Positions 1 to 64,000 of a stretch of DNA of 64,000 bases are shown here, piece by piece. The position numbers and the translations under genes were made by a program. Location: the NCBI RefSeq assembly GCF_009903625.1, contig NZ_CP047569.1, positions 2,644,501-2,708,500 on the forward strand. Direction: 5' to 3'. The notes beneath the pieces were generated by a model that saw only the letters and a list, made by a program, of their open reading frames with translations, was not told the origin of the DNA and ran no database searches. Numbering within the stretch: the stretch's first letter is position 1; every line of letters starts with the position of its first letter. Source of the DNA: Microbulbifer sp. ALW1 (GTDB lineage Bacteria > Pseudomonadota > Gammaproteobacteria > Pseudomonadales > Cellvibrionaceae).

Positions 1-3000
1 TCAATGTGAACGACGCACCGTCGCTGACAAACGGTACAACGACTTACAGTGTCACTGGTGGTTCCAGCCGCTCAATCGGTCTCGATGACTTGTTCTCGGA
101 TCCCAATGGCGATGCACTGTCGTATACCGTGAAGTATAACGGTAGTACCAGTTTGCCCAGTTGGATCACCTACAACGCCACGTCGCATGTGGTCAAGGCT
201 ACGCCGACGGCATTGTCGCAGATTGGTAACCACACGCTGCAGTTTATTGCATCCGATGGATCTTTGACCAAAAGCCATACAATTACCCTGAGTGTTTCGG
301 ATTCAGTGAACAGTGCGCCCACCGCGAATGCTTCCATTTCGAACAAAACTGCGCGGGAGCTCGAGAGTAAGAGTATTAATCTCGGCTCCAACCTGTTTAC
401 CGATGTCGATTGGCTGGAAGATCTGACGTATTCTGCGGAGATGAATAAGTGGAATGTTACCGGTACTCCGGTGAACGGAAACTTCAGCTATTCCCTGACC
501 AAAACCGGGCTTCCTAGCTGGATGAAGCTGCGCGTATCCGGTGGCACTTTCTACCTCGATATCACCAACCCGCCGGCCGGGGCCTCCACCGGAGCGTTCT
601 TCAATCAGCCCAATTACCCGAATCCGAGTGCGACACCTGGCTCTGATGAGAGCCAGTACTATATCTATGTCAAGGCGACCGACCGCCGCGGTGCGGTAAA
701 AACAATCGGCTTTACAGTCGATGTATCGCAATACACGAATGATGCGCCCGTCGTAAATACCGGCTCTTCAGCGGAAGTGAAGCTGCGGAGCGTTTCGTTG
801 AATGAACAGACCAATATCAATGCCAAAAACCTGACTTTGGATAATGTATTCACGGATCCGGAAAATCGCGGTCTGACGTATACGCTGGTGACCAAACCGA
901 GTTGGCTTACGTATAACGCCTCCACCCGAGAATTTGAAGGTACTGCACCGAATATAACGCAAGATACGAATTATACAGTCAAGGTACGTGCGACCGATGA
1001 ACGTGGTGCTTACGTCGATTACACTTTCGTCATCAAGTCCATCGCGAATAATGATCGACCATCCGTTATCAATAGTACATCGACATATTCTGTGACTGGG
1101 GGTAATACCTGGTCGAAAGACATGGACACCATCTTTGCGGATGTGAACGGGGATGCGCTGAGCTATACGATCAAGTACAACGACAGCACCAGCCTGCCGG
1201 GATGGATCAGCTACAATGGCACTTCGCATGTTGTAAGTGCCACACCTAATGCTTTGTCCCAAGTTGGAAGTCATACGCTGCAGTTTGTAGCTTCAGATGG
1301 TGCTTTGACCAAAACGCATACAATCACGCTGAACGTTTTGGAACCTTCCAATAATGCGCCTGTAGCTAATAATTCAATCAGTGCCAAAACTACCACCGAG
1401 CTTGAGACCGAGTCCATACTCCTTGGCTCTAACCTGTTTACCGACAACGATTGGCTAGATTCTCTGACTCTAGATTTGGAGATGAACAATTGGACGGTGG
1501 GTGGTGCGCCCGTAAATGGGCAGTGGAATTATTATTTGACGAAAACCGATGCACCAAGTTGGATGCAAATCAGAAAATCAGGTAACAATTACTATCTCGA
1601 TATATCTCGCCCGCCGGAGGATGCATCCAAAAATGCTTTCTTTAATACCGATGCCAAGCCTGGTACATATGAATATCCAGGGTCTGTAGATAGAAATCAA
1701 TACAAAATCTACTTGATCGCCAGCGACAAAAAAGGCTTGAAAGCGACAATTGGATTTAACGTATACGTTGATCCCTATGTAAACGTTGCGCCGGTGGTCA
1801 ACAAACTGCTGTTGGATCGCTCCGTGCAGGAGACAAGTACCGCCACTTATACCTTTGCGTCGGACAGTTTTACCGATGCAAACGGCACGGCGCTGACCTA
1901 CAGTGCAAAGTTGAACAGCGGCTCGGCACTGCCAAGCTGGATTACATTCAACGCCTCCACTAGGAAGTTTACCTTCAGTCCTGCCTATGGAAACCAGGGC
2001 AATTACGACATCAAGGTTACCGCCGACGACGGCCGTGGCGGGGTGGTTAGCGATGTCTTTAGACTGAGTATCACTCAAGGTCCAAACCGGGTGCCGACGC
2101 GGGTTAACTATATACCCGATCGCACAGGCTCTGTGGGACAGGCATTCAGCTACACCGTGCCGACCAATATCTTCAGTGATCCGGATGGCGATGGTCTGAC
2201 ATACTCTGCGAAACTGAGCAACGGCAATAACCTGCCCAGCTGGTTGTCGTTTAATGCCGGTACCCGCAAGTTTACCGGTACGCCCGCAAGTGGTGGTACG
2301 TGGGATATCCGGGTAACAGTGAGTGATGGTCGTGGTGGTACCGCCAATGACATATTCCGGATCACAGTGGCTGCTAATCGCGCCCCTACTACGTCAAACA
2401 TTCCGAATCGAAGTTTTACGCTGTATACGTGGGAGCCGCTTTTTACGAATGTTTCTAGTTATTTTAGCGATCCGGATGGAGATGAACTGACATATTCTGC
2501 AAGTGGACTTCATAGTGGCTTGTCGATTAATTCATCAACTGGAGCTATAAGCGGGCAACCACTTACTTACGGTTCAAGAACGGTAACGGTGACCGCTTCC
2601 GATGGTCGGGGTGGAAGTGTTTCCGATGCTTTTGTTTTGACGATCAATATGAGGACCGGTGGTGGTATTGAGCCATACCTTTCCCCCTTGTCCGCACCGA
2701 TGACTATGGCAATGACGCAGCCAGAGATCGGCGAAGACGGCGAGCTGATTTTCGACCCATTCGACTTCGGCCCTCAAATACCTGTAGCGAAAACCGAATA
2801 CTGGTATGAGTACGACGGTGAAAACCGTGTTACTACTTCTGAGGGTTCGCTAGACGCCGAGAACAGCCGTATTGTAATTACCGAAGGTAAAGGTGCTTAC
2901 CTGCACTACGATGCGGTCGGCAATCAGGTGATGCGTGTCGAGCAGACTGGTAGCAGCGAAATGAGCGCTACTCGTTACTCCTACGACCAGCAGGGTCAGA

Positions 3001-6000
3001 TGACTGGGGTTGAAACCTTGGCATCCGGTTTCAATATGTTGATTCCTTCCGACTGGCATACCGAGTCACTGCGTGAAATGGCGCTCAACGACGATGCCTC
3101 CTGGTATATGGTTTCCAGCTATTCCTACGATCTGGCCGGTCGCACTCGCTTCCAGCAGCAGTATTACGATGAAAACCGTAATGTGGGTGGTTCATACTAT
3201 GACCCAACAAGCGGGCAAATCGTTTCTACAAACCGCAATGTGAGTGGTGAAGAGCAGAGTAAAACGGAGAGCCTCTACAATCTCGATGGCAAGCTTGCGC
3301 TTGTCACGAGCCAGGAAGCCTTCTGGACGTTTGGATATGCCGGGCCCACTAATCCGACAGCCCATAAATCCTATAGGACGCTGAACCTGACCAGCTATGC
3401 AGATGGCTACAACAGCACCGGAAATCTTGAAACATACTCATATGAGAAGCTCGCCAAAGGGGAGGGTGATACCGACCCCGTCAGCGCCTATACGATTACC
3501 TATAGCTATTCCTATAAGGCGTTCGATGGCTACAAGGTACACAAGATCATTGGGTCGAGTAATCACAAAGATAAGAAAACTGGTACTACGACTTCCAACT
3601 ACGATGCATCCGGGCGATTGATCTACACGGATGAAACCTACGCGATCAACAACTACGACAAGGTACAGAAACGTATTTTCCGCTACAACGGTGATAACCA
3701 GATTATCAGCAAGGTTGCCGGAGAATTTGATACCGATACACAAAACTTCACCAGCAAGGCGGAAGACGAGCGGAACTACTACTACTCCTCCGGGAACCAG
3801 TTGGGCGCCATCGATGGTGCCGGCCGTATTCACTTCGAGGACCAGGCCGCCTATAAGCTCGCCGGTGCACGCGGACCGGCTCAGGGCTCTTTCTACACCG
3901 TCCAGTCCGGCGACTCTCTGCGCAGTATTGCGCAGGCACTGTTCGGTTCCAGTTCCCTTTGGTATCTGATTGCCGATGCCAATGGGCTGGCAGATGATGC
4001 GGCGGTACTCAGCCAGGGGCAGCAGCTGCGTATTCCCGCGCACAACCCCAGCGTAAACAGCGCCGATAGCTTCAAGCCCTACAGCGCGGATGAGACCATT
4101 GGCGATCGTACTCCGGCAGTACCTTACGTACCGCCACCCCCTTCTGCGGATGACGGCTGTGGCGCGATCGGCATGATCATTATGATCGTGGTGGCGGTTG
4201 TGGTCACGGTGTATACGGCCGGTGCAGCTACAGCGTTGTTTTCTGGGCTCTCTGGTGGTACGGCAGCAGGTGGTTTCGCTGGTGGAGTTGCGGCACTAAG
4301 TGGTAGCGCCGGGCTCGCAGGTGTTGCCGGCGCTGCCGTAGGAGGCTTTGTCGGTTCAGTTGCCAGCCAGTTGGTCGGCAAAGCTCTAGGCGTTGTTGAT
4401 AGCTTCTCGTTACGTGATGCCGTATCTAGTGGTGTCACTAGTGCTATCACCGCGGGTGTCGGGCACTATGCGAAAGCCGGAAGTTTTTTGAAAGAGGCCC
4501 GATGGGCGAAGGGTGCGGTTTCTTACCTGTCTTCTCAAGCTGCTAGGGTAATAACCAATCAAGACACTAACTTTAGCTGGGCAGCGGTAGCCGCTTCATC
4601 AATTGGCGCAAAAATAGGCGGCAGTGTGGGTGACGGTGTTGGTAATGTGGTTGGTGAAAAACTTGGGGAAAGCGCGGTAGGCAATTTCGTCAGTGACTTT
4701 ATTAGCGGTACTGCATCCGGTGTGGCCGCAGCGGGTGTCGCCCGTGCTCTTGGTGTAGGCGGCAAGATCGAACTGCAGTCGATTGCAACGGATGCTTTTG
4801 CTAACACCATAGGAAACTCAATTACCGAATCCGCAGCAGTAAGGAGTTTCGACGAAGTTAACAAGCGCTATGCAGATAAGGTGGGCAATGGCGGTGCTAT
4901 GCAGGCAGCGCAGGCGACGGTCACTGAAAATGTTGCGGACCGCATGGAACAGCTTCAATTGATCGCGAGCGGAAAGAAAGCCGACTTGTATAGCAGCTTG
5001 CGAAAGCAGTGGGAGGCAAATAACGACTCGGCAATGGTGCGGCGCCTCAATCAAGCTGCAGATGATATAGAAGGTCTTACCCAAAAAGGTATAGAGCGTG
5101 ACCTGGTCATCAATGACATGGAATCCCGACTGGCATTGCAGCAGCAGCAGATTCTGCAAGATCGTTTTGACTTCAATCAAGACGTACGCGCATTTGCGGC
5201 CGCCAACCCGGTGCAACGTGAAATAGATCCTTCAATCGAGTCGTATCGAAGCTACGCTGCACGTCGTGAAGTTGAAATTGTCCAGTTCAACGAAAAGTGG
5301 GACAATTCGAATGGACTGGTGCGATTCCTGGGTGAGACAGCAGTTGGAGTTTGGAATGCCTATGTAGGTGTCGGTGAAGTCGCAGAATACGGCTTTGGAC
5401 TTTTGGGCGCGATGGGTAGTGATGTTCAGACTCGAAACCTGAGTAGTCTTGGGGATGCTATAGGGAACATTGGGATGCTCGCTGCTGGTGGCTTGAGCGC
5501 AGCAGTGGGTATCGACAATGAGTACTCTCGTTTTGCACAACAGACAATCACTGGAGTTGTCGACGCTTATACAGGCTCAGTAGTCGCGGCGTATGAGCGG
5601 TCTGGACTCGCCGGAGCTGTTGGTAAGGGCACTGGTGACTTGTTGGGCGCAGTTACTTCTGGAATCATTACGGGTAATGGCGCGGTTTCATTTGCCAAAC
5701 ACTCTCGACTAGCAGGTGCTGAGGTGGTTGAGAGTGTAATGGCGAGGCGTGTTCCAAACAAAGATTTGTACTTAGGTGAAAGGGTCTTTGTTGGTCAGGA
5801 AGTAAGTAGCTCATTTGGACAAGCTGGAGCAGTAATCAATGGGAAGACTATACGTACTGTTCCCACGGATGCGGCTGCGAGATTCCAGGGAATGGGCTAT
5901 TTAGATCCAATGACAAATACATTCAAACCGGCGCCATTAGGTCAAACGTTGGCGGTTGATCACATTTACCCGGTTAAAGAGATAATTAAGTTGCCGAGGT

Positions 6001-6245
6001 TTAATAAGTTGACTATGGAGCAGCAAATATCAATCATTCATGATAGAGTTGATATTGGTAATTTCCAACCTTTACCTAAAACTTTTAACTCATCTAAAGG
6101 TTCAAAGCTGGATTGGGCGACATATCGCCAAAATAATATTAACCCGGTATATGAGCGTAATTTGATAAATCAGCAAATCGAGATAGAAAGTGCGATACAG
6201 CGTCAAATTAATGGGTTTTACAAAGCAAACAAAGGTGCAAATTAA
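1..6245 (+). CDS. Giant RHS/YD-repeat polymorphic toxin, HNH-nuclease tip (5' end outside window)
   Basis: The reading frame is open at the left edge, so only the last ~2080 residues are visible. In order they show Ig/cadherin-like repeats (nt 1 to ~2650) with the recurrent 'FxDxxGDxLxY' and 'LPSWIxFN' signatures, a linker, YD-repeat segments (~2800-3840; 'YDAVGNQV', 'YDxxGR'), a LysM-like domain (3894-4045), a proline stretch, one hydrophobic segment (~4165-4230), a Gly/Ala-rich pre-tip region and a variable tip. The tip has an HNH/Endo VII-like pattern: Asp-His at 5958-5963, then an Asn-rich 'NFQPL' and 'NSSKG' about 35-45 residues later. By family knowledge the YD repeats form a shell around the tip, which acts as the toxin; here the tip is probably a DNase. 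The candidate immunity gene follows directly. The middle and pre-tip are paralogous to the giant gene at 9360-26849. Export route and targets are unknown. Confidence 0.88.
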   Translation, partial: NVNDAPSLTNGTTTYSVTGGSSRSIGLDDLFSDPNGDALSYTVKYNGSTSLPSWITYNATSHVVKATPTALSQIGNHTLQFIASDGSLTKSHTITLSVSDSVNSAPTANASISNKTARELESKSINLGSNLFTDVDWLEDLTYSAEMNKWNVTGTPVNGNFSYSLTKTGLPSWMKLRVSGGTFYLDITNPPAGASTGAFFNQPNYPNPSATPGSDESQYYIYVKATDRRGAVKTIGFTVDVSQYTNDAPVVNTGSSAEVKLRSVSLNEQTNINAKNLTLDNVFTDPENRGLTYTLVTKPSWLTYNASTREFEGTAPNITQDTNYTVKVRATDERGAYVDYTFVIKSIANNDRPSVINSTSTYSVTGGNTWSKDMDTIFADVNGDALSYTIKYNDSTSLPGWISYNGTSHVVSATPNALSQVGSHTLQFVASDGALTKTHTITLNVLEPSNNAPVANNSISAKTTTELETESILLGSNLFTDNDWLDSLTLDLEMNNWTVGGAPVNGQWNYYLTKTDAPSWMQIRKSGNNYYLDISRPPEDASKNAFFNTDAKPGTYEYPGSVDRNQYKIYLIASDKKGLKATIGFNVYVDPYVNVAPVVNKLLLDRSVQETSTATYTFASDSFTDANGTALTYSAKLNSGSALPSWITFNASTRKFTFSPAYGNQGNYDIKVTADDGRGGVVSDVFRLSITQGPNRVPTRVNYIPDRTGSVGQAFSYTVPTNIFSDPDGDGLTYSAKLSNGNNLPSWLSFNAGTRKFTGTPASGGTWDIRVTVSDGRGGTANDIFRITVAANRAPTTSNIPNRSFTLYTWEPLFTNVSSYFSDPDGDELTYSASGLHSGLSINSSTGAISGQPLTYGSRTVTVTASDGRGGSVSDAFVLTINMRTGGGIEPYLSPLSAPMTMAMTQPEIGEDGELIFDPFDFGPQIPVAKTEYWYEYDGENRVTTSEGSLDAENSRIVITEGKGAYLHYDAVGNQVMRVEQTGSSEMSATRYSYDQQGQMTGVETLASGFNMLIPSDWHTESLREMALNDDASWYMVSSYSYDLAGRTRFQQQYYDENRNVGGSYYDPTSGQIVSTNRNVSGEEQSKTESLYNLDGKLALVTSQEAFWTFGYAGPTNPTAHKSYRTLNLTSYADGYNSTGNLETYSYEKLAKGEGDTDPVSAYTITYSYSYKAFDGYKVHKIIGSSNHKDKKTGTTTSNYDASGRLIYTDETYAINNYDKVQKRIFRYNGDNQIISKVAGEFDTDTQNFTSKAEDERNYYYSSGNQLGAIDGAGRIHFEDQAAYKLAGARGPAQGSFYTVQSGDSLRSIAQALFGSSSLWYLIADANGLADDAAVLSQGQQLRIPAHNPSVNSADSFKPYSADETIGDRTPAVPYVPPPPSADDGCGAIGMIIMIVVAVVVTVYTAGAATALFSGLSGGTAAGGFAGGVAALSGSAGLAGVAGAAVGGFVGSVASQLVGKALGVVDSFSLRDAVSSGVTSAITAGVGHYAKAGSFLKEARWAKGAVSYLSSQAARVITNQDTNFSWAAVAASSIGAKIGGSVGDGVGNVVGEKLGESAVGNFVSDFISGTASGVAAAGVARALGVGGKIELQSIATDAFANTIGNSITESAAVRSFDEVNKRYADKVGNGGAMQAAQATVTENVADRMEQLQLIASGKKADLYSSLRKQWEANNDSAMVRRLNQAADDIEGLTQKGIERDLVINDMESRLALQQQQILQDRFDFNQDVRAFAAANPVQREIDPSIESYRSYAARREVEIVQFNEKWDNSNGLVRFLGETAVGVWNAYVGVGEVAEYGFGLLGAMGSDVQTRNLSSLGDAIGNIGMLAAGGLSAAVGIDNEYSRFAQQTITGVVDAYTGSVVAAYERSGLAGAVGKGTGDLLGAVTSGIITGNGAVSFAKHSRLAGAEVVESVMARRVPNKDLYLGERVFVGQEVSSSFGQAGAVINGKTIRTVPTDAAARFQGMGYLDPMTNTFKPAPLGQTLAVDHIYPVKEIIKLPRFNKLTMEQQISIIHDRVDIGNFQPLPKTFNSSKGSKLDWATYRQNNINPVYERNLINQQIEIESAIQRQINGFYKANKGAN

Positions 6246-6965
6246 ATGATGGAGCTATCGTACCCTTATATTTGCGAATTTAAATCTGAAGTTCCAAAAG
6301 AAGCGCTATCGCATATAGATCAAGTAATACTTGATCGCCTCGGAAGTAGCTTTTCTGAGTTGTTTCCTAAATTTAGCGGTGTCTTTGGCGGGGCGAGTAG
6401 GGCTATTGATAAGTTCTGGAGTCCTCCAAAGTTAGCTCTCCAAAAAGGTGCAAGAGAATGGGCTGCTTATATTGTTGTTCAAAGCGAAACAGAAAACCTA
6501 TTTTTCATGTTGCAGCCTGATTTTATGGAAAAGGAGGGCGAGCTGTTTGATGAGGATTATCAAATGCTGCCAGAAAGTTGGAAGGAACTCTATCGTTGGT
6601 TTAATTCTTTCTGCATGACCCGAAAAGATTTTTGCCCAATGAAATGGTGGAATACTCCTTTTCGTTTTTCCGCTAGGCTAGACCTAGATGACTTTGAGCA
6701 AGAAGGGGGGCTTTCCAGAGAAGAAACAGAACGCTTTGTAGCCTCCACAGGGCTCAAAAGGAGCGGACTATCTTGTTTGCTACTGACCGAAAATGGTGAC
6801 GCTTTGTTTGTAAGCGAAGATGAGTGTGATGGGCGAGTGTTTCATGTCAATACAAAAGATATGGGGGCAGTGACTGAGTTGGATGATCCAAAGTCATCTC
6901 TTGATATGTACCTTGAGCATTATTTGTCTTTTGGTGAGTTGAGCAGGTTCAGTTTTATTGATTAG
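6246..6965 (+). CDS. Candidate immunity protein for the HNH-tipped RHS toxin
   Basis: A 239-residue soluble protein starts directly after the toxin stop codon (TAA then ATGATG), as expected for translational coupling. It has no signal peptide or membrane segment, which fits neutralisation of a cytoplasmic nuclease. I do not recognise the fold firmly. The acidic, tryptophan-containing sequence ('ESWKELYRWFNSF', 'PMKWW') is of the kind seen among SUKH/SMI1-like and other polymorphic-toxin immunity proteins. The role is inferred mainly from position: directly 3' of a variable RHS tip and directly 5' of a displaced copy of that tip. The base composition is AT-richer than the conserved part of the toxin gene, as is usual for exchanged tip/immunity cassettes. 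Confidence 0.6.
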   Translation: MMELSYPYICEFKSEVPKEALSHIDQVILDRLGSSFSELFPKFSGVFGGASRAIDKFWSPPKLALQKGAREWAAYIVVQSETENLFFMLQPDFMEKEGELFDEDYQMLPESWKELYRWFNSFCMTRKDFCPMKWWNTPFRFSARLDLDDFEQEGGLSREETERFVASTGLKRSGLSCLLLTENGDALFVSEDECDGRVFHVNTKDMGAVTELDDPKSSLDMYLEHYLSFGELSRFSFID

Positions 6966-7010
6966 AGTTGTAGTTTCGTTTTGTTGTTCCAAACACGAAT
7001 GTCAGCAAGA

Positions 7011-7170
7011 GAGTGTTGTTGTTCAATATGTAAACAACACTTTTGGCCAAGGTGGTGCTGTAATAAATGGGAAGCACATTCGTAGTGTTCCAGATGATGT
7101 GAGCGCTAATTTTCAAGGGATGGGCTATCTAGATCCGCTAACAATTTCATTTAAACCGACTGGAACCTAA
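7011..7170 (+). pseudogene. Displaced, truncated duplicate of the RHS toxin tip
   Basis: The translated segment matches the start of the variable tip of the toxin at 1-6245 (nt ~5790-5935). Both share 'FGQxGAVINGK', 'IRxVPxD' and 'FQGMGYLDP', then end in 'FKP'. The copy lacks the nuclease part and stops at 7170. It has no credible start of its own: the open frame begins at 6958 inside the end of the immunity gene. This looks like an orphan tip left behind by cassette replacement, the arrangement known from rhs and cdi loci, where old tips persist behind the active one. It is too short to encode a toxin and may serve as homology for recombination. Confidence 0.75.
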
Positions 7171-7183
7171 CCCGCTTTTGCAC

Positions 7184-7212
7184 ACACCTCCATCTAATTG
7201 GCTTGGAGGTGT
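7184..7212 (+). repeat. 9-bp inverted repeat masking the RBS of a transposase remnant
   Basis: ACACCTCCA (7184-7192) pairs perfectly with TGGAGGTGT (7204-7212) across an 11-nt loop. The right arm contains the GGAGGT ribosome-binding site of the IS remnant starting at 7216, so the hairpin could sequester it. It probably belongs to the former insertion-sequence end. Confidence 0.5.
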
Positions 7213-7215
7213 CAA

Positions 7216-7348
7216 ATGGCACGCAGAATACACTACAACTACTACGACGACGATTTTAAGGCTACTGCGGTCGCGTTAACCGAAATCCCCGGTGTAGTCG
7301 CCAAGTATGTGACGGAAGCACTCTATATCCATGAAGTCAAGATTGTTG
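7216..7348 (+). pseudogene. IS3-family-type transposase OrfA remnant (N-terminal part)
   Basis: ATG at 7216 behind a good GGAGGT site opens a frame reading 'MARR..YYDDDFKATAVALTEIPGV', followed by 'VxEALxIHEV'. This resembles the N-terminus of IS3-type OrfA helix-turn-helix proteins. After about 43 residues the similarity ends: the expected continuation ('xLxRWR') is missing and the frame runs into unrelated sequence, closing at 7416. Neither OrfB nor the rest of the element is present. It sits exactly at the junction between the toxin-tip scrap and the lyase gene, so it marks a past rearrangement. Confidence 0.6.
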
Positions 7349-7435
7349 GATGTGTTTTAAATTGTCAGGCTCAATATCAAATGTGCTCCTCACATGCTCA
7401 ATGTATACAAACATAATAAACAGGAAACGTTTGCT

Positions 7436-8743
7436 TTGAAAAATACGCTGATATCTATGTTGCTGCTAATTTTTTCTCTACCTACAAGCGCTACCGAGGT
7501 TCGAGGAGCGATTGACCCTGTAAAGTATACCAGCGGTAAGTTTGCAGTGTCGGGATGGGCCTGCCAAACCGAGTATAATCAATCTATCAATGTGCACCTT
7601 TACTTGGATGACCGTGCTGCCGCTGGTGGAGAGCTTGTAAAGTGGGCGGTCGCAGAGCGTGAGACTGAGTCGGCTGTGGGTGATTTATGCGGAACCTCAG
7701 GCATACCCCATCGCTTTCGCTTTTATTTTAACTACGATGAAATGAACGCATTTCAGGGGCGAAAAATCTATGTCCACGGAATTTCCGTGGCCAATACGGC
7801 AAATGCCCTTCTGACAAACTCAGGGAAATACACGGTTTTCCCACCCTATGTATCCTATACAGATGGCGCTCTTTTTCGACGAAACTTCGATCCTAAGCCC
7901 GAAGCTATATTTGAATCAGATTTCTTGAGTATCGCGTCTTTCAATGGAGAAAATAATGTAGTTAAGGCGAGATATGTTCCGTATGAGAAAGGTTCGCACC
8001 GAATTGTCGAGCACCTGCCATTGACCGAATCTGTAAATTCCGCGACGTTGAGCTACGACGTAAAGTTTCATAGCGATTTTGAATTTGTCAAGGGAGGGAA
8101 GCTGCATGGCCTCGGTGGTGGGTCGGCTACAACGGGCTGCAATCCCATTGACCCTCAAGGCTGGAGTGTACGAGTCACATTTGCTAATGGTGGTGGCGTC
8201 AAGCTGTATGTTTATGACCAGGATCGAACAAATAACTGCGGGCATTCTTATAATAATAATGTAGGCTTTACGTTTGATAAGAATAAATGGTATCGCATTG
8301 ATCTCTACGTAAAAATGAATTCAGCTCCAAACAATGCAGATGGCCTAGCTGAGCTTTATATTGATGGCGTAAAAATTGCAGAAAAGCATGGTGTGCGGCT
8401 TTCTGGAGATCAAAATGTTGAAGTCGACAAGTTTTTGTTTAGCACCTTTCATGGCGGAAGCGATGCGTCGAACTCACCTTCGAAGATCGTGTACTCTTAC
8501 TTCGACAACTTTTTGGTGAAGTCAGGGAAGGTAATTTCAGGTACAAATGGGTTTACTTGCGAATACACTGAGAATGGTATTTTCAATACCTCTGGTGCCT
8601 GTTGCGCCAATTCATGTGGATCTTGCGGCGGTTCTGGGTGTGGGAATCTGGATGGCGGTGCAGCATCCTGTTGCACTAGCTCGATTCTTCAAAGCGCACC
8701 AATTTGCACCTATCCGGACACGAAATCTCCTTGCTCTTTGTAA
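7436..8743 (+). CDS. Secreted PL14-like polysaccharide lyase with Cys-rich C-terminal tail
   Basis: A TTG start at 7436, behind AGGAAA at 7422-7427, gives an N-terminus with a clear Sec signal peptide (Lys, long Leu/Ile core, 'TSA'); an in-frame ATG at 7394 would place 14 polar residues in front of it. The mature protein has an N-terminal beta domain ('VSGWAC', 'NVHLYLDD'). A concanavalin-like lyase domain follows, with 'GGKLHGLGGG', 'WYRIDLYVKMN', 'DGLAELYIDGV', 'FSTFHGG' and 'YFDNF', resembling PL14-type alginate/glucuronan lyases ('KLPGLYGG' is the usual form). The last ~45 residues hold about ten cysteines in pairs ('CCANSCGSCGGSGCG', 'SCC'). Expected to be extracellular and to cleave uronate polysaccharide. 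Family assignment is by motif only; the substrate is unknown. Confidence 0.68.
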   Translation: MKNTLISMLLLIFSLPTSATEVRGAIDPVKYTSGKFAVSGWACQTEYNQSINVHLYLDDRAAAGGELVKWAVAERETESAVGDLCGTSGIPHRFRFYFNYDEMNAFQGRKIYVHGISVANTANALLTNSGKYTVFPPYVSYTDGALFRRNFDPKPEAIFESDFLSIASFNGENNVVKARYVPYEKGSHRIVEHLPLTESVNSATLSYDVKFHSDFEFVKGGKLHGLGGGSATTGCNPIDPQGWSVRVTFANGGGVKLYVYDQDRTNNCGHSYNNNVGFTFDKNKWYRIDLYVKMNSAPNNADGLAELYIDGVKIAEKHGVRLSGDQNVEVDKFLFSTFHGGSDASNSPSKIVYSYFDNFLVKSGKVISGTNGFTCEYTENGIFNTSGACCANSCGSCGGSGCGNLDGGAASCCTSSILQSAPICTYPDTKSPCSL

Positions 8744-9359
8744 TCTACACCTTTAATTGTGCTTTAGTACTGCCCTAGTGGTGGCCAGGTGGGTAGAGCG
8801 TTTCTCCTAGCTCTGCCCAGATCCAACCTACGAATTAATGGGGGCAGATCCACATTTTGACGATTATTGGAAGTCCTAAAATTCTTTGCCCGTTAGTCTG
8901 TTATCGTTAGGATTAAGGAATTTTCTATGGCCAGATTGCCTTGAGCTGAGGTATATCTCTCTCTCCACACCAGAAGTGTGGGCGCCGGTGCGCTTTCCAT
9001 TTGTAACCCTAAGTGCGTCGCTTAGGAACGCGAGTGCTTGTGTTGGTGCAATCCTGTTCATATTGACCTGATGGTTGCTTTTGCGTTGGCCTGAATGCTA
9101 GTAAGCATGCTTTTTTGCAATAGCTCTTCACCTCTTCCTCTTCATCTGTGTGCATTATTTATTCAACACTCCAGGTTTTGTGACGCGCGTCACTTTTTGG
9201 GGTGTTTGTGCGTCTTACCGCTAAAACTTTCCCTCCGTCTCCCGAATAGGTCTCAAGCAATAACTAAATATCAGAATCAGAAGCCGCTTGGCTGCCATGC
9301 AAATACATGCTGCTGGAGTCAGGGCAACTGGGCCTCTCGCTTGACCATGGGACCGCACT
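8744..9359 (+). other. Intergenic region, no convincing gene
   Basis: Short open frames exist on both strands (8876-9071) but neither has a recognisable sequence or a convincing RBS. A hairpin with 10-bp arms containing one G-T wobble (8790-8799 / 8810-8819) follows the lyase gene without a T tract. The palindrome AAGCATGCTT lies near 9104-9113. The promoter of the giant downstream gene should lie here, but I cannot pick it out. Confidence 0.4.
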
Positions 9360-12300
9360 ATGACCGCTGTTATTACCTCGAATGGACTGGGCTTACTGAA
9401 CTCCTCCGCCGATATCCTCGGGGCCTTGGGGCAGAATGGCCAGGCTAGCTTAGGACAGGCAGGGCTGAACAGTTATGTAAACGCTGCGAGCGGTAACCTA
9501 TTTGTTCGTCAGGCAGACGAGCTGTTGATGGGCTTGGGGTTGGATGCAGGTCTGGTACGTACCTACAACAGTCAGGGCAGTTTTACTGGCGGTATGGGTG
9601 ATCAGTGGCGGCTGAGTGCCAATCGTTCGTTGGTTATTTCAGGTGATCCGGTTAATGACCTGGAGAATGTCACTATTCGCCGGATCGCCGGCGACGGCTC
9701 TGACATTACCTTTACCTACGATGCGACCTCTGGCGAATTCGTCGCTAAGGAAGGGAGCGGTGCGCACGATGCGATCCGCTATGACGCGACAAATAATGCA
9801 TGGGTGTTCACCGCCGATGACGGTGCGGTAACGGAAACCTATAACGCATCGGGTCAGCTCACCAAGATGTCGGACCGTGCTGGCAATGAAATCAGTTATC
9901 AATACAACGCCAACGGCCAGCTGGAAGAGATCCTTCTGCAAGACGGCCAGAAAATGGTGCTGCATTACAACGCCAGTAACCAGCTGGAATCGCTGGAGAC
10001 GCGGTCAAGCGGCGAAAATCTGGTACAGGTCTACTACAGCTACGATGCAAATGGTCGCCTGGAAACGGTTTCCATTGATTTGGAGCTGGGGGCTGACAAC
10101 AGTATTGCCGATGGCAAAGCCTACACCACCACCTATAGCTACGACGGTAGCAGCAACCGTATCGCCACCATCACCCAGAGTGACGGCACCACCGTCAGTT
10201 TTGACTACGAACTGATCGACGGCAAGTATGCTGTCAAAACGGTCACCGATGGCCAGAACAAGGTAACCACCTACAACTACGGCTTAAGCGATGCCAACGG
10301 CTCGTATACCGAAGTTGTTTCCCCCCTGGGGGAAAGCACCAAAATGTACTTTAACAGCGCAACGGGCTATTTGGAGCGTTTGGAAAGCCCGGCTGTTGAT
10401 GGGCAGCGCCAGGTTGTGCGCTATGCCTATGACGCTGACGGTAACCTTGAGCATGTCATTGATAACGCCAACAACCGCATAGACTATCGATATGATGCCA
10501 GCGGTAACCAAACGGCTGTGCGCGATAGTATCGGCAACACGGTTACCCGTACCTATAGCTCAGAAAATCAGCTGCTCACTGAAACCCGCTACCTGGTGGC
10601 TGATCCAGATAGCATCGATCAGCCGGGTGCCCCGAGCGGTGCGCAAACCAGTCGTTATATCTATAACGCACAGGGCTTGTTGGCGTATACCGTTGGTGCA
10701 GATGGATCAGCATCGGCATTTGATTATGACGGGTTCGGGCAGCTTTCTGATACCTGGGTAATGACGGATGACCACTATGATGTATCGGGCCTTGCCGATG
10801 ATGAGGCGCCCAGTCTTGCTGCAATGGATACGTGGCGCTCCGGTCTGGATCTGAGCCGGGCTCAGCGAACCACTCTTACTTATGACTTTCGCGGTCAGCT
10901 GCAAAGCAGTACTCAGTGGAATACCCTGGATGCTGCAGGCGAAGGCGTCGGAACGGCGGCAACCAGCTACTTCTTCTATGACCAAACCGGGCAACTGATT
11001 AAGCAGGTTTCTGCCGAAGCGGAATCTGCTAGCGCTACCGCTGCTGCTGTAGAAACGGATTACGCCGCCGTTTACAGCTACGACGGTATGGGCCGTGTAA
11101 CCAGTGTCACCAATGCAGAAGGCAACCAGGTTACAACGACCTATAAAGACGGCCAGAGCACCATTGAAGTACAAAATGGACTGGGTCTAACCACCAGCTC
11201 TGTTTATGACGCGCGGGGTCAACTAACGAGCGTTACCCGGAGTGCCGGTGGTGGCACTGAGGACTATGGGTCCAGTCGTTATTATTACGATGACAATGGC
11301 CGCTTGCGCACCAGTGTGGATGCCGCAGGTGCTCGTAGCTATCAGTTTTACAACGCGTTGGGTCAAGTTGTTTACAGTGTCGACGCGAGCGGCGGTGTTA
11401 CCGAGTTTAAATATAACGATCAAAACCAGCTTGAAGAGCGCATCGTATTTACCAATACCGTTGATGCGGCTACGTGGTTCGATGAAGGTGCCCAGCAATA
11501 CTTTATTACTACTGCGGATTTTGAAGGGAACTTTAAACCCACTACAGATGGCTTGGATCGCAGTGTCAGCTTTACCTATCTGGATAATGGGTTGTTGCAG
11601 ACTGAAACGGCGGGCGTAGGTGATAATCCGGTCGTCACCACCTATCACTACGACGGTGCAGGTCAGTTACTCAGAACGGAAACCAGTGCCGATGGCGTAG
11701 GTACCGATGGAAACCGTGAAAGTCGCTTTTTCTATGACAGTGTTGGGCGTCAGCTGGGCACGGTCGATGCAGAAGGCTACCTGATCCAGAACCGCTACAA
11801 CGCTGCCGGGCAATTGGTGCAGCAAATCCGCTACGCCACTCAACTCGACAGCGCCGACGCCTTTAGCGAGAGCAATGACTTCAGCGCACTGCTCACTCTC
11901 GTGGGTACCGATGCGCAGGACCGGTCCGTCCGCTACTACTACAACAGCAAAGGGCAGCTCAGTCACGAAATCTCCCACCAGGGTTACGTCACCCAATACG
12001 AATATAATCTGAGCGGCCAGCAAGCCAAGGTCACTCAGTTTGCCACTGCGCTCAACGCTGGCCAGTTGGCTGCGCTCACTGACATCAGTGGTGTCACCCC
12101 GACTGCAGATGCCGACAAAGACCAGTGGATCAGCTATAGCTACGATCATGCCGGGCGCCTGCAGACCAGCCGCAATCACCGTGGGCTATATGTATTCAAC
12201 CAATACGACAATACCGGTAACCTCGTTCAGGTCACCAGTTACCAGATCGATAGCAACGGTGATGCTGTCGACACTGACGGGGATGGTCAAACCAGCGACA

Positions 12301-15300
12301 ATATCCGAAACCGGTATCTGCGCTACGATGCCGCTGGCCAACTAACTGGCGAGCTAAATGCGCAACAGTTGGCTGATATCGCCGGAACGCTCGGTATCAC
12401 CCTGAACAGTAATGGCGCGACCGAATTAACGAAAACGCAGCTGGATACGGCAATTGACACCCACAATCAAGGGGTGCGTCATATCTATAGCAGTGCTGGC
12501 CGCTTAATCGAAAGTCAGGATACCCAGGGTAACAGTACGCACTACATCTACGATGAGCGCGGTCAGCTTGTCTACCTGATTGTCGAGGATGCGCAAACTC
12601 AAAAGGCCAGCGTTACCGAGACCCGTTATAACGTCTTTGGTGATGCCCGCAGCAGCCGCGGCTATGCCCAGAAATTTGATCTTAGTGATGGACCTACCAA
12701 TAGCGCACTCAACAACGCACTCGCAAACGCGCAGGGCGCAGTAACTGGCGAGCTGGAGTCGCTTGTAGGCGGCTTGGCGGACGATGGCCGCGACCGTGTA
12801 ACCAGCTATCACTACAACACCCGTGGCCAGCTGGCGACCGTATTGCGTCAGGTTATAGACAGCCAGAGCCAGCCCGCGTCGCTGACCACCACCAATGACT
12901 ACACAACCTGGGGCGAACTGAAAACCGTTACCACCGATATCGGCGCGATCGACCAGGCGGGAAGTGAAACTCGGGTCAGCAAATTTACCTATGACAATCG
13001 CGGCCTCCAGCTCACTAGCGTGCAGGATTCCGGCGCGTTACCTGCGAACCTGAATATCACCAGCAGCCAGGAATACGATGCCTTTGGTCGTGTCACGCAA
13101 GCCACCGATGCGCGTGGCAACACCAGCTATTACGACTATCAGGATCAGGGTCGTACCGTTGTGGTCACGGACCCGCTCACCAACGAAACCACAAGTACTT
13201 ATGACGCTTTTGGGCGAGTACTGACCACAACCAATGCACTGGACCAGGTAACCACCTACGCTTACAGCTTTGACGCGGAATCCGGCGAGCAGACCACCGT
13301 CGTAACCATGCCGGGCAATATCACGACGAGTACGGCAACGGATAGCTTCGGTCAGACGATTCGTGTTACTGATGCAGAAGGGCATGAAACACGTTTTACC
13401 TACGACCTGAACGGAAACCTCAAAACATCAGAGCAAACCATTGAAGGGCAGGACGTAACGGCAGCGACCAATGAATATAACGCGGCCAATCAGCTGGTAG
13501 CGACGGTTGACGCGGAAGGACGGAAAGTAAGCTACAGCTACGATGCCAATAGCCGTGTACTGACGCAGGTAATCGATCCGGAAGGCCTGAATCTCGGTAC
13601 GCAATACAGTTATGACGGCTTGGGCCAAGCGGTTAGTGTTGTTGATGCAGAAAATCGCAAAGTAACTACGATTTACGACGCCCAGGGCAATAAAGCCCAG
13701 GTTATCGTTGACCCGGAAGGCCTTGCGTTAACGACCACTTACACCTATGACGTAAACAACAACGTAACCAGTGTCACCGATGGTAATGGCGATACCGCTT
13801 ACTATGCCTACGATGCTCTGAATCGTTTGCGTTTTGTGGTTGACGGCAATCGCCATGTAATCGAAACCGTCTACGACGCAGCGGGTAATGTGATCCAAAG
13901 CAAGCGCCATCAAGATGCGCTGCCTGGTGCATTGAGCGATCTGTCTGAAAGTGGCATCGCGACGTATTTGAGCGGTATAAGCGCTGAGAACACAGCCCAG
14001 TCGACGCGCTATATCTACGATATTGCCGGTCGCCAACGCTATACAATCAACAGCGCTGGCTATGCGATAGAAACTGCTTACGATGATCTGGGTCGTGTTA
14101 CCGAAACCCACCGCTACCCAACAGCAGTAGATTCGCAGCTAGACGATGCGAGTCTCACCAGTGTCATTGGCGCGCAGACTCCCGCTCGCTCTGAATACAC
14201 CTTCTACAACGACCGCAACGAACGCGCGTTCTTTGTGGACGCAGAAGGCTATGTCAACCAGTACGGTTACGACAATAACGGGCGCCTCATCCAAGTAGCC
14301 CGCTACGACTACAAGGTCGATGGCGCTGCAATCGTAGATGCTGAAGCGCTGGCCACCGCCGTTGACGGTCAGCAAAATATCGCCACCTATACGACTTACG
14401 ACGAAGCCGGACGTGAGCGCTTTTACATTGATGGCGATGGGTATATCAGCGAGACGGTTTACGATGACTCCGGGAAGGTATTAGAGCGTATCCAATACGG
14501 TCTCAGCTATACCGGCGTACCATCAGATACTGCAGCAGTCGAGAGCTTTATCGATAGTCAGGGTGGTTACGGAAGCAACAGCCTTCGCTCTGTTTACGAT
14601 ACCGCGGGCCGCATCGCCTTCGAAGTCAATGCGGCCGGTGACATCATCCAATTTATTTACACGGATACAGGGAAAGTCCGCCAAAAAATCGCCTTTAATG
14701 GTGTAACAGCGAGTACTGCAGACGACACGTTGGCGGAAATTGCGGCGCTTGTCAGCACAGTTACCAGCGAAAACAAACAGAGCATCACCAGTGTCTACGA
14801 TAGCGCTGGGCAACTGCACTACAGCATCAACAGTGGTGGCTATGTTACCGAATACCAATACGATGCCGCTGGTAATGCGACCGTCCTGCGGCAATACGAT
14901 ACAAAGCTTAGCGGTGACATCGCCAGCCTGACCGCCGCACAGATCCAGAGCCAGGTAAGCGCAGGCACTATGCGCACCAGCCACAGTGTGTACGACGCCA
15001 CTGGCCGCGTACGCTTCGAAATCAACCCTGCCGGTTATATCAGCGAATACGAATACGACAGCTTCGGAAACGTCACCCGAATGCTGCAATACGACTATGT
15101 GTACGCGAGCAGTTTGGAAGAAGCGGATATCGAGTCTGCTATTCAAAGTGGTAGCTGGGAAGATTCTGCGCGTATTACCCAAACCGACTACGATGCGCTC
15201 AACCGCGCAGTTTCTCTTACCGATGCCGAAGGGCATACAGAATACTATGGCTACGACGCCTTCGGTAATCTGACGAGTTTTACCAGCAAGTTGGGTAGCG

Positions 15301-18300
15301 CCGCCAATGATCCGGAATACACCTGGGTCTACGAGTACGACATGCGCGGCAATCGGGTGAAAGAGATCACTCCAGAAGAGAACTTCTATCTCTCCAGTGG
15401 CATTGCCAGCCTACAGCTGATCAGCGACGGCAAGCTCATCACAGAAATGACCTACGACTTCCGCGGGCAGCTCAGTAGTCGCACGGAAGGGGTTTATCTG
15501 AATGGTGCGGCGGAAAACCGCAGTCTGGCGCGTACCACAAGCTATCAGTACGACGATCGCGGCAACCAGATCGGTATCACGTACCCCGATGTTGATGGTC
15601 AGACGCCGCAGGTCAATACTCTCTATGATGCCTTTGGTAATGCCGTGGCCAACAAGGACGTACGGGGTTACTACGCCTACAAGATCTACGATGCGGAAAA
15701 CCAGCTTGAGTATGAGATTGATGCCGAAGGTTACATCACCGCATACGAGTACGATGCTTACGGTAACCAGACCGGGCTGACCCGCTATGCCAAGGCCTGG
15801 ACCGATGCCGCGAGCCGAGGGCTGGCGGCGGTCAGTAGTACCGAGGTAAACAACAAGCTTGAGGAGAGCGGCTACGGTAACAACACCGCCAATCGCACCC
15901 TGAGTCGGGAATACGACAACCTCAATCGCCTGAGTAAGGTAGAGGAAGAGACTGTCAACTACTTCGACCCGGAGACGGGCGAGAGTGGTAGCGCGGCCCC
16001 GGTGACTGAATACCAGTACACAGCCTATGGAGAGCTAGAAAAAACCAGAGTTAAACTGAGCGGTGAAAACGAAGAAGATAGTACCTGGGTAAATACTCAC
16101 CACTACTACAATAACCTCGGCCAGAAGGTCATGACGGTTGATGCCGAGCGTTATGTCACCGAGTGGCAGTACACCGAGTTCGGCCAGGCCGAGTTTGTCA
16201 CCGAGTATGCCCGCGCACTGGGTGTCGGTGTTGACCTGGATAGCGGCAAGCCCTCGGCCCCTGCCACCTCGAACAGCAACGACTCGGATATCGGCCGCGA
16301 CCGCAGGCGCCAGTTTGTGTATGACAAGCTGGGTCAGCTGAAAGAGGAATGGCTACTCAACTACGAGTACGATCTGCTGGATAACACCAACGGCTATAGC
16401 GTAACCCAGAATCAAGTGTATGCCGCCAAGGTGCAGGAGAACCAATACGACGCCCTGGGCCGGGTGATCGAAGCACTCGATATTAACGGCAACCGAGTCC
16501 TTACCGGCTACAACAAGCTGGGCCACAACACCTGGACCAAGCAGGATGCCCGGGGCATCCTGCTTAACACCAGCACCAGCACCAGCGGTGCCCTGAGTGG
16601 CACCGCCAGCACCCTGGAGCAGCAAGACGAGGTATTGCTTAACAACACCGCGAGCCGTACCCCCTACGTCGACTACAGCTACGACCTCTTCGGCAATGTG
16701 CTGAAAGAACACCGCTACGCCAATTACACCGACGACGGGAACAATAGTAACGATACCAGCAGCGCTGACCAGATCACCTACAGCGAGTACGACAGCCACG
16801 GCCGCCAGGTCAAAGTGCGTAACGCCAACGGCGATGAAACCAGCTACCAATACGACCTCGCTGGACACGTCACCGAGACCAGCCAGACCTACCAGAACGC
16901 CAAAGGCACTGCCACTTACGCCGCTAAGACCAGTTATGTGTACGACAAGCTGGGCCAGCAGATCACTACCGAGATCGACCTTGGTAACAGTGCTCAGTGG
17001 AACCTAGACAACGTCTCGGTGGGCAACCAGTTTATCGAAGTCAAGTACAACGCCTTCGGAGAAGTGACCGCTCGCGGCGACAACCGCAGTAACTTCCAGG
17101 AGAGCTTCACTTACGACAACGCCGGGCGCATGATCGCCGGTACCGATGCCAAGGGAGCCCTGGTCAACTATACCTACGACCTGCGCGGTCAACTTGTGCG
17201 CGAACAGTCACTCGCTGCCGATGGCGGTCTCTACACCAAGCTCTACTACCGCGATGGCCTTGGCCGGGTAGGGCGGACAGAACTTGGCACTCTCAGTCAG
17301 AGTTTTAGTGGAGACACTCCCAGCCTGACTCCCAATTATTACCAGAGTTACGATCGCTGGGGCAACGTACTTCAGCAAAGCGACGCTATCGGCTATCTCA
17401 CTACGTATAAATACAACCAGCTAGACCAGGTCACTTGGGAGCAAAAAAGTGAAACACTGGTGGTCGATGAGCAAGGCGTAGAAGAGGGTAAGAACCCCGA
17501 GACCTTCTACTACTACGATCTCGGTGGTAACCGCATCGCGGAAACCGATGCTCGTGGCCATAGCCGTTACCAAGAGTACGATGACTATGGTCGACTGCTG
17601 AAAAAGGTCGATGCTCTGGGTGCCGAAACACACTATGCGTACGACATTTTCAATCGTGAGGTCGCCAAACAAAACGCAATTGGTTACATCACCACCACCC
17701 AATATGACCGCCTGGACAACATTACCGGCCTCGGCGACGTCCGCTTCGAAACGGATGGTGATGCCTACAACCAGACGTTGATCAAACATACCTACAACGA
17801 ATTGAATCACCAGATTCAAACCCAGATCGCCTATAGCGGTAGCGGTGCAAGTACGATCTTTGCGACTAGCTACACCGATTATGATGTGCGTGGCAATGTG
17901 GTCAGAACAGAATCTGCCGAAGGTGTGATCAAAGAGTACTATTTCGACGCACGTGGGAAAAAAATTGTCGATCGTAATGGTCTGCACACCAGTGGTAGTA
18001 GTCATCAGCTCAGCTGGGACTACGACTACTTCGGCCGGGTTCAAAGCTACAACGATCTGAGTGGTACCGCCTTTACCTATGAGTACTATGACAACGGCCA
18101 GCTCAAGCGCAAAGTGCGCACCGTGGAAAAGGATGAAACGGTGCTTGAGAACGGTGAGACCGTAAACAAGTACGGCATCGAATATAGCTACTATGACAAT
18201 GGATCCCTCAAGGCTATTAATGATAAAGACAGTAGCCTGTACGCTGAATATGAATATGACGAGAACGGGCAGCGTAGCTATGATTATGTTCGCGGCACCG

Positions 18301-21300
18301 ACGCGCGAGGAATCCTCTATGAGCAGGCGACACACACACGCTATGACGAACATGGGCGCTTGAGCCGAGTAAAGACTATCGACCTACGGCAAGATCTGGT
18401 GACTCTGGATGCTACCTATAAGTACGATGAGGTTGGTAACCGGCGTTCAGTGAAGGTCGCATCGAAGTACGATTACACTTATACACCTCCGGTGAATCAT
18501 GCGCCGGTGGCGAATGGCACAATTTCGGAAAAAAGTATCCGTGAGCTTGAGGCCAAGAAAATACTTTTAGGGCAAAACCTATTTACGGATCAGGATGCGG
18601 GCGACGAATTAACCTATGAAATAAAGGTAAAAGGGTGGACATGGCAGCCGCAAGGAATTTGGGTTCCTCCTCAGGGCGGAGACCCCGGCTACTATATGCC
18701 GGGTTATGTCCGGGATAGTTCTCTTTCGTCACCGCCAAGTTGGATTGGGCTTGAAGTCGACCAGAGTAATCAATTCTATTTGGATATATTGGACGTTCCC
18801 ATCGGAGCTTCTGACTCAGTGGATTATGCAAGCTCCCGAGATAATGAGGGAGAGTTTGTAATCTATCTGATTGCTAAAGATAGAAGTGGCTACTCCACAA
18901 CGCACCAATTTGATCTTCAGATTAACCCCTACTTGAATCAAGCCCCTACGCTGGAAATTCCGCTGGCAAATCAGGCTGCGACCGAAGGTTCGGCATGGAA
19001 TTACCAAATCCCAGCAGGAGCATTTAAAGATCCTGATGGCTTCCCGTTAACCTATTCGGCGAAACAGGTTGTTCCTGGCTACTGGCAGGAGATTGAATTA
19101 GCTCCGGGTGAGCCTGATATTGTTTGGGTTGAAGAGCAAGAAGTAGCACTGCCGGGCTGGATTAGTTTCGATGTGGTCACCGGAAAGTTCACTGGTACAA
19201 GAACAGGCATCACGCTTAGCGAGTCGATTAATATTCGTGTTAAGGCGACCGATAGTGGTGAGCCCGCTAAATCTGTAACTGATGAGTTTGTCTTGACGGT
19301 AACTCCTCAGAATGACGCGCCAAGTTCTACTGCCATTGAAGATAAAACTGTACAAGAGAGTAAGGTTCTCTATGTAAATTTCGAAGATTACTTTTGGGAT
19401 CTTAATGATGACAGTCTGAATTATACAGTTACGTTAAACGATGGTAGTCCAGTTCCATCATGGATTACTTGGCACTCTGCGCATACGTTGAAAATTGATC
19501 CTGATTACGGCCACAAGGGAAGCTACTCCTTTAAAGTGGTAGCGAATGATGGGAAAGGCGGAACTGCGACCCGAACCTTCAACGTTAGCGTTACTCAAGG
19601 CCCGAATCGCGCGCCTATTGTTGTAAACGCTATTTCTGACCAGACGATAAACGAGCAGGAAGCATGGACCTTCGTTGTTCCAGCCAGCACTTTCTCGGAT
19701 CCGGATGGAGACGCGCTTACCTATACAGGTATGCTCCAGGTTTGGGTGGAGGAACAAACTGTATGGGATGGCGAGGCTCAAGAATATTTCACTATCCCCG
19801 CACGTTGGGATTATCAGGAATTGCCGTCTTGGATCTCATTTAATACCAATACCCGAACTTTCACTGGCACTCGCTTGGGAATGACCACCGGCTCGGAAAC
19901 CTATCGTCTGGCGGTAATCGCAAAAGATACGGGTGCTCGAACTGGAACGGCATCATTTGAACTAACGGTTATTGACCAAAATGAAGCACCGGTAGTGGGC
20001 ACTCTACTGGCGAACCAGTCGGTACAAGAAACAAAGTCTGGATCCTATACCTTCGGTGCTAACTATTTCGTCGATAGTAATGGGGATGTGCTCACTTATT
20101 CAGCAAAACTCAGCAATGGTAGTGCGCTTCCCAGCTGGATCAGTTTTAATAAAACCACGCGTACGTTTACCTGGAACCCGGCATACGGTAATAAGGGAAC
20201 CTATGATATTAGAGTTACTGCTGATGATAATAATGGTGGAACCGTATCTGATATATTCCGCCTGACGGTTACCGAAGGGCCAAATCGGGCTCCGATCAGG
20301 AATACCGCGATACCCAATGCGTCGGTGAATGAGGGCACTGCATGGAATTATCAGATTCCATCCAGTTATTTCACTGATCCTGATAATCATGCTCTTAGCT
20401 TTGTGGCCAAAAAGGTCGTTCCAGGCTATTGGCAGGAAATTGAGCTAACCCCCGGTGAGCCAGATATTATTTGGGTCGAAGAGCAGGAAGTAGCCCTGCC
20501 CAGTTGGCTTACTTTTAACGCGGGAACTCGAACCTTTACCGGCACAAGGACAGGAATAGTTACCAATGAATCCTATACGATCAGGGTTACTGTAACTGAT
20601 GGTGGTAGCCCGGCAAAATCGGTAACGGATGATTTTACTCTGACTGTGGTTGCCGCCAATGACGCCCCCACGGGTGATGTTCCCAATCAGTCAGTGCAGG
20701 AGAGCAAATCCCTAACGGTCAATCTCAATAATCATATTATAGATGTAAACCAGGATACTCTTAGTTATACCGCTACGCTTTCGGATGGCTCCGCATTGCC
20801 TGGCTGGGTCACCTGGACCAACAGTTCCACGCTTAAGTTCACTCCTGACTACGGGCACCAAGGCAGTTACACAATAAAAGTGACAGCCAATGATGGACGT
20901 GGTGGCACCAAAGTCGATAACTTCACCGTTTCGGTAACCGAAGGCCCGAATCGAACGCCGACTGTAGCGAATGCGATTCCGAATCAAAGTGTGAACGAGC
21001 GGAGTGCCTGGAGCTATCAAGTCCCTACGAACACCTTTACTGATCCGGATGGAGATACCTTGACCTATCAAGGATATCTCCGAGTTTGGGTGGCTGAACA
21101 ATATGTTCCCGCGCAGGGAGGCGATCCTGCTTATACCATCCCCGCCCACTGGGAAAATCGTAATCTTTCAGAAAGTGGCTGGATTTCATTCAATACAACT
21201 ACACGTACCTTTTCCGGGACGCGTAATGGGCTTAATGGAAGCAACGAAGTCTACCAGCTTGCAGTTGCGGCCAAAGACCCAGACGGTCGTACAGGTTATG

Positions 21301-24300
21301 ACTATTTCTCAATCACTGTAGTTGATATTAACGAGGCTCCTACGGTCGCTACCTTACTGGCGAACAAGTCGGTTCAGGAAACAAAGTCTGGGTCTTATAC
21401 TTTTAGTGCCAGCTCTTTCGTGGATTCCAATGGCGACTCGTTGACGTACTCCGCGAAGCTCAACAATGGTAGCGCATTACCCAGCTGGATTACCTTTAAT
21501 GCTAGTAGCCGTACTTTCAGCTGGAGCCCTGGCTATGGGACCAAGGGTGCCTATGACATCAAGGTTACTGCCAATGACGGTAATGGCGGGACGGTGTCAG
21601 ATGTATTCCGGCTGACAGTTACCGAAGGACCCAACCGAGCGCCGGTGAAAAACACGGCTGTTCCCAATAAATCGATCAATGAAGGTCAAGCCTGGACCTA
21701 TCAAATACCTTCCAGTTATTTTACTGACCCCGATGGCCATACCTTGACCTTTGTGGCGAAAAAGGTAGTTCCAGGATACTGGGATCCACAGGGATACTGG
21801 AATGCGGCTGATCAAGCTTGGGAACCAGTTTATATAGAGGAGCAGGAGGTTGCTCTTCCTAGTTGGCTTTCATTCACCAGTAGCAATAGAACGTTTTCAG
21901 GTACTAGAACGGGAATTACGAAGAACGAGAGTTTTACTATCCGACTGAAGGTGACAGATAGCGGGTCCCCAGCTCTTTCTATAACTGACGAATTTACAAT
22001 TACCGTAATAGCGGCAAATGACGCACCAACGGGAACGCTGGTCGACAAATCGGTAATGGAGAATCGGACGTTAAGCTACAACCTGAATAATGATATTTCA
22101 GACGTTAACGGTGATTCGCTCAGTTACTCCGCTACACTAAGTAATGGTAACGCTTTACCAAGCTGGATAACCTGGAGTAACGCTTCGACCCTGTATTTTG
22201 ATCCCGACTACGGTCATAAAGGGACATATGATATCAAGGTCACCGCGAGTGATGGTCGCGGCGGAACTCGGGTAGATACTTTCCGATTGACGGTAGATCA
22301 AGGTGCTAACCGGGCGCCAACGGTTGCAAATGGTATTTCCAATAAGACCGCAACAGAGCATGTTGCCTGGAGCTATACCGTACCCACTTCGACCTTTAGT
22401 GATCCTGATGGCGATGTGCTGACTTATGCAGCCTACAAACGAGTCTGGGTTCCAGAGGAAACCATAGACCTGAGTGGCGGTGAACCTGGGGTTCCGCAAG
22501 AAATTGTGACAATTCCTGCGCACTGGGACTATGTAGCGCTGCCAAGTTGGATCTCATTCAATACCTCGACCAGGAAGTTCTCGGGTACTCGCAGCGGTAT
22601 TTCAAGTAATGAAACCTGGCAACTTGCCGTCAGAGCGAAAGATCCCAGCGGTAGAACTGTCTATACGCACTTCAATCTGACAGTGCAACCCGGTAATGAG
22701 CCGCCGATTGTGGCGAATCCAATTCCCAATCGGTCGGGTTCTGTGGGCTCTGCCTTTAGTTACACTTTCCCCACTAGTACCTTTTCCGATCCTAATGGGG
22801 ATTCGCTGACGTATAGCGCAAAACTGAGTAACGGAAATAATCTGCCGAGCTGGCTGTCGTTTAATGCCAGCACCAGGAAGTTCAGCGGCACTCCGACATC
22901 GGGAGGAACGTGGGATGTACGCGTAACTGCTAATGATGGAAATGGTGGAACCGTCTCTGACATTTTCCGTATCACCGTTACTTCCAACAGCGCGCCAGTT
23001 CTCGTAACTCCGATCCCGAATAGGTACTACACGGTACAGATCGGTGATCCGATTTACTTTTCTGTGAAGAATAACTTCAGTGATCCTGACGGCGACACTT
23101 TGACTTTCTCCGCCAGCGGTCTTCCGTCGGGTATGTCGATTAATTCGAGTACTGGTGCTATCAGCGGGCTTGGTTTCGGTTACTGGACCGTTACTGTTAC
23201 TGCATCAGACGGCAAGGGGGGCAGTAAATCTGATTCATTCATACTCAATGTGGAAAGGGATTTCGGCGGCGGCATCAATCCGTATATGGCTCCCTTGAGC
23301 ATGAGTATGAGTATGAGCATGGCTATCCCGGAAGAGCCGGGCGGCTACATTGATCCCGACGATGACTGGTGGGGTACTGATCCCACGATCACCCGGCATG
23401 AAAATTACTGGTACAAGTACGATGCGGAAAATCGCATGTTGGTATCAGAGGGGGATCTTGTTGGAGGGGAGATTACTGTCTCGACCGGAAAAGGCAGCCT
23501 TATTGAGTACGATGCGGTTGGTAATCAGGTTTTGCGCGTCGAAAAAACGGGCTCCGGTAATAGCTATAATGCTCAGCGCTTCAACTATAACCAGATTGGT
23601 CAATTAGTATCTCTCGAGAGTGTTAATGGTGCCTATGCAGGCAGTATCGACTGGTCGGTGAAGGCAACACGCGATAGTAAGTACGCTGACAACTCGATCT
23701 GGCAGACCGCGACGAGCTACGGATACGATATAGCAGGTCGCAATACCACTACGACCAATTATTTCGGCTCGGGCGAGACGCGGCGTTTCCGGGTTGAGAT
23801 CGATGATGGTAAATACGAGTTCTACGACCAGTCCGTTGCAGGGGAGCAGGAGTCACAAACCAGAACGTATTTTGATAAAGATGGCAAGGTGACCTTGGTT
23901 GAAAACCTGGGACATACAGTCACTGGTTGGAACACCATTGGCGGTCACTATAACGTGCCATCATTGAAAATACTTTCGAAAGTAACCTATGGCGCAAGCT
24001 CCTATGACGCGGCAGGCCGTTTGGTTAACTACAACTACATCAAGCTCTTAAAAGGGGAGGGGGATACCGAAGAGCTGTCAAGCTATACATTGACGTATAC
24101 CTATACCTATCAAAGTCGCGACAGCTACCTTACAAATACGGTAACTGGCGTTGGTAGTAATACCAATCATAAAGATGGTGTGAATGTCAGCTATTACGAT
24201 GATAGCGGCCGCCTGCGTTACACCAACGAGACCTACAAAACCGACCAAATTTCTGAACAGCAACGGCGCTATTTCCGCTACAACGGTGATGGTCAGATTA

Positions 24301-26849
24301 TCAATAAAGTTGCTGGTGACTGGGAAGGTGGAAGCTTTACTACCGAGACAGATGGATCTGAAGAGCGCCACTATTACTACGCCCAAGGCCAGCAGATTGG
24401 ATCCGTAGATGGCAGTGGCCGTATTCACTTCGAAGATCAGGCGGGCTACCAGCTTGCCGGTCAGTCGGGCCCGGCTCAGTCCATGGTTTATACCGTGCGC
24501 CCAGGGGACACGTTGCGCACAATCGCGCAAACGGTTTATGGCAGTAGCTCTCTCTGGTACCTGATAGCCGATGCGAATGGCCTGGCAGACGATGCAGTTG
24601 TTCTGACAGATGGCCAGCAGCTGCGTATACCGGCGCACACGACCAGCGTTAATGATGCTGATACGTTTAAGACCTACAACGCCGAAGAAATAATAGGCGA
24701 CCGCACCCCGGCGGTACCCTACGTACCACCGCCCCCTTCCGCAGACGCGGGCTGTGGGGCTATTGCTACCATTATTATGGTTGTGGTTGCGGTAGTGGTT
24801 ACTATTTATACTGCTGGCGCGGCTGCAAGTGCATTTGGGGCCGCTGGCACCGCTGGTGCAGGAGCGACTGGAACCGCGATCACTGGTGCGGCTACGGCGG
24901 GTACAACCGCCGTAGCCTCAACGGGAGTCGGAGCAATCGGAAGTGCAGTTGTCAGTGGTGGAGTGCTCACGGGCTCAATCAGTGCGGCAGGTATTGCTAC
25001 CTCAGCTTTCGTAGGCGGATTTGCAGGCTCCGTAGCTTCGCAATTGGTGGGTAAAGCGTTGGGAGTGGTGGATAGTTTCTCACTTCGTCAGGCTGTGGCT
25101 GGGGGGGTCACTTCGGTAGCGTCCGCTGGGGTTGGCGGCATGGCCCAGCATGGAACCGGCAAGCTCAGTAAGGTATTCCAGGGTAGCTACGGAAATTATG
25201 CCCGCGGTGCAACCACCTATATCTCGGCACAAGGGGCCCAGGTCATAACCGGTCAGGACACCAACTTTAGCTGGGCCAGTGTTGCCGCCTCGGCGATTGG
25301 GGCTGAGGCGGGGGCTCAGGTTGGTGGCTACGTGGGAGGTATGACACAAGGGCTGGGTGACTTTACTTCAGGCTTCATCAGTGCGACAGCATCTGGAATC
25401 GCGGCAGCATCTGTAAGCAGAGTGTTCGGTGTGGGTGGTAAAGTTGAGTTACAGGCGATTGCGGCAGATGCTTTTGGTAATACGTTTGCTAATTCGCTAA
25501 TAGAAAGCACTATTGTTGAAATTGAGCCGGAGTCAAAACACTCGAGTACACCTGATTTTAACAATAGATTGGAGGCTACACAGGAGCAGCCAGTATCAAA
25601 ATCTCAAATCGCCGTAAATGAGGCAGAGAACTTAAATAGATCAAGCGAAGTTGAAGACTCGAAATTGTCTTCGATCCAGGAGGACATCATCGAAGTTGAA
25701 GGCGCATCGTGGGCAGATCAATCCGAAGTTGAATCGAACCTTGATATTGTTGTGCCTGATGTCATTCCTGCTGATCTACAGCGCGAATATACCCGCTTAC
25801 TGGGCGCCGCGGAGGAGTCTGGGAATTTGGAAGAGGTTGATCGACTTAAGAGTATGATGAGGGAATTTGTCGGGAAATCTAGTATGGAGGGGTACGAACC
25901 TACGGATGCCCAGCGAGAATTAGTTTCGGAAGGCGACTATATTGGTTATTGGAAGTCTGTCTATGAGCAAAGCGGCGGAAAGTTAGGGCGAACTGAGTTG
26001 ATAGGATGGGGGCAGTCAGATTTTGTAGGTGATGTCTCGGTGTTTGAGCAATTAGCAGCTGACTTCACATGGGCCAGAATGGAAATGGCTTTGGATGAGT
26101 TAGGTGATTCGGCACCGACAATGGAAGATTTGGGGCGGGCATTTGCTGCATCTAGCTTAAAAGCAAGAGATGCCGACGTCTTAAATACTCCACATCTACT
26201 GAATAGGGAGCAAATTGCCGAGTATCATTATGACGTATTAGATTTCTACAATTTAGATCGAAGCTTGTTTGGTGGGACAATGTTTACTGGAAGTGCCACT
26301 GAAGCTCAGCTATATGGAAATTATTGGGCGGAATATGCAGATGTAGATCGCGATTTTGCTAGTGAACTATTTGGCAAGTTTGTACGAGGTGATGGTCATG
26401 AAGAAGTTTACTTCGGACCTTCTTCAAAGTTTGCTCAAGAGTTCGCTGAAAGTGGAATGGCTCAAAGTATGTATGACTTCTTTGTAGATACGAAGTACAA
26501 CGGTAACGTTCCTTCTGATGGGTTTATGTACAATTTTGACAAGAATTTTGGCCCTGCCGAATTCTTTGATGATCTTTTTGAGGGAAACTGGGCCGCGCAT
26601 AAGCTGGGGAGTTATGAAGATGGGCTCGCTGTAGTAAAAGACGGACAGATTCACTTTAGGGTGACCAATACAATGGGAAGAAGGTCCTTTTTTGGCGGTA
26701 ACTATAGGGATAAGGCTGGCGGAAATTTTGACTGGATGAATGATATTCCAATTTTTAATGATAGCTCCTCTGATAATGGATATCGGGATCCGACATCAAA
26801 TATCAATATTACGGTAGAGTGGACTGTCCCTCTGCCTGGGGGTAAGTAG
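9360..26849 (+). CDS. 5829-residue RHS/YD-repeat, Ig-like, LysM polymorphic toxin-like protein
   Basis: ATG at 9360; no Sec signal peptide (the N-terminus is Asn/Gly/Ser/Leu-rich, then 'YVNAASGNLFVRQADELL'). Layout: about 2900 residues of YD/RHS repeats (~9660-18470), about 1600 residues of Ig/cadherin-like repeats (~18490-23265), a Met/Ser linker ('MSMSMSMA'), a second YD block (~23395-24420), a LysM-like domain (~24489-24640), a PPPPS stretch with a hydrophobic segment (~24757-24830), a Gly/Ala-rich pre-tip and a variable tip (~25500-26849). The tip is acidic and ends in 'FFGGNYRDKAGG' and 'VEWTVPLP'; I recognise no enzyme fold in it. By analogy it is a toxin or adhesin tip in a YD shell. 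A candidate immunity lipoprotein follows. From the second YD block to the pre-tip it is collinear with 2800-5000. At ~640 kDa it is very large for a bacterial protein. Confidence 0.9.
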   Translation: MTAVITSNGLGLLNSSADILGALGQNGQASLGQAGLNSYVNAASGNLFVRQADELLMGLGLDAGLVRTYNSQGSFTGGMGDQWRLSANRSLVISGDPVNDLENVTIRRIAGDGSDITFTYDATSGEFVAKEGSGAHDAIRYDATNNAWVFTADDGAVTETYNASGQLTKMSDRAGNEISYQYNANGQLEEILLQDGQKMVLHYNASNQLESLETRSSGENLVQVYYSYDANGRLETVSIDLELGADNSIADGKAYTTTYSYDGSSNRIATITQSDGTTVSFDYELIDGKYAVKTVTDGQNKVTTYNYGLSDANGSYTEVVSPLGESTKMYFNSATGYLERLESPAVDGQRQVVRYAYDADGNLEHVIDNANNRIDYRYDASGNQTAVRDSIGNTVTRTYSSENQLLTETRYLVADPDSIDQPGAPSGAQTSRYIYNAQGLLAYTVGADGSASAFDYDGFGQLSDTWVMTDDHYDVSGLADDEAPSLAAMDTWRSGLDLSRAQRTTLTYDFRGQLQSSTQWNTLDAAGEGVGTAATSYFFYDQTGQLIKQVSAEAESASATAAAVETDYAAVYSYDGMGRVTSVTNAEGNQVTTTYKDGQSTIEVQNGLGLTTSSVYDARGQLTSVTRSAGGGTEDYGSSRYYYDDNGRLRTSVDAAGARSYQFYNALGQVVYSVDASGGVTEFKYNDQNQLEERIVFTNTVDAATWFDEGAQQYFITTADFEGNFKPTTDGLDRSVSFTYLDNGLLQTETAGVGDNPVVTTYHYDGAGQLLRTETSADGVGTDGNRESRFFYDSVGRQLGTVDAEGYLIQNRYNAAGQLVQQIRYATQLDSADAFSESNDFSALLTLVGTDAQDRSVRYYYNSKGQLSHEISHQGYVTQYEYNLSGQQAKVTQFATALNAGQLAALTDISGVTPTADADKDQWISYSYDHAGRLQTSRNHRGLYVFNQYDNTGNLVQVTSYQIDSNGDAVDTDGDGQTSDNIRNRYLRYDAAGQLTGELNAQQLADIAGTLGITLNSNGATELTKTQLDTAIDTHNQGVRHIYSSAGRLIESQDTQGNSTHYIYDERGQLVYLIVEDAQTQKASVTETRYNVFGDARSSRGYAQKFDLSDGPTNSALNNALANAQGAVTGELESLVGGLADDGRDRVTSYHYNTRGQLATVLRQVIDSQSQPASLTTTNDYTTWGELKTVTTDIGAIDQAGSETRVSKFTYDNRGLQLTSVQDSGALPANLNITSSQEYDAFGRVTQATDARGNTSYYDYQDQGRTVVVTDPLTNETTSTYDAFGRVLTTTNALDQVTTYAYSFDAESGEQTTVVTMPGNITTSTATDSFGQTIRVTDAEGHETRFTYDLNGNLKTSEQTIEGQDVTAATNEYNAANQLVATVDAEGRKVSYSYDANSRVLTQVIDPEGLNLGTQYSYDGLGQAVSVVDAENRKVTTIYDAQGNKAQVIVDPEGLALTTTYTYDVNNNVTSVTDGNGDTAYYAYDALNRLRFVVDGNRHVIETVYDAAGNVIQSKRHQDALPGALSDLSESGIATYLSGISAENTAQSTRYIYDIAGRQRYTINSAGYAIETAYDDLGRVTETHRYPTAVDSQLDDASLTSVIGAQTPARSEYTFYNDRNERAFFVDAEGYVNQYGYDNNGRLIQVARYDYKVDGAAIVDAEALATAVDGQQNIATYTTYDEAGRERFYIDGDGYISETVYDDSGKVLERIQYGLSYTGVPSDTAAVESFIDSQGGYGSNSLRSVYDTAGRIAFEVNAAGDIIQFIYTDTGKVRQKIAFNGVTASTADDTLAEIAALVSTVTSENKQSITSVYDSAGQLHYSINSGGYVTEYQYDAAGNATVLRQYDTKLSGDIASLTAAQIQSQVSAGTMRTSHSVYDATGRVRFEINPAGYISEYEYDSFGNVTRMLQYDYVYASSLEEADIESAIQSGSWEDSARITQTDYDALNRAVSLTDAEGHTEYYGYDAFGNLTSFTSKLGSAANDPEYTWVYEYDMRGNRVKEITPEENFYLSSGIASLQLISDGKLITEMTYDFRGQLSSRTEGVYLNGAAENRSLARTTSYQYDDRGNQIGITYPDVDGQTPQVNTLYDAFGNAVANKDVRGYYAYKIYDAENQLEYEIDAEGYITAYEYDAYGNQTGLTRYAKAWTDAASRGLAAVSSTEVNNKLEESGYGNNTANRTLSREYDNLNRLSKVEEETVNYFDPETGESGSAAPVTEYQYTAYGELEKTRVKLSGENEEDSTWVNTHHYYNNLGQKVMTVDAERYVTEWQYTEFGQAEFVTEYARALGVGVDLDSGKPSAPATSNSNDSDIGRDRRRQFVYDKLGQLKEEWLLNYEYDLLDNTNGYSVTQNQVYAAKVQENQYDALGRVIEALDINGNRVLTGYNKLGHNTWTKQDARGILLNTSTSTSGALSGTASTLEQQDEVLLNNTASRTPYVDYSYDLFGNVLKEHRYANYTDDGNNSNDTSSADQITYSEYDSHGRQVKVRNANGDETSYQYDLAGHVTETSQTYQNAKGTATYAAKTSYVYDKLGQQITTEIDLGNSAQWNLDNVSVGNQFIEVKYNAFGEVTARGDNRSNFQESFTYDNAGRMIAGTDAKGALVNYTYDLRGQLVREQSLAADGGLYTKLYYRDGLGRVGRTELGTLSQSFSGDTPSLTPNYYQSYDRWGNVLQQSDAIGYLTTYKYNQLDQVTWEQKSETLVVDEQGVEEGKNPETFYYYDLGGNRIAETDARGHSRYQEYDDYGRLLKKVDALGAETHYAYDIFNREVAKQNAIGYITTTQYDRLDNITGLGDVRFETDGDAYNQTLIKHTYNELNHQIQTQIAYSGSGASTIFATSYTDYDVRGNVVRTESAEGVIKEYYFDARGKKIVDRNGLHTSGSSHQLSWDYDYFGRVQSYNDLSGTAFTYEYYDNGQLKRKVRTVEKDETVLENGETVNKYGIEYSYYDNGSLKAINDKDSSLYAEYEYDENGQRSYDYVRGTDARGILYEQATHTRYDEHGRLSRVKTIDLRQDLVTLDATYKYDEVGNRRSVKVASKYDYTYTPPVNHAPVANGTISEKSIRELEAKKILLGQNLFTDQDAGDELTYEIKVKGWTWQPQGIWVPPQGGDPGYYMPGYVRDSSLSSPPSWIGLEVDQSNQFYLDILDVPIGASDSVDYASSRDNEGEFVIYLIAKDRSGYSTTHQFDLQINPYLNQAPTLEIPLANQAATEGSAWNYQIPAGAFKDPDGFPLTYSAKQVVPGYWQEIELAPGEPDIVWVEEQEVALPGWISFDVVTGKFTGTRTGITLSESINIRVKATDSGEPAKSVTDEFVLTVTPQNDAPSSTAIEDKTVQESKVLYVNFEDYFWDLNDDSLNYTVTLNDGSPVPSWITWHSAHTLKIDPDYGHKGSYSFKVVANDGKGGTATRTFNVSVTQGPNRAPIVVNAISDQTINEQEAWTFVVPASTFSDPDGDALTYTGMLQVWVEEQTVWDGEAQEYFTIPARWDYQELPSWISFNTNTRTFTGTRLGMTTGSETYRLAVIAKDTGARTGTASFELTVIDQNEAPVVGTLLANQSVQETKSGSYTFGANYFVDSNGDVLTYSAKLSNGSALPSWISFNKTTRTFTWNPAYGNKGTYDIRVTADDNNGGTVSDIFRLTVTEGPNRAPIRNTAIPNASVNEGTAWNYQIPSSYFTDPDNHALSFVAKKVVPGYWQEIELTPGEPDIIWVEEQEVALPSWLTFNAGTRTFTGTRTGIVTNESYTIRVTVTDGGSPAKSVTDDFTLTVVAANDAPTGDVPNQSVQESKSLTVNLNNHIIDVNQDTLSYTATLSDGSALPGWVTWTNSSTLKFTPDYGHQGSYTIKVTANDGRGGTKVDNFTVSVTEGPNRTPTVANAIPNQSVNERSAWSYQVPTNTFTDPDGDTLTYQGYLRVWVAEQYVPAQGGDPAYTIPAHWENRNLSESGWISFNTTTRTFSGTRNGLNGSNEVYQLAVAAKDPDGRTGYDYFSITVVDINEAPTVATLLANKSVQETKSGSYTFSASSFVDSNGDSLTYSAKLNNGSALPSWITFNASSRTFSWSPGYGTKGAYDIKVTANDGNGGTVSDVFRLTVTEGPNRAPVKNTAVPNKSINEGQAWTYQIPSSYFTDPDGHTLTFVAKKVVPGYWDPQGYWNAADQAWEPVYIEEQEVALPSWLSFTSSNRTFSGTRTGITKNESFTIRLKVTDSGSPALSITDEFTITVIAANDAPTGTLVDKSVMENRTLSYNLNNDISDVNGDSLSYSATLSNGNALPSWITWSNASTLYFDPDYGHKGTYDIKVTASDGRGGTRVDTFRLTVDQGANRAPTVANGISNKTATEHVAWSYTVPTSTFSDPDGDVLTYAAYKRVWVPEETIDLSGGEPGVPQEIVTIPAHWDYVALPSWISFNTSTRKFSGTRSGISSNETWQLAVRAKDPSGRTVYTHFNLTVQPGNEPPIVANPIPNRSGSVGSAFSYTFPTSTFSDPNGDSLTYSAKLSNGNNLPSWLSFNASTRKFSGTPTSGGTWDVRVTANDGNGGTVSDIFRITVTSNSAPVLVTPIPNRYYTVQIGDPIYFSVKNNFSDPDGDTLTFSASGLPSGMSINSSTGAISGLGFGYWTVTVTASDGKGGSKSDSFILNVERDFGGGINPYMAPLSMSMSMSMAIPEEPGGYIDPDDDWWGTDPTITRHENYWYKYDAENRMLVSEGDLVGGEITVSTGKGSLIEYDAVGNQVLRVEKTGSGNSYNAQRFNYNQIGQLVSLESVNGAYAGSIDWSVKATRDSKYADNSIWQTATSYGYDIAGRNTTTTNYFGSGETRRFRVEIDDGKYEFYDQSVAGEQESQTRTYFDKDGKVTLVENLGHTVTGWNTIGGHYNVPSLKILSKVTYGASSYDAAGRLVNYNYIKLLKGEGDTEELSSYTLTYTYTYQSRDSYLTNTVTGVGSNTNHKDGVNVSYYDDSGRLRYTNETYKTDQISEQQRRYFRYNGDGQIINKVAGDWEGGSFTTETDGSEERHYYYAQGQQIGSVDGSGRIHFEDQAGYQLAGQSGPAQSMVYTVRPGDTLRTIAQTVYGSSSLWYLIADANGLADDAVVLTDGQQLRIPAHTTSVNDADTFKTYNAEEIIGDRTPAVPYVPPPPSADAGCGAIATIIMVVVAVVVTIYTAGAAASAFGAAGTAGAGATGTAITGAATAGTTAVASTGVGAIGSAVVSGGVLTGSISAAGIATSAFVGGFAGSVASQLVGKALGVVDSFSLRQAVAGGVTSVASAGVGGMAQHGTGKLSKVFQGSYGNYARGATTYISAQGAQVITGQDTNFSWASVAASAIGAEAGAQVGGYVGGMTQGLGDFTSGFISATASGIAAASVSRVFGVGGKVELQAIAADAFGNTFANSLIESTIVEIEPESKHSSTPDFNNRLEATQEQPVSKSQIAVNEAENLNRSSEVEDSKLSSIQEDIIEVEGASWADQSEVESNLDIVVPDVIPADLQREYTRLLGAAEESGNLEEVDRLKSMMREFVGKSSMEGYEPTDAQRELVSEGDYIGYWKSVYEQSGGKLGRTELIGWGQSDFVGDVSVFEQLAADFTWARMEMALDELGDSAPTMEDLGRAFAASSLKARDADVLNTPHLLNREQIAEYHYDVLDFYNLDRSLFGGTMFTGSATEAQLYGNYWAEYADVDRDFASELFGKFVRGDGHEEVYFGPSSKFAQEFAESGMAQSMYDFFVDTKYNGNVPSDGFMYNFDKNFGPAEFFDDLFEGNWAAHKLGSYEDGLAVVKDGQIHFRVTNTMGRRSFFGGNYRDKAGGNFDWMNDIPIFNDSSSDNGYRDPTSNINITVEWTVPLPGGK

Positions 26850-26884
26850 CAATTTAATTTGCCCTATCAATAGGTTTAAACCGG

Positions 26885-27250
26885 ATGAAATTTTTTACTA
26901 TATTAGTAGCCTTAATGTTGAGTTTGATTTTCGCTGTAGCTTGTAGTCAAAAAAGAGGGGGCGAAGCTGTGAATAAAGATTTTAGAGTTATCGAAGATAA
27001 TGAACGATATAGCCTCCTTAGAATTCAAGTGGGTGGGGGTATGTCGGCCGATGACAGCGTTTCTATTTCTATTGACTGGAGATCTAGGGGCGACGAGTTT
27101 TATCAATCTCCATTGCACTTTTATTGGTCTAGGAATGGCTATAGTTCTGAAAATCTTCGGGTGAGTAAATCTTCTTTTCAGGGGGTGGTGGAGGTTGAAG
27201 ACCCCGACAATAAAAACTTGATTTACTACTTTAGGGGGGGGAACCATTAG
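26885..27250 (+). CDS. Putative immunity lipoprotein, N-terminal part, cut by a frameshift at G8
   Basis: The 121-residue product has a hydrophobic leader and a lipobox-like 'FAVAC', suggesting lipidation and a periplasmic location. A soluble beta-rich domain follows ('VSISIDWRSRG', 'FYWSRNGY'). The frame ends two codons after a run of eight G (27234-27241). With nine G it would continue as 'EPLDEAELLSF..' into the frame ending at 27444, giving one protein of about 186 residues. It is therefore phase-variable, a fresh pseudogene, or a sequencing error. Its position directly behind the variable tip of the giant RHS protein suggests immunity. A lipoprotein would protect in the periplasm, which would imply a tip acting at the envelope; this is inference. 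Confidence 0.6.
   Translation: MKFFTILVALMLSLIFAVACSQKRGGEAVNKDFRVIEDNERYSLLRIQVGGGMSADDSVSISIDWRSRGDEFYQSPLHFYWSRNGYSSENLRVSKSSFQGVVEVEDPDNKNLIYYFRGGNH
27234..27241 (+). repeat. Homopolymeric G8 tract at a frame junction
   Basis: Eight consecutive G inside the coding region of the candidate immunity lipoprotein. G8 gives the short form ending at 27250, G9 gives the long form ending at 27444, and G7 gives a stop a few codons on. Homopolymers of this length are classic slipped-strand switches and also common sequencing-error sites. Confidence 0.7.
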
Positions 27251-27444
27251 ATGAGGCTGAATTGTTATCATTTTGTAATACGGCTGTATCAGCGTATATT
27301 AGGGATTGTACGTCCTATATGTTAGTCGATGGAGTCAAAGTTAAATACGAATTCAAAAAGAAACTTATGCCATTAATTGATGAGGTAGAGATTGCTGTAA
27401 AAGAGGCGGTAAATGAATATCGAGTTAAAAAAGGCAAGCAGTAA
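27251..27444 (+). pseudogene. C-terminal part of the frameshifted immunity lipoprotein
   Basis: The frame 'LDEAELLSFCNTAVSAYIRDC' onward ends in a charged helix (~64 residues in all) and has no credible start or RBS of its own (only TTG at 27262). It is contiguous with the lipoprotein frame if one G is added to the G8 tract at 27234-27241. Best read as the second half of one gene rather than a separate gene. Confidence 0.6.
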
Positions 27445-27448
27445 GTAG

Positions 27449-27613
27449 GTGTTGGAAATTAACTCTGCTTATCTGATGATCTACAATTCTAAGGATGTAA
27501 ACTTCAGAATAGTTTTAGATCTATTGGGTGAAACTAGTGAGCCATCATATGATACATATTTCGGGGTCGTTCTGTTTAATATGTTTTTTAGTGGCGAATT
27601 TCGCAATCATTAA
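27449..27613 (+). CDS. Possible 54-residue small protein
   Basis: A GTG-started frame (V-L-E-I-N-S-A-Y-L..) reads through ordinary-looking protein sequence ('FRIVLDLLGE', 'YFGVVLFNMFFSGEF') to TAA at 27611. It lies four bases after the end of the frameshifted immunity frame. No family is recognised and the RBS is weak. It may be a tiny second immunity gene or the end of a decayed one. Confidence 0.3.
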   Translation: MLEINSAYLMIYNSKDVNFRIVLDLLGETSEPSYDTYFGVVLFNMFFSGEFRNH

Positions 27614-27652
27614 ATATTGATGGGATTTCTAGAGTTTTTTATTTAGAATGGT

Positions 27653-27681
27653 GAGTCTCAGGTAGAGTATCTCTGAGACTC
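27653..27681 (-). terminator. Hairpin downstream of the phospholipase-like gene
   Basis: GAGTCTCA (27653-27660) pairs with TGAGACTC (27674-27681), with a further short pairing inside the loop. It lies 17 nt beyond the stop of the minus-strand gene at 27698. There is no clear U tract on either strand, so it is a weak or Rho-assisted terminator at best. Confidence 0.35.
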
Positions 27682-27697
27682 TTGTAGGTTTTAGAGA

Positions 27698-28603
27698 TTA
27701 TGGAATCTGTGTACAGGTAGCCCCATCGCACAGGCCGATTACACTGAAGTAGTCATCAACTGTCCGAGCGTCTTTTTCTCCCTGCCCATTTTCGACAAGT
27801 AGGTAACCTTTAAAATGTAAGGTGTAACCACGCATTGGATAAGGTGTACCACTGTATGAGTAGGTAGGGCTGGTTGAAGCTTGATTGTTGATATTCCAGT
27901 TGTAAATCAATCCGGAACCTGTGGAGTTGCTCGCATCCAAGCGGTAGTTCGCGAGGTGTCGATCAGAAAATTTGGTGATTTTGATCAGAGGTGGTGTTGT
28001 ATTGTCGTTTTCAACGGCAGTCGAAACAATACCTTTCCAGTCGGTAATGCTGGCGGTGCTACTGAATTTCTTCAGCATAGTGTACTGTTCAAAACTGCTG
28101 GGGTCCCGTCCCTTTCTATTGTTGTATGCCAGTTTGACATAGTCCGTTAAGGTGTGATCATAAATCACCTGGTTGCTCGGGTCGTCCACGCATTGCCCTG
28201 CCATTACTTCGTTAATATGCGCTGTACTTCTTTTTTTTGACTTTAGTTGAGCCTTGTCGTATTGCTCCTGGGCCTCAGAACTATCCCGTAGTTCATCATA
28301 CGCTAGTTTAACAATTCCTCTACAGGCTACATTTATACTGCATTCATCGTATCCATCTTCTTTAAACTCTTTATCACATTGGTACCTGGTTTTTCCTAGG
28401 GTCTGATAGCATCTGTCATGCTTGTTACATTCGCCTTCGAAATCACTTGAAAGCATGTCTTCAAGCCAGTCTGAGACGTTGTTTACGTCTAGGGTGCAGC
28501 CATTAACTTCTCTTGGGATTTCTTCGCACAAAGGCGCTGCTAACACGGAGTTGGCCAGGATAGCCGAAAATATAAATGCAAAAAGTAACCTGAAAGTATT
28601 CAC
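27698..28603 (-). CDS. Secreted phospholipase A2-like protein
   Basis: The 301-residue product has a Sec signal peptide ('LLFAFIFSAILANSVLAA', cleavage near 23). A PLA2-like core follows: Cys59-Asn-Lys-His62-Asp63-Arg-Cys65-Tyr, then 'RYQCDKEF' and more paired cysteines. The His-Asp pair within a disulfide-bonded helix is the catalytic signature of prokaryotic and metazoan PLA2 (hydrolysis of the sn-2 ester, Ca-dependent in the family). A C-terminal beta domain of about 100 residues ('LIYNWNINNQ', 'YTLHFKGYLLVENG') may bind a surface or partner. It stands alone and is divergent from the export operon starting at 29404. Catalytic activity is inferred from the motif; a typical Ca-binding loop is not obvious. 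Confidence 0.7.
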   Translation of the reverse strand: MNTFRLLFAFIFSAILANSVLAAPLCEEIPREVNGCTLDVNNVSDWLEDMLSSDFEGECNKHDRCYQTLGKTRYQCDKEFKEDGYDECSINVACRGIVKLAYDELRDSSEAQEQYDKAQLKSKKRSTAHINEVMAGQCVDDPSNQVIYDHTLTDYVKLAYNNRKGRDPSSFEQYTMLKKFSSTASITDWKGIVSTAVENDNTTPPLIKITKFSDRHLANYRLDASNSTGSGLIYNWNINNQASTSPTYSYSGTPYPMRGYTLHFKGYLLVENGQGEKDARTVDDYFSVIGLCDGATCTQIP

Positions 28604-29298
28604 AAATAATCCTTAAGTTATATTTTTGATGTAATTCGATTGCAGAAAAGCCGTTTTAGCGGCCTAATCCGTAACGAATTCCATTTCATTTTCGTGAAAA
28701 AAACGCAATTGTCGAGGTTTTAAGGTGGTATAGATTTGGATATTTTTCCGGTTATTTTCGTAATTGAATACAGAAAAATATTTAGGTGTTGTCAGTAGTG
28801 TCAACTGAGTTCCGATGATAATTCTCGAGGATTCTAGGGGTGAACTCATATAGATGGTCGAATAAACATTGTGAGGCTAGTTAGAATATTCAAAATTATT
28901 CATCCATTAATTTGTTGCAATCAGGAAATGAAGTTTTCCATGGGGTGGCCTCGTTTCGGTTTAACTGCTATCCCCCGCATGTCATTAAGCGCGGTAGCAA
29001 TCGTCAGGTTTGTTTAGCGTAAGGAATGAGTGCTGAAGTATTTAATTTTCCATCCATCGTCGTATTTCGGGTGCTTGAGAATGTGCGACATTCACTAAAG
29101 CAGTTACATGAACATTTTGGTGGATGACTTGTAACTTCTTTCTCTTTATCAGCATGTATTTTTCGGTCGCTTAGGCTAAGGTGAAGAACGCACAATGTGA
29201 CTATAATGACTATTGGTTATTATGTAACTTCTCAGTATTTCCGTGTTTCGGTTGCTTATCCAGCGAATTGCATAAGATTTTGTCTCTTTTATCAGTAT

Positions 29299-29320
29299 GT
29301 TCGTGAAATTGATCACATTC
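29299..29320 (+). promoter_or_regulatory. CRP-like operator upstream of the export operon
   Basis: The sequence contains CGTGA-N6-TCACA flanked by T/A bases (right half GATCACATT), close to the CRP consensus TGTGA-N6-TCACA with one mismatch in the left core. Its centre (29309.5) is about 71 bp upstream of the transcription start expected from the promoter proposed at 29346-29373, a class I activator spacing. This suggests cAMP-CRP control; binding is inferred. Confidence 0.5.
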
Positions 29321-29345
29321 TTGCGTGAAATCTTTTTGACCTATT

Positions 29346-29373
29346 TGTCACAATTTGTAGCAGCTGTATTCTC
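29346..29373 (+). promoter_or_regulatory. Possible sigma-70 promoter of the export operon
   Basis: TTGTCA (29346-29351), 16-bp spacer, TATTCT (29368-29373), about 30 bp before the GTG start of the sigma-factor gene. The match is moderate; TTGACC at 29336 is an alternative -35 with a poor -10. Confidence 0.3.
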
Positions 29374-29403
29374 TCTGCCTCGATAAATTGGACGCCATTC
29401 CCG

Positions 29404-30042
29404 GTGGGAGAAAAAGAACAAGAAATTAATCTATGGGAACAGTGGGGGCAGGGTGGAAACAGTGCTTTTCGAGATGCACTTATTTCGCACTACCTGCCCT
29501 GGGGGGTATCCGTTGCGTTTTCCTTGATGAAAGCCTTTCCTCCAAATTTAGTTCCCCATGATGATATTCGGCAGATCACTGCAGTCGCTCTGCTGGAATC
29601 TATAGAGCGTTTTAGCCCCGACAAGGGTGTGCCATTCGAAGCTTTTGCGCGAAAGCGGGTGCGCGGTGCACTGTTGGACGAGATAACTGCTGCAAATCGT
29701 CAGGCATTAAATGCTTCGAATGTTGATCAGTATTCCCGTCCGTTTACCGCGCTGGTAGATCAGCTCGATGTAATGGTTATGGAGATTTTGCTGAACAGCA
29801 TGAGCGCGGAAGCAGTGCCCATTTACCCAGATTTTACTTGTAGAAGTGAAATGCATGCGGTGTTAACTGATGTGATTACGCGTTTGAGTGGGCGCGAGCA
29901 AGAAGTAATTAAGCTCTCGTACTTTCACGATCATAGTAACCGGGAAGTGGCGCGAGCCTTGTGCTTATCAGAAGGGCGGGTCAGTCAAGTTAAAAAAATG
30001 GCGCTCGACAAACTGAAGCAACAACTAATAGCAGAGATTTAA
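29404..30042 (+). CDS. fliA: Sigma-28 (FliA)-like RNA polymerase sigma factor
   Basis: GTG start; 212 residues against about 240 for FliA. Region 1.2/2 is clear ('NLWEQW', 'LISHYLPW', then 'DDIRQITAVALLESIERF', 'FEAFARKRVRGALLDEI', residues ~9-96), matching the FliA pattern of 'GLLEAI.RYDP' and 'IRIRGAMLDELR'. Region 4 is clear at residues ~158-208 ('LSGREQEVIKLSYF', 'EGRVSQVKKMALDKL'). Region 3 is short and divergent. It is the first gene of the operon, which in flagellar systems is not the usual place for fliA. No FlgM anti-sigma factor is seen. It probably drives this operon or its effectors rather than flagellin; that is inference. Confidence 0.85.
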   Translation: MGEKEQEINLWEQWGQGGNSAFRDALISHYLPWGVSVAFSLMKAFPPNLVPHDDIRQITAVALLESIERFSPDKGVPFEAFARKRVRGALLDEITAANRQALNASNVDQYSRPFTALVDQLDVMVMEILLNSMSAEAVPIYPDFTCRSEMHAVLTDVITRLSGREQEVIKLSYFHDHSNREVARALCLSEGRVSQVKKMALDKLKQQLIAEI

Positions 30043-30071
30043 CCGGTAATCTGCCGAGACGAGACAATTTA

Positions 30072-31214
30072 GTGATTAATATTGAAAAGCAAGAAGCCCT
30101 CCAGAGACTTCGAAAATTCTGGGAGCAGGACCGTGAAAACCCTCTGCTCACGCAGGATTTGCTATCGAAATATTTCGAGACTGGCGCGCTGGACCAAGGG
30201 CGAGAATTTATCGATGCTCTGCCCGAAAGTGTCTTGGGCTTCCCTTCGGTTTCTCATTCCGCGGGCATGTTATGTCTTGCGGTGAGTGACTATCGTCAAG
30301 CCGAGTTTTGCTTTCGCTGGGCGGATGCGAAAGCACCAGGGCAGCTGGCAATTCAATACAACCTGGCTTACACAATGTTCCAGCAGCACCAGTATGCTGA
30401 GGCAGAGACCATTCTCCAGAGCATTGCTGAACCAACAGCGGAAGTACTCGTGCTCAAAGCCCGGGCAGATCACCACTTGGGTAAGTTTGACCACGCGATT
30501 GATGCACTCGATGCTGCCATTGCACTAGATGGCGATTTACAAGCAAGTGGACTCTTGGCTCTTGTTTACAATGATTGTGGTAGTCGCGAAAAGGCTATAG
30601 AACTTGCAGAAATGGTTCTCGAGCAGGAACCCCACCAATTTGAAGCATTATTGGCTATGGCCGATGCATATACTGCTCTGCAGTCCTACGCAGAGGCATC
30701 ACGGTGGTGCGATATGGGGTTGACCGAATACCCTAGTGTTGGACGTTTCTGGACGGTTAAAGGGCAATTGCAACTGGTGGATTTCGATTTCAATGAGGCC
30801 AGAGCAAGCTTTACAAAAGCCGTAGAGCTAATGCCTGAACACATTGGCACCTGGCACTTATTGGGTTGGAGTGAGGTTCTGCGGGATGATTTGGGCGCGG
30901 CGTTACACGCGTTTGAGCGGGCTCTGGAGCTGAACCGGAACTTTGCCGAAAGCCATGGTGGCCTGGCAGTAGTCAATGCGCTTCAGGGTAATTGGGATAC
31001 TGCGCAACAGGCCAGCAAACGCGCATTGGGACTCGATCACAGCAATTTGTCTGGTCGCTACGCCGAGGCCCTCTGTTTAGAGCATCGGGGACAGGCAGGA
31101 GCGGCGGAGCAACTTCGCCAGAAACTGTTTGCAACACCCACGGGGCAAAAGGTGGAAAACAAGCTTCCGGAAATGGTTCAGAAATATCTCGCCAACCGCG
31201 GTGAACAATTGTAA
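30072..31214 (+). CDS. TPR-repeat protein, first copy
   Basis: GTG start at 30072, 380 residues, made of about nine to ten tetratricopeptide-type helical pairs ('YRQAEFCFRWADAKAP', 'FDHAIDALDAAIALD', 'FNEARASFTKAVELMP', 'LGAALHAFERALELN'). No signal peptide or membrane segment, so it is cytoplasmic. Its stop overlaps the fliQ start by one base. TPR proteins serve as chaperones or assembly factors in type III systems, but nothing in this sequence fixes a partner. A second, shorter TPR gene closes the operon at 48149-48721. Confidence 0.75.
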   Translation: MINIEKQEALQRLRKFWEQDRENPLLTQDLLSKYFETGALDQGREFIDALPESVLGFPSVSHSAGMLCLAVSDYRQAEFCFRWADAKAPGQLAIQYNLAYTMFQQHQYAEAETILQSIAEPTAEVLVLKARADHHLGKFDHAIDALDAAIALDGDLQASGLLALVYNDCGSREKAIELAEMVLEQEPHQFEALLAMADAYTALQSYAEASRWCDMGLTEYPSVGRFWTVKGQLQLVDFDFNEARASFTKAVELMPEHIGTWHLLGWSEVLRDDLGAALHAFERALELNRNFAESHGGLAVVNALQGNWDTAQQASKRALGLDHSNLSGRYAEALCLEHRGQAGAAEQLRQKLFATPTGQKVENKLPEMVQKYLANRGEQL

Positions 31215-31474
31215 TGGAACCGGATACGGCCATGCGCCTGATGGCATCGATGCTGGAAGTTGCCGCATGGATGAGCGCTCCGGTGCTGGCTACCGCCCTG
31301 ATCATCGGTCTTTTGGTTTCGGTATTTCAGGTGGTGACACAAATTCAGGAAATGTCACTCACTTTCGTGCCCAAAATTATTGGTGCGGTGATCGTGCTGA
31401 TTCTGATGGGTAGCTGGATACTCGCAACATGGATGGAGTTTGCTGAGAAGTCGATTGGGATGGTGGCCGGTTAA
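31214..31474 (+). CDS. fliQ: Flagellar-type export gate protein FliQ
   Basis: 86 residues (family ~89) with two membrane helices. The family signature 'LIIGLLVSVFQVVTQIQEMSLTF' followed by 'PKIIGA' is almost canonical. FliQ wraps the FliP5-FliR1 core of the inner-membrane export gate. ATG overlaps the stop of the preceding TPR gene (TAATG). Position directly before fliR is the normal order. Confidence 0.95.
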   Translation: MEPDTAMRLMASMLEVAAWMSAPVLATALIIGLLVSVFQVVTQIQEMSLTFVPKIIGAVIVLILMGSWILATWMEFAEKSIGMVAG

Positions 31475-31476
31475 AC

Positions 31477-32244
31477 ATGCTGCTGGAATCTCTTTCCCGA
31501 CAATCTTCCCTTGTCGTGCTTGCCATGGTACGCCTGGCGCCGTTGTTATTTGTCGCGTTATCAAATCCAATGTCGCGGGTGCCGGCCAGTGTGCGCCTTG
31601 TGCTAACGGCCACCGCGGCCATTGGCTGTGTACAATTGTCGCCGCAACTTCAGGTGCCGCCAAATCTGGGCTTTGCAGAGTTTCTGCGTGCGGCTTCTAT
31701 TGAGGCATTTATCGGCAGCGCGCTGGCCGCTGGATTTTTTGTCGGGTCTGCGGCATTACTGACACTGACGCGCATGGTGGATATGCAAATGGGCTTTGGC
31801 GCCGCTGCAGTACTGGATCCAGCAACCAATAGTTCGGAATCAATTATCGGCACGCTTTATCTCTGGGTGCTATTTGTGCTGACATTTGAACTCGGTTTTC
31901 ATTACGACATTCTTGGAATACTGCTGTTGTCATTCAAGTTGCTGCCGATGTTTGGTAGTGGTGTTGAATTTGACCTGGGTGCATTTACGGCTTATCTCAC
32001 ACAGCAATTTACCCTGGCGCTGACAATTTTCCTGCCTGTTTCCATGGCGCTGTTGATTTTCGATTTCTGTATTGGCTATCTTGCCAAAAGTATGCCGCAA
32101 ATGAATGTGTATTTTGTCGGCTTACCACTCAAAATTTTTATTGGCCTTGTGACTTTGGCGATCAGTGTGCGACTGACTGGATCCGGACTTGAACGAATGC
32201 TGGACAGCATCCGCGAATTTATGCTGATGGCGGTGGGGCGGTAG
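31477..32244 (+). CDS. fliR: Flagellar-type export gate protein FliR
   Basis: 255 residues (family ~260) with about six membrane helices. Family features include the N-terminal 'MVRLAPLLFVAL', 'GFGAAAVLDPATN' (FliR usually 'GASFAxxxDPxxG/N') and 'MPQMNVYFVGLPLKI', a hallmark of FliR/SctT. Forms the FliPQR entrance channel. Two bases separate it from fliQ; flhB starts on the next base after its stop. Confidence 0.95.
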   Translation: MLLESLSRQSSLVVLAMVRLAPLLFVALSNPMSRVPASVRLVLTATAAIGCVQLSPQLQVPPNLGFAEFLRAASIEAFIGSALAAGFFVGSAALLTLTRMVDMQMGFGAAAVLDPATNSSESIIGTLYLWVLFVLTFELGFHYDILGILLLSFKLLPMFGSGVEFDLGAFTAYLTQQFTLALTIFLPVSMALLIFDFCIGYLAKSMPQMNVYFVGLPLKIFIGLVTLAISVRLTGSGLERMLDSIREFMLMAVGR

Positions 32245-33297
32245 ATGGCCGAGCAGGATCAGGATAAGAGCGAAGAGGCCTCACCTTTTAAGTTGCGTGA
32301 GGCGCGCAAGAAAGGTCAGGTATCAAAAAGTCTGGAGCTGAATGCATTTGCCGTGGTTTCAGTTTGCCTGTTGTCTATTTTGCTGTTTAAAGATCGGCTT
32401 GCGAGTGGTACGGAGGCAATGTTTCGAACTATCGTTTCACGTGGCTTTTCGGAGCCAATGGAGCCCGGTGCCCCGGTAAGCTGGATGTCATACGTTTTGT
32501 TCAGTTTGTTGAACGTTTTCGGACCGGTGCTGGTGACAATTGTGCTGGCCGCAGTCTTGGTGAATCTGGCGCAGGTGAAGTTCGTGGTTTCCAGTTTCCC
32601 GCTAAAGCCGGACTTTCAGCGTCTGAATCCTGCTGCGGGCTTTAAAAAGCTGTTTTCACGTAGAGTTTTGTACGAACTCATCAAGGCTGCGTTGAAGATC
32701 GGTTTCTTGTTCGTATTTATTCTGCTGATGGGAATGCCACTGGTTAATTGGCTGGTGAGTGGCGTAACTCTCCAGTTGTCGAGTGTCGGCGGCTGGGCCA
32801 CGGATATCGTTGTGCAGGTCGTACTAGTGTTTATTCTGATGCTGTTGCCCATTGTGATTGTGGACAAGCTCTACACCCGAAGGGACTTTCTGCGGCAAAT
32901 GCGTATGAGCCGTAAGGAAGTAAAGGACGAGCATAAGCGGCTGGATGGGAATCCGGAACAAAAGAAGAAGCGCAGGCAGTCGCAGAAAGAACTGCTGGAA
33001 AAGTCCAAAGCATTGGCCAATGTGAAGTCTGCCGATTTGGTGGTGGTAAACCCTACCCATTATGCGGTTGCCTTGCGTTTTGAGCGCCACGCAATGATTG
33101 CGCCAAAGGTCGTTAGCTTGGGGGCTGGAGCACTTGCGTTGGAGATCAAGCGTCGGGCAAGAATATACGGGAAGCCAATTGTTGCACGGCCAAAGCTGGC
33201 ACGTCAGTTGTATAGATCAAGTCGGTTAGATCAGCCGGTTTCACCAGATTCGTATCAAGATGTCGCGGAAGTGTATCAGTGGTTTTACCAACGCTAA
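32245..33297 (+). CDS. flhB: Export-gate switch protein FlhB with intact NPTH cleavage site
   Basis: 350 residues, full length. Starts with the family motif 'DKSEEASPFKLREARKKGQV'; four membrane helices up to ~residue 215; then the cytoplasmic domain. The autocleavage site Asn269-Pro-Thr-His lies at nt 33049-33060, followed by 'YAVALRF'. Cleavage between Asn and Pro switches export from rod/hook to late substrates in flagella. Its preservation implies that two substrate classes are still exported, even though no filament genes are present here. 'KEVKDEHKRLDGNPEQ' is also canonical. Confidence 0.96.
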   Translation: MAEQDQDKSEEASPFKLREARKKGQVSKSLELNAFAVVSVCLLSILLFKDRLASGTEAMFRTIVSRGFSEPMEPGAPVSWMSYVLFSLLNVFGPVLVTIVLAAVLVNLAQVKFVVSSFPLKPDFQRLNPAAGFKKLFSRRVLYELIKAALKIGFLFVFILLMGMPLVNWLVSGVTLQLSSVGGWATDIVVQVVLVFILMLLPIVIVDKLYTRRDFLRQMRMSRKEVKDEHKRLDGNPEQKKKRRQSQKELLEKSKALANVKSADLVVVNPTHYAVALRFERHAMIAPKVVSLGAGALALEIKRRARIYGKPIVARPKLARQLYRSSRLDQPVSPDSYQDVAEVYQWFYQR

Positions 33298-33317
33298 AAT
33301 TATCCCGTCAGCTAAAC

Positions 33318-35357
33318 ATGCTGAAACAACTTTACCAGGCAAGCTATCAGGATCTTGCTCTGGTCGTTGCAATGATTGGCATTTTGATGGCGCTGTTTGT
33401 GCCTGTGCCAGGGATCTTGCTGGATTTTCTTATTATCCTGAACTTCAGTTTCGCGCTGCTGATGCTGCTTATTACATTCTATAGCGATAAGCCGATTAAG
33501 TTCTCAACATTCCCGTCGCTACTGCTAATGGCAACTCTATTTCGACTTGCGCTTAATATTGCAGCCACACGCCTGATTCTTGCCGACGCCGAGGCGGGCA
33601 AGGTTATTGGTGCGATTGGGGAGTACGTAGTGGGTGGCAACTATGTAATCGGCCTCGTCGTTTTCCTTATTTTAGTGGTAGTGCAATACGTTGTTGTGAC
33701 TAATGGTGCACAGCGCGTAGCGGAAGTGGCCGCACGTTTTACCTTGGATAGCATGCCCGGCAAGCAGATGAGTATCGATGCTGATCTCAATATGGGACTC
33801 ATCGACGAAAAAACCGCACGCCAACGCCGGGGTGATATCGAGCGCGAAGCAAATTTTTACGGTGCAATGGATGGCTCGACCAAGTTTGTGAAAGGCGATG
33901 CCATTGCGGGCATTATCATTATTTTGATCGATATTATCGGCGGCCTTTCCATTGGCCTAGCGCAACATGGTATGTCCTGGGGGGAGGCACTTGAGACGTT
34001 TACGCTCCTCACGGTTGGCGACGGGATTGTTACTCAAATCCCCTCTCTGATCATCGCCGTCGCTACCGGTATTTTGATTACACGCGCCGCGACCGACGCG
34101 CGCCTGGGTGAAGAAGTGGTGGCCCAAATCACTGCAAACCCCAAAATATTATCGTTGATTACCATTGTGCTATTACTGGTGACACTTTTGCCTGGCCTCC
34201 CTGTGCTACCACCGCTGGTGCTGGCTTTTGTTTTTGGTGCGGCCACTTGGTATTCACTTTCGAGGGAAGACATACAGCCTGCCCAGGAAGAGCAAAACGA
34301 TTCCGCGGAAGAGGTGGAGCCCGAAAGCTTCGCAGATTTGCTTCGGATGAAGCCAATTGAATTTCAGTATGGAACTGAGATTGCCAAGTACGTAGAAACA
34401 CAGCGTGATCACCTTGGTGTACTGTTTGAAAATCTGCGTAGACAAATAGCACAGGACCTCGGTTTACTCGTACCTTTAGTTAGTTATGTCCCGTCCAAAA
34501 AAATGGCCGGTAATACTTATAGCATCGCTTTTCATGGCTCTCTGGTGGGTAATGGAACTCTCTACGATGGCCAAAAGATGGCCATATCTCCAGGAGGGAG
34601 CCTGGACACGCTGAATGGTGTGGATGCGCGGGAACCGGCGTACAAGTTACCAGCCAAATGGATAGATGCAAAACAATACGATCTGGCAAAGCGTGAGGGG
34701 TGCACCCTAGTTAACCCCGATACGCTTCTGATTACCCACCTACAGCAAGCAATTAACATGAAAGGGGAAGAACTCCTTACGCGCCAGACCGTGGAAATGA
34801 TGATCGAACAGGTTCGTGGAGACTTGTCTGGGCTATTGGATGAATTGATTCCCAACAAGCTGCAAATCTCCGATCTGCAATCCATTCTTAAAGAGCTTCT
34901 AAGGGAAGGAGTCTCGATTCGCAATCTCTCCAGAATTCTAGAGGCCATTGCCGAGTCCGTTACCAGCAGTGCCAACCGGTATGACATCGTCGAAGTAGTG
35001 CGTGCGCGTTTAGGAGCACAAATTATTGAGAAAATTGCTTCCGGTCGCGAGACTCTTGAAGTGATATCAATCGCCCCTGACCTTGAAAACACGTTGGTGG
35101 CTTCAATTCGCAAGGATGATCGGGGAGGTGTTTTGGTACCAGACCCATCAATTCTCGATCGATTGATGTCAAGTATCGTGGAGGTAAGCGATGCAGTGAT
35201 TTCTCGAGGGCAAGAGCCCGTGGTCGTGTGCAGTGTCCGACTGCGCCGCCCGCTATTTGAATTCTGCCGCCGTATGTTGCCGGCACTGAAAGTCCTGTCT
35301 ACCGCAGAAATTGTCAGTGATATCAAAATAAACTCTAACCAAATGATCCGGGTGTAG
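33318..35357 (+). CDS. flhA: Export-gate protein FlhA
   Basis: About 679 residues from ATG 33318; an in-frame ATG at 33279 would overlap flhB by 19 bases and is less likely. The N-terminal half has about eight membrane helices with the FHIPEP-family sequences 'TLFRLALNIAATRLIL' and 'DSMPGKQMSIDADLNMGLID', continuing 'RRGDIEREANFYGAMDG'. The C-terminal half is the soluble nonamer-ring domain that docks substrate-chaperone complexes. Length and motifs are normal. The export engine is thus conserved while the motor parts are reduced. Confidence 0.96.
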   Translation: MLKQLYQASYQDLALVVAMIGILMALFVPVPGILLDFLIILNFSFALLMLLITFYSDKPIKFSTFPSLLLMATLFRLALNIAATRLILADAEAGKVIGAIGEYVVGGNYVIGLVVFLILVVVQYVVVTNGAQRVAEVAARFTLDSMPGKQMSIDADLNMGLIDEKTARQRRGDIEREANFYGAMDGSTKFVKGDAIAGIIIILIDIIGGLSIGLAQHGMSWGEALETFTLLTVGDGIVTQIPSLIIAVATGILITRAATDARLGEEVVAQITANPKILSLITIVLLLVTLLPGLPVLPPLVLAFVFGAATWYSLSREDIQPAQEEQNDSAEEVEPESFADLLRMKPIEFQYGTEIAKYVETQRDHLGVLFENLRRQIAQDLGLLVPLVSYVPSKKMAGNTYSIAFHGSLVGNGTLYDGQKMAISPGGSLDTLNGVDAREPAYKLPAKWIDAKQYDLAKREGCTLVNPDTLLITHLQQAINMKGEELLTRQTVEMMIEQVRGDLSGLLDELIPNKLQISDLQSILKELLREGVSIRNLSRILEAIAESVTSSANRYDIVEVVRARLGAQIIEKIASGRETLEVISIAPDLENTLVASIRKDDRGGVLVPDPSILDRLMSSIVEVSDAVISRGQEPVVVCSVRLRRPLFEFCRRMLPALKVLSTAEIVSDIKINSNQMIRV

Positions 35358-35358
35358 C

Positions 35359-36051
35359 ATGAGTGCAGGTTACGAATATAGCCTCAAGGCTATACAAGGA
35401 AACATTCAGCAAGTTGAGCTTCTCAGTCAGAATGTCGCCAATATCGGTACCCCGGGCTACATACCAATTGGAGCCGAGATTGCACCAATCGAGTTTCAAG
35501 CTGATTCTGTCACTGAACCGGTAACCCATGTACGTACACAAGATGTTTCTATTAAGCCCACGGGCTCGGAAAGAGATCTCGCCGTACTCGGCGATGGCTA
35601 TTTGTGGTTGGAGTCGCGCGATGGTGGTGTGTCACTCGCGAAGAGCGCGACATTGGTTGTGAATCCTGATGGGCTGTTGACGAATGCTTTCGGTTTGCCA
35701 GTTCTTGATGAGAATGGTTCGAAGATCGTCATACAGTCAGACTTTGAAATTACGCGAGTCGGAATTCGTACGCAAGACGGCTCATATGAGGCGACCATTG
35801 GACTTGTGTCGATTAACGGTCATCTGTCCGATGAAATGATAGATGGCGCCTATCGTATTGAAGCGAGAGGTCGTGTTGGAACTGCTGAAGGTGCCTCTAT
35901 CCTTAGGGGGCATGTAGTAGTCCCAAATCTTAATAGTGCATCAGAAATGATCAGCATGATGCAAAGAACCAAGCATGTTGAATCTGTACAGCGTGCTTTG
36001 ATGACAATTGACAGTATTTACGACACTGGCATTAACCAAATTGGAAAATAG
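35359..36051 (+). CDS. flgF: Flagellar rod protein, FlgF-like
   Basis: 230 residues. N-terminal rod motif in divergent form ('SLKAIQGNIQQVELLSQNVANIGTPGYIP'), a central 'DLAVLGDGYLWLESRDG' where FlgF/FlgG proteins read 'DLAIxGxGFF', and a C-terminal rod/hook helix ('NSASEMISMMQRTKHVESVQRAL'). Placed before flgG, as in standard operons, so it is called FlgF (proximal rod). Starts one base after the flhA stop. Confidence 0.85.
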   Translation: MSAGYEYSLKAIQGNIQQVELLSQNVANIGTPGYIPIGAEIAPIEFQADSVTEPVTHVRTQDVSIKPTGSERDLAVLGDGYLWLESRDGGVSLAKSATLVVNPDGLLTNAFGLPVLDENGSKIVIQSDFEITRVGIRTQDGSYEATIGLVSINGHLSDEMIDGAYRIEARGRVGTAEGASILRGHVVVPNLNSASEMISMMQRTKHVESVQRALMTIDSIYDTGINQIGK

Positions 36052-36053
36052 TT

Positions 36054-36791
36054 GTGGATGCACTTTATATCGCTCAAACAGGGTTGAATGCCCAGGCTGA
36101 ACAGTTGGATGTTATTTCAAACAACATTTCCAACATGAATACTCGTGGTTACAAAAAAGCAGGGGTCGAGTTCGCGGCAGTGCTTCAAGCTGCCGGTGAA
36201 TCTGGATTGGCGCTAAGTGGTGTTGCGGTCGAGGGCGTTCACAATGATCTTAGTCAGGGTGCGATGCAGGTCACAAACAATCAGTGGGATGTCGCGATCC
36301 AAGGCAACGGGTTCTTTCAGGTCGCCCTGGAAAGCGGCAAACAAGCATATGTACGTAGCACCAGATTATCGGTGGATGCCGATGGCTATCTGAAAACGTC
36401 TTCCGGCGAGAAACTTGCCGATTTTGTGAATGTACCTTACGGCGTGGAAAGTGTGTCTATCTCACCGACAGGTGAAGTGATTGGCAAGTTAGACGGGGCC
36501 GAGACTGTGCTGCTTGGTGAGATTCAACTTTACAGCGTGATGGATACGGCAAAGATGTCTCAAGGCGAGGGCGGACTCTTCTACGTCGAAGAGGGCGTCG
36601 AAGTAACTTCTGGTTCTCCAGGGGAATCCGGTTTGGGACTGGTACGACAGGGCTACGTGGAAGGTAGTAATGTTGAGCTTACTCAAGAAATGGTTCAGTT
36701 GATTATGGCACAGCGTGGTTACCAGCTTAATGCAAAGATTGTCCAGATCGGTGATCAGATTATGGAAACGGTAAATAACCTGCGGCGATGA
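36054..36791 (+). CDS. flgG: Distal rod protein FlgG
   Basis: 245 residues from GTG 36054. Clear FlgG motifs: 'ALYIAQTGLNAQAEQLDVISNNISNMNTRGYK' region at the N-terminus, 'QGAMQVTNNQWDVAIQGNGFFQV', and the C-terminal 'GSNVELTQEMVQLIMAQRGYQLNAKI' region. Forms the distal rod that crosses the periplasm inside the P and L rings. Its stop overlaps flgA (ATGA). Confidence 0.94.
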   Translation: MDALYIAQTGLNAQAEQLDVISNNISNMNTRGYKKAGVEFAAVLQAAGESGLALSGVAVEGVHNDLSQGAMQVTNNQWDVAIQGNGFFQVALESGKQAYVRSTRLSVDADGYLKTSSGEKLADFVNVPYGVESVSISPTGEVIGKLDGAETVLLGEIQLYSVMDTAKMSQGEGGLFYVEEGVEVTSGSPGESGLGLVRQGYVEGSNVELTQEMVQLIMAQRGYQLNAKIVQIGDQIMETVNNLRR

Positions 36792-37564
36792 CTATTAGGG
36801 CAATCTTCTGCTTACTCGCGTTTCTTCTAGTGCGTCCAATATGCGCACAGGAGGACGTATCGGCTGTTGTCAGTGGAGCGGGTAACACGGCGGCGACTAC
36901 GTCTTGTACAGGTGAATTTTGTCCTGTCACTGCAGTAGCGAGCGGTTACCTGATGCAGCGAGCGGTATCACAGGGATGCACCATTCGGATCACGCCCTTG
37001 AAAGGATACGGAAAAGCGGATATCGAGCTCAGTGATTTGAAACTTGCTTCAGATATAGAGCAGCCATGTCGCCCGGGAATCCGAAAGGTAGAAGTTTCGG
37101 GTGTCGATAGGCGAAGTAAGCGGGTTCGAAAGGCCTTTTGGGTAAATGTTGAGCTGTTTTCTCCCGTTCTGGTCGCAAATAAGACTTACTGGAAAGGTAG
37201 ATCGATCCCGGGGTACAAAACCAATGTTGAGAAACGTTGGGTGGATTTCGAAGCTGTATTTCGAAATCCGGAAAGAAACTATCTCGCCAAGAAAAAGATA
37301 AGACGTGGCGAGATATTAACGAGTGAAAACACGTTGCAGAAGAAAACGATTGCGGCTGGAGATGAGCTGATTCTTCGGTCAGCGTCCGGCGGGATTGTCG
37401 TGAATTTGGAGTCTGTAGCCATCTCTGATGCGGATGTTGGCGATACGCTTCAAGTGGTTACGCTACACAATAACCAGTTAAATTGCGGGAAATTGCATAA
37501 TCATGAGGTTGCTATTCGTTGTACTGCTCTTCGTGGCAGCCATGTCGACGACTGCCGTTGCTGA
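36788..37564 (+). CDS. flgA: P-ring assembly chaperone FlgA
   Basis: 258 residues with a signal peptide ending near 'RPICA'. The C-terminal half is an SAF-like domain with 'NYLAKKKIRRGEILTSENTLQKK' and 'DELILRSASGGIVVNLESVAISDADVGDTLQV', the typical FlgA pattern. Periplasmic chaperone for FlgI. The final ~20 residues overlap flgH by 62 bases and look like read-through beyond the family domain, with an unusual Cys-rich end ('DDCRC'). Confidence 0.85.
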   Translation: MTIRAIFCLLAFLLVRPICAQEDVSAVVSGAGNTAATTSCTGEFCPVTAVASGYLMQRAVSQGCTIRITPLKGYGKADIELSDLKLASDIEQPCRPGIRKVEVSGVDRRSKRVRKAFWVNVELFSPVLVANKTYWKGRSIPGYKTNVEKRWVDFEAVFRNPERNYLAKKKIRRGEILTSENTLQKKTIAAGDELILRSASGGIVVNLESVAISDADVGDTLQVVTLHNNQLNCGKLHNHEVAIRCTALRGSHVDDCRC

Positions 37565-38075
37565 AGATTTGGTAAACCCTGATCTGTACCAGGGTATCGC
37601 TGCAGACAAGCGTGCGTATCAGATTGGAGATACGGTAACAGTCTATATCGCCGAGAGTGCCGCTGCCGAAAGCTCGGCGTTTACGGACCGGGAGAGAGAT
37701 CTCGACTTTAACGGGTCAGCATATGATTCGGTCTCTGATCACCAAGTGGGTATTGGCTTCGATTCTCAGTCCCGCGGAGCGGCAGTTACCTCCCGCCGTG
37801 GCGCACTGAAAGGTCAGCTCACTGCCCGTGTGATTGGCTATAGCGACGTTGGTCACCTAATCGTTAAGGGAGAGCAAGTAATTGTGATTAACGGTGAGGC
37901 ACAGTCATTGTTCATATTTGGCACCCTGCGTCCGGAAGATATATCTCGGGATAATACGATCTACTCAACGCGGCTGATGGATGCCCACATCGAATTAGTT
38001 GGCGACGGCGTAGTAGGTGGTGCGCAACGTGCAGGTGCAATTACATGGGTGCTGAGATGGTTGGGGCTAAATTAA
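37503..38075 (+). CDS. flgH: L-ring protein FlgH, lacking the lipobox cysteine
   Basis: 190 residues (family ~230). The core is clear: 'RAYQIGDTVTVYIAESAAAESSA', 'LKGQLTARVIGYSDVGHLIVKGEQVIVINGE', then 'SLFIFGTLRPEDISRDNTIYSTRLMDAHIEL'. The leader 'LLFVVLLFVAAMSTTAVAED' fits signal peptidase I; no cysteine follows, whereas enterobacterial-type FlgH is a lipoprotein with an 'L.GC' lipobox. So the L ring here is not lipid-anchored in the usual way. The start codon lies 62 bases inside flgA, an unusually long overlap that includes the signal peptide. Confidence 0.9.
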   Translation: MRLLFVVLLFVAAMSTTAVAEDLVNPDLYQGIAADKRAYQIGDTVTVYIAESAAAESSAFTDRERDLDFNGSAYDSVSDHQVGIGFDSQSRGAAVTSRRGALKGQLTARVIGYSDVGHLIVKGEQVIVINGEAQSLFIFGTLRPEDISRDNTIYSTRLMDAHIELVGDGVVGGAQRAGAITWVLRWLGLN

Positions 38076-39202
38076 TGCGTTGTTTCATGCGACTGATGTG
38101 TGTGATTGCCGCTTGTATTTCCGTGTCGGCCGCTGCAATAACAATCGAAGAGGTGACGCGCATCGAAGGTATTCGAGATAACCAGTTGGTAGGTTATGGG
38201 CTGGTTGTCGGCCTCGCAGGAACCGGGGATTCTGCGAGAAATCGCGCAACGATACAAAGCGTTTCAAATACTCTCAGGGAGTTCGGCGTTAATACTGATC
38301 GGTTCAATTCTGCCTCGCGGAATGTCGCTGCAGTAATCGTAACGGCTACGTTACCGCCGTTCGCTTCGCGTGGAGATCGCATTGATGTTCAGGTTTCGTC
38401 GCTGGGCGATGCCCGTTCTCTGGCCGGCGGCACCCTCTTTATGACACCACTTGAAGGCCCGGATAGCCGGATGCATGCGCTAGCTCAGGGCCCAGTAGTG
38501 ACTGGTGGTTACAACTACTCCAAATTCGATACTAGCTTGCAAAAGAATCACCCGACGGTAGGACGGGTGACAAAAGGAGCGATTGTAGAGCGAAATTTTA
38601 ATTCAGAATTTATTGGTGAGGACGGAGGCGTTGTTCTTATTTTGAATGAACCGAACTTCAAAATGGCGAGTGATATCGCAAGTGCCATTACAGATCGCGT
38701 ATCCGGTGCTTTTGCAGAGCCGATCAATCCAGGGAAAGTCCTTGTGTCGCCATCGGATGCTAAGGGCAGTTCTCCTTTCGATGTGATCACGCGCGCGCTA
38801 GCGTTAGACATTGACATGATTGAAAGGAATCGCATAGTCATTAACGAAAAAACAGGCACGATCGTAGCTGGTGGCGACATAGAGATCGGTGAGGCGACGA
38901 TTTCCCATGAAAATATTCATGTAGCGATTACCACTGTGTATGACGTAAGTCAGCCATATTCTGTCGGTCTTTTCGCAGGACGTCGGTCGAGAACCGGAGA
39001 TATTCGCACAGAGGTTGTCCCGAGCACTGATATTACTGTATCAGCAGAGGAACACGCGCCTGTGACGATGCGCAAAGGCACAAAGGTTGATGAGCTCTTG
39101 AAGCATCTCTCGAGTATTGGAGTTCAAACCCGAGACATCATTAGCATCCTGCAGGCACTGAAAAGCGCGGGTGCGATTCAAGCAGAAATAGTGGTGGAAT
39201 AA
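38075..39202 (+). CDS. flgI: P-ring protein FlgI
   Basis: 375 residues from ATG 38075, which overlaps the flgH stop (TAATG); ATGs at 38045 and 38057 would put extra residues before the signal peptide. Signal peptide, then the family start 'RIEGIRDNQLVGYGLVVGLAGTGD', 'PPFASRGDRIDVQVSSLGDARSLAGGTL', 'VGRVTKGAIVER' and 'INEKTGTIVAGGDIEIG'. Full length. Together with FlgH and FlgA it shows that the machine is built to cross peptidoglycan and outer membrane. Confidence 0.95.
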   Translation: MRCFMRLMCVIAACISVSAAAITIEEVTRIEGIRDNQLVGYGLVVGLAGTGDSARNRATIQSVSNTLREFGVNTDRFNSASRNVAAVIVTATLPPFASRGDRIDVQVSSLGDARSLAGGTLFMTPLEGPDSRMHALAQGPVVTGGYNYSKFDTSLQKNHPTVGRVTKGAIVERNFNSEFIGEDGGVVLILNEPNFKMASDIASAITDRVSGAFAEPINPGKVLVSPSDAKGSSPFDVITRALALDIDMIERNRIVINEKTGTIVAGGDIEIGEATISHENIHVAITTVYDVSQPYSVGLFAGRRSRTGDIRTEVVPSTDITVSAEEHAPVTMRKGTKVDELLKHLSSIGVQTRDIISILQALKSAGAIQAEIVVE

Positions 39203-39555
39203 TGAATGTAGATTCGATGTCGGCATTGGTTGGGTCAGCGCTTGACTACTACGCTCAAGCGCAAGATGTAAATAGCAGAAACTTCAGTACTGTTGGAACC
39301 GGTAGAGGATTTGAGGTTGCTGTAGATTTCAATGAAATCTTAACCGAGCATTTAGAGGCTGGAGGAAACTACCAGACGTTCTGGCCTAAGGTGACTCTGT
39401 TGGTCGATGCAAATGTCACAGTAAATACGCGTGAAGTAACGCTTCCAGATGTTGTGCTTTCGAGCGAGCGATTTTCCGGTAGTTACAAAAATATTGGCAC
39501 CGTCTACAACCAGATGGTCGAGTTGTATCAGGCTGCGCTGGGGAAAGGTAAGTGA
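39202..39555 (+). CDS. flgB: Proximal rod protein, FlgB-like (divergent)
   Basis: 117 residues (FlgB ~135). The N-terminal rod motif is weak ('ALDYYAQAQDVNSRNFSTVGT'). The C-terminal part 'VTVNTREVTLPDVVLSSERFSGSY' plus 'VYNQMVELYQAAL' follows the FlgB pattern of 'VDxxxExxxxxxNxxxY' and a closing helix. Called FlgB by position directly before the FlgC-like gene, and by length. TAATG overlap with flgI and GTGA overlap with the next gene. Confidence 0.7.
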   Translation: MNVDSMSALVGSALDYYAQAQDVNSRNFSTVGTGRGFEVAVDFNEILTEHLEAGGNYQTFWPKVTLLVDANVTVNTREVTLPDVVLSSERFSGSYKNIGTVYNQMVELYQAALGKGK

Positions 39556-39944
39556 GTACGACGACAGCGGTTGATGAACTGGCGCGTTCGATGCGGAGAG
39601 ATCTTGCATCGGTAGAGCTATCTACCTTTCTTGTCGCGAATGCGGAGAGGATGCTTCCTTCGGAGACAGAAAAGGTATATGTCGGCTATGCGTACGGCTC
39701 CGACCGCCTTTCTTTCAGTGATCAACTTGATTCACTAATGAGTGCAGTTGAAGTACCCACGAAAAAAGTATACCTACCCGACTCCAGCTCCGCAGATGCT
39801 GCGGGATACGTGGTGATGGTGGATGTTGATGTTGCGAAAGAATTTGTGGATATGAGCCTAATTAAGCGCCGTTATGAGGCTGCGATCAAAGTTTATAACT
39901 CAATTTCCAGTATGAAAGCTACTGCGCGTGAGATAGGGCGATGA
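39552..39944 (+). CDS. flgC: Proximal rod protein FlgC-like
   Basis: 130 residues from GTG 39552. The N-terminal rod helix is poorly conserved, but the C-terminus matches FlgC: 'PDSSSADAAGYVVMVDVDVAKEFVDM' compares with 'PDNPxADxxGYVxxPNVNxVEEMVNM', and the closing helix 'RYEAAIKVYNSISSM' fits. Between FlgB-like and FliE, the standard flgBC-fliE order. Overlaps both neighbours by four bases. Confidence 0.8.
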   Translation: MSTTTAVDELARSMRRDLASVELSTFLVANAERMLPSETEKVYVGYAYGSDRLSFSDQLDSLMSAVEVPTKKVYLPDSSSADAAGYVVMVDVDVAKEFVDMSLIKRRYEAAIKVYNSISSMKATAREIGR

Positions 39945-40234
39945 GTATAGAGAGTATTCGACCACTACATACTGTAATGAATGAAATTATCGGCGGTGAT
40001 CTACAAACAAATGCGCTGCCTGATACGTCAAATTTCACAGAGTTTCTTGACAATATTTCTCAGGAAGCCGGCCGAGTTGAGGGGCTCGTCGAAGATTTTG
40101 TTCGGGGTAGTGATGTCGAGCTACATACGGTCATGATTGAGATGCAGAACATGAAGCTCAAGCTACAGGCAGTCACTGAGCTAAGAAATAAGGTGGTTGA
40201 AGCCTACCAAGAAGTAATGAGAATGCAGGTGTAA
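39941..40234 (+). CDS. fliE: Rod/MS-ring adaptor FliE
   Basis: 97 residues (family ~105). The C-terminal helical region 'DVELHTVMIEMQNMKLKLQAVTELRNKVVEAYQEVMRMQV' carries the family pattern (D..HxVMIA.Q.A..SLQ...VRNK...AYQEIM.M.V). Links the FliF ring to the FlgB rod. ATGA overlap with flgC. Confidence 0.93.
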   Translation: MSIESIRPLHTVMNEIIGGDLQTNALPDTSNFTEFLDNISQEAGRVEGLVEDFVRGSDVELHTVMIEMQNMKLKLQAVTELRNKVVEAYQEVMRMQV

Positions 40235-40238
40235 CCCT

Positions 40239-41498
40239 ATGAATTCGAAATTCGCACTGTCAGTAGCGATTGCTGTGTTGACGATATTTGCTGGCTCGAT
40301 GACATATGTACTTTGGAAGGGTGATCACATCGTTGTAGATAGCCTCGCAGACGGACAGAAGCAAGAAGCGCTAAAAAACTATCTCGCAACACGTGGAATA
40401 AGCTATAGCGTGAATGATTCGGGGCAGATTATGGTCTCCTCAGACAAGATTGAGGACGTCAGACGTTCTGTTGGCGCTGCTGGCGCACTGAGTCACCAGA
40501 GGGTGGGCTTTGAGATCTTTCAGGATGATAGCTATGGTGCGACAGAGTTCGCACAAAAAATATCCTATCAGCGCGCACTACAAGGAGAGCTTGAGAAAAC
40601 GATTGTTTCGCTAAAGGGAGTACTCGACGCTCGGGTGCATCTGGCGATACCGACCAAGACGCGGATATTTCGAAAAACAGAGGAAGTGGCTGCATCTGTT
40701 GTCGTATCACTTGCCGATGAAGGTAGTTTGGCCAGTATTGAGCCGGCTGTCCGAAGTATCATCATTGGCGCAGTTCCGGACATCGCGGCAGAAAGCGTTT
40801 CAGTAATTCAGGACAGTGGGAGCCGTTTAGGTAGAGTTGGCGGGCTGGCTGGGGTTGATTCCATTTTGGCGCAGGAGAGGTTACGGGAGTCTGATATTGC
40901 CGAGTCAGTATCGAAGATGCTGTTAACTTGGTTCAATCCTGCCGATTTCAGTGTCAGCGTATCGGTCACCATGACCAAGGATAGGAAGACCATTGAATCT
41001 ACAGCTCCTGTCGCCTCCTCTTCCGTTGTTCGTGCAAAAAAAATGACATCGGGCGAGGATGGTGAAGCTGTAGAAGATATCAGCTATGAGTATGGAACTA
41101 AATCTGAAAATATTGAGGTTCCTGCCGGCCAGATCGTCAAGATTGGCATGGGTGTGGCTATTAACACCGATATCAGCGAGCCCCAGATTGCTGCAATCAG
41201 AGAATTGATTTCTAGTGCAATTGGGCTGGATGAGCAACGTGGCGATAGCCTAACCGTGATCCGACTGAATGTTTCAGAAAACGTAAGTAGTTTGGGCGCG
41301 CCGTTAGTATCTTCAGAGATTGCCGTTTCAAAAAGTGGGCCATTGGCTTACGGCTCGAAGATATTACTGCTTTGGCAAGTAGCAATTTCAGCAGGTGTGG
41401 TACTTATGCTGGTGGCAAATCGATTGCACAGAAGGCGACAGAGAAAGCGGGTTGTAAGGAAAGTGGAGTCCTGGTTGACAGGAGAAGTCGTACAGTGA
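40239..41498 (+). CDS. fliF: MS-ring protein FliF, shortened, without a normal FliG-binding tail
   Basis: 419 residues against ~550 in motile bacteria. N-terminal membrane helix (residues ~5-26), then YscJ/FliF ring domains with 'GFEIFQDDSYGATEFAQKISYQRALQGELEKTI' and 'VLDARVHLAIP'. A shortened periplasmic beta-collar region follows, then a second membrane helix (~residues 374-394) and a basic tail of only about 25 residues ending at the stop. In flagella the tail binds FliG; here that interface is largely missing, consistent with the tiny FliG. In length and design it is halfway to the SctJ ring of injectisomes. Confidence 0.92.
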   Translation: MNSKFALSVAIAVLTIFAGSMTYVLWKGDHIVVDSLADGQKQEALKNYLATRGISYSVNDSGQIMVSSDKIEDVRRSVGAAGALSHQRVGFEIFQDDSYGATEFAQKISYQRALQGELEKTIVSLKGVLDARVHLAIPTKTRIFRKTEEVAASVVVSLADEGSLASIEPAVRSIIIGAVPDIAAESVSVIQDSGSRLGRVGGLAGVDSILAQERLRESDIAESVSKMLLTWFNPADFSVSVSVTMTKDRKTIESTAPVASSSVVRAKKMTSGEDGEAVEDISYEYGTKSENIEVPAGQIVKIGMGVAINTDISEPQIAAIRELISSAIGLDEQRGDSLTVIRLNVSENVSSLGAPLVSSEIAVSKSGPLAYGSKILLLWQVAISAGVVLMLVANRLHRRRQRKRVVRKVESWLTGEVVQ

Positions 41499-41791
41499 AT
41501 GCAAAGTTAACCGCAATTGCACTGGCAAGCTTACCGAGCGCTGCGCAGAAGAAGTCAATATCAGAACTCCCTGATAATCAGGTCGTATCAGTTAAGCGTG
41601 CGCTCGAGGATCTTAATGAAACCGTCAGTGCACGTGAATTCAAATACTTAACGAGTCGTGATCTGAAAGGGTTGATTTCTAGATTCTCTGATCTTCCAGG
41701 TGAAGAAATCAAGCGAAGCCGTGCTATACAGGAGCTCAATATTGGTGAGCAAATGAAGCACTATCTTCTCAAGCAACTCAATTTAGGCTAG
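41495..41791 (+). CDS. fliG: Vestigial FliG-like protein (98 residues, no torque domain)
   Basis: Starts at GTG 41495, overlapping the fliF stop by four bases (GTGA). Only 98 residues against ~330 for FliG. The sequence ('LTAIALASLPSAAQKKSISELPDNQVVSVKRALEDL', helical throughout) resembles a single FliG armadillo-like helical segment ('KAAILLxxLGxExAxxVLxxLxxxEV'). The middle EHPQ-type region and the C-terminal charged torque helix are absent. Identity rests mainly on place (between fliF and fliH) plus weak helical similarity. With this protein the machine cannot rotate in the known way. Confidence 0.6.
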   Translation: MNAKLTAIALASLPSAAQKKSISELPDNQVVSVKRALEDLNETVSAREFKYLTSRDLKGLISRFSDLPGEEIKRSRAIQELNIGEQMKHYLLKQLNLG

Positions 41792-41799
41792 AGAATGAT

Positions 41800-42456
41800 A
41801 TGGCAACACTCAAGCTACCAGTAAAGCAATCTCAAGAAACACAAAAAATTGTGGACGTGGAAACACCCCATCTGGATTCGGAACCAGCAGCTATTCCGGA
41901 TGGATTGGTAACTAGAGATGAGTTAAATGCGGCTGAAAAAAAAGCCTATGAACTTGGCCTGGTAGACGGGAACGAGGCTGCCAGCCGTAAGGTTTCCGCA
42001 GAGCGTGAGGAGGTTGAAGTTCTTAGCGATGCGTTAAAGAGGCAAATCGCTACTCTGGATAAATCGACAAGCGCAATTTCAGGTCTTATTGACGAATTCA
42101 ATCAAGGTCTTCTTGATGTAAACGGTAGTATCAAAGAAATTGCGAAGCAATTTGAGAATGATTTTGCACGTTACTTTCTATTTGATGAAGATCTCCTTGC
42201 GCAGCAAATCGCAAGGAAAGTCGAGAGTTTCTCTAGAGAGATGTCTTTGGTCGACTACCGGATCATTGCTGATCCCACTTTGAAAGAGTCGTTTAAGATG
42301 GACGAGTCTCTTGCTCATCACTTGCCAAAAATCGAAGTCGAGTCAGGTGCATGTAAGTTGGTCCTGATTGACAGCGAAGGTGAACTCTACTGGGATCCTG
42401 GGATGATTCGTGACTTGCTGATAAAACCAGCCGCTCCCGATTCAGACAGTAAGTAA
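41800..42456 (+). CDS. fliH: Export ATPase regulator FliH-like
   Basis: 218 residues. The 'RDELNAAEKKAYELGLVDGNEAA' region is the typical FliH start helix ('AYxxGxxxG'), followed by a long coiled-coil stretch (~65-125) and a C-terminal alpha/beta domain ('DYRIIADPTL', 'KIEVESGACKLVLIDSEGELYW'). FliH dimers hold the FliI ATPase at the export gate and C ring. Directly before fliI; the stop overlaps the fliI start. Confidence 0.85.
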   Translation: MATLKLPVKQSQETQKIVDVETPHLDSEPAAIPDGLVTRDELNAAEKKAYELGLVDGNEAASRKVSAEREEVEVLSDALKRQIATLDKSTSAISGLIDEFNQGLLDVNGSIKEIAKQFENDFARYFLFDEDLLAQQIARKVESFSREMSLVDYRIIADPTLKESFKMDESLAHHLPKIEVESGACKLVLIDSEGELYWDPGMIRDLLIKPAAPDSDSK

Positions 42457-43745
42457 TGTTACAGCGTCAGATTTTGAGTTTTGACTCGTGTACTCCGCCA
42501 ATTCTGTATCGGAAAGGGTACGTTGTTGGTGTGGATAGGAGCTCGATAATTATTGAAGGAATAGTCGGGCATATCGGTCAGGTTTGCTACGTGCGTGATT
42601 GTCTAGGGGCGTATATAGGTGCTGAGATTATAAGAAGTACGATTGATTCAACGATCCTTATGCCCCTAGGTCAGATTGCTGGTGTACTGCCAGGCTGCGT
42701 CGTCCTTAAGCCAGTGCAGCAGACAATCCGGTCATTACGTGAATCAATCGACGAATCGTATTTTCTGACAGCTCTGGGCGACCCTGTTGTGGGTTACCAG
42801 CGCAATAAGCCTGTTTTTGTTAGTTTGGAAGATGGTACGTACAGTCAGTTTAATGCTGAAGCTTTACCTGCAAGCGAGAAAGCTACTACAGGAATATCAG
42901 TTTTTGATGACTTTCTTCCTTTAGCTTATGGGCAGAAGACGGCAATCTTTTCCAAAGCGGGGCTCGGTAAAAGCTCACTCCTAAAAAAGCTAATAAACTC
43001 GGATGCATTTGATCATGTGGTATTTGCGTTAGTTGGAGAACGATCAAGAGAACTATTGTCTTTTGTTCGTAACTTAGACCCACGTCAATCAGCCAAGACT
43101 ACTGTGGTTGGTGCTGCGGCTGCCGAACCAAGTATCCGAAAGGCGAGAGTTGTGGATACAGCCTTAGATGTTGCTCGAGAGTTACTTGCCAGCGGCAAAA
43201 AGATACTGCTTGTCGTTGATTCAATTACAAGGTATGCGGGAGCTCTAAGAGAGATAGGTGTCTCATCTGGTGAAATTCCTGGCAGGCAGGGAAACCCATT
43301 ATCTGTTTTTAGTGGAGTTTCTGCCCTGTTGGAAAGTGCCTCAGTTTATGACAATGAATCGAGTTTAACGATCGTTGGTAGTGTGCTCCTGGAATCGGAC
43401 TTTGAGGATCTGATTGCTGATTTTGTAAAGTCCGTTACCGATGGTCATGTGTTTCTATCAAGCAAGCTTGCGAATAAAGGAATTTTTCCAGCAATTGACT
43501 TGCTGACAAGTCAGTCGAGACTCTCTGAAGTAGTCTTCTCCGATGCAGAGAAGATAGCTGCTCAGTCTATTCGGAGTGCAGTTGCTGAGTTTGATGAGTT
43601 GGAAGATTACATCCGGTTCTCAGGCTATCGCTCTGGCGAGCAACAGTCGGTTGATAACGCTGTTGCGAATAGGAAATTCATAAACTCTTGGCTCCTCGGA
43701 GATGAAAAGTTTTCCGACCTCTTGGAGACTATTTCAAGTGCTTAG
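42456..43745 (+). CDS. fliI: Export ATPase FliI
   Basis: 429 residues (family ~440). N-terminal beta barrel, then the ATPase core with a P loop at residues 166-173 (S-K-A-G-L-G-K-S; the first position is Ser where FliI usually has Ala/Gly), the catalytic-Glu motif 'LVGERSREL', Walker B ending in Asp255 within 'LLVVDSITRYAGALREIG', and 'SGEIPGRQGNPLSVF'. The key Lys172 is present, so activity is likely. Energises unfolding and export of substrates. TAATG overlap with fliH. Confidence 0.95.
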   Translation: MLQRQILSFDSCTPPILYRKGYVVGVDRSSIIIEGIVGHIGQVCYVRDCLGAYIGAEIIRSTIDSTILMPLGQIAGVLPGCVVLKPVQQTIRSLRESIDESYFLTALGDPVVGYQRNKPVFVSLEDGTYSQFNAEALPASEKATTGISVFDDFLPLAYGQKTAIFSKAGLGKSSLLKKLINSDAFDHVVFALVGERSRELLSFVRNLDPRQSAKTTVVGAAAAEPSIRKARVVDTALDVARELLASGKKILLVVDSITRYAGALREIGVSSGEIPGRQGNPLSVFSGVSALLESASVYDNESSLTIVGSVLLESDFEDLIADFVKSVTDGHVFLSSKLANKGIFPAIDLLTSQSRLSEVVFSDAEKIAAQSIRSAVAEFDELEDYIRFSGYRSGEQQSVDNAVANRKFINSWLLGDEKFSDLLETISSA

Positions 43746-44163
43746 TTTTTATAAGTTGGCCAAATACCAGCGGTATAAAGCGCTTCGTAAAATCGTTGGG
43801 GAAGGACGCGTGCTTCGGGAGAGTAGCAGTAGGGTTGAGTCGCGGAAAAGGCATGTACAAGCAGAGTTGGAGAACCTTGATCGTACATTGAATAATACTG
43901 TTTCGTCAGGGATACCGCTTTATTTGCTGGATGAATACTTAAATAAAGTCCCAGTATACGCGGAGAACTCGGTGCGCTTGGAGACTGAATCGAAGCGTCT
44001 ACTCTCCGAAGTCGAGCGAATCGAGTCGATGTCAGCTGCGGTTTCCTCACAAATTGATTTATTCGGTGAAATGGAGCGAAAACAAAGGCTTTTGGAAAAA
44101 TTTTCCCTCGATCAATACCAGGATGACTTGATTCGGGACGAGTTGCGGAATAGGTCCAGTTAA
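43738..44163 (+). CDS. fliJ: FliJ-like export chaperone
   Basis: 141 residues from GTG 43738, which overlaps the fliI stop by eight bases; an in-frame ATG at 43702 would overlap far more. It is almost entirely charged coiled-coil helix ('LRESSSRVESRKRHVQAELENLDRTLNNT', 'VRLETESKRLLSEVERIESM'), the hallmark of FliJ/SctO stalk proteins that insert in the FliI ring. Sequence identity in this family is always low, so the call rests on shape and position after fliI. Confidence 0.75.
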   Translation: MLSFYKLAKYQRYKALRKIVGEGRVLRESSSRVESRKRHVQAELENLDRTLNNTVSSGIPLYLLDEYLNKVPVYAENSVRLETESKRLLSEVERIESMSAAVSSQIDLFGEMERKQRLLEKFSLDQYQDDLIRDELRNRSS

Positions 44164-44165
44164 AA

Positions 44166-44912
44166 ATGGGTATTCACTCACTGTCAGATTTCACATTCCT
44201 GCCATATGGCGATGTTGAATTTCGTGAAGATCGTGCATCCAGTAATAGAGTGGATGGTCAGTCATTCGATCAGTTTCTGCTATCTGACGCTCAGAGTCAT
44301 ACTTCTTCAGAGAAAGACAATTCAATTTCGGAAATTGAATCTGCCGATAGTCTCGACACTCGCCAGCACGTAATTTTATTCTCAGGCAGTATTTATGAAG
44401 AGGTTTACTCCAGCGTTCAGAGCTGGCCTCGTCTATTGTCGTTCGCTACAGGAGTTGATGGCGTTTCTCTGAAATTTGGTAACTCAAGGGAAATTGGGGT
44501 TATGTCAATAACTGTAACAGAGTCAACGTCTTATGAGAAAGTCAATAGCCATGATGTGGTGAGGCTTCGCGACTTTCTGAATCCCTTTTGGGGTAAAGGC
44601 AATTCTGCGTCAGGGAATATAGTTGGCAGTAGTGCTTCTACGATTGAAAGTATAAATGCGCGTATTTCTCATGCTCCGCAAGCGACAAACCATAGCGTCA
44701 CAACATGGTCAAACAGCTCATTACCTAATAGATCTATTCTGTTTTTGCTGATGAATGATATGGAAAACGAGGATAGTTGTTATTCAATATTTGTTCGGAA
44801 TTACGGCGAGACACGTGAAAATAGTAGCTGGTTATTTGAAATGATTCCATCGAGCATGCTTAGAAACGCAAAAGTGCATTTTAACGGTGAGGCCTTAGAT
44901 TATGTCCGTTGA
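44166..44912 (+). CDS. Protein at the FliK (hook-length ruler) position
   Basis: 248 residues, rich in Ser/Asn/Asp with a disordered-looking N-terminal half and no signal peptide. It lies between fliJ and flgD, where fliK normally lies, and a FlhB with an intact NPTH site needs such a switch partner. I see no clear FliK C-terminal motif (e.g. 'LxLxPxxLGxVxV'), although 'VHFNGEALDYV' at the end loosely recalls it. If it is the ruler, it is short compared with FliK (~400), which would set a short hook or needle. Function by position only. Confidence 0.45.
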   Translation: MGIHSLSDFTFLPYGDVEFREDRASSNRVDGQSFDQFLLSDAQSHTSSEKDNSISEIESADSLDTRQHVILFSGSIYEEVYSSVQSWPRLLSFATGVDGVSLKFGNSREIGVMSITVTESTSYEKVNSHDVVRLRDFLNPFWGKGNSASGNIVGSSASTIESINARISHAPQATNHSVTTWSNSSLPNRSILFLLMNDMENEDSCYSIFVRNYGETRENSSWLFEMIPSSMLRNAKVHFNGEALDYVR

Positions 44913-45312
44913 CGCAATTGGGAGTATCTTGGGGGGTGTCGAGACAGAATCGTCAAATTCCATCTCTCAAGAAGAGTTTCTTCGATTGTTTCTGGCGCAG
45001 CTTCAGTTTCAAGATCCCATGGAGCCGTTAGACAACAGCGAATTTTTGGCGCAATTGGCGCAATTCTCCAGTATTGAGCAGAACCGACAGAATGGTTTGC
45101 AGTTGGAAAATATTGCGAGACTAAATTCCAGCTATCAGGCCTCTGAATTACTAGGCCGGTCGGTGGAAGTCTCCTCTGAAAGCGGAAGTCTATTCGGATC
45201 CATCTCAGCTGTGTCGTTCGATGGAACTGGAACAACCTTTACCGTCAATTCCACGGATGGCAATGTCGTTTCGGGGCTTCGTCTTTCTCAAATACGTGTT
45301 ATACGACAATAA
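44902..45312 (+). CDS. flgD: Hook-cap scaffold FlgD, short form
   Basis: 136 residues against ~220. The N-terminal signature is almost canonical: 'EEFLRLFLAQLQFQDPMEPLDNSEFLAQLAQFSSIEQ' region (family 'FLxLLxxQLxxQDPxxPxDNxxFxxQLAQFSxxE'), then 'ASELLGRSVEV'. The Tudor/fibronectin part that normally follows is missing, apart from a short beta region. Sufficient in principle to cap hook assembly. Overlaps the upstream gene by 11 bases. Confidence 0.92.
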   Translation: MSVDAIGSILGGVETESSNSISQEEFLRLFLAQLQFQDPMEPLDNSEFLAQLAQFSSIEQNRQNGLQLENIARLNSSYQASELLGRSVEVSSESGSLFGSISAVSFDGTGTTFTVNSTDGNVVSGLRLSQIRVIRQ

Positions 45313-45320
45313 GGTAAAAT

Positions 45321-46496
45321 ATGCTCCAGTCATTTTTTAATGGTTTGTCCGGAATGGTCGTGTTTTCGCAAGGTCTTAACACGATCAGTAATAATGTTGC
45401 AAATATGAATACCCCGGGCTTTAAAGCCGTAAACAATTTCTATCGCGCGCTTGGAGAGGATGGGCATGGAATTGGCGCGAAACTTTCCGGTGAGTATATG
45501 GATGAGTCGGCAGGGACAATCCGTGATACCGGCAGAGCCACTGATCTAGCGGTTATTGGTGAAGGCTATTTCATTGTTGAGAAAGATGGTCTCTATCAGT
45601 ACACGCGGAATGGCCAGTTCGTGTTTGATGACGATGGATTCCTAAAGGATACCGTGTCTGATGGTTATGTAATGGGAGCTGGCCCGAGCGGTAATTTGTA
45701 TCGCATCGACATTTCTACAATGAAAACCTTGCCACCGGAAGCTACTACTGCACTCAGTTTTTCTGGGAACCTTTCGACAGGTGATGATGAGCACGAAATC
45801 CCGGCGATTTCTGTCTTTAATAGCTTGGGTGAGGAGGTGACGTTTGGGCTTCGTTTTGTCAATAGTACGGCCACGAACCCTGGTGAGTGGTCTGTAGTCG
45901 TTGAGAGTGATTCTGGAATTCCTTTGTGGACAGGTCAGCTGAATTTTGGGTTAGATGGGTCGGTAAGTCCAGGTAGCGAATCATTGTCGATTACCATTCC
46001 TTCCGCTGAAAATGGCACTGCCGGTGTTGCACTAGATTTAACCCTGACGTTCGGCGTCCCCGGGGATTTCTCGGCGAGCACATCATTTGCAGGTGGAACA
46101 GTTTCAACACTTGGATCTGAGATTGTGGATGGTCGTGGTTCTGAGGGACTAGTGGCGGCAAGTTTTAACGACAAGGGGGCCCTTAATCTTCTTTATTCCA
46201 ATGGAGATACGGAAGAGCCCTATACCATTGGTTTGGCATATTTCGACAACCCTCAAAATTTACGGCATATGGGAGATGGATTCTATGTGGCGAATACCTT
46301 GCAAGGTGTCAGTTATGGTCAACCGGATACTGGTATCTTCGGTTCGATTCAAGGAAATAGCATCGAATCATCAAATGTCGATTTGGTGCGCGAGTTTGCA
46401 GAAATGATTATTGCGCAGCGGGGCTATCAGGCGGCGTCTCACGTTATGGACGTAGCTAACACCATGATTGAAACACTGTATCAGTCTAAAGGTTGA
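45321..46496 (+). CDS. flgE: Hook protein FlgE
   Basis: 391 residues (family ~400). N-terminal 'NGLSGMVVFSQGLNTISNNVANMNTPGFKA' and C-terminal 'IESSNVDLVREFAEMIIAQRGYQAASHVM' motifs, with the central hook domain present ('ISVFNSLGEEVTFGLRF'). It is the most distal structural protein in the operon: no FlgK, FlgL, FliD or flagellin follows. It would form the visible extracellular tube of the machine. Confidence 0.94.
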   Translation: MLQSFFNGLSGMVVFSQGLNTISNNVANMNTPGFKAVNNFYRALGEDGHGIGAKLSGEYMDESAGTIRDTGRATDLAVIGEGYFIVEKDGLYQYTRNGQFVFDDDGFLKDTVSDGYVMGAGPSGNLYRIDISTMKTLPPEATTALSFSGNLSTGDDEHEIPAISVFNSLGEEVTFGLRFVNSTATNPGEWSVVVESDSGIPLWTGQLNFGLDGSVSPGSESLSITIPSAENGTAGVALDLTLTFGVPGDFSASTSFAGGTVSTLGSEIVDGRGSEGLVAASFNDKGALNLLYSNGDTEEPYTIGLAYFDNPQNLRHMGDGFYVANTLQGVSYGQPDTGIFGSIQGNSIESSNVDLVREFAEMIIAQRGYQAASHVMDVANTMIETLYQSKG

Positions 46497-46502
46497 TGCC
46501 TG

Positions 46503-47195
46503 ATGAGAGTTTTTAACGTGACTGGAGATTGCTCCGAGGTTTCAAAAGTATTCCCGAAGGTGGATGAGGTCTCTCGCTGGCTAAGCGAGTGGCTGGATTT
46601 GGATGCCAGATTTACTGCGGAATTTTTGGTGATCACACCTGCTGATTTGGGCGGTTGGTCTAGTTGGTATGCTGATGATGGGATAGTCCTAGTCTCTAAT
46701 TCAATCCGAGAATTTGTAGATTTAGAATTGCGGAAGTTATCTGAAACCTGCGTTGGCTATGATTCGGAGTCAGTATATTCGATTGCCGAGAATATGCTGT
46801 TAAATTGCTTTGGCGTGGAATCAATTGAACGCATAGATGTGCTTCGGGAAGCTATTACGTCGTTTGACGTTTTAGTGTTTTCTTTCAATCTACCTAATGG
46901 TCAGATAGGTTCTATTGCATTTTCTGCGGCATGTGCATTCGGGCCGTTGAAGCTTGGCAAATTGGACCCCAGTCCTATTGAATGTTTCGCGCTGAAAAAT
47001 AAAGTTGACTTAGAGGTGAAAAAGAAAGTTGATATCAATTTGCAATCGGTTAAATCAATTCGTCCAGGAGATGAAATTACCCTTGGGGCCTTGGAAAATT
47101 TCAGCTGGAGCTTAACAGTTCAATCTGAAGATGTTGGTCTGTCAGCATACCTTGGCAGGAATGGCGATAAGCGCGCAGTTGTAGTTGAGAATTGA
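46503..47195 (+). CDS. fliM: Reduced C-ring protein, FliM/SctQ-like with one SPOA domain
   Basis: 230 residues against ~330 for FliM. Only the C-terminal ~70 residues are recognisable as a SPOA (surface presentation of antigens) domain: 'LEVKKKVDINLQSVKSIRPGDEITLG' and 'LSAYLGRNGDKRAVVVE'. The N-terminal CheY-P-binding motif ('LSQxEIDxLL') and the central FliG-binding GGXG-type domain of FliM are not seen. This is the layout of injectisome SctQ, which forms sorting-platform pods rather than a rotor. Followed within one base by fliN. Confidence 0.7.
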   Translation: MRVFNVTGDCSEVSKVFPKVDEVSRWLSEWLDLDARFTAEFLVITPADLGGWSSWYADDGIVLVSNSIREFVDLELRKLSETCVGYDSESVYSIAENMLLNCFGVESIERIDVLREAITSFDVLVFSFNLPNGQIGSIAFSAACAFGPLKLGKLDPSPIECFALKNKVDLEVKKKVDINLQSVKSIRPGDEITLGALENFSWSLTVQSEDVGLSAYLGRNGDKRAVVVEN

Positions 47196-47196
47196 T

Positions 47197-47493
47197 ATGA
47201 GTGAAGTTGTGTTAGAAGACATTTCCAACCTCGATGAGAGTGTGAAGGGAAAGGCAATATCTGGAAATTTTGACAAGATCCTAAACAATGTCCAAGTGGA
47301 GTTGGAGGTTGTAGTTGGCTCAGTAAAGGTTGAGTTAGGGAAGCTTGTCAATGGCAAAGTAGGTAATGTGATTACACTGGATCAGGCTATCGGAGACCCT
47401 GTTGTATTGAAGTGCGATGGTCTAGAAGTTGGGCGTGGTATTTTGGTGGCGAGCGGCGCTAATCTTGCAGTTAAAGTCATTGAAAGTGACTGA
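47197..47493 (+). CDS. fliN: C-ring/sorting protein FliN
   Basis: 98 residues from ATG 47197. A SPOA domain fills the C-terminal 70 residues ('NNVQVELEVVVGSVKVELGKLVNGKVGNVITLD', then 'VVLKCDGLEVGRGILVASGANLAVKVIE'), aligning well with FliN ('VxVxxELGxxxxxxxDLLxLxxGxVxxLD', 'xxxxGEVVVVxxxxGVRI'). In flagella it anchors FliH-FliI at the base. Together with the SctQ-like protein it would make a small substrate-loading platform. Confidence 0.9.
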   Translation: MSEVVLEDISNLDESVKGKAISGNFDKILNNVQVELEVVVGSVKVELGKLVNGKVGNVITLDQAIGDPVVLKCDGLEVGRGILVASGANLAVKVIESD

Positions 47494-47511
47494 TTTCGGG
47501 GTGATTTAGTA

Positions 47512-48138
47512 GTGGCTGAGCAATTTAGTTGGTTTACGATCTTGACATCGTTGACTTTTTTGCCATTTTTCCTTGTCGCAGTTACACCTTTTTTACGATT
47601 CATTATTGTGTTTTCGGCAATCCGTTATGCGCTTGGACTTCAGCAGAGCCCACCGAATATCGTCTTGATTGCTTTAGCAATATTCACAACTGTTGCTGTA
47701 ATGGGTGATATACCGAACCAGATATATAGTAGCGTTCTTCTTCCATTGTCTGAGCAAGATATCACGATGAAAGCGGCCGCCGACGAAATTTCAAATGTGG
47801 CAAAAGGCTGGATGATACCTCGGGTATCCGGTGATGATTTGGAAGCAGTATATGCGATGTCTCAATCTGCGGTACCGGCTTCTGCCGAAGAAGTATCTAT
47901 CACTAAGCTGATGCCTGCGTACATGTTAAGTGAACTGGCTTATGGTTTTAAAGCAGCTTTTTTTGTGATGGTACCGTTTTTGCTGGTTGACTTGGTTGTT
48001 TCAGGTGTGCTTATGTCGCTGGGTATGATCATGCTCCCACCAATTACAGTTTCAATGCCAATTAAGCTAATGCTATTTGTGCTTCTTGACGGCTGGTCTC
48101 TCATTACATTAAACCTGGCTCAGAGCACCTCAATCTAG
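47512..48138 (+). CDS. fliP: Export gate protein FliP without a cleavable signal peptide
   Basis: 208 residues from GTG 47512 against ~245. It opens directly with the first gate helix ('LTSLTFLPFFLVAVTPFLRFIIVFSAIRYALG') and the hallmark 'LQQSPPNIVLIALAIF', then 'MPAYMLSELAYGFKAAFFVMVPFLLVDLVVSGVLMSLGM' and 'PITVSMPIKLMLFVL'. The N-terminal signal sequence and the longer periplasmic loop of flagellar FliP are missing, as in SctR of injectisomes. FliO, the usual FliP chaperone, is absent. Placed last, away from fliQR, an unusual order. Confidence 0.94.
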   Translation: MAEQFSWFTILTSLTFLPFFLVAVTPFLRFIIVFSAIRYALGLQQSPPNIVLIALAIFTTVAVMGDIPNQIYSSVLLPLSEQDITMKAAADEISNVAKGWMIPRVSGDDLEAVYAMSQSAVPASAEEVSITKLMPAYMLSELAYGFKAAFFVMVPFLLVDLVVSGVLMSLGMIMLPPITVSMPIKLMLFVLLDGWSLITLNLAQSTSI

Positions 48139-48148
48139 GATTTTTATA

Positions 48149-48721
48149 ATGAATAATCAAAAATTTGATTCAGAAGAGCTCCTGCATCTTGCCATTCATG
48201 CATCTCTGAATGGCCGTATCGACGATTCAATCATCAAGTTGAAGCAACTTCTCGAAGTTGATCCCGATCATTCCAATGCACACTTTTTGCTGGCAGCTGA
48301 TTATGCGGAGATTAAGCTTTTTGATAAGTCAATTTTTCACTATCGCGAAGTTCTAAACTTGCGCCCGGAGATGTCGGTTGCTCGGATTCAGTTTGCTCTA
48401 TTGCTGACCGCGCTAGACAATCTTGATGAGGCTGCACAGGTTTTGGAGTATTTCTCTGGACTGGAAGGTGATTCATATGAAAAGTACGTTCATGAAGGTC
48501 TGATTGCGTTACACCATGAACGAATGTTAGAGGCTAAGAGTGCACTACTGAAAGCTATCGAGATAAATGTAGATAATGCCGTACTAAATGATGATCTGAA
48601 AAAAATTATCGATGGGATCGAAGCAAATTTTGCTAGTGACGATTCCAATCAGATTGGTTCGGATCAAGGTCTCGTGAAAGGTAAGTCATTTTTACTATCT
48701 GCCTATGGAGAGAAAGACTAG
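48149..48721 (+). CDS. TPR-repeat protein, second copy, end of export operon
   Basis: 190 residues of tetratricopeptide-type helices ('LIHLAIHASLNGRIDDSIIKLKQLLEVDPDH'-like first repeat, 'KSIFHYREVLNLRPEM', 'LDEAAQVLEYFSGLEG', 'MLEAKSALLKAIEINV') and no signal peptide. Ten bases after fliP, so it is co-transcribed. A cytoplasmic TPR protein at this place could be a substrate chaperone (compare the SycD/LcrH class of translocator chaperones, which are all-TPR); this is inference. Confidence 0.7.
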   Translation: MNNQKFDSEELLHLAIHASLNGRIDDSIIKLKQLLEVDPDHSNAHFLLAADYAEIKLFDKSIFHYREVLNLRPEMSVARIQFALLLTALDNLDEAAQVLEYFSGLEGDSYEKYVHEGLIALHHERMLEAKSALLKAIEINVDNAVLNDDLKKIIDGIEANFASDDSNQIGSDQGLVKGKSFLLSAYGEKD

Positions 48722-49640
48722 TACTGGCTGAGATCTGATTGGCAATGCATTCCGAGTCTGAGCATCGTAGGCATGTCATATAGTTTGAAATAGATATCCC
48801 CAATGAGGGCAAACAGCGAACTTCACCTTCGTCTCGGACTTAGGCGGGAGGTTGGTGTGAAGCCGTTGGTGCACGATGCATGTATAGTTGCCTAGGTTTT
48901 TGATTTATTTAGCGTCAACGACGCCATATCATGCGCTACCTGGTCTTATTCAGTTTTTGAAAGGATGTATTATTGCTAGTTTTAAGGCCCGCTATTTTAG
49001 CGGGCTTTTTTTGTCTTCACTTTTTATTGTCAAGTCGATTTACGGTTTATAGTTTTCAGGGCGAGATAATCACTGGTTGGCTAAATTAAAATTCAATGAT
49101 TCACAGCTAGATTAGTTCGTATTCTCCTTTAGTGCTGGTGTAACTTCGAAGTCTATATAGGCTGCAGCATGATATGGTCGAGAATTTCTGTACGGTATAC
49201 AAGCTATACTCTATTGTTGGTGAGTTTATACTGGGATCGCTGAGTTAAATTTGCTGGCTCAGGTGCTTTTTTTAGCTTATATGGTTGCTTGCAGTTACTG
49301 AGTCAGGGGCTCGGTTATTTATAGCGAGTCAGGGTAAATCGTAAATTATGTATTTTACCTAGAAAATTTCTTACTTTGATGTACTTTTATGCTGAGACTG
49401 ATTTTACTTGGTTGAAGTATAATTTTTTAGCTCCGAATTAAAATAACGTGCTATTAATGTTTCAAGGTTGATTTTTTGAGGTTTGGTATTCCGTTAAATG
49501 GGAATGCAGTGTAATAGCGTGTAATTGATTTTGATTGTTTCACACTCGAATTGATTTTGATTTAAGAGTAATATCTTAGGTGCGGCTTTGTTTTGAATCG
49601 ATACACTGCCCATTTATTGATAATGAAATAGGAAGTTTCA
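48722..49640. other. 919-bp intergenic region with one terminator
   Basis: No gene-like open frame is seen. The first 260 bases lead to a strong Rho-independent terminator (48984-49012). The rest is AT-rich with many short T and A runs and should contain the promoter of the gene at 49641, which has a GGAAG ribosome-binding site at ~49631. Confidence 0.6.
48984..49012 (+). terminator. Rho-independent terminator of the export operon
   Basis: The stem GCCCGCTA/TAGCGGGC (about 48987-48994 / 48998-49005) with a three-base TTT loop is followed by seven T, with flanking A/T extending the pairing. It is 263 bases after the last TPR gene; nothing else plausible lies upstream for it to serve. Confidence 0.85.
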
Positions 49641-52600
49641 GTGAAATATAAGACGTTATGTGGTTTATGGTGGTTAATCTTAGGTGTAACTTATCCATTC
49701 GCGCAAAGTCAGGCTGCGTATCTATTGCCTGAGAAGCAGGTTTGCACCATTCCAGATGGAACCAACCGATGTGGTATAGATATTCGTTTCGGCAATGAGT
49801 CGGGTAACACTCAGCAGTGTCTATTTATCAAGGCATCCCAGAAGTTGGTTGCATGTTCTACTGGGCAAAAGCGTGTTACCTACGATTTTGTCTATAAAAC
49901 ACCGGTGACACTTGAGTTGCGTTCGGGTAGCTCTTCGTATGGTGCTTCTGTTCTTCAGGAAAGTATTACCTTGCTTGGTTTGGAAAGTCGTGCTCTTCCC
50001 GGTAATGCAGTTTTGGAAAGTGTCAAGCTCGATTATCTAAAAAAATCTGACAAGGCATTTGTGACATCTACCTGGGATGGGCGGGTCAACTTTGCCGCGC
50101 AGGTTATCGGAGGAGGTAAATATGCATGGGTAGCATATGCATTGCGCGCGGATAATATAAAAGCGGGCGCCGATGGATCTGTTAACTTTGGCGATTCGGA
50201 GCTCTTCGATAATGGATATGTTTTAGATTCGGAGAATTGCGGTGATAAAATTAATAAAGGTTACAAGCAGTTTATTTCTGGCTGGCCGGAGTCCTCATCG
50301 AACGATGAATGTGTCAATCCCCAAAAACTGGATACTGCGGATGGAAAAATCCACCTTGCAGTATTCCCGCATCCTTCTATCAAGAATAACCCATTTAGAT
50401 CCGATTTTAACGGGAACTCGACTACAGACCCGAGCAGTAAGTATCAAACTTACCGACTGTATGGAATATTAGCGTCTACCCGCATCGGCGCAGATACCAG
50501 TGATAAGGTCTTAGCAAATAAGCGAGACACTGGAGATCTCCATCATATTCTTGGTAAATTTCAGGCGATAGTGGTAGTTGAAAACTCTGGTACCGCTACA
50601 GCTCAAGTTGTAAATACTAGAATCCTTGCGCCGGCAAAGGCACTGCGTACTAGTTCCGGTGGTTTTCTTTATGGATATGAGCCCAGTGTTACCTTGGACG
50701 GTGGGTTAATTCTATTTAGTGGGAATGATCGTCCCGGCGAAGTTGGCGGTAACGGCGGGCAGGTGATGTATACCTATAATAATAATGCCTTTAACTACAC
50801 TGGATGGGCGCCACAAAAAAATCTGTCAGCCATGTACAAATCGGTAGGCGCAGGGCGCAGTGGCGGTCCGATTTCCGTGGGGGGGGTACCTTTCGATCAA
50901 ATGTACCCTATAGCGAAAGCACCAATCAAAGACTATCGGGGTAGTGTATTGGATGAAAGCGTTCCAATACCTGCCGCTTACCCATGGGTTAGTTTTGATG
51001 GAGCCGATGCAATATTTAGCTCTATTCCGGGTTACTATGCTGCCGCGCGTCACGGCACCCATATAGTAGGTGAGCGCACTCACCATATTCTGACGCACAT
51101 CGATGGTGATATGAATCTCACGCGAGGGAATCCGACGGATCGTTTTTATTTTAAGGACGTCAACCCTGCCGCATATTCCGAGCTTAAGGATCATTATGAA
51201 AATAAGCTACTATTGCCAAATTTTGGAAATGCGTCGCCTGGACTTAATGGTAGTGAGCAGGTTCTTTTTTCGCCGGTAGGATTATTCAATTCGAGTTGGC
51301 AACCTCTGTCGGACACATTGAATAAAGTGCTTCCGATTCACCCCGCACTAGATCAGTATGCGTTCTATACCGGTAGTGGGAAGCGGTATGTAGAAATTCC
51401 TTTGCTTGAAGATTTTGAGGACCTTCTGCTTTATTACCCGTTAAATGAGCCGGTGCTCTACGATGCATCCATCATTCGCAGTGGTGCAGATGACGAAGAA
51501 GCAAAGATTAATAAAGTGCGCTATGTGCCCGATGAGGTGGCGGACTATTCTGGTTTTCTTCAGCGTGGTTACTTAAACGGAGATGCGAAATTTCCTTTTG
51601 AATATTACGATGTTAAAAACCGCTGGGCCAATGATAAAGAGTTGAAAGACCGCCAAGAGGGCAAATTCGGCAATTCGGTGTTTTTCAAGCCAAGCGGATA
51701 TATCCAATCTACATTGAAATCACAAGCCTACGATCAGCTGTATGACAAACAGGAATTTACGCAGGCTTTCTGGGTGAAAAAGGCGAGTAGTAATGGGCCA
51801 GTGGTTGATATTGAAGATACCCTGCTTGTTTGGCTCAATGGCTCGGCGATGGATTTTCGGGTGTATACCAGCAAATATCCGCTTTCCGCAGGTGGAAAGC
51901 GAGTTGTCGTTAACGGTGTAACAACGGCCAATGCCTGGAACCACTACGCGATCGTCTTTAAGAACGGCGCTCTGACCGTGTACGTAGATGGAGAAAAAGT
52001 GCACAGTGAAAGCGGTCTTGGAACAATGGCGAGTGGTAGTTCCCACCCGAACGGTCGAACAATGAAATTCGGACCGAGTGGAAGCTTGAGTACCAGTGTG
52101 CTGCAGATGGATGAAATCTATCTATACAGCGCTGCACTTGATGCTCAGGAAATCGCCAGGCTCGCATTAAAAAGGCGAAATAGCCCCGACTCTGGCATTG
52201 CAACGCCTACAGTATTCTCTGAGGAGGCACATTTTGCGCCGATGACTTCCGGAGATGATGCAAAGATCAAAGCACTGGGAAAAACTCTTTTCCAGTCTAC
52301 CAAGTTGTCAATAGATCAGACTGTTAGTTGCCAGTCCTGTCACGTTCCTCAGTTTGCCTTTGCTGACGATAGCCCGGGCTCATTTGGTGTGAGTGGGCAG
52401 ACGTCGAGAAACTCTCCCTCACTCATGAATTTGCTTTTTCAGAATGCGTTTTTCTGGGATGGTCGCGCACATTCACTCGAAGAGCAGGTTATGCATCCGA
52501 TTCTCAATGCATCGGAAATGGGTTTCCACAATGATCCCTCTGCCCTCATTACACGCCTGACTAATGATAGTAACCTTAAAGCCCAGTTTACCGGGGCCTT

Positions 52601-53087
52601 TAATGGTCGCAATCCTAACTATACAGATTTAGCGTTGGCCCTATCGCGCTATGTGCGCGGCCTGATGGTGGAGCATGATGGTGCAGATGTCGCCTCTTTA
52701 ACGGACTCCGAGCGAAGAGGGAAAGAAATCTTTTTTCACCATGGTAACTGTGTTGCCTGCCATACCTATCCGACGTTCACCGACGGAAGGTTGCATAATA
52801 TAGATACCGGCACACTGGACGATAGCGGTGCTTACCTTTCAACTGCGAGAGAATCTGATCAAGGTAGCTTCAAAACACCGTCGCTTTTGAATGTGGCCGA
52901 TTCGGCGCCTTACTTCCATGATGGTCGTTTCGCCACATTAGAAGAGGTGGTTGAGCATTATAACCAAGGCGGGTCTAAGCCGTTCGCGCAGTCCCCACAC
53001 CTGCGTCCGTTGGGCCTGAATTCTTCGAAAAAAGCTGACTTGGTGAACTACTTGAAGTCATTGCATGGCAATATTGTAGAGCATTAA
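49641..53087 (+). CDS. Secreted LamG and di-heme cytochrome c peroxidase-type protein
   Basis: 1148 residues with a Sec signal peptide ('LWWLILGVTYPFAQSQA'). The first ~600 residues are beta-rich and not recognised, with a kelch/propeller-like stretch ('VTLDGGLILFSGNDRPGEVGG'). A LamG/concanavalin-like domain follows (~620-830: 'LLLYYPLNEP', 'FGNSVFFKPSGYIQS', 'NAWNHYAIVFKNGALTVYVDGEKV'). The C-terminal ~270 residues are a CCP/MauG-type di-heme domain with heme motifs Cys897-x2-Cys900-His and Cys1037-x2-Cys1040-His, plus 'SRNSPSLMNLLFQNAFFWDGRAHSLEEQ' and 'FKTPSLLNVADSAPYFHDGRFATLEEVV'. Expected to be periplasmic or extracellular, performing peroxidase or oxidative chemistry on a bound polymer. 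Substrate unknown. Confidence 0.82.
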   Translation: MKYKTLCGLWWLILGVTYPFAQSQAAYLLPEKQVCTIPDGTNRCGIDIRFGNESGNTQQCLFIKASQKLVACSTGQKRVTYDFVYKTPVTLELRSGSSSYGASVLQESITLLGLESRALPGNAVLESVKLDYLKKSDKAFVTSTWDGRVNFAAQVIGGGKYAWVAYALRADNIKAGADGSVNFGDSELFDNGYVLDSENCGDKINKGYKQFISGWPESSSNDECVNPQKLDTADGKIHLAVFPHPSIKNNPFRSDFNGNSTTDPSSKYQTYRLYGILASTRIGADTSDKVLANKRDTGDLHHILGKFQAIVVVENSGTATAQVVNTRILAPAKALRTSSGGFLYGYEPSVTLDGGLILFSGNDRPGEVGGNGGQVMYTYNNNAFNYTGWAPQKNLSAMYKSVGAGRSGGPISVGGVPFDQMYPIAKAPIKDYRGSVLDESVPIPAAYPWVSFDGADAIFSSIPGYYAAARHGTHIVGERTHHILTHIDGDMNLTRGNPTDRFYFKDVNPAAYSELKDHYENKLLLPNFGNASPGLNGSEQVLFSPVGLFNSSWQPLSDTLNKVLPIHPALDQYAFYTGSGKRYVEIPLLEDFEDLLLYYPLNEPVLYDASIIRSGADDEEAKINKVRYVPDEVADYSGFLQRGYLNGDAKFPFEYYDVKNRWANDKELKDRQEGKFGNSVFFKPSGYIQSTLKSQAYDQLYDKQEFTQAFWVKKASSNGPVVDIEDTLLVWLNGSAMDFRVYTSKYPLSAGGKRVVVNGVTTANAWNHYAIVFKNGALTVYVDGEKVHSESGLGTMASGSSHPNGRTMKFGPSGSLSTSVLQMDEIYLYSAALDAQEIARLALKRRNSPDSGIATPTVFSEEAHFAPMTSGDDAKIKALGKTLFQSTKLSIDQTVSCQSCHVPQFAFADDSPGSFGVSGQTSRNSPSLMNLLFQNAFFWDGRAHSLEEQVMHPILNASEMGFHNDPSALITRLTNDSNLKAQFTGAFNGRNPNYTDLALALSRYVRGLMVEHDGADVASLTDSERRGKEIFFHHGNCVACHTYPTFTDGRLHNIDTGTLDDSGAYLSTARESDQGSFKTPSLLNVADSAPYFHDGRFATLEEVVEHYNQGGSKPFAQSPHLRPLGLNSSKKADLVNYLKSLHGNIVEH

Positions 53088-53114
53088 CCTCTATTCAGGT
53101 GTAATACGGGGACG

Positions 53115-53138
53115 CACTGCGGTAGTTATACTGCAGTG
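53115..53138 (+). terminator. Terminator-like hairpin after the di-heme protein gene
   Basis: CACTGCGGTA (53115-53124) pairs with TACTGCAGTG (53129-53138) through nine Watson-Crick pairs and one G-T wobble, with a four-base loop, followed by a T-rich stretch (CTCTTGTTTT). It sits 28 bases beyond the stop at 53087. Confidence 0.6.
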
Positions 53139-53301
53139 AGTCTCTTGTTTTCCGTGATGTTTTAATCGAGGGCATACCCTATTGATACTACGTAAGTAGT
53201 TGAAACGGCGTTCTAATTAGTGTTGTTTCGGCATTTAATACTAGTGTGGGTGACCTGGGAGCACTTCAATAGCACCCGAGGCGAGTTCTTCCAACTCTTT
53301 G

Positions 53302-54375
53302 TTAGTTCACCTCGGAATCTTCAGGCAGCCGCTCAGCCAGAAAATCATTGAGCGCAGCCGTATAGCGCTCAATATCCTCAAACTGCGGCACATGCCCAAT
53401 TCCTTCCAGCTCCACCAGTTTTGCATCCGGAATAACTTCTGCGGTCAATTTTCCGAGGCGGTCGTAGCGGCCGAGTTGTGGGCGGATGGATTCTGGTGCG
53501 CGGTTGCGGCCAATGGCGGTGCGGTCGTGGGTGCCGATGATCAGTAGGGTAGGCGCTTTCAGGTCCCCGAACTCATACAGTACGGGCTGGGTGAAGACCA
53601 TATCGGAGGTGCGGGCATCGATTTCGGCGATCAGGTCGGCATCCGGGCCAATAGTCCAGCCAGCCTGAATGGTCAGCAGCGGATTGTATACCGCTTTCCA
53701 TTTGCCATCGAAGTAGGCGGCGGTCATATAGCGTCTTACGATCTCGGGTGTCTGCTGTTTCTCCTGGGCAATGGCCTGGTCGATGGGCTGGTAGGGGGTG
53801 GTACGTTTCCAGTCCTCAAGGCCAATGGGATTGACCAGTACCAGCTTTTCCACCGCGTCCGGATACATCAGTGCAAACCGGGTGGCGAGCATGCCGCCCA
53901 TGGAGTGTCCAGCAACGGAGACTTCTGCGATATCGAGTTTGTCCAGGAGCGCTTTGGTGTGGTCCGCCAGCGCCTGAAAGGTGAACTGAAACCCCGCCGG
54001 CTTGCTCGATTTGCCAAAGCCGATCTGATCCGGTGCGATAACCCGATAGCCTTGTTGTGTCAGGTTTTCGATAGTGCTTTGCCAATAGGCTCCGGAGAAG
54101 TTCTTGCCGTGCAGTAGCAGTACGGTTTTGCCGTTGGCATCTGTGGTCGGTGCCACATCCATATAGGCCATTTGTATGGGTTGCTGCTGGGCGGTGAGCT
54201 CGAGAGTTTTTACCGGGTAGGGGTATTTCATCGTGCTCAGGAGAGCGTCTTGCGGTGCTAGTGAGATCTCATCAGCAATGCCGTGGGAAAATGGCACGAA
54301 GGCTAGAGAGAGTGCTAACAGAGCCTTGATAGCCAGATTGTTAGCCCCTGGCTTTCTCAATTTCTTGTACGGCAT
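53302..54375 (-). CDS. Exported alpha/beta hydrolase
   Basis: 357 residues from ATG 54375, preceded by GAGGTG; an in-frame start at 54408 adds 11 polar residues. The N-terminal segment ('[21 protein letters not shown]') looks like a signal peptide. The hydrolase core has the oxyanion motif '[10 protein letters not shown]', '[12 protein letters not shown]', the nucleophile elbow Gly-His-Ser-Met-Gly-Gly, an acid region '[12 protein letters not shown]' and the catalytic His in '[10 protein letters not shown]'. It resembles periplasmic esterases/epoxide-hydrolase-like enzymes that act on small esters; the substrate is unknown. A degraded copy of part of this gene lies at 54562-54660. Confidence 0.85.
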
Positions 54376-54436
54376 AAACACCTCTTTCTCCTTGTCATTT
54401 TTTGTCACACGTATTCGTTAAATTTCAACGCGCTTC

Positions 54437-54561
54437 TACTCGGTTGCAATGCGCAACATCTTGATATGCGGAATCCCACCTTCGCCATCGGTATCAAACA
54501 CGCTGACGGGCATCACCACTTCCTTCGCAGAATCCCAATGGAAGTCGTCGACCTTGCACAA
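54437..54561 (-). pseudogene. C-terminal scrap of an unidentified gene
   Basis: The minus-strand translation reads 'VDDFHWDSAKEVVMPV', then 'FDTDGEGGIPHIKMLRIATE' and stop. It has the look of a real protein C-terminus but has no upstream coding sequence; the preceding DNA is a piece of the hydrolase gene. A relic of a deletion or recombination. Confidence 0.45.
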
Positions 54562-54660
54562 TGACTTCTGCTGTCAATTTGCCAAGGCGGTCGTAGCGGC
54601 CGAGTTGTGGGCGAATGAATTCTGGAGCGCGGTTGCGGCCAATGGCGGTGCGGTCGCGCG
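54562..54660 (-). pseudogene. Degraded duplicate of part of the alpha/beta hydrolase gene
   Basis: About 100 bases are nearly identical to 53432-53533 inside the intact hydrolase gene (for example both contain AGGCGGTCGTAGCGGCCGAG and GGTTGCGGCCAATGGCGG) with scattered substitutions. It joins unrelated scraps on both sides, so it cannot be translated as a hydrolase. Confidence 0.8.
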
Positions 54661-54697
54661 GAGGTGCGAATTGTCGTCAGCGGAAATTTACGCAGGG

Positions 54698-54845
54698 TCT
54701 ACTCAATACCCAGCCGCATCAGCTCTCTTCCGATTTGGATGACACGCGTACTTTTGCGCGTTAACACGCGGCCTATGGCGGGCTCGGCATACTTGTTGCC
54801 CGGCAGAATCAGATGCGGTTGGGCGAGGAGGGCAGGCTCAAAAAT
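54698..54845 (-). pseudogene. C-terminal scrap of another unidentified gene
   Basis: Minus-strand frame 'LLAQPHLILPGNKYAEPAIG', then 'RVLTRKSTRVIQIGRELMRLGIE' and stop. It reads like a genuine C-terminus without its gene, adjacent to the regulator stop. I do not recognise the family. Confidence 0.4.
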
Positions 54846-55534
54846 CAGTGCACACTCGCCATCTCTTCCATCTGCTCGCGATCAAGGATCTTGATACGAT
54901 GGGCGCTGGCGATTTCGATAATGCCCATGCCGGAGAGCTTGGCCAGTGCCCGGCTGACGGTTTCGATGGTGAGGCCCAGGTAGTCGGCAATATCCTGACG
55001 GCTCATCACGAGATCAATCTCGGTCTTGGTGATGCCGCACTGGCGCCGCTGGATCTGGTCGAGCAGGAAGCAGACGCGCTCGTGGGCTTTCTTCTGGCCC
55101 ATGGCGAAGAGGTGGTCCATGGCTTGAGCCAGCACGTTGCCGCCCATCATGCGCGCATTGCTTTTCAGTAGCGGGTACTGGTCGATGATTTCGAGGAGCG
55201 CGCGGCGCGGGAACATCTGTAGTTCGGTCGTGTTCAGGCAAACGACGCTGTACTCAAACTCATCGGTATTGGTAAAGCCAATATAGTCGCCGGAATAGGC
55301 GAAGGAGATGACCTGACGACGGCCTGCGCGGGACAGCCGCTCGATCATCAGGATGCCGGAGACCACTACGTATACGTTCTGGGCGGTGCTGTTCTGATGG
55401 ATCAGGTACTCACCGCCGGAGGCCCGGCGGCGCTGGCAGATCTGGGTTAGTCGACCAAGCTCTTCGTGTCCAAGTCCACGGAACATCTTGGAGTGGAAAA
55501 AGGTTTCAGGACTCTTCAGAGCGGTGGCTGTCAC
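54845..55534 (-). CDS. Crp/Fnr-family transcription regulator
   Basis: 229 residues. Cyclic-nucleotide-binding-type beta roll (~residues 15-130; 'GEYLIHQNSTAQNVYVVVSGILMIERLSRAGRRQVISFAYSGDYIGF'), a dimer helix, and a winged helix with an FNR-like recognition helix ('SRQDIADYLGLTIETVSRALAKLSGMGII'). The FNR-type N-terminal cysteine cluster is absent, so it is not an Fe-S oxygen sensor of the classical kind. Third gene from the end of the minus-strand run, probably controlling the catabolic genes here; an inverted repeat lies upstream at 55611-55634. Confidence 0.88.
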   Translation of the reverse strand: MTATALKSPETFFHSKMFRGLGHEELGRLTQICQRRRASGGEYLIHQNSTAQNVYVVVSGILMIERLSRAGRRQVISFAYSGDYIGFTNTDEFEYSVVCLNTTELQMFPRRALLEIIDQYPLLKSNARMMGGNVLAQAMDHLFAMGQKKAHERVCFLLDQIQRRQCGITKTEIDLVMSRQDIADYLGLTIETVSRALAKLSGMGIIEIASAHRIKILDREQMEEMASVH

Positions 55535-55610
55535 GTCATTTGCCTTGCTTATTGAAATGATTATGCCCAGATCTTATTGCCTATGACGCACGCTGTCTAC
55601 GAAGAAATTT

Positions 55611-55634
55611 TGTACGAATAAGTACGATCGTACA
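55611..55634. promoter_or_regulatory. Inverted repeat, candidate operator
   Basis: TGTACGA (55611-55617) and TCGTACA (55628-55634) form a perfect 7-bp inverted repeat with a 10-bp spacer. The spacer side also completes the palindrome GTACGATCGTAC (55622-55633). It lies between the flavin reductase stop and the Crp/Fnr start, about 80 bases before the latter. It does not look like a classical FNR or CRP box. Confidence 0.5.
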
Positions 55635-55644
55635 TGAGTAATTT

Positions 55645-56181
55645 TTAGGCAATTTGCGCGTAGCGGCCACGGTGGAACACCAGCGGGGCGTGTTCCTGGG
55701 TGCTCATCTCTCGTACTCGGCCTACCATGATCACGTGGTCGCCGCCGGCGTAGCGGTGCTCAACGCTGCACTCCAGCCGCGCGCAGTACTCTTCCAGCAG
55801 GGGGATACCCTGACCGTTATGGCGGTACGCTACCTGTCCAAAGCGATCGACTCCCTTGCGCGCAAATAGGGTGGAGAGGTCACTTTGTTCCTCGTTCAGC
55901 ACGTGAATGGCGAAGTGATCGCACTGATTGAAAGCGTCGAAGCAGCCCGCCTTCCGGTCAATACACCAGAGCACCAGTGGAGGGTCCAGAGACACGGAGT
56001 TGAAGCTGCTCGCGGTCATGCCGACTGGCTGGCCAGCCTGATCACGGGTGGTGACGATGGTAACGCCCGTAGCGAACTGGCCGAACACCTGGCGCAGTGC
56101 CAGTGCGTCGATCACGGCCGCAGGCTCAGGTTCCCGGCTCTTTGTGATCTCAACCGCCATGGCCTTTGCTTCACTCGACAT
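55645..56181 (-). CDS. Flavin reductase-domain protein
   Basis: 178 residues from ATG 56181, which lies 11 bases inside the end of the upstream gene. Typical flavin reductase-like FMN-binding fold: 'LRQVFGQFATGVTIVTT', 'PVGMTASSFNSVSLDPPLVLWCID', 'FAIHVLNEEQSDLSTLFAR', and 'GGDHVIMVGRV' near the end. Such proteins supply reduced flavin to two-component monooxygenases. No oxygenase component is visible in the window; the rubredoxin reductase two genes upstream is another electron-transfer protein. Confidence 0.88.
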   Translation of the reverse strand: MSSEAKAMAVEITKSREPEPAAVIDALALRQVFGQFATGVTIVTTRDQAGQPVGMTASSFNSVSLDPPLVLWCIDRKAGCFDAFNQCDHFAIHVLNEEQSDLSTLFARKGVDRFGQVAYRHNGQGIPLLEEYCARLECSVEHRYAGGDHVIMVGRVREMSTQEHAPLVFHRGRYAQIA

Positions 56182-57142
56182 ACTGTGCTCCCAATACCAG
56201 TTCGCCTTCTTCCCAGCGCAGAACGCCGAAGGTGGTGTACTGCTCTTTCTGTGACTGCATAAACTGCCAGGCACAGACAAGGGTGTAGTCCTCATCTACC
56301 TGGGTTTCGCGGGACCACAGCTTGAAGGCTTGTCCGAACACGTGGCGCACCGAATAGAGGTAGCGGCCGTAGGACATACCGTTGCCGAACATATCCGGGC
56401 CGTGGTATTGGTGGTGATTGCCATTGCGGGTGCGCATCGCGGTCCAGCGCGCGTTGACCACGCCCTTGATCTCAATGGTCTGCTCCGAATGCAGCAGGTT
56501 GATGGGCTTGTGGTGGATGGTGACTTCGTTATGACCCACCAGTTCCTGCTTGTCGTTATAGACCTCAAACTTGCCGGTGAATTTGCCCGCATGCTTGACC
56601 GGCAGGTTGAATGGGCGTTTGCCGTCCCTGCGTTCCTGCTCAAGGAATTGCGCAACGCGTTTTTGCGTCTTCGGGTTGGTCTCGTGATCGTCGGTCACAA
56701 TGTACAGGCCGTTGAATACACCTACCAGCGTATCTGCCTCGAATAGTTGAGACGAGTAAACCTGAATACCCAGGTCCGGAACCACGTGGTTCATGGTGCG
56801 AAGGTTTACATTCCAGCCAGGGGAGTAGTAGTTGGAGTCAACCAGCAGGCCGTAGGGGCGGCCACTGCCGACGAAGTCCGGGCCGGTATAGATGCGGTCC
56901 TGGTCGGAATCGATCACGCCAAACTTGAAAGGGCTGCCCAGTTCGAAGCGGTCGTTAAGCGGGCCGGTGGCGTCGAAGCGGGTCTGCATCCAATAGGTAG
57001 TACGGCCATCGGCGAATTCACTTGCGCGGGTTACCTTGTTGTAGCCCACGTGTGTACCGGTGGCCTCAAACAGAGATGGCATGCCATGCCATTCGCCCTC
57101 AATGGATTTCTGCCAGTTACTGGGTTGTTTGCTGTCGCTCAT
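56171..57142 (-). CDS. Beta-rich protein of unknown function in catabolic operon
   Basis: 323 residues from ATG 57142 (GGAAG seven bases upstream); an open extension to 57229 lacks an RBS. No signal peptide or membrane segment. Rich in beta-strand-like segments with many Trp/Tyr ('SIEGEWHGMPSLFEATG', 'YSPGWNVNLRTMNHVVPDLG', 'RWTAMRTRNGNHHQYHG'), reminiscent of a calycin/lipocalin-type barrel that binds a hydrophobic ligand; I do not recognise the family. Coupled to the flavin reductase by overlap and next to the rubredoxin reductase, so probably a pathway enzyme or carrier. Confidence 0.6.
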   Translation of the reverse strand: MSDSKQPSNWQKSIEGEWHGMPSLFEATGTHVGYNKVTRASEFADGRTTYWMQTRFDATGPLNDRFELGSPFKFGVIDSDQDRIYTGPDFVGSGRPYGLLVDSNYYSPGWNVNLRTMNHVVPDLGIQVYSSQLFEADTLVGVFNGLYIVTDDHETNPKTQKRVAQFLEQERRDGKRPFNLPVKHAGKFTGKFEVYNDKQELVGHNEVTIHHKPINLLHSEQTIEIKGVVNARWTAMRTRNGNHHQYHGPDMFGNGMSYGRYLYSVRHVFGQAFKLWSRETQVDEDYTLVCAWQFMQSQKEQYTTFGVLRWEEGELVLGAQYVE

Positions 57143-57225
57143 GGTGTCTTCCGTTCGAGAATTCGAATTTGCTTTTCGCATGGGGCACACGTTACCGCGC
57201 GCCCGCTCTGAGGCCTTGTCAATTA

Positions 57226-58707
57226 TCAAATCTGCAGCAGTGCCGGGACTTGCTCCGTGAGCCGGGAGGCTTCACTGGTGGCATCGCCACATAATGCAAA
57301 CCCCTGCAGGGTGCCCTGGCTGTCAACGAAAATAGCGTGCACGCCACGCGCATCGGCGCGCAGAATCTCCCAGTTGCCGGAAATCCAGGGACGAGCCGGG
57401 GAGACGGTGACCGGGCACAATGTTGTCTTGATCGACACCGGCATCGCACCATAGTGTACTGCCGTCGGGTTGCCGCTTAGTGTGTGTGCCAAAGCGCGAG
57501 CACCGGCGAGGAGAGGGGCTACGTAACACAGATTGCGACCGTCCACCTCGGCACAGTCTCCGAGGGCGAATATGTTCTTTGCGCTGGTCTGCAGGTAACG
57601 GTCAGTTACGATACCGCGTGCCACTTTGAGCCCGGCTTTCTCGGCGAGTTGTGTTCGGGCACGTACACCGATGGCAGAGATGGCGCGGTCACAGCGAACC
57701 TGTTCACCGTTCTCCAGTGTTGCGAGAAGTTGCCCCTGGCTATGCTCCAGTCGTGTTACTCGCGTCTCCAGGTGGAATTGCACTCCAGCCGCTTCCAGGC
57801 GTTGTTGCACCAGCTGGCCAGCAGGAGCTGGCAGTAGTGTCGCGAGCACGCCGTTTTGTGGCTCGACAACGTGGACGTTGAAGCCGGACTGGATCAGGTC
57901 GTTGGCGTATTCGCACCCAATCAGTCCGCCACCGATAATGAGTACCGAGCGTGCACCGGTACTGGCGGTGTAAAAACGCTGGAAATCCTGCAGGTCATTG
58001 ATGGGTACTGCGGCACCGCCAGCATCGCCCTCGGTGGGAGCGGTAATGGTATCGGCACCCACGGCGAGCACCAGTTTCGCATAGGAAAGTTGTTGCGTGC
58101 GGCCAGCGCACTCCAGGGTAACCTGCTGCTCGGCACTGTTGATTTCCAGCACGCGCGTGAAGGTAAGTATTTGCGCGGCAAGGGACATGGCCATGGTGCG
58201 CGCATCGCTGGTCATCAAATCCTGAGGTGTGCGCTGTTTTTGAAACGCAGTGCTCAGCTGTGGTTTGGAGTAGTAGGCCCCGTCGTCCGCGCTGATCATG
58301 ATCAGTGGTGTTTGCGTATCCTGCTTGCGGAACTCCCGGGCCAGGTTGTAGCCCGCAAGGCCGGTACCGATGATGACGATGGGGGCGCGACTGCTATCGA
58401 TGTTGCTGCTGATATCCATTGCGGGCGCAACGGGTGCGGCAACTGCATCGGCAGGTACCGCCTGAGCCTCGGCCATGTCAGCGGCTTGTGCGGTTTCCGT
58501 AGGCTCTTCGGTAGGTGCGTCGTTGGACTCAATGGTGCGCACTTCGACCATTTCGAAGTCGCTCTTGCCGACACCGCACTCGGGGCACAGCCAGTCACTG
58601 GGGATATCTTCCCAGCGTGTCCCGGGGGCAATGCCTTCTTCCGGGGCACCTTTCTGCTCGTCGTAAACCCAGCCGCAAACCAGGCATTCCCACACTCGAT
58701 ACTGCAT
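57226..58707 (-). CDS. Rubredoxin-rubredoxin reductase fusion
   Basis: 493 residues. Residues 1-55 are rubredoxin with Cys8-x2-Cys11 and Cys41-x2-Cys44 binding one iron ('[10 protein letters not shown]', '[14 protein letters not shown]'). An Ala/Pro/Glu-rich linker follows (~58-105), then an FAD/NAD(P)H oxidoreductase with two dinucleotide-binding loops ('[17 protein letters not shown]' at ~110 and '[13 protein letters not shown]') and the FAD motif '[13 protein letters not shown]'. It passes electrons from NAD(P)H to its own rubredoxin, typically for a hydroxylase or an oxygen-detoxifying enzyme. In most bacteria these are separate genes. Usual partner AlkB is not in the window. Confidence 0.92.
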
Positions 58708-58734
58708 AGCGTTACTTCCTAAAATCTTTCCAAC

Positions 58735-59720
58735 TTATTTATTTTTGACCGTCGCGAATTGAGCGTGATGTCGTTGGATCATCGCACTCAAATGATCTGC
58801 GTTTTCGTGACGCAGATGCACAGAGAGAAATTTGGTGAGAAGGCTTCCCAGTAAATCTCGAGCTGCTTCCGGATTATCTACCGGGTAATCCAGAAATCCA
58901 CGCCCGGTGCACTCATCGAAAGGGTTGCAGACCGTGAAGTGATTTGCCTGCTTCAGAATGCAAAGCCAGTTTTTGCCGTTATTGTTGGCAACCACACGGG
59001 AGAAAGTCTGTTCAATGCGATTGCTGCAATCATCATGTGATGGGTTATTTTCACCATAGCGCCTGCTGCTTGCCGCAATACAGCCATCGCGGTCGCCACC
59101 AGCGATCAGCAGTGGAATGTCTGCAGCGGGCGCCAGTAAAGTGTCCGCCTCCCAGCCGAGAGCCGTTGCCGCACCGGTGTGTGCGCCATAGCTGAAGGTG
59201 GCGCGCAAGCCCGGCAGCCACTCACGGCGACCATTGATCAGTGCGACGGTACCGCCCGCAGAATGACCACCCAGGGCCAGATGGTCCAGGTCTAGCCTGT
59301 CAGCGAGGAGTCCCGATGCATTGAGAGCGCGCAATTTTTGTAACAGAGCTGGCAGCAACACTGCCGAGGGCTTTTGCCGTAGTTTTCTGGTTTTAGTGCC
59401 GCGATATCAATGCCCGGGGTTAGGCTTACGCAGCCGGGCATCTCCTCGGCGATCAGGTATGGAATCGCGGTGACTATACCTTGTGCTGCAAATTGTGCCG
59501 CTAGCCACCCGTAACTGCTCGGCTCAACGTTTACGCCTGGCAGAAAGATAGCAACGGGAAAGGGCGCCTGTTCAGCACTGCTCGGGACTTGGCCGGTGTT
59601 CCGCTCAAGATCTGAATTGGCAAAAGTGGCAGGGTAGTAGATTTTGAGCGTGGCAGTGTCATACGGACTTTGTAGGCCCGGTACGCGGAAGCTACTAAAA
59701 AATGCGCGGGTAGTGGGCAT
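58735..59720 (-). pseudogene. Chlorophyllase-like alpha/beta hydrolase, frameshifted
   Basis: Two overlapping frames together encode one hydrolase of ~325 residues. The first (59720 down to ~59371) has 'FPVAIFLPGVNVEPSSYGWLA' and 'IVTAIPYLI'. The second (to 58735) has 'LDLDHLALGGHSAGGTVAL' with the Gly-His-Ser-Ala-Gly nucleophile, and 'LLIAGGDRDG'. They join after 'PENYGKSP' if one C is added to the CCC run (GGG at 59368-59370 on the plus strand), giving 'KSPSAVLLPALLQKL'. Either an inactivated gene or a sequence error. It lies 27 bases before the rubredoxin reductase gene, in the same operon. Confidence 0.75.
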
Positions 59721-59858
59721 GATCCTGACTTGGCCTGTAGTTGTGACGATGACCAAAGGATATTGGGCTGCTCATCCAGACGTATGACAATTGTCAATAA
59801 GAAAAGCAGGCGGTTGCGCGACAAATCCTGGCAAAGAATTTGGCGCAACCTGGTGTTA

Positions 59859-60473
59859 TCAGGCCTCCAGATGCTGCCAGATCTTGGCCTGAAATGGTGC
59901 CTCGTGAACTTGCCCTTCAAGGCCGCGAGGGTCCAGCGCGTGGCGGCGATCGCAGAGTGGAGAAAGGCGGGTGCCGCGGGCGGTGAGGGTGCGGACTGCG
60001 TCGCCGTTGCGGTAGAGCACGGTGTGGCGGACCCGCTGGCCTGGGGCAGTGAGCATGATGAAATCTGGCTCCATATAGACATTGCAGGCCGCGTCGAGTT
60101 GACGGGCATTGAAGGTCAGTAAGCCGACGCCGCCGGAAACGCCCACATTCTCGTAGGCGCCGGGTCCAAGGGAGTCGAAAACCAGCAGGTCATTTTCCAT
60201 GCGGCCGGTAAACGTCTTGGCAACGGCGTCGCGGCCGCGGATGTGTACATTGGTAAGCTTTAGTGTGTAGCCGTCAAAATCCAGATACACCAGATTATCA
60301 AAGGGGCTGGGGCCCGGTGTTCCACTGCCGGCGGTGGTGTCGTCCTCCAGCGGGCGGCCATCCAGGTGAAAGAGCTCCACCTGGTCGTGCCAGATACCAC
60401 GCATAAGCATCAGGTTGTAGCCCACAGAGCCAACGGGGAAGGTCGGGTACTGCTTGTCGTTGTGGTTGGTCAT
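59859..60473 (-). CDS. Beta-rich protein of unknown function, first gene of catabolic operon
   Basis: 204 residues from ATG 60473, with GGAGC about 9 bases upstream. Segments such as 'GSVGYNLMLMRGIWHDQVELFHLDGRPLEDD', 'DGYTLKLTNVHIRG' and 'TFTGRMENDLLVFDSLGPGAYENVG' suggest a beta barrel or sandwich. No signal peptide, no family recognised. It heads the minus-strand run and is divergent from the SDR gene; it may be related in fold to the 323-residue protein at 56171-57142, as both have the feel of ligand-binding barrels. Confidence 0.6.
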   Translation of the reverse strand: MTNHNDKQYPTFPVGSVGYNLMLMRGIWHDQVELFHLDGRPLEDDTTAGSGTPGPSPFDNLVYLDFDGYTLKLTNVHIRGRDAVAKTFTGRMENDLLVFDSLGPGAYENVGVSGGVGLLTFNARQLDAACNVYMEPDFIMLTAPGQRVRHTVLYRNGDAVRTLTARGTRLSPLCDRRHALDPRGLEGQVHEAPFQAKIWQHLEA

Positions 60474-60627
60474 GTAGGTTGCTCCTATTGGCGACTGATT
60501 GCACATTTTCATCACTTTGCGCACTCGGAATTAGACATATATCAATAATCCAAAGTGAAAACATGGTGCGATCACATCCCTAGTCAGGCGTGATAACAAC
60601 GAGTCAAGGGTGTTTAAGGAGAATCGA

Positions 60628-61431
60628 ATGAAGACGGTCGTGATAACGGGAAGTACACGAGGTATCGGGCGAGGCCTCGCGGAAAATTTTTTGAAGGAGG
60701 AGTGTCGGGTTGTGGTGAGCGGCCGCAGCCGGGAGGCGGTCGAGCGGGTGGCGCAGGAGCTTGATGGCAAGTACCCGGGGCGTGTTGCCGGTCGGCATTG
60801 CGATATAACCTCGGCTTCAGATGTGCAGGCACTTTGGGATACCGCTTGTGGGGCCTTTGGGTGTGTTGATATCTGGATCAATAATGCGGGCATGAGTATC
60901 GCGCGCAAACCGCTGTCGGAGCAGGCGGTCGGTGATCTGGAAAAGATTGTTGCCACAAACCTCACCGGCTTGTTGATTGCCAATAAGGTGGTGCTGGCAG
61001 AAATGCTGAAAGCCGACGGTGGGCAGATCTGGAATATGGAAGGCTTTGGCAGTAACGGGCAGTGTGCTCCGGGTATGGTTGCCTATGGCGCGACCAAGCG
61101 TGCCTTGAATTACATTAATGCCAGCTTGCAGAAGGAAATTAAAGGCAGCCGTGTTCAGGTGAACACCCTGAGCCCTGGAATCGTGGTGACCGATCTGTTG
61201 GTAGGCGATTACGACTTGTCATCTGAGGAGTGGCGGAAGACCAAGAAGATCCTCAATATTCTCGGCGATACGGTAGAGACGGTAACTCCTTTCCTTGTTG
61301 AGGGTGTCCTGAAGGCGAAGAAATCCGGCACGCGGGTTGCTTGGCTGACCACGCCAAAGGCATTTGTGCGTTTTCTGACTGCCGGGTTCAACAAGCGTGA
61401 CCTGTTTGTCGAGCACGAGGCGCAAGCGTAA
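60628..61431 (+). CDS. Short-chain dehydrogenase/reductase
   Basis: 267 residues from ATG 60628 behind AAGGAG; an earlier GTG at 60610 precedes the RBS and is unlikely. Classical SDR: cofactor loop T-G-S-T-R-G-I-G (residues 7-14), 'NNAGMS', catalytic Tyr153-x3-Lys157 ('YGATK') and 'SPGIVVTDLL'. The Arg after the loop in 'SGRSRE' suggests NADP(H). Divergent from the beta-rich protein at 60473, so the two share the 154-bp promoter region. Confidence 0.9.
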   Translation: MKTVVITGSTRGIGRGLAENFLKEECRVVVSGRSREAVERVAQELDGKYPGRVAGRHCDITSASDVQALWDTACGAFGCVDIWINNAGMSIARKPLSEQAVGDLEKIVATNLTGLLIANKVVLAEMLKADGGQIWNMEGFGSNGQCAPGMVAYGATKRALNYINASLQKEIKGSRVQVNTLSPGIVVTDLLVGDYDLSSEEWRKTKKILNILGDTVETVTPFLVEGVLKAKKSGTRVAWLTTPKAFVRFLTAGFNKRDLFVEHEAQA

Positions 61432-61470
61432 ACGGTTACCGCCTTGCCCAATATGTTGGGTTTTACTCAC

Positions 61471-61499
61471 AAAAAAAGAGGCCGGAGGCCTCTTTTTTT
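61471..61499. terminator. Bidirectional Rho-independent terminator
   Basis: A perfect 13-bp stem (seven A, GAGGCC, loop GGA, GGCCTC, seven T) lies between the convergent SDR and MFS genes and works on both strands. Confidence 0.92.
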
Positions 61500-61519
61500 G
61501 TATCTGCTCTGCTGGGTTT

Positions 61520-62857
61520 TCAAGCGCTACTGGGGTTCGGGTTGGTATTGGCGAGGACTTGTGTGTCCCCTTTTTCTTTCCCTATAAACATCGCCCAGGT
61601 GAGAACCGCGAGCGCAACAACGGAGAAGAATACGAAGGGACCGGACGGGCGCCAGGCATCAAACAGGTAGCCACCAATAACACTGGCCACCAGAATGCCT
61701 ACCGCCCCGCTCAGGGTGAAAAACCCGATTACCGCCCCTCGCTGACGCTCCGGCGCCTGCTGATTGATAAGCACCCCGCTGGTAATAATGCAGCTGATTT
61801 CGCCGAGCCCGATCAGTACCGCGCAAAAGATCATGGCAGGTGAGAAGGGGTCGTAAATAAACAGGGTCGAGCCATAGCCTATCGCAGAAATCAGCAGGGC
61901 GACCCGCAGCGCGACCAGACGATTGATTTTATCCGCAAGAATACCGAAGACCGGTGCTCCCAGAAGGGCGCAGCCCTGGGCAATACCGACAATCATGCCC
62001 GCGCGGGCCAGTGCGTCTGCGCGGCTCATACCCAGTTGCGAGGTTCCGTAGTTGGTGACCCATAGGGTGAAAAAAGTCCCGACGATCATCAGGTTGCCGC
62101 GGGCCACAAAGGACGCGCCGTAGGCCAGGGCGATGGCCGGGTCTTTGCCAGAGCGCAGGCCTGCACGGGTAATTTCCCACAGGCTTTCGCTGTGCTCGCT
62201 ATCGGTGTTGGCGTCGGCCCCTTTCTTGAGGCCAAAAAACATCACAATGCCGGTAATGGCGGTGACGATGGCTACCAGGGAGTAGGTCCAAAGCCCGGCT
62301 TCTTTCGCGGTGGCGCCACCATTCTGAAAAATCGCGGGCAGCTGCAACAGGAAGAAGACGCTGACCATGGCGCCGAAGCCATTCATTACGCCCTGCAGGC
62401 CGGTAGCGCGGCCGCGGCTGGTGTTGGCTGCGTAGTCACCAACCAGGGTGACAATACAGGTGGTTACAGCGGCAAGACCGACGGAGTAAAGTAGGCGGAA
62501 TGCGAGCAGCCCGTTCAGGGTGTCGGCGTGGGGGTATAGCGCTATGCCCGCGGCCATCACCAGGAACCCGAGCCCCGTTACCGGACGCCGACCCAGTCGA
62601 TCAGAGAGGGGGCCGAATATGGCGACCGCAATAATGATGACGATCTCTGCCCAGAAGTTCAGCAGGCCGCTGACGACGCCGTGTCGCTCCTGTTCAATAC
62701 CCAGAAATTCCGTGAGCAGAAACGGTTGGCTCTGTGGAATAAAAGAGGCGAACAGAATGGTCGCGAAGCAGGAGAAATAGAAAGTGACGAGGTTGCCGCC
62801 GCTTACCGCGGGGTTAAGTTCGATGCCGAGAAATCGGCGCCCGGTTTGTTGGCTCAT
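61520..62857 (-). CDS. MFS transporter
   Basis: 445 residues with twelve predicted membrane helices and the MFS motif A 'GPLSDRLGRRP' in the loop between helices 2 and 3; a related 'GILADKINRL' occurs in the second half. Central cytoplasmic loop ~residues 200-225. It likely imports or exports the substrate of the surrounding catabolic genes; the substrate cannot be read from the sequence. Divergent from the nitrilase-family gene at 63088. Confidence 0.9.
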   Translation of the reverse strand: MSQQTGRRFLGIELNPAVSGGNLVTFYFSCFATILFASFIPQSQPFLLTEFLGIEQERHGVVSGLLNFWAEIVIIIAVAIFGPLSDRLGRRPVTGLGFLVMAAGIALYPHADTLNGLLAFRLLYSVGLAAVTTCIVTLVGDYAANTSRGRATGLQGVMNGFGAMVSVFFLLQLPAIFQNGGATAKEAGLWTYSLVAIVTAITGIVMFFGLKKGADANTDSEHSESLWEITRAGLRSGKDPAIALAYGASFVARGNLMIVGTFFTLWVTNYGTSQLGMSRADALARAGMIVGIAQGCALLGAPVFGILADKINRLVALRVALLISAIGYGSTLFIYDPFSPAMIFCAVLIGLGEISCIITSGVLINQQAPERQRGAVIGFFTLSGAVGILVASVIGGYLFDAWRPSGPFVFFSVVALAVLTWAMFIGKEKGDTQVLANTNPNPSSA

Positions 62858-62945
62858 GGTGCTTTTCCGTTAACGGCTTGAGGGGCCGGTTCTGTTTATT
62901 TGGGCGATTGCCGTGTTCTTATCGATACCTCTTACGTTCACTATA

Positions 62946-62976
62946 TTGATCTGGATTCTTGCGGAAAAGATATAAT
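62946..62976 (+). promoter_or_regulatory. Possible promoter for the nitrilase-family gene
   Basis: A perfect TATAAT at 62971-62976, with TTGATC 19 bases upstream at 62946-62951, in the 230-bp divergent region between the MFS and nitrilase genes. The spacer is longer than ideal. Confidence 0.4.
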
Positions 62977-63087
62977 GACCGTATTTTATAACAAATGCTA
63001 CCGCGCATGCCCGTGCGGCTAGAAAAGAAGAAAGTAGTAAGTAAAGAGATACAAAGTACAGAGATATAGGGAAGCAGGAGAATGCCC

Positions 63088-64000
63088 ATGAACACCAAGG
63101 CGACCATTCGTGCCGCTGCCGTCCAGTTCCATGCCGGAACTGACATCGAAGAAAACCTCAGCACGACCCTGCGTATGCTCGACAAGGCGGCCGAGATTAA
63201 ACCCGACCTGGTGGTGCTGCCGGAGTTTTGTAACCACCTTTCCTGGTACGACGGGCCCGAACATTGTGCAGCGGTGTCCGTCACCCTGGACGGCCCCTTC
63301 CTGCAGGCGGTGGCTAAAAAAGCGAAAGAGAAAGGCTTTTATTTGGTCGTGAACTGCACGGTATTGCGGGATAACGGTGATGTTACCGGTTCCAGCCTGC
63401 TGTACTCCCCGGAGGGCGAGCTTCTTGGCGATAACACCAAGCAGATTTATATCGGCCATGAAAATGATTTCCTGAAAAAGGCCGATGCCCCTGGACCCAT
63501 TGTCGACACCCCAGTTGGCCGCTTGGGCATGTACGCCTGTATGGACGGGGTGATTAACGAGCCTCCACGCACCCTTTCCCTGCGTGGTGCACAGGTACTG
63601 TGTAATAGCGTCAACTCCTTTGCCAGTGATGAGGGTTCTCTGCACATTCCAGTGCGCGCACCGGAGTCCCGCGTATTTATTGTGGCGGCGAACAAAGTGG
63701 GCCCCCTGGTACCGGAGGCCTTGCTGGGCCCGGTGAGTGCCGCGACAGGCATTCCAGAAAAGCACCTTTACGGTTCTGGCGAGAGCCAGATCGTTGCCCC
63801 GGACGGCACTGTACTGGTCTGTGCCTCGAAGGATCAGGAAGAGGTCGTGTGGGCAGATATTCAGCCTGCCGAAGCAGACAACAAGCTGCGCCCGGATGGT
63901 ACGGATGTATTTGCCAGTCGGCGCCCGGAGCTGTACCGGGCGATTGCAGAAAGCCCTGAAGGGCAGTCCTATCCCCGCTGGGTGGGAGACGATGCGCTGG
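63088..64000 (+). CDS. Nitrilase-superfamily carbon-nitrogen hydrolase (3' end outside window)
   Basis: Starts at ATG 63088, seven bases after CAGGAG (an ATG at 63082 is too close to it). At least 304 residues are visible. The catalytic triad of the superfamily is present: Glu46 in 'VVLPEF', Lys118 in 'DNTKQIYIGHE', Cys151 in 'MYACMDG'. It probably hydrolyses an amide, carbamoyl or nitrile bond; the family cannot be split further by eye ('CMDG' is less usual than 'CWE' of nitrilases, so an amidase is more likely). Divergent from the MFS gene. Confidence 0.88.
   Translation, partial: MNTKATIRAAAVQFHAGTDIEENLSTTLRMLDKAAEIKPDLVVLPEFCNHLSWYDGPEHCAAVSVTLDGPFLQAVAKKAKEKGFYLVVNCTVLRDNGDVTGSSLLYSPEGELLGDNTKQIYIGHENDFLKKADAPGPIVDTPVGRLGMYACMDGVINEPPRTLSLRGAQVLCNSVNSFASDEGSLHIPVRAPESRVFIVAANKVGPLVPEALLGPVSAATGIPEKHLYGSGESQIVAPDGTVLVCASKDQEEVVWADIQPAEADNKLRPDGTDVFASRRPELYRAIAESPEGQSYPRWVGDDAL

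What the first reader, a model, noticed from the sequence alone, without database searches (positions are those of the whole stretch)
29404..48721. A self-contained flagellum-derived export machine without filament or motor
Seen: 26 co-directional genes with overlaps or very short gaps encode a sigma-28-like factor, the export gate, ATPase complex, MS ring, rod, P/L rings, hook, hook cap and reduced C ring, flanked by TPR proteins. Not seen: flagellin, FlgK/L, FliD/S, MotA/B, FliL, FliO, FlgJ, FlgM/N, FlhF/G, chemotaxis genes. Established: Buchnera keeps filamentless hook-basal bodies thought to act in transport, and injectisomes derive from flagella. Inference: this operon is an independent, partly converted flagellum now used for protein export across both membranes, or as a surface tube, and differs from injectisomes by keeping FlgH/FlgI rings, rod and hook instead of a secretin and needle.
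Basis: partly seen in the sequence, partly recalled or inferred. Interest (0 to 1): 0.95.

Follow-up and report, generated by a model that had tools for sequence, protein, structure and literature searches.

The report
Motorless flagellum paired with giant toxins
A Microbulbifer genome with no detectable flagellin, MotB or FliG torque-domain gene carries a 26-gene cluster for a flagellar base and hook, one of a separate lineage seen in Alpha-, Beta- and Gammaproteobacteria; because this lineage almost always occurs in genomes that also encode giant RHS toxin-like proteins, it likely serves to export them, which would make it a second, independent conversion of the flagellum into a weapon.

Summary
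In detail: window 29404-48721 has 26 co-directional genes for a flagellar export gate, ATPase, MS ring, rod, P/L rings, hook and a cut-down C ring. The 4.68 Mb single-contig genome has no flagellin, FliG torque-domain or MotB match and one FlhA. It is not a remnant of one genome: I read 29 loci with this compact gene order, a few split, inverted or cut (Microbulbifer, Dyella, Lysobacter-like, Legionella, Grimontia, Pseudoalteromonas, Noviherbaspirillum, Sphingomonas and others). Outside Microbulbifer, an ordinary flagellum is usually encoded elsewhere in the genome. All 29 form one branch (support 100) apart from the ordinary flagella; FliG is cut to its N-terminal part. The new result: giant RHS proteins, mostly 3,500-8,600 residues, with a conserved leader, a LysM-membrane module and a variable tip, go with it (two in the window locus). 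Their module is in 8 of 8 Microbulbifer genomes with the system and 0 of 40 without; outside the genus in 23 of 25 with and 1 of 54 without. I conclude that this is an independently derived, motorless flagellar secretion machine whose likely cargo is giant RHS toxins. Export is untested. The closest experimental relative is the flagellar secretion apparatus of Lysobacter enzymogenes.

The parts
29404..30042 (+). FliA-like sigma factor (212 aa)
   Evidence: Pfam Sigma70_r2/r4, best NCBIfam match FliA_WhiG E 8.8e-30, below cut-off
30072..31214 (+). TPR protein 1 (380 aa)
   Evidence: Pfam TPR families; in 19 of 25 contexts, window included
31214..31474 (+). FliQ
   Evidence: Pfam PF01313 E 7.7e-25
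31477..32244 (+). FliR
   Evidence: Pfam PF01311 E 7.4e-40
32245..33297 (+). FlhB, with the NPTH motif of the autocleaving switch
   Evidence: Pfam PF01312 E 1.9e-97; NPTH in the translation; meaning of NPTH recalled
33279..35357 (+). FlhA
   Evidence: Pfam PF00771 E 1.8e-226; only FlhA match in the genome
35359..36051 (+). FlgF-like rod protein
   Evidence: NCBIfam flgF E 1.4e-17, below cut-off
36054..36791 (+). FlgG rod protein
   Evidence: Pfam Flg_bbr_C, Flg_bb_rod
36788..37564 (+). FlgA P-ring chaperone
   Evidence: Pfam ChapFlgA E 4.4e-7
37503..38075 (+). FlgH L ring
   Evidence: Pfam FlgH E 2.7e-35
38045..39202 (+). FlgI P ring
   Evidence: Pfam FlgI E 1.4e-110
39202..39555 (+). FlgB-like rod protein
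   Evidence: no Pfam match; position and family profile
39552..39944 (+). FlgC rod protein
   Evidence: NCBIfam FlgC E 2.2e-12, below cut-off
39941..40234 (+). FliE
   Evidence: Pfam FliE E 1.4e-19
40239..41498 (+). FliF MS ring, short (419 aa)
   Evidence: Pfam YscJ_FliF E 9.8e-37; ordinary FliF 542-586 aa in 10 ordinary flagellar contexts
41495..41791 (+). FliG', 98 aa, N-terminal part only, no torque domain
   Evidence: start inferred from the sibling genome; family profile hits ordinary FliG residues 2-176; fold search, the top 8 hits are FliG or FliG-containing entries, best E 0.033
41800..42456 (+). FliH-like
   Evidence: position and family profile, which also hits ordinary FliH
42456..43745 (+). 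FliI ATPase
   Evidence: Pfam ATP-synt_ab, T3SS_ATPase_C
43702..44163 (+). FliJ-like
   Evidence: position and within-family similarity only
44166..44912 (+). FliK-like
   Evidence: position and within-family similarity only
44902..45312 (+). FlgD hook cap
   Evidence: Pfam FlgD E 5e-17
45321..46496 (+). FlgE hook
   Evidence: Pfam Flg_bbr_C and others; NCBIfam FlgEFG E 4.6e-65
46503..47195 (+). FliM', 230 aa, C-terminal SPOA-type domain kept, rest diverged
   Evidence: family profile hits ordinary FliM and solved FliM/FliN; model of the protein poor, pLDDT 43
47185..47493 (+). FliN
   Evidence: Pfam FliMN_C E 1.9e-16
47512..48138 (+). FliP
   Evidence: Pfam FliP E 2.4e-57
48149..48721 (+). 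TPR protein 2 (190 aa)
   Evidence: Pfam TPR; related ORFs in 15 of 25 contexts, window included
9360..26849 (+). giant RHS protein B (5829 aa): leader, DUF6531, RHS repeats, Ig-like repeats, LysM, membrane segment, variable tip
   Evidence: Pfam RHS_repeat E 4.8e-134, DUF6531, He_PIG, LysM; leader and module conserved
24486..24821 (+). LysM-membrane module of giant B
   Evidence: alignment A4
6..6245 (+). C-terminal part of giant RHS protein A (6828 aa in all, genome 2630259-2650745; runs off the window's left edge)
3891..4226 (+). LysM-membrane module of giant A
   Evidence: alignment A4
6246..6965 (+). 239-aa ORF directly after giant A; candidate immunity protein (inference from position)
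   Evidence: no Pfam match
26885..27250 (+). 121-aa ORF directly after giant B with a lipoprotein-like start; candidate immunity protein (inference)
   Evidence: no Pfam match

Best explanation
This is a motorless, filamentless flagellar base and hook of a lineage separate from ordinary flagella, and it likely works as a dedicated type III exporter of giant RHS toxin-like proteins encoded beside it. Shown by sequence: the parts list, the absence of flagellin, FliG torque-domain and MotB matches from the genome, the common branch of the lineage, and the near-complete co-occurrence with the giants. Inferred steps: FliH/I/J would feed substrates to the FlhAB-FliPQR gate; rod and hook would be built first through the P and L rings; FliK and FlhB would then switch the gate to a late substrate that is not flagellin but an unfolded giant carrying the conserved N-terminal leader. 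Outside the cell, its YD repeats would fold, its LysM domain would hold cell wall, and its membrane segment and variable tip would act on a neighbouring cell, with the small gene after each giant giving immunity.
For: Parts. Of the 8 Microbulbifer genomes with the system, flagellin in 0, FliG_C in 0, MotB_plug in 1 (G023, over the cut-off but weaker than in most flagellated genomes). One branch for all 29 compact loci in the five-gene tree, SH-aLRT 100; for FlhA alone, 99, and 100 with 19 further ordinary FlhA from Firmicutes and other phyla added (41 compact rows against 37, none misplaced). Co-occurrence of the LysM-membrane module: 8 of 8 versus 0 of 40 in the genus; 23 of 25 versus 1 of 54 outside; Fisher p 2.7e-9 and 1.4e-16, uncorrected for relatedness. 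Five of the 8 genus genomes and 20 of the 23 matching outside genomes had no row in the profile. The system forms three separate groups within Microbulbifer, each with the giants. Linkage: in 19 of 31 genomes a module lies within 40 kb of flhA. Conserved leader in giants of 18 genomes. Of 22 database proteins found by the leader alone, 21 carry the module. The T6SS sheath gene is missing in 13 of 31 giant-carrying genomes. Literature: in non-flagellated L. enzymogenes OH11, flhB and fliI are needed to secrete a test flagellin (PMC7277350, passages and one section).
Against: No secretion was shown for any giant. Two of 25 outside genomes with the system lack the module: G326 (82% complete) and the Legionella MAG G101 (2.6 Mb). 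Weak module matches (E 1e-9 to 8e-15) occur in 5 of the 365 class-sample genomes without the system's FlhA; G280 carries a diverged giant, with no gate or basal-body gene in the 80 kb read, and G386 of the same genus has a similar match. G092 has a LysM-only match. In 12 of 31 genomes no module lies within 40 kb on flhA's contig. Distances of leader and FlhA correlate weakly over 18 genomes (rho 0.187, 192 of 5000 permutations as high) and not once close relatives are removed (rho 0.02, 2268 of 5000). Five of 22 leader proteins also carry RTX-type repeats (PF00353), a usual mark of type I secretion (last point recalled). A 6,000-residue substrate is far longer than known flagellar substrates (recalled). 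In L. enzymogenes the reported native phenotype is twitching, and the genes were said not to form an operon. The window genome itself also has a T6SS sheath gene.
Confidence: 0.72

Rival explanations
1. The machine secretes or displays something else (hook tube for adhesion, enzymes, pilus control as reported for Lysobacter), and the giants are only co-inherited on the same mobile neighbourhood and leave the cell by another route.
For: Linkage is loose in part: 12 of 31 giant-carrying genomes have no module within 40 kb on flhA's contig. Twitching phenotype, and a PilA secretion defect in the fliI mutant, in L. enzymogenes OH11 (PMC7277350, passages). RTX repeats in 5 of 22 leader proteins. 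No co-phylogeny of leader and FlhA after removing near relatives.
Against: Co-occurrence holds even where the two were found on different contigs (among others G099, G100, G103, G107, G370, G405, G699, G720; drafts, so true distance unknown) and in three separate groups within one genus. T6SS cannot be the common route: 13 of 31 lack its sheath gene. Other exporters were not searched.
Confidence: 0.2
2. A decaying flagellum that lost motor and filament, like the reduced basal bodies of Buchnera, with no new function.
For: FliG, FliM and FliF are shortened; FliO is missing in the window and G029 clusters.
Against: The gene order is kept, with the exceptions named in the report, in 29 loci of distant taxa; 13 of 14 non-Microbulbifer genomes also have flagellin, FliG_C and MotB_plug matches, so an ordinary flagellum is encoded there too. 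The lineage is not nested among the ordinary flagella sampled.
Confidence: 0.03
3. An ordinary or lateral flagellum whose filament and motor genes lie elsewhere in the genome.
For: Hook, rod, rings and a FliA-like sigma factor are kept. One MotB_plug match over the cut-off in G023. MotA was not searched.
Against: No flagellin, FliG_C or MotB_plug match in the complete 4.68 Mb genome; 0 of 8, 0 of 8 and 1 of 8 in the genus.
Confidence: 0.03
4. A member of the non-flagellar type III (injectisome) family.
For: Short FliM' that recalls SctQ, TPR proteins, loss of motor.
Against: It keeps FlgC/F/G, FliE, FlgH/I, FlgD/E, and lies apart from the injectisome-type row G037.
Confidence: 0.02

Closest known systems
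Flagellar type III secretion apparatus of non-flagellated Lysobacter enzymogenes OH11 (PMC7277350: passages and one section; PMC9927559: passages)
   Same: Two FlhA records named L. enzymogenes (P0095, P0106) fall in this lineage; a genome with FlhA 83% identical to P0095 has the compact cluster and four modules. The genes reported lost in Lysobacter (fliC, fliD, flgK, flgL, flgB, fliE, fliG, fliM, motA, motB) are filament and motor genes plus genes that are diverged in the compact cluster.
   Different: Described there as flagellar genes kept after loss of the flagellum, acting in twitching and export; no RHS partner, separate lineage or common gene order appears in the passages read. The companion paper (PMC7688988) was not held. 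OH11 itself was not examined here.
Needle-less T3SS* of Myxococcus xanthus (PMC10433427, passages)
   Same: A type III machine without needle or secretin, with LcrH-type chaperones, used in contact killing.
   Different: It lacks outer-membrane parts and is classed with the non-flagellar T3SS; the present one keeps rod, P/L rings and hook. Its effectors are unknown.
Non-flagellar T3SS (PMC3459982, passages)
   Same: Gate, ATPase and inner ring are homologous; independent loss of motility.
   Different: That family is described as one exaptation; the present lineage would be another, keeping FlgC, FliE, FlgH/I and hook.
Large Rhs/WapA-type polymorphic toxins (PMC10433427, PMC3482391, passages)
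   Same: YD repeats, great length, variable C-terminal tips, small gene after the toxin.
   Different: Large Rhs proteins are described as bearing signal peptides and short ones as frequent T6SS cargo; these are large, start with a conserved leader that does not look like a clear signal peptide, and carry LysM plus a membrane segment before the tip.
Reduced basal bodies of Buchnera (cited in PMC3459982)
   Same: Filamentless basal body proposed for secretion.
   Different: A reduced copy of the host lineage's own flagellum (recalled), not a separate spreading system.

Membership tests
Bacterial flagellum (motile) | flagellin gene | tested here: not met
   PF00669 0 matches in G000, 0 of 8 Microbulbifer with the system
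Bacterial flagellum (motile) | FliG torque domain | tested here: not met
   PF01706 0 of 8; FliG' aligns with the N-terminal part only
Bacterial flagellum (motile) | stator (MotB plug) | tested here: not met
   PF13677 0 in G000; 1 of 8 (G023, E 1.9e-9) in the genus; MotA not tested
Bacterial flagellum (motile) | rod, P/L rings, hook, export gate | tested here: met
Non-flagellar T3SS (injectisome) | no flagellar rod/hook genes | tested here: not met
   FlgC, FlgG, FliE, FlgD, FlgE present
Non-flagellar T3SS (injectisome) | gate genes branch with injectisomes | tested here: inconclusive
   only one clear injectisome-type row (G037) in the trees; it lies apart
Non-flagellar T3SS (injectisome) | secretin in the cluster | tested here: not met
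   no secretin among the 26 cluster proteins scanned in Pfam; genome not searched
Compact lineage with L. enzymogenes FT3SS | FlhA in the same branch | tested here: met
   P0095 in the 62-row branch, support 99, and P0095 and P0106 in the 41-row branch, support 100
Compact lineage with L. enzymogenes FT3SS | same gene order | tested here: met
   X760 (FlhA 83% to P0095) among 29 contexts, with named exceptions; not read in L. enzymogenes itself
Polymorphic RHS toxin (giants) | RHS/YD repeats | tested here: met
   PF05593 E 4.8e-134
Polymorphic RHS toxin (giants) | variable C-terminal tip | tested here: met
   26 distinct tips, 3 similar pairs
Polymorphic RHS toxin (giants) | known toxin domain in the tip | tested here: inconclusive
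   no Pfam match at E 0.05 in either window tip; among relatives P0126 lists PF14021, recalled as a necrotizing-toxin domain; HNH-like look of some tips is by eye
Polymorphic RHS toxin (giants) | toxic to a neighbour, immunity gene protects | not testable with these tools
   needs an experiment

The most novel reading that the evidence does not exclude
A second, independent conversion of the flagellum into a weapon: a horizontally spreading class of secretion machine that keeps the flagellar rod, rings and hook, has shed the motor and filament, and threads single RHS toxins of mostly 3,500-8,600 residues through the flagellar gate by a conserved N-terminal leader.
Probability: 0.62. Interest if true: 0.96.

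Novelty: new variant of a known kind. Interest (0 to 1): 0.9.

Why it matters
The account in PMC3459982 has the non-flagellar T3SS as the single time a flagellum was exapted in this way. This would be another, in bacteria that often also encode a normal flagellum, so the two could be compared within one cell. It would give very large RHS proteins of Gram-negative bacteria an exporter, and it gives the L. enzymogenes work a native cargo to test. It also suggests that some gene sets annotated as flagellar (Microbulbifer, Dyella, Legionella bononiensis and others here) are not for motility.

Tried and rejected
Structure of FliM': the model was poor (pLDDT 43) and was not searched further. PDB sequence search with the FliG' profile gave no FliG and only weak matches to unrelated proteins. 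Leader versus FlhA distances: weak in all 18 genomes (rho 0.187, 192 of 5000 permutations as high), none after removing near relatives; I do not claim co-phylogeny. The idea that a small ORF upstream of giant A (L259 3605-3964) is a copy of the small conserved protein u122: only 5.8 bits, not claimed. Toxin domains in the window tips: none in Pfam at 0.05. PADLOC: none for 5 proteins. Rfam: no match in the window. Window TPR protein 2 against the PDB: only TPR-containing and designed proteins, no type III chaperone. Ordinary lateral flagellum, Buchnera-type decay and injectisome were weighed and set aside for the reasons under the rivals. In ten paper searches I saw no listed title or abstract start that links a flagellar-type apparatus to giant RHS proteins or describes this lineage; lists were capped and the library holds open-licence papers only.

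Full report
The window lies in a 4,682,287-base single-contig genome. The species of the window itself is not named.

All 26 ORFs from 29404 to 48721 point the same way. Pfam and NCBIfam identify the gate (FliP, FliQ, FliR, FlhB, FlhA), ATPase FliI, MS ring FliF, rod (FlgC, FlgF, FlgG, FliE), FlgA, P and L rings (FlgI, FlgH), hook cap FlgD, hook FlgE, FliN and a FliA-like sigma factor. Many NCBIfam matches are below the curated cut-offs for ordinary flagellar proteins. FlgB, FliH, FliJ, FliK, FliG' and FliM' were placed by position and by profiles made here.

Filament and motor genes are missing from the genome, not only from the cluster. Flagellin (PF00669), FliG_C (PF01706) and MotB_plug (PF13677) give no match in G000, and FlhA occurs once. 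Over the 8 Microbulbifer genomes with this type of FlhA the counts are 0 of 8, 0 of 8 and 1 of 8 (MotB_plug in G023, E 1.9e-9, over the cut-off). Of 14 further genomes with the system outside the genus, 13 have flagellin, FliG_C and MotB_plug; the exception, G103, is a MAG with none. Those 13 also have a second FlhA match of ordinary type: 36-39% identical in 12 of them, and 47% and 30% over two pieces in G053.

The same cluster recurs. I read 25 contexts and four more from Xanthomonadales. In them the order FliQ-FliR-FlhB-FlhA-FlgF-FlgG-FlgA-FlgH-FlgI-FlgB-FlgC-FliE-FliF-FliG'-FliH-FliI-...-FlgD-FlgE-FliM'-FliN-FliO-FliP is kept, with these exceptions: Noviherbaspirillum (G100) has the block split, with FlgF-FliF not in the stretch read; Sphingomonas (G106) has half of it inverted; three loci (G104, G105, G370) insert two genes after FlhA; several contexts end early (G103, G326, G370, G023, G405); FliG', FliH, FliM', FlgA or TPR proteins were not recognised by profile in some loci although an ORF of fitting size often stands there; and FliO is absent in the window and G029. 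The sigma gene is last in most and first in the window lineage. Named hosts come from record titles: Dyella acidiphila and D. flagellata, Grimontia celer, Legionella bononiensis and a Legionella MAG, Pseudoalteromonas byunsanensis, Rheinheimera faecalis, Noviherbaspirillum suwonense, Pseudomethylobacillus aquaticus, Exilibacterium tricleocarpae, a Sphingomonas. Their classes are recalled.

Identity of FlhA to the window's separates two groups in the proteobacterial genomes searched: 44-51% over nearly the full length for the compact lineage (91% in G029), at most 41% over nearly the full length for the others, with N-terminal pieces of the latter up to 50%. Some Firmicutes FlhA reach 44% in their best segment, so identity alone does not decide. 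Trees do. A 78-row FlhA tree puts 62 rows in one branch (SH-aLRT 99), including proteins named Stenotrophomonas, Lysobacter enzymogenes, Pseudomonas japonica, Pseudoalteromonas and Pleionea. A second FlhA tree with 19 further rows from Firmicutes, Nitrospira, Bdellovibrionales and others keeps 41 compact rows on one side of a branch with support 100 and all 37 other rows on the other side. A five-gene tree (FlhA, FlhB, FliP, FliR, FliI; 42 rows, six ordinary rows with only two genes dropped) puts all 29 compact loci on one side with support 100. Within Microbulbifer the system forms three separate groups (window and G029; G042, G009, G023; G028, G011, G019), so it probably entered the genus more than once; the tool warns that the join of the window group with Grimontia may be a long-branch effect. 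It is rare: 3 of 368 other genomes in an even class sample (E below 1e-160) and 9 of 299 in the order of Dyella, the centre genome included.

The C ring is cut down. FliG' ORFs are 98-208 aa in the 20 loci (raw ORF lengths; the window's raw ORF is 139, 98 from the inferred start), 158-219 in three of the four Xanthomonadales loci and 570 in X690, whose start I did not examine. Open frames around the 16 FliG_C matches of ordinary flagella are 333-406 aa. The FliG' profile aligns with ordinary FliG residues 2-176 (E 4e-4). The predicted fold of the window protein (pLDDT 76) has FliG or FliG-containing entries as its eight best PDB matches, though the best E-value is only 0.033. FliM' is 230-268 aa (one raw ORF of 462 in G100) and its profile matches ordinary FliM from about position 138 of 253 on. 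A rotor without the torque domain and a genome without a stator plug cannot turn in the known way (established knowledge of flagellar motors).

What does it export? Upstream of the cluster the window holds two RHS giants, of 6828 aa (running off the left edge) and 5829 aa. They share the first 130 residues exactly and diverge farther on. Giant neighbours of clusters in G029, G042, Grimontia, Pseudomethylobacillus and Sphingomonas share a module of 112 model positions: a LysM domain, a proline-rich stretch, a cysteine-glycine patch in most and a membrane segment. A profile of 7 such rows was searched in all 48 genomes of the genus held: 8 match, exactly the 8 with the compact FlhA, and 0 of the 40 others do. 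In 79 genomes outside the genus, 23 of 25 with the system and 1 of 54 without it match. The two misses are G326 (82% complete) and the MAG G101; the one extra, G092, matches the LysM part only. Positives were found through FlhA and negatives were picked by me from earlier lists, so this is not a random draw. In the even class sample, 8 of 369 match: G000, G370 and G405 at E below 1e-36, all with the system, and five without it at E 1e-9 to 8e-15, of which G280 carries a diverged giant and no gate or basal-body gene in the 80 kb read. share G326, G370, G405 and some negatives.

Linkage and architecture agree. In 19 of 31 giant-carrying genomes a module lies within 40 kb of flhA; in G102 and G067 a leader-bearing ORF runs off the contig end beside the cluster. 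Open frames around the modules range from short pieces (many at contig ends) to 8,582 aa; those of the four closed Microbulbifer genomes and G029 are 5,834-6,990 aa except one of 2,294 in G042. The N-terminus is conserved among giants of 18 genomes (M-x-AVI-x-G-x-x-LGL-x-[DN]-SS, by eye). A database search with residues 1-130 alone found 22 proteins of 4,205-6,870 aa, a range set partly by the tool's length limits; 21 of 22 carry the module, 566-889 residues before the end. Tips vary: 26 distinct tips show 3 similar pairs. Hydropathy of 10 leaders is mostly below that of FlgI signal peptides but overlaps for two, and no signal-peptide predictor was available. Thirteen of 31 giant-carrying genomes lack the T6SS sheath gene, so T6SS is not the common exporter; the window genome itself has one.

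Literature. In non-flagellated L. enzymogenes OH11, a test flagellin is secreted and this needs flhB and fliI; flhA, flhB, fliI and fliR mutants lose twitching, fliP and fliQ mutants do not (PMC7277350). A later paper says the apparatus is also needed for secretion of antifungal toxins, citing the earlier work (PMC9927559, passages); a further paper cited there was not held. My evidence that OH11's apparatus is of this lineage is two FlhA records named L. enzymogenes in the branch and the cluster in a genome with FlhA 83% identical; OH11 itself was not read, and PMC7277350 says its genes do not form an operon. The Myxococcus T3SS* is the nearest functional parallel (PMC10433427, passages).

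Verdict. The feature is real and is a distinct lineage of flagellum-derived, motorless machines. The likely cargo is the giant RHS proteins; this rests on co-occurrence, linkage and a conserved leader, and no export has been shown.

Noticed in passing
L034:5962-6330 and related ORFs in 11 loci (u122/u118): A small conserved protein family (about 102-137 aa) usually next to TPR protein 2; no Pfam match for the one scanned. Could be a chaperone or regulator of the giants; not found convincingly in the window lineage.
   Followed up: partly
window about 29330-29403: About 70 bases before the sigma gene are almost identical between the window and G029, while the sequence farther upstream differs more; possible promoter or leader region (by eye).
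   Followed up: no
G280:C1:3566-16309 and G386:C25: Small genomes (1.5-1.6 Mb) with a diverged RHS giant (leader and module weak) but no compact FlhA at E 1e-150; a different exporter may serve them.
   Followed up: partly
P0127, P0128, P0135, P0139, P0141: Five of 22 leader-bearing giants also carry RTX-type repeats (PF00353, PF06594).
   Followed up: no
G105, G104, G370, after flhA: Two inserted genes, a 412-447 aa protein and a 93-98 aa FlhB-like C-terminal fragment.
   Followed up: no
window 37503-38075: FlgH starts with a signal-like segment that has no cysteine, so it may lack the lipoprotein anchor usual for L-ring proteins (sequence; usual anchor recalled).
   Followed up: no
window 27698-28603, - strand: Phospholipase A2-like protein (PF06951, below cut-off) with a signal-like start, between the giant and the cluster.
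   Followed up: no
window 49641-53087: Di-haem cytochrome c peroxidase fused to a Laminin_G_3 domain after the cluster; no link to the system seen.
   Followed up: no
G000:C1:347913-348371: The window genome also has a T6SS sheath gene (PF05591) far from the cluster.
   Followed up: no
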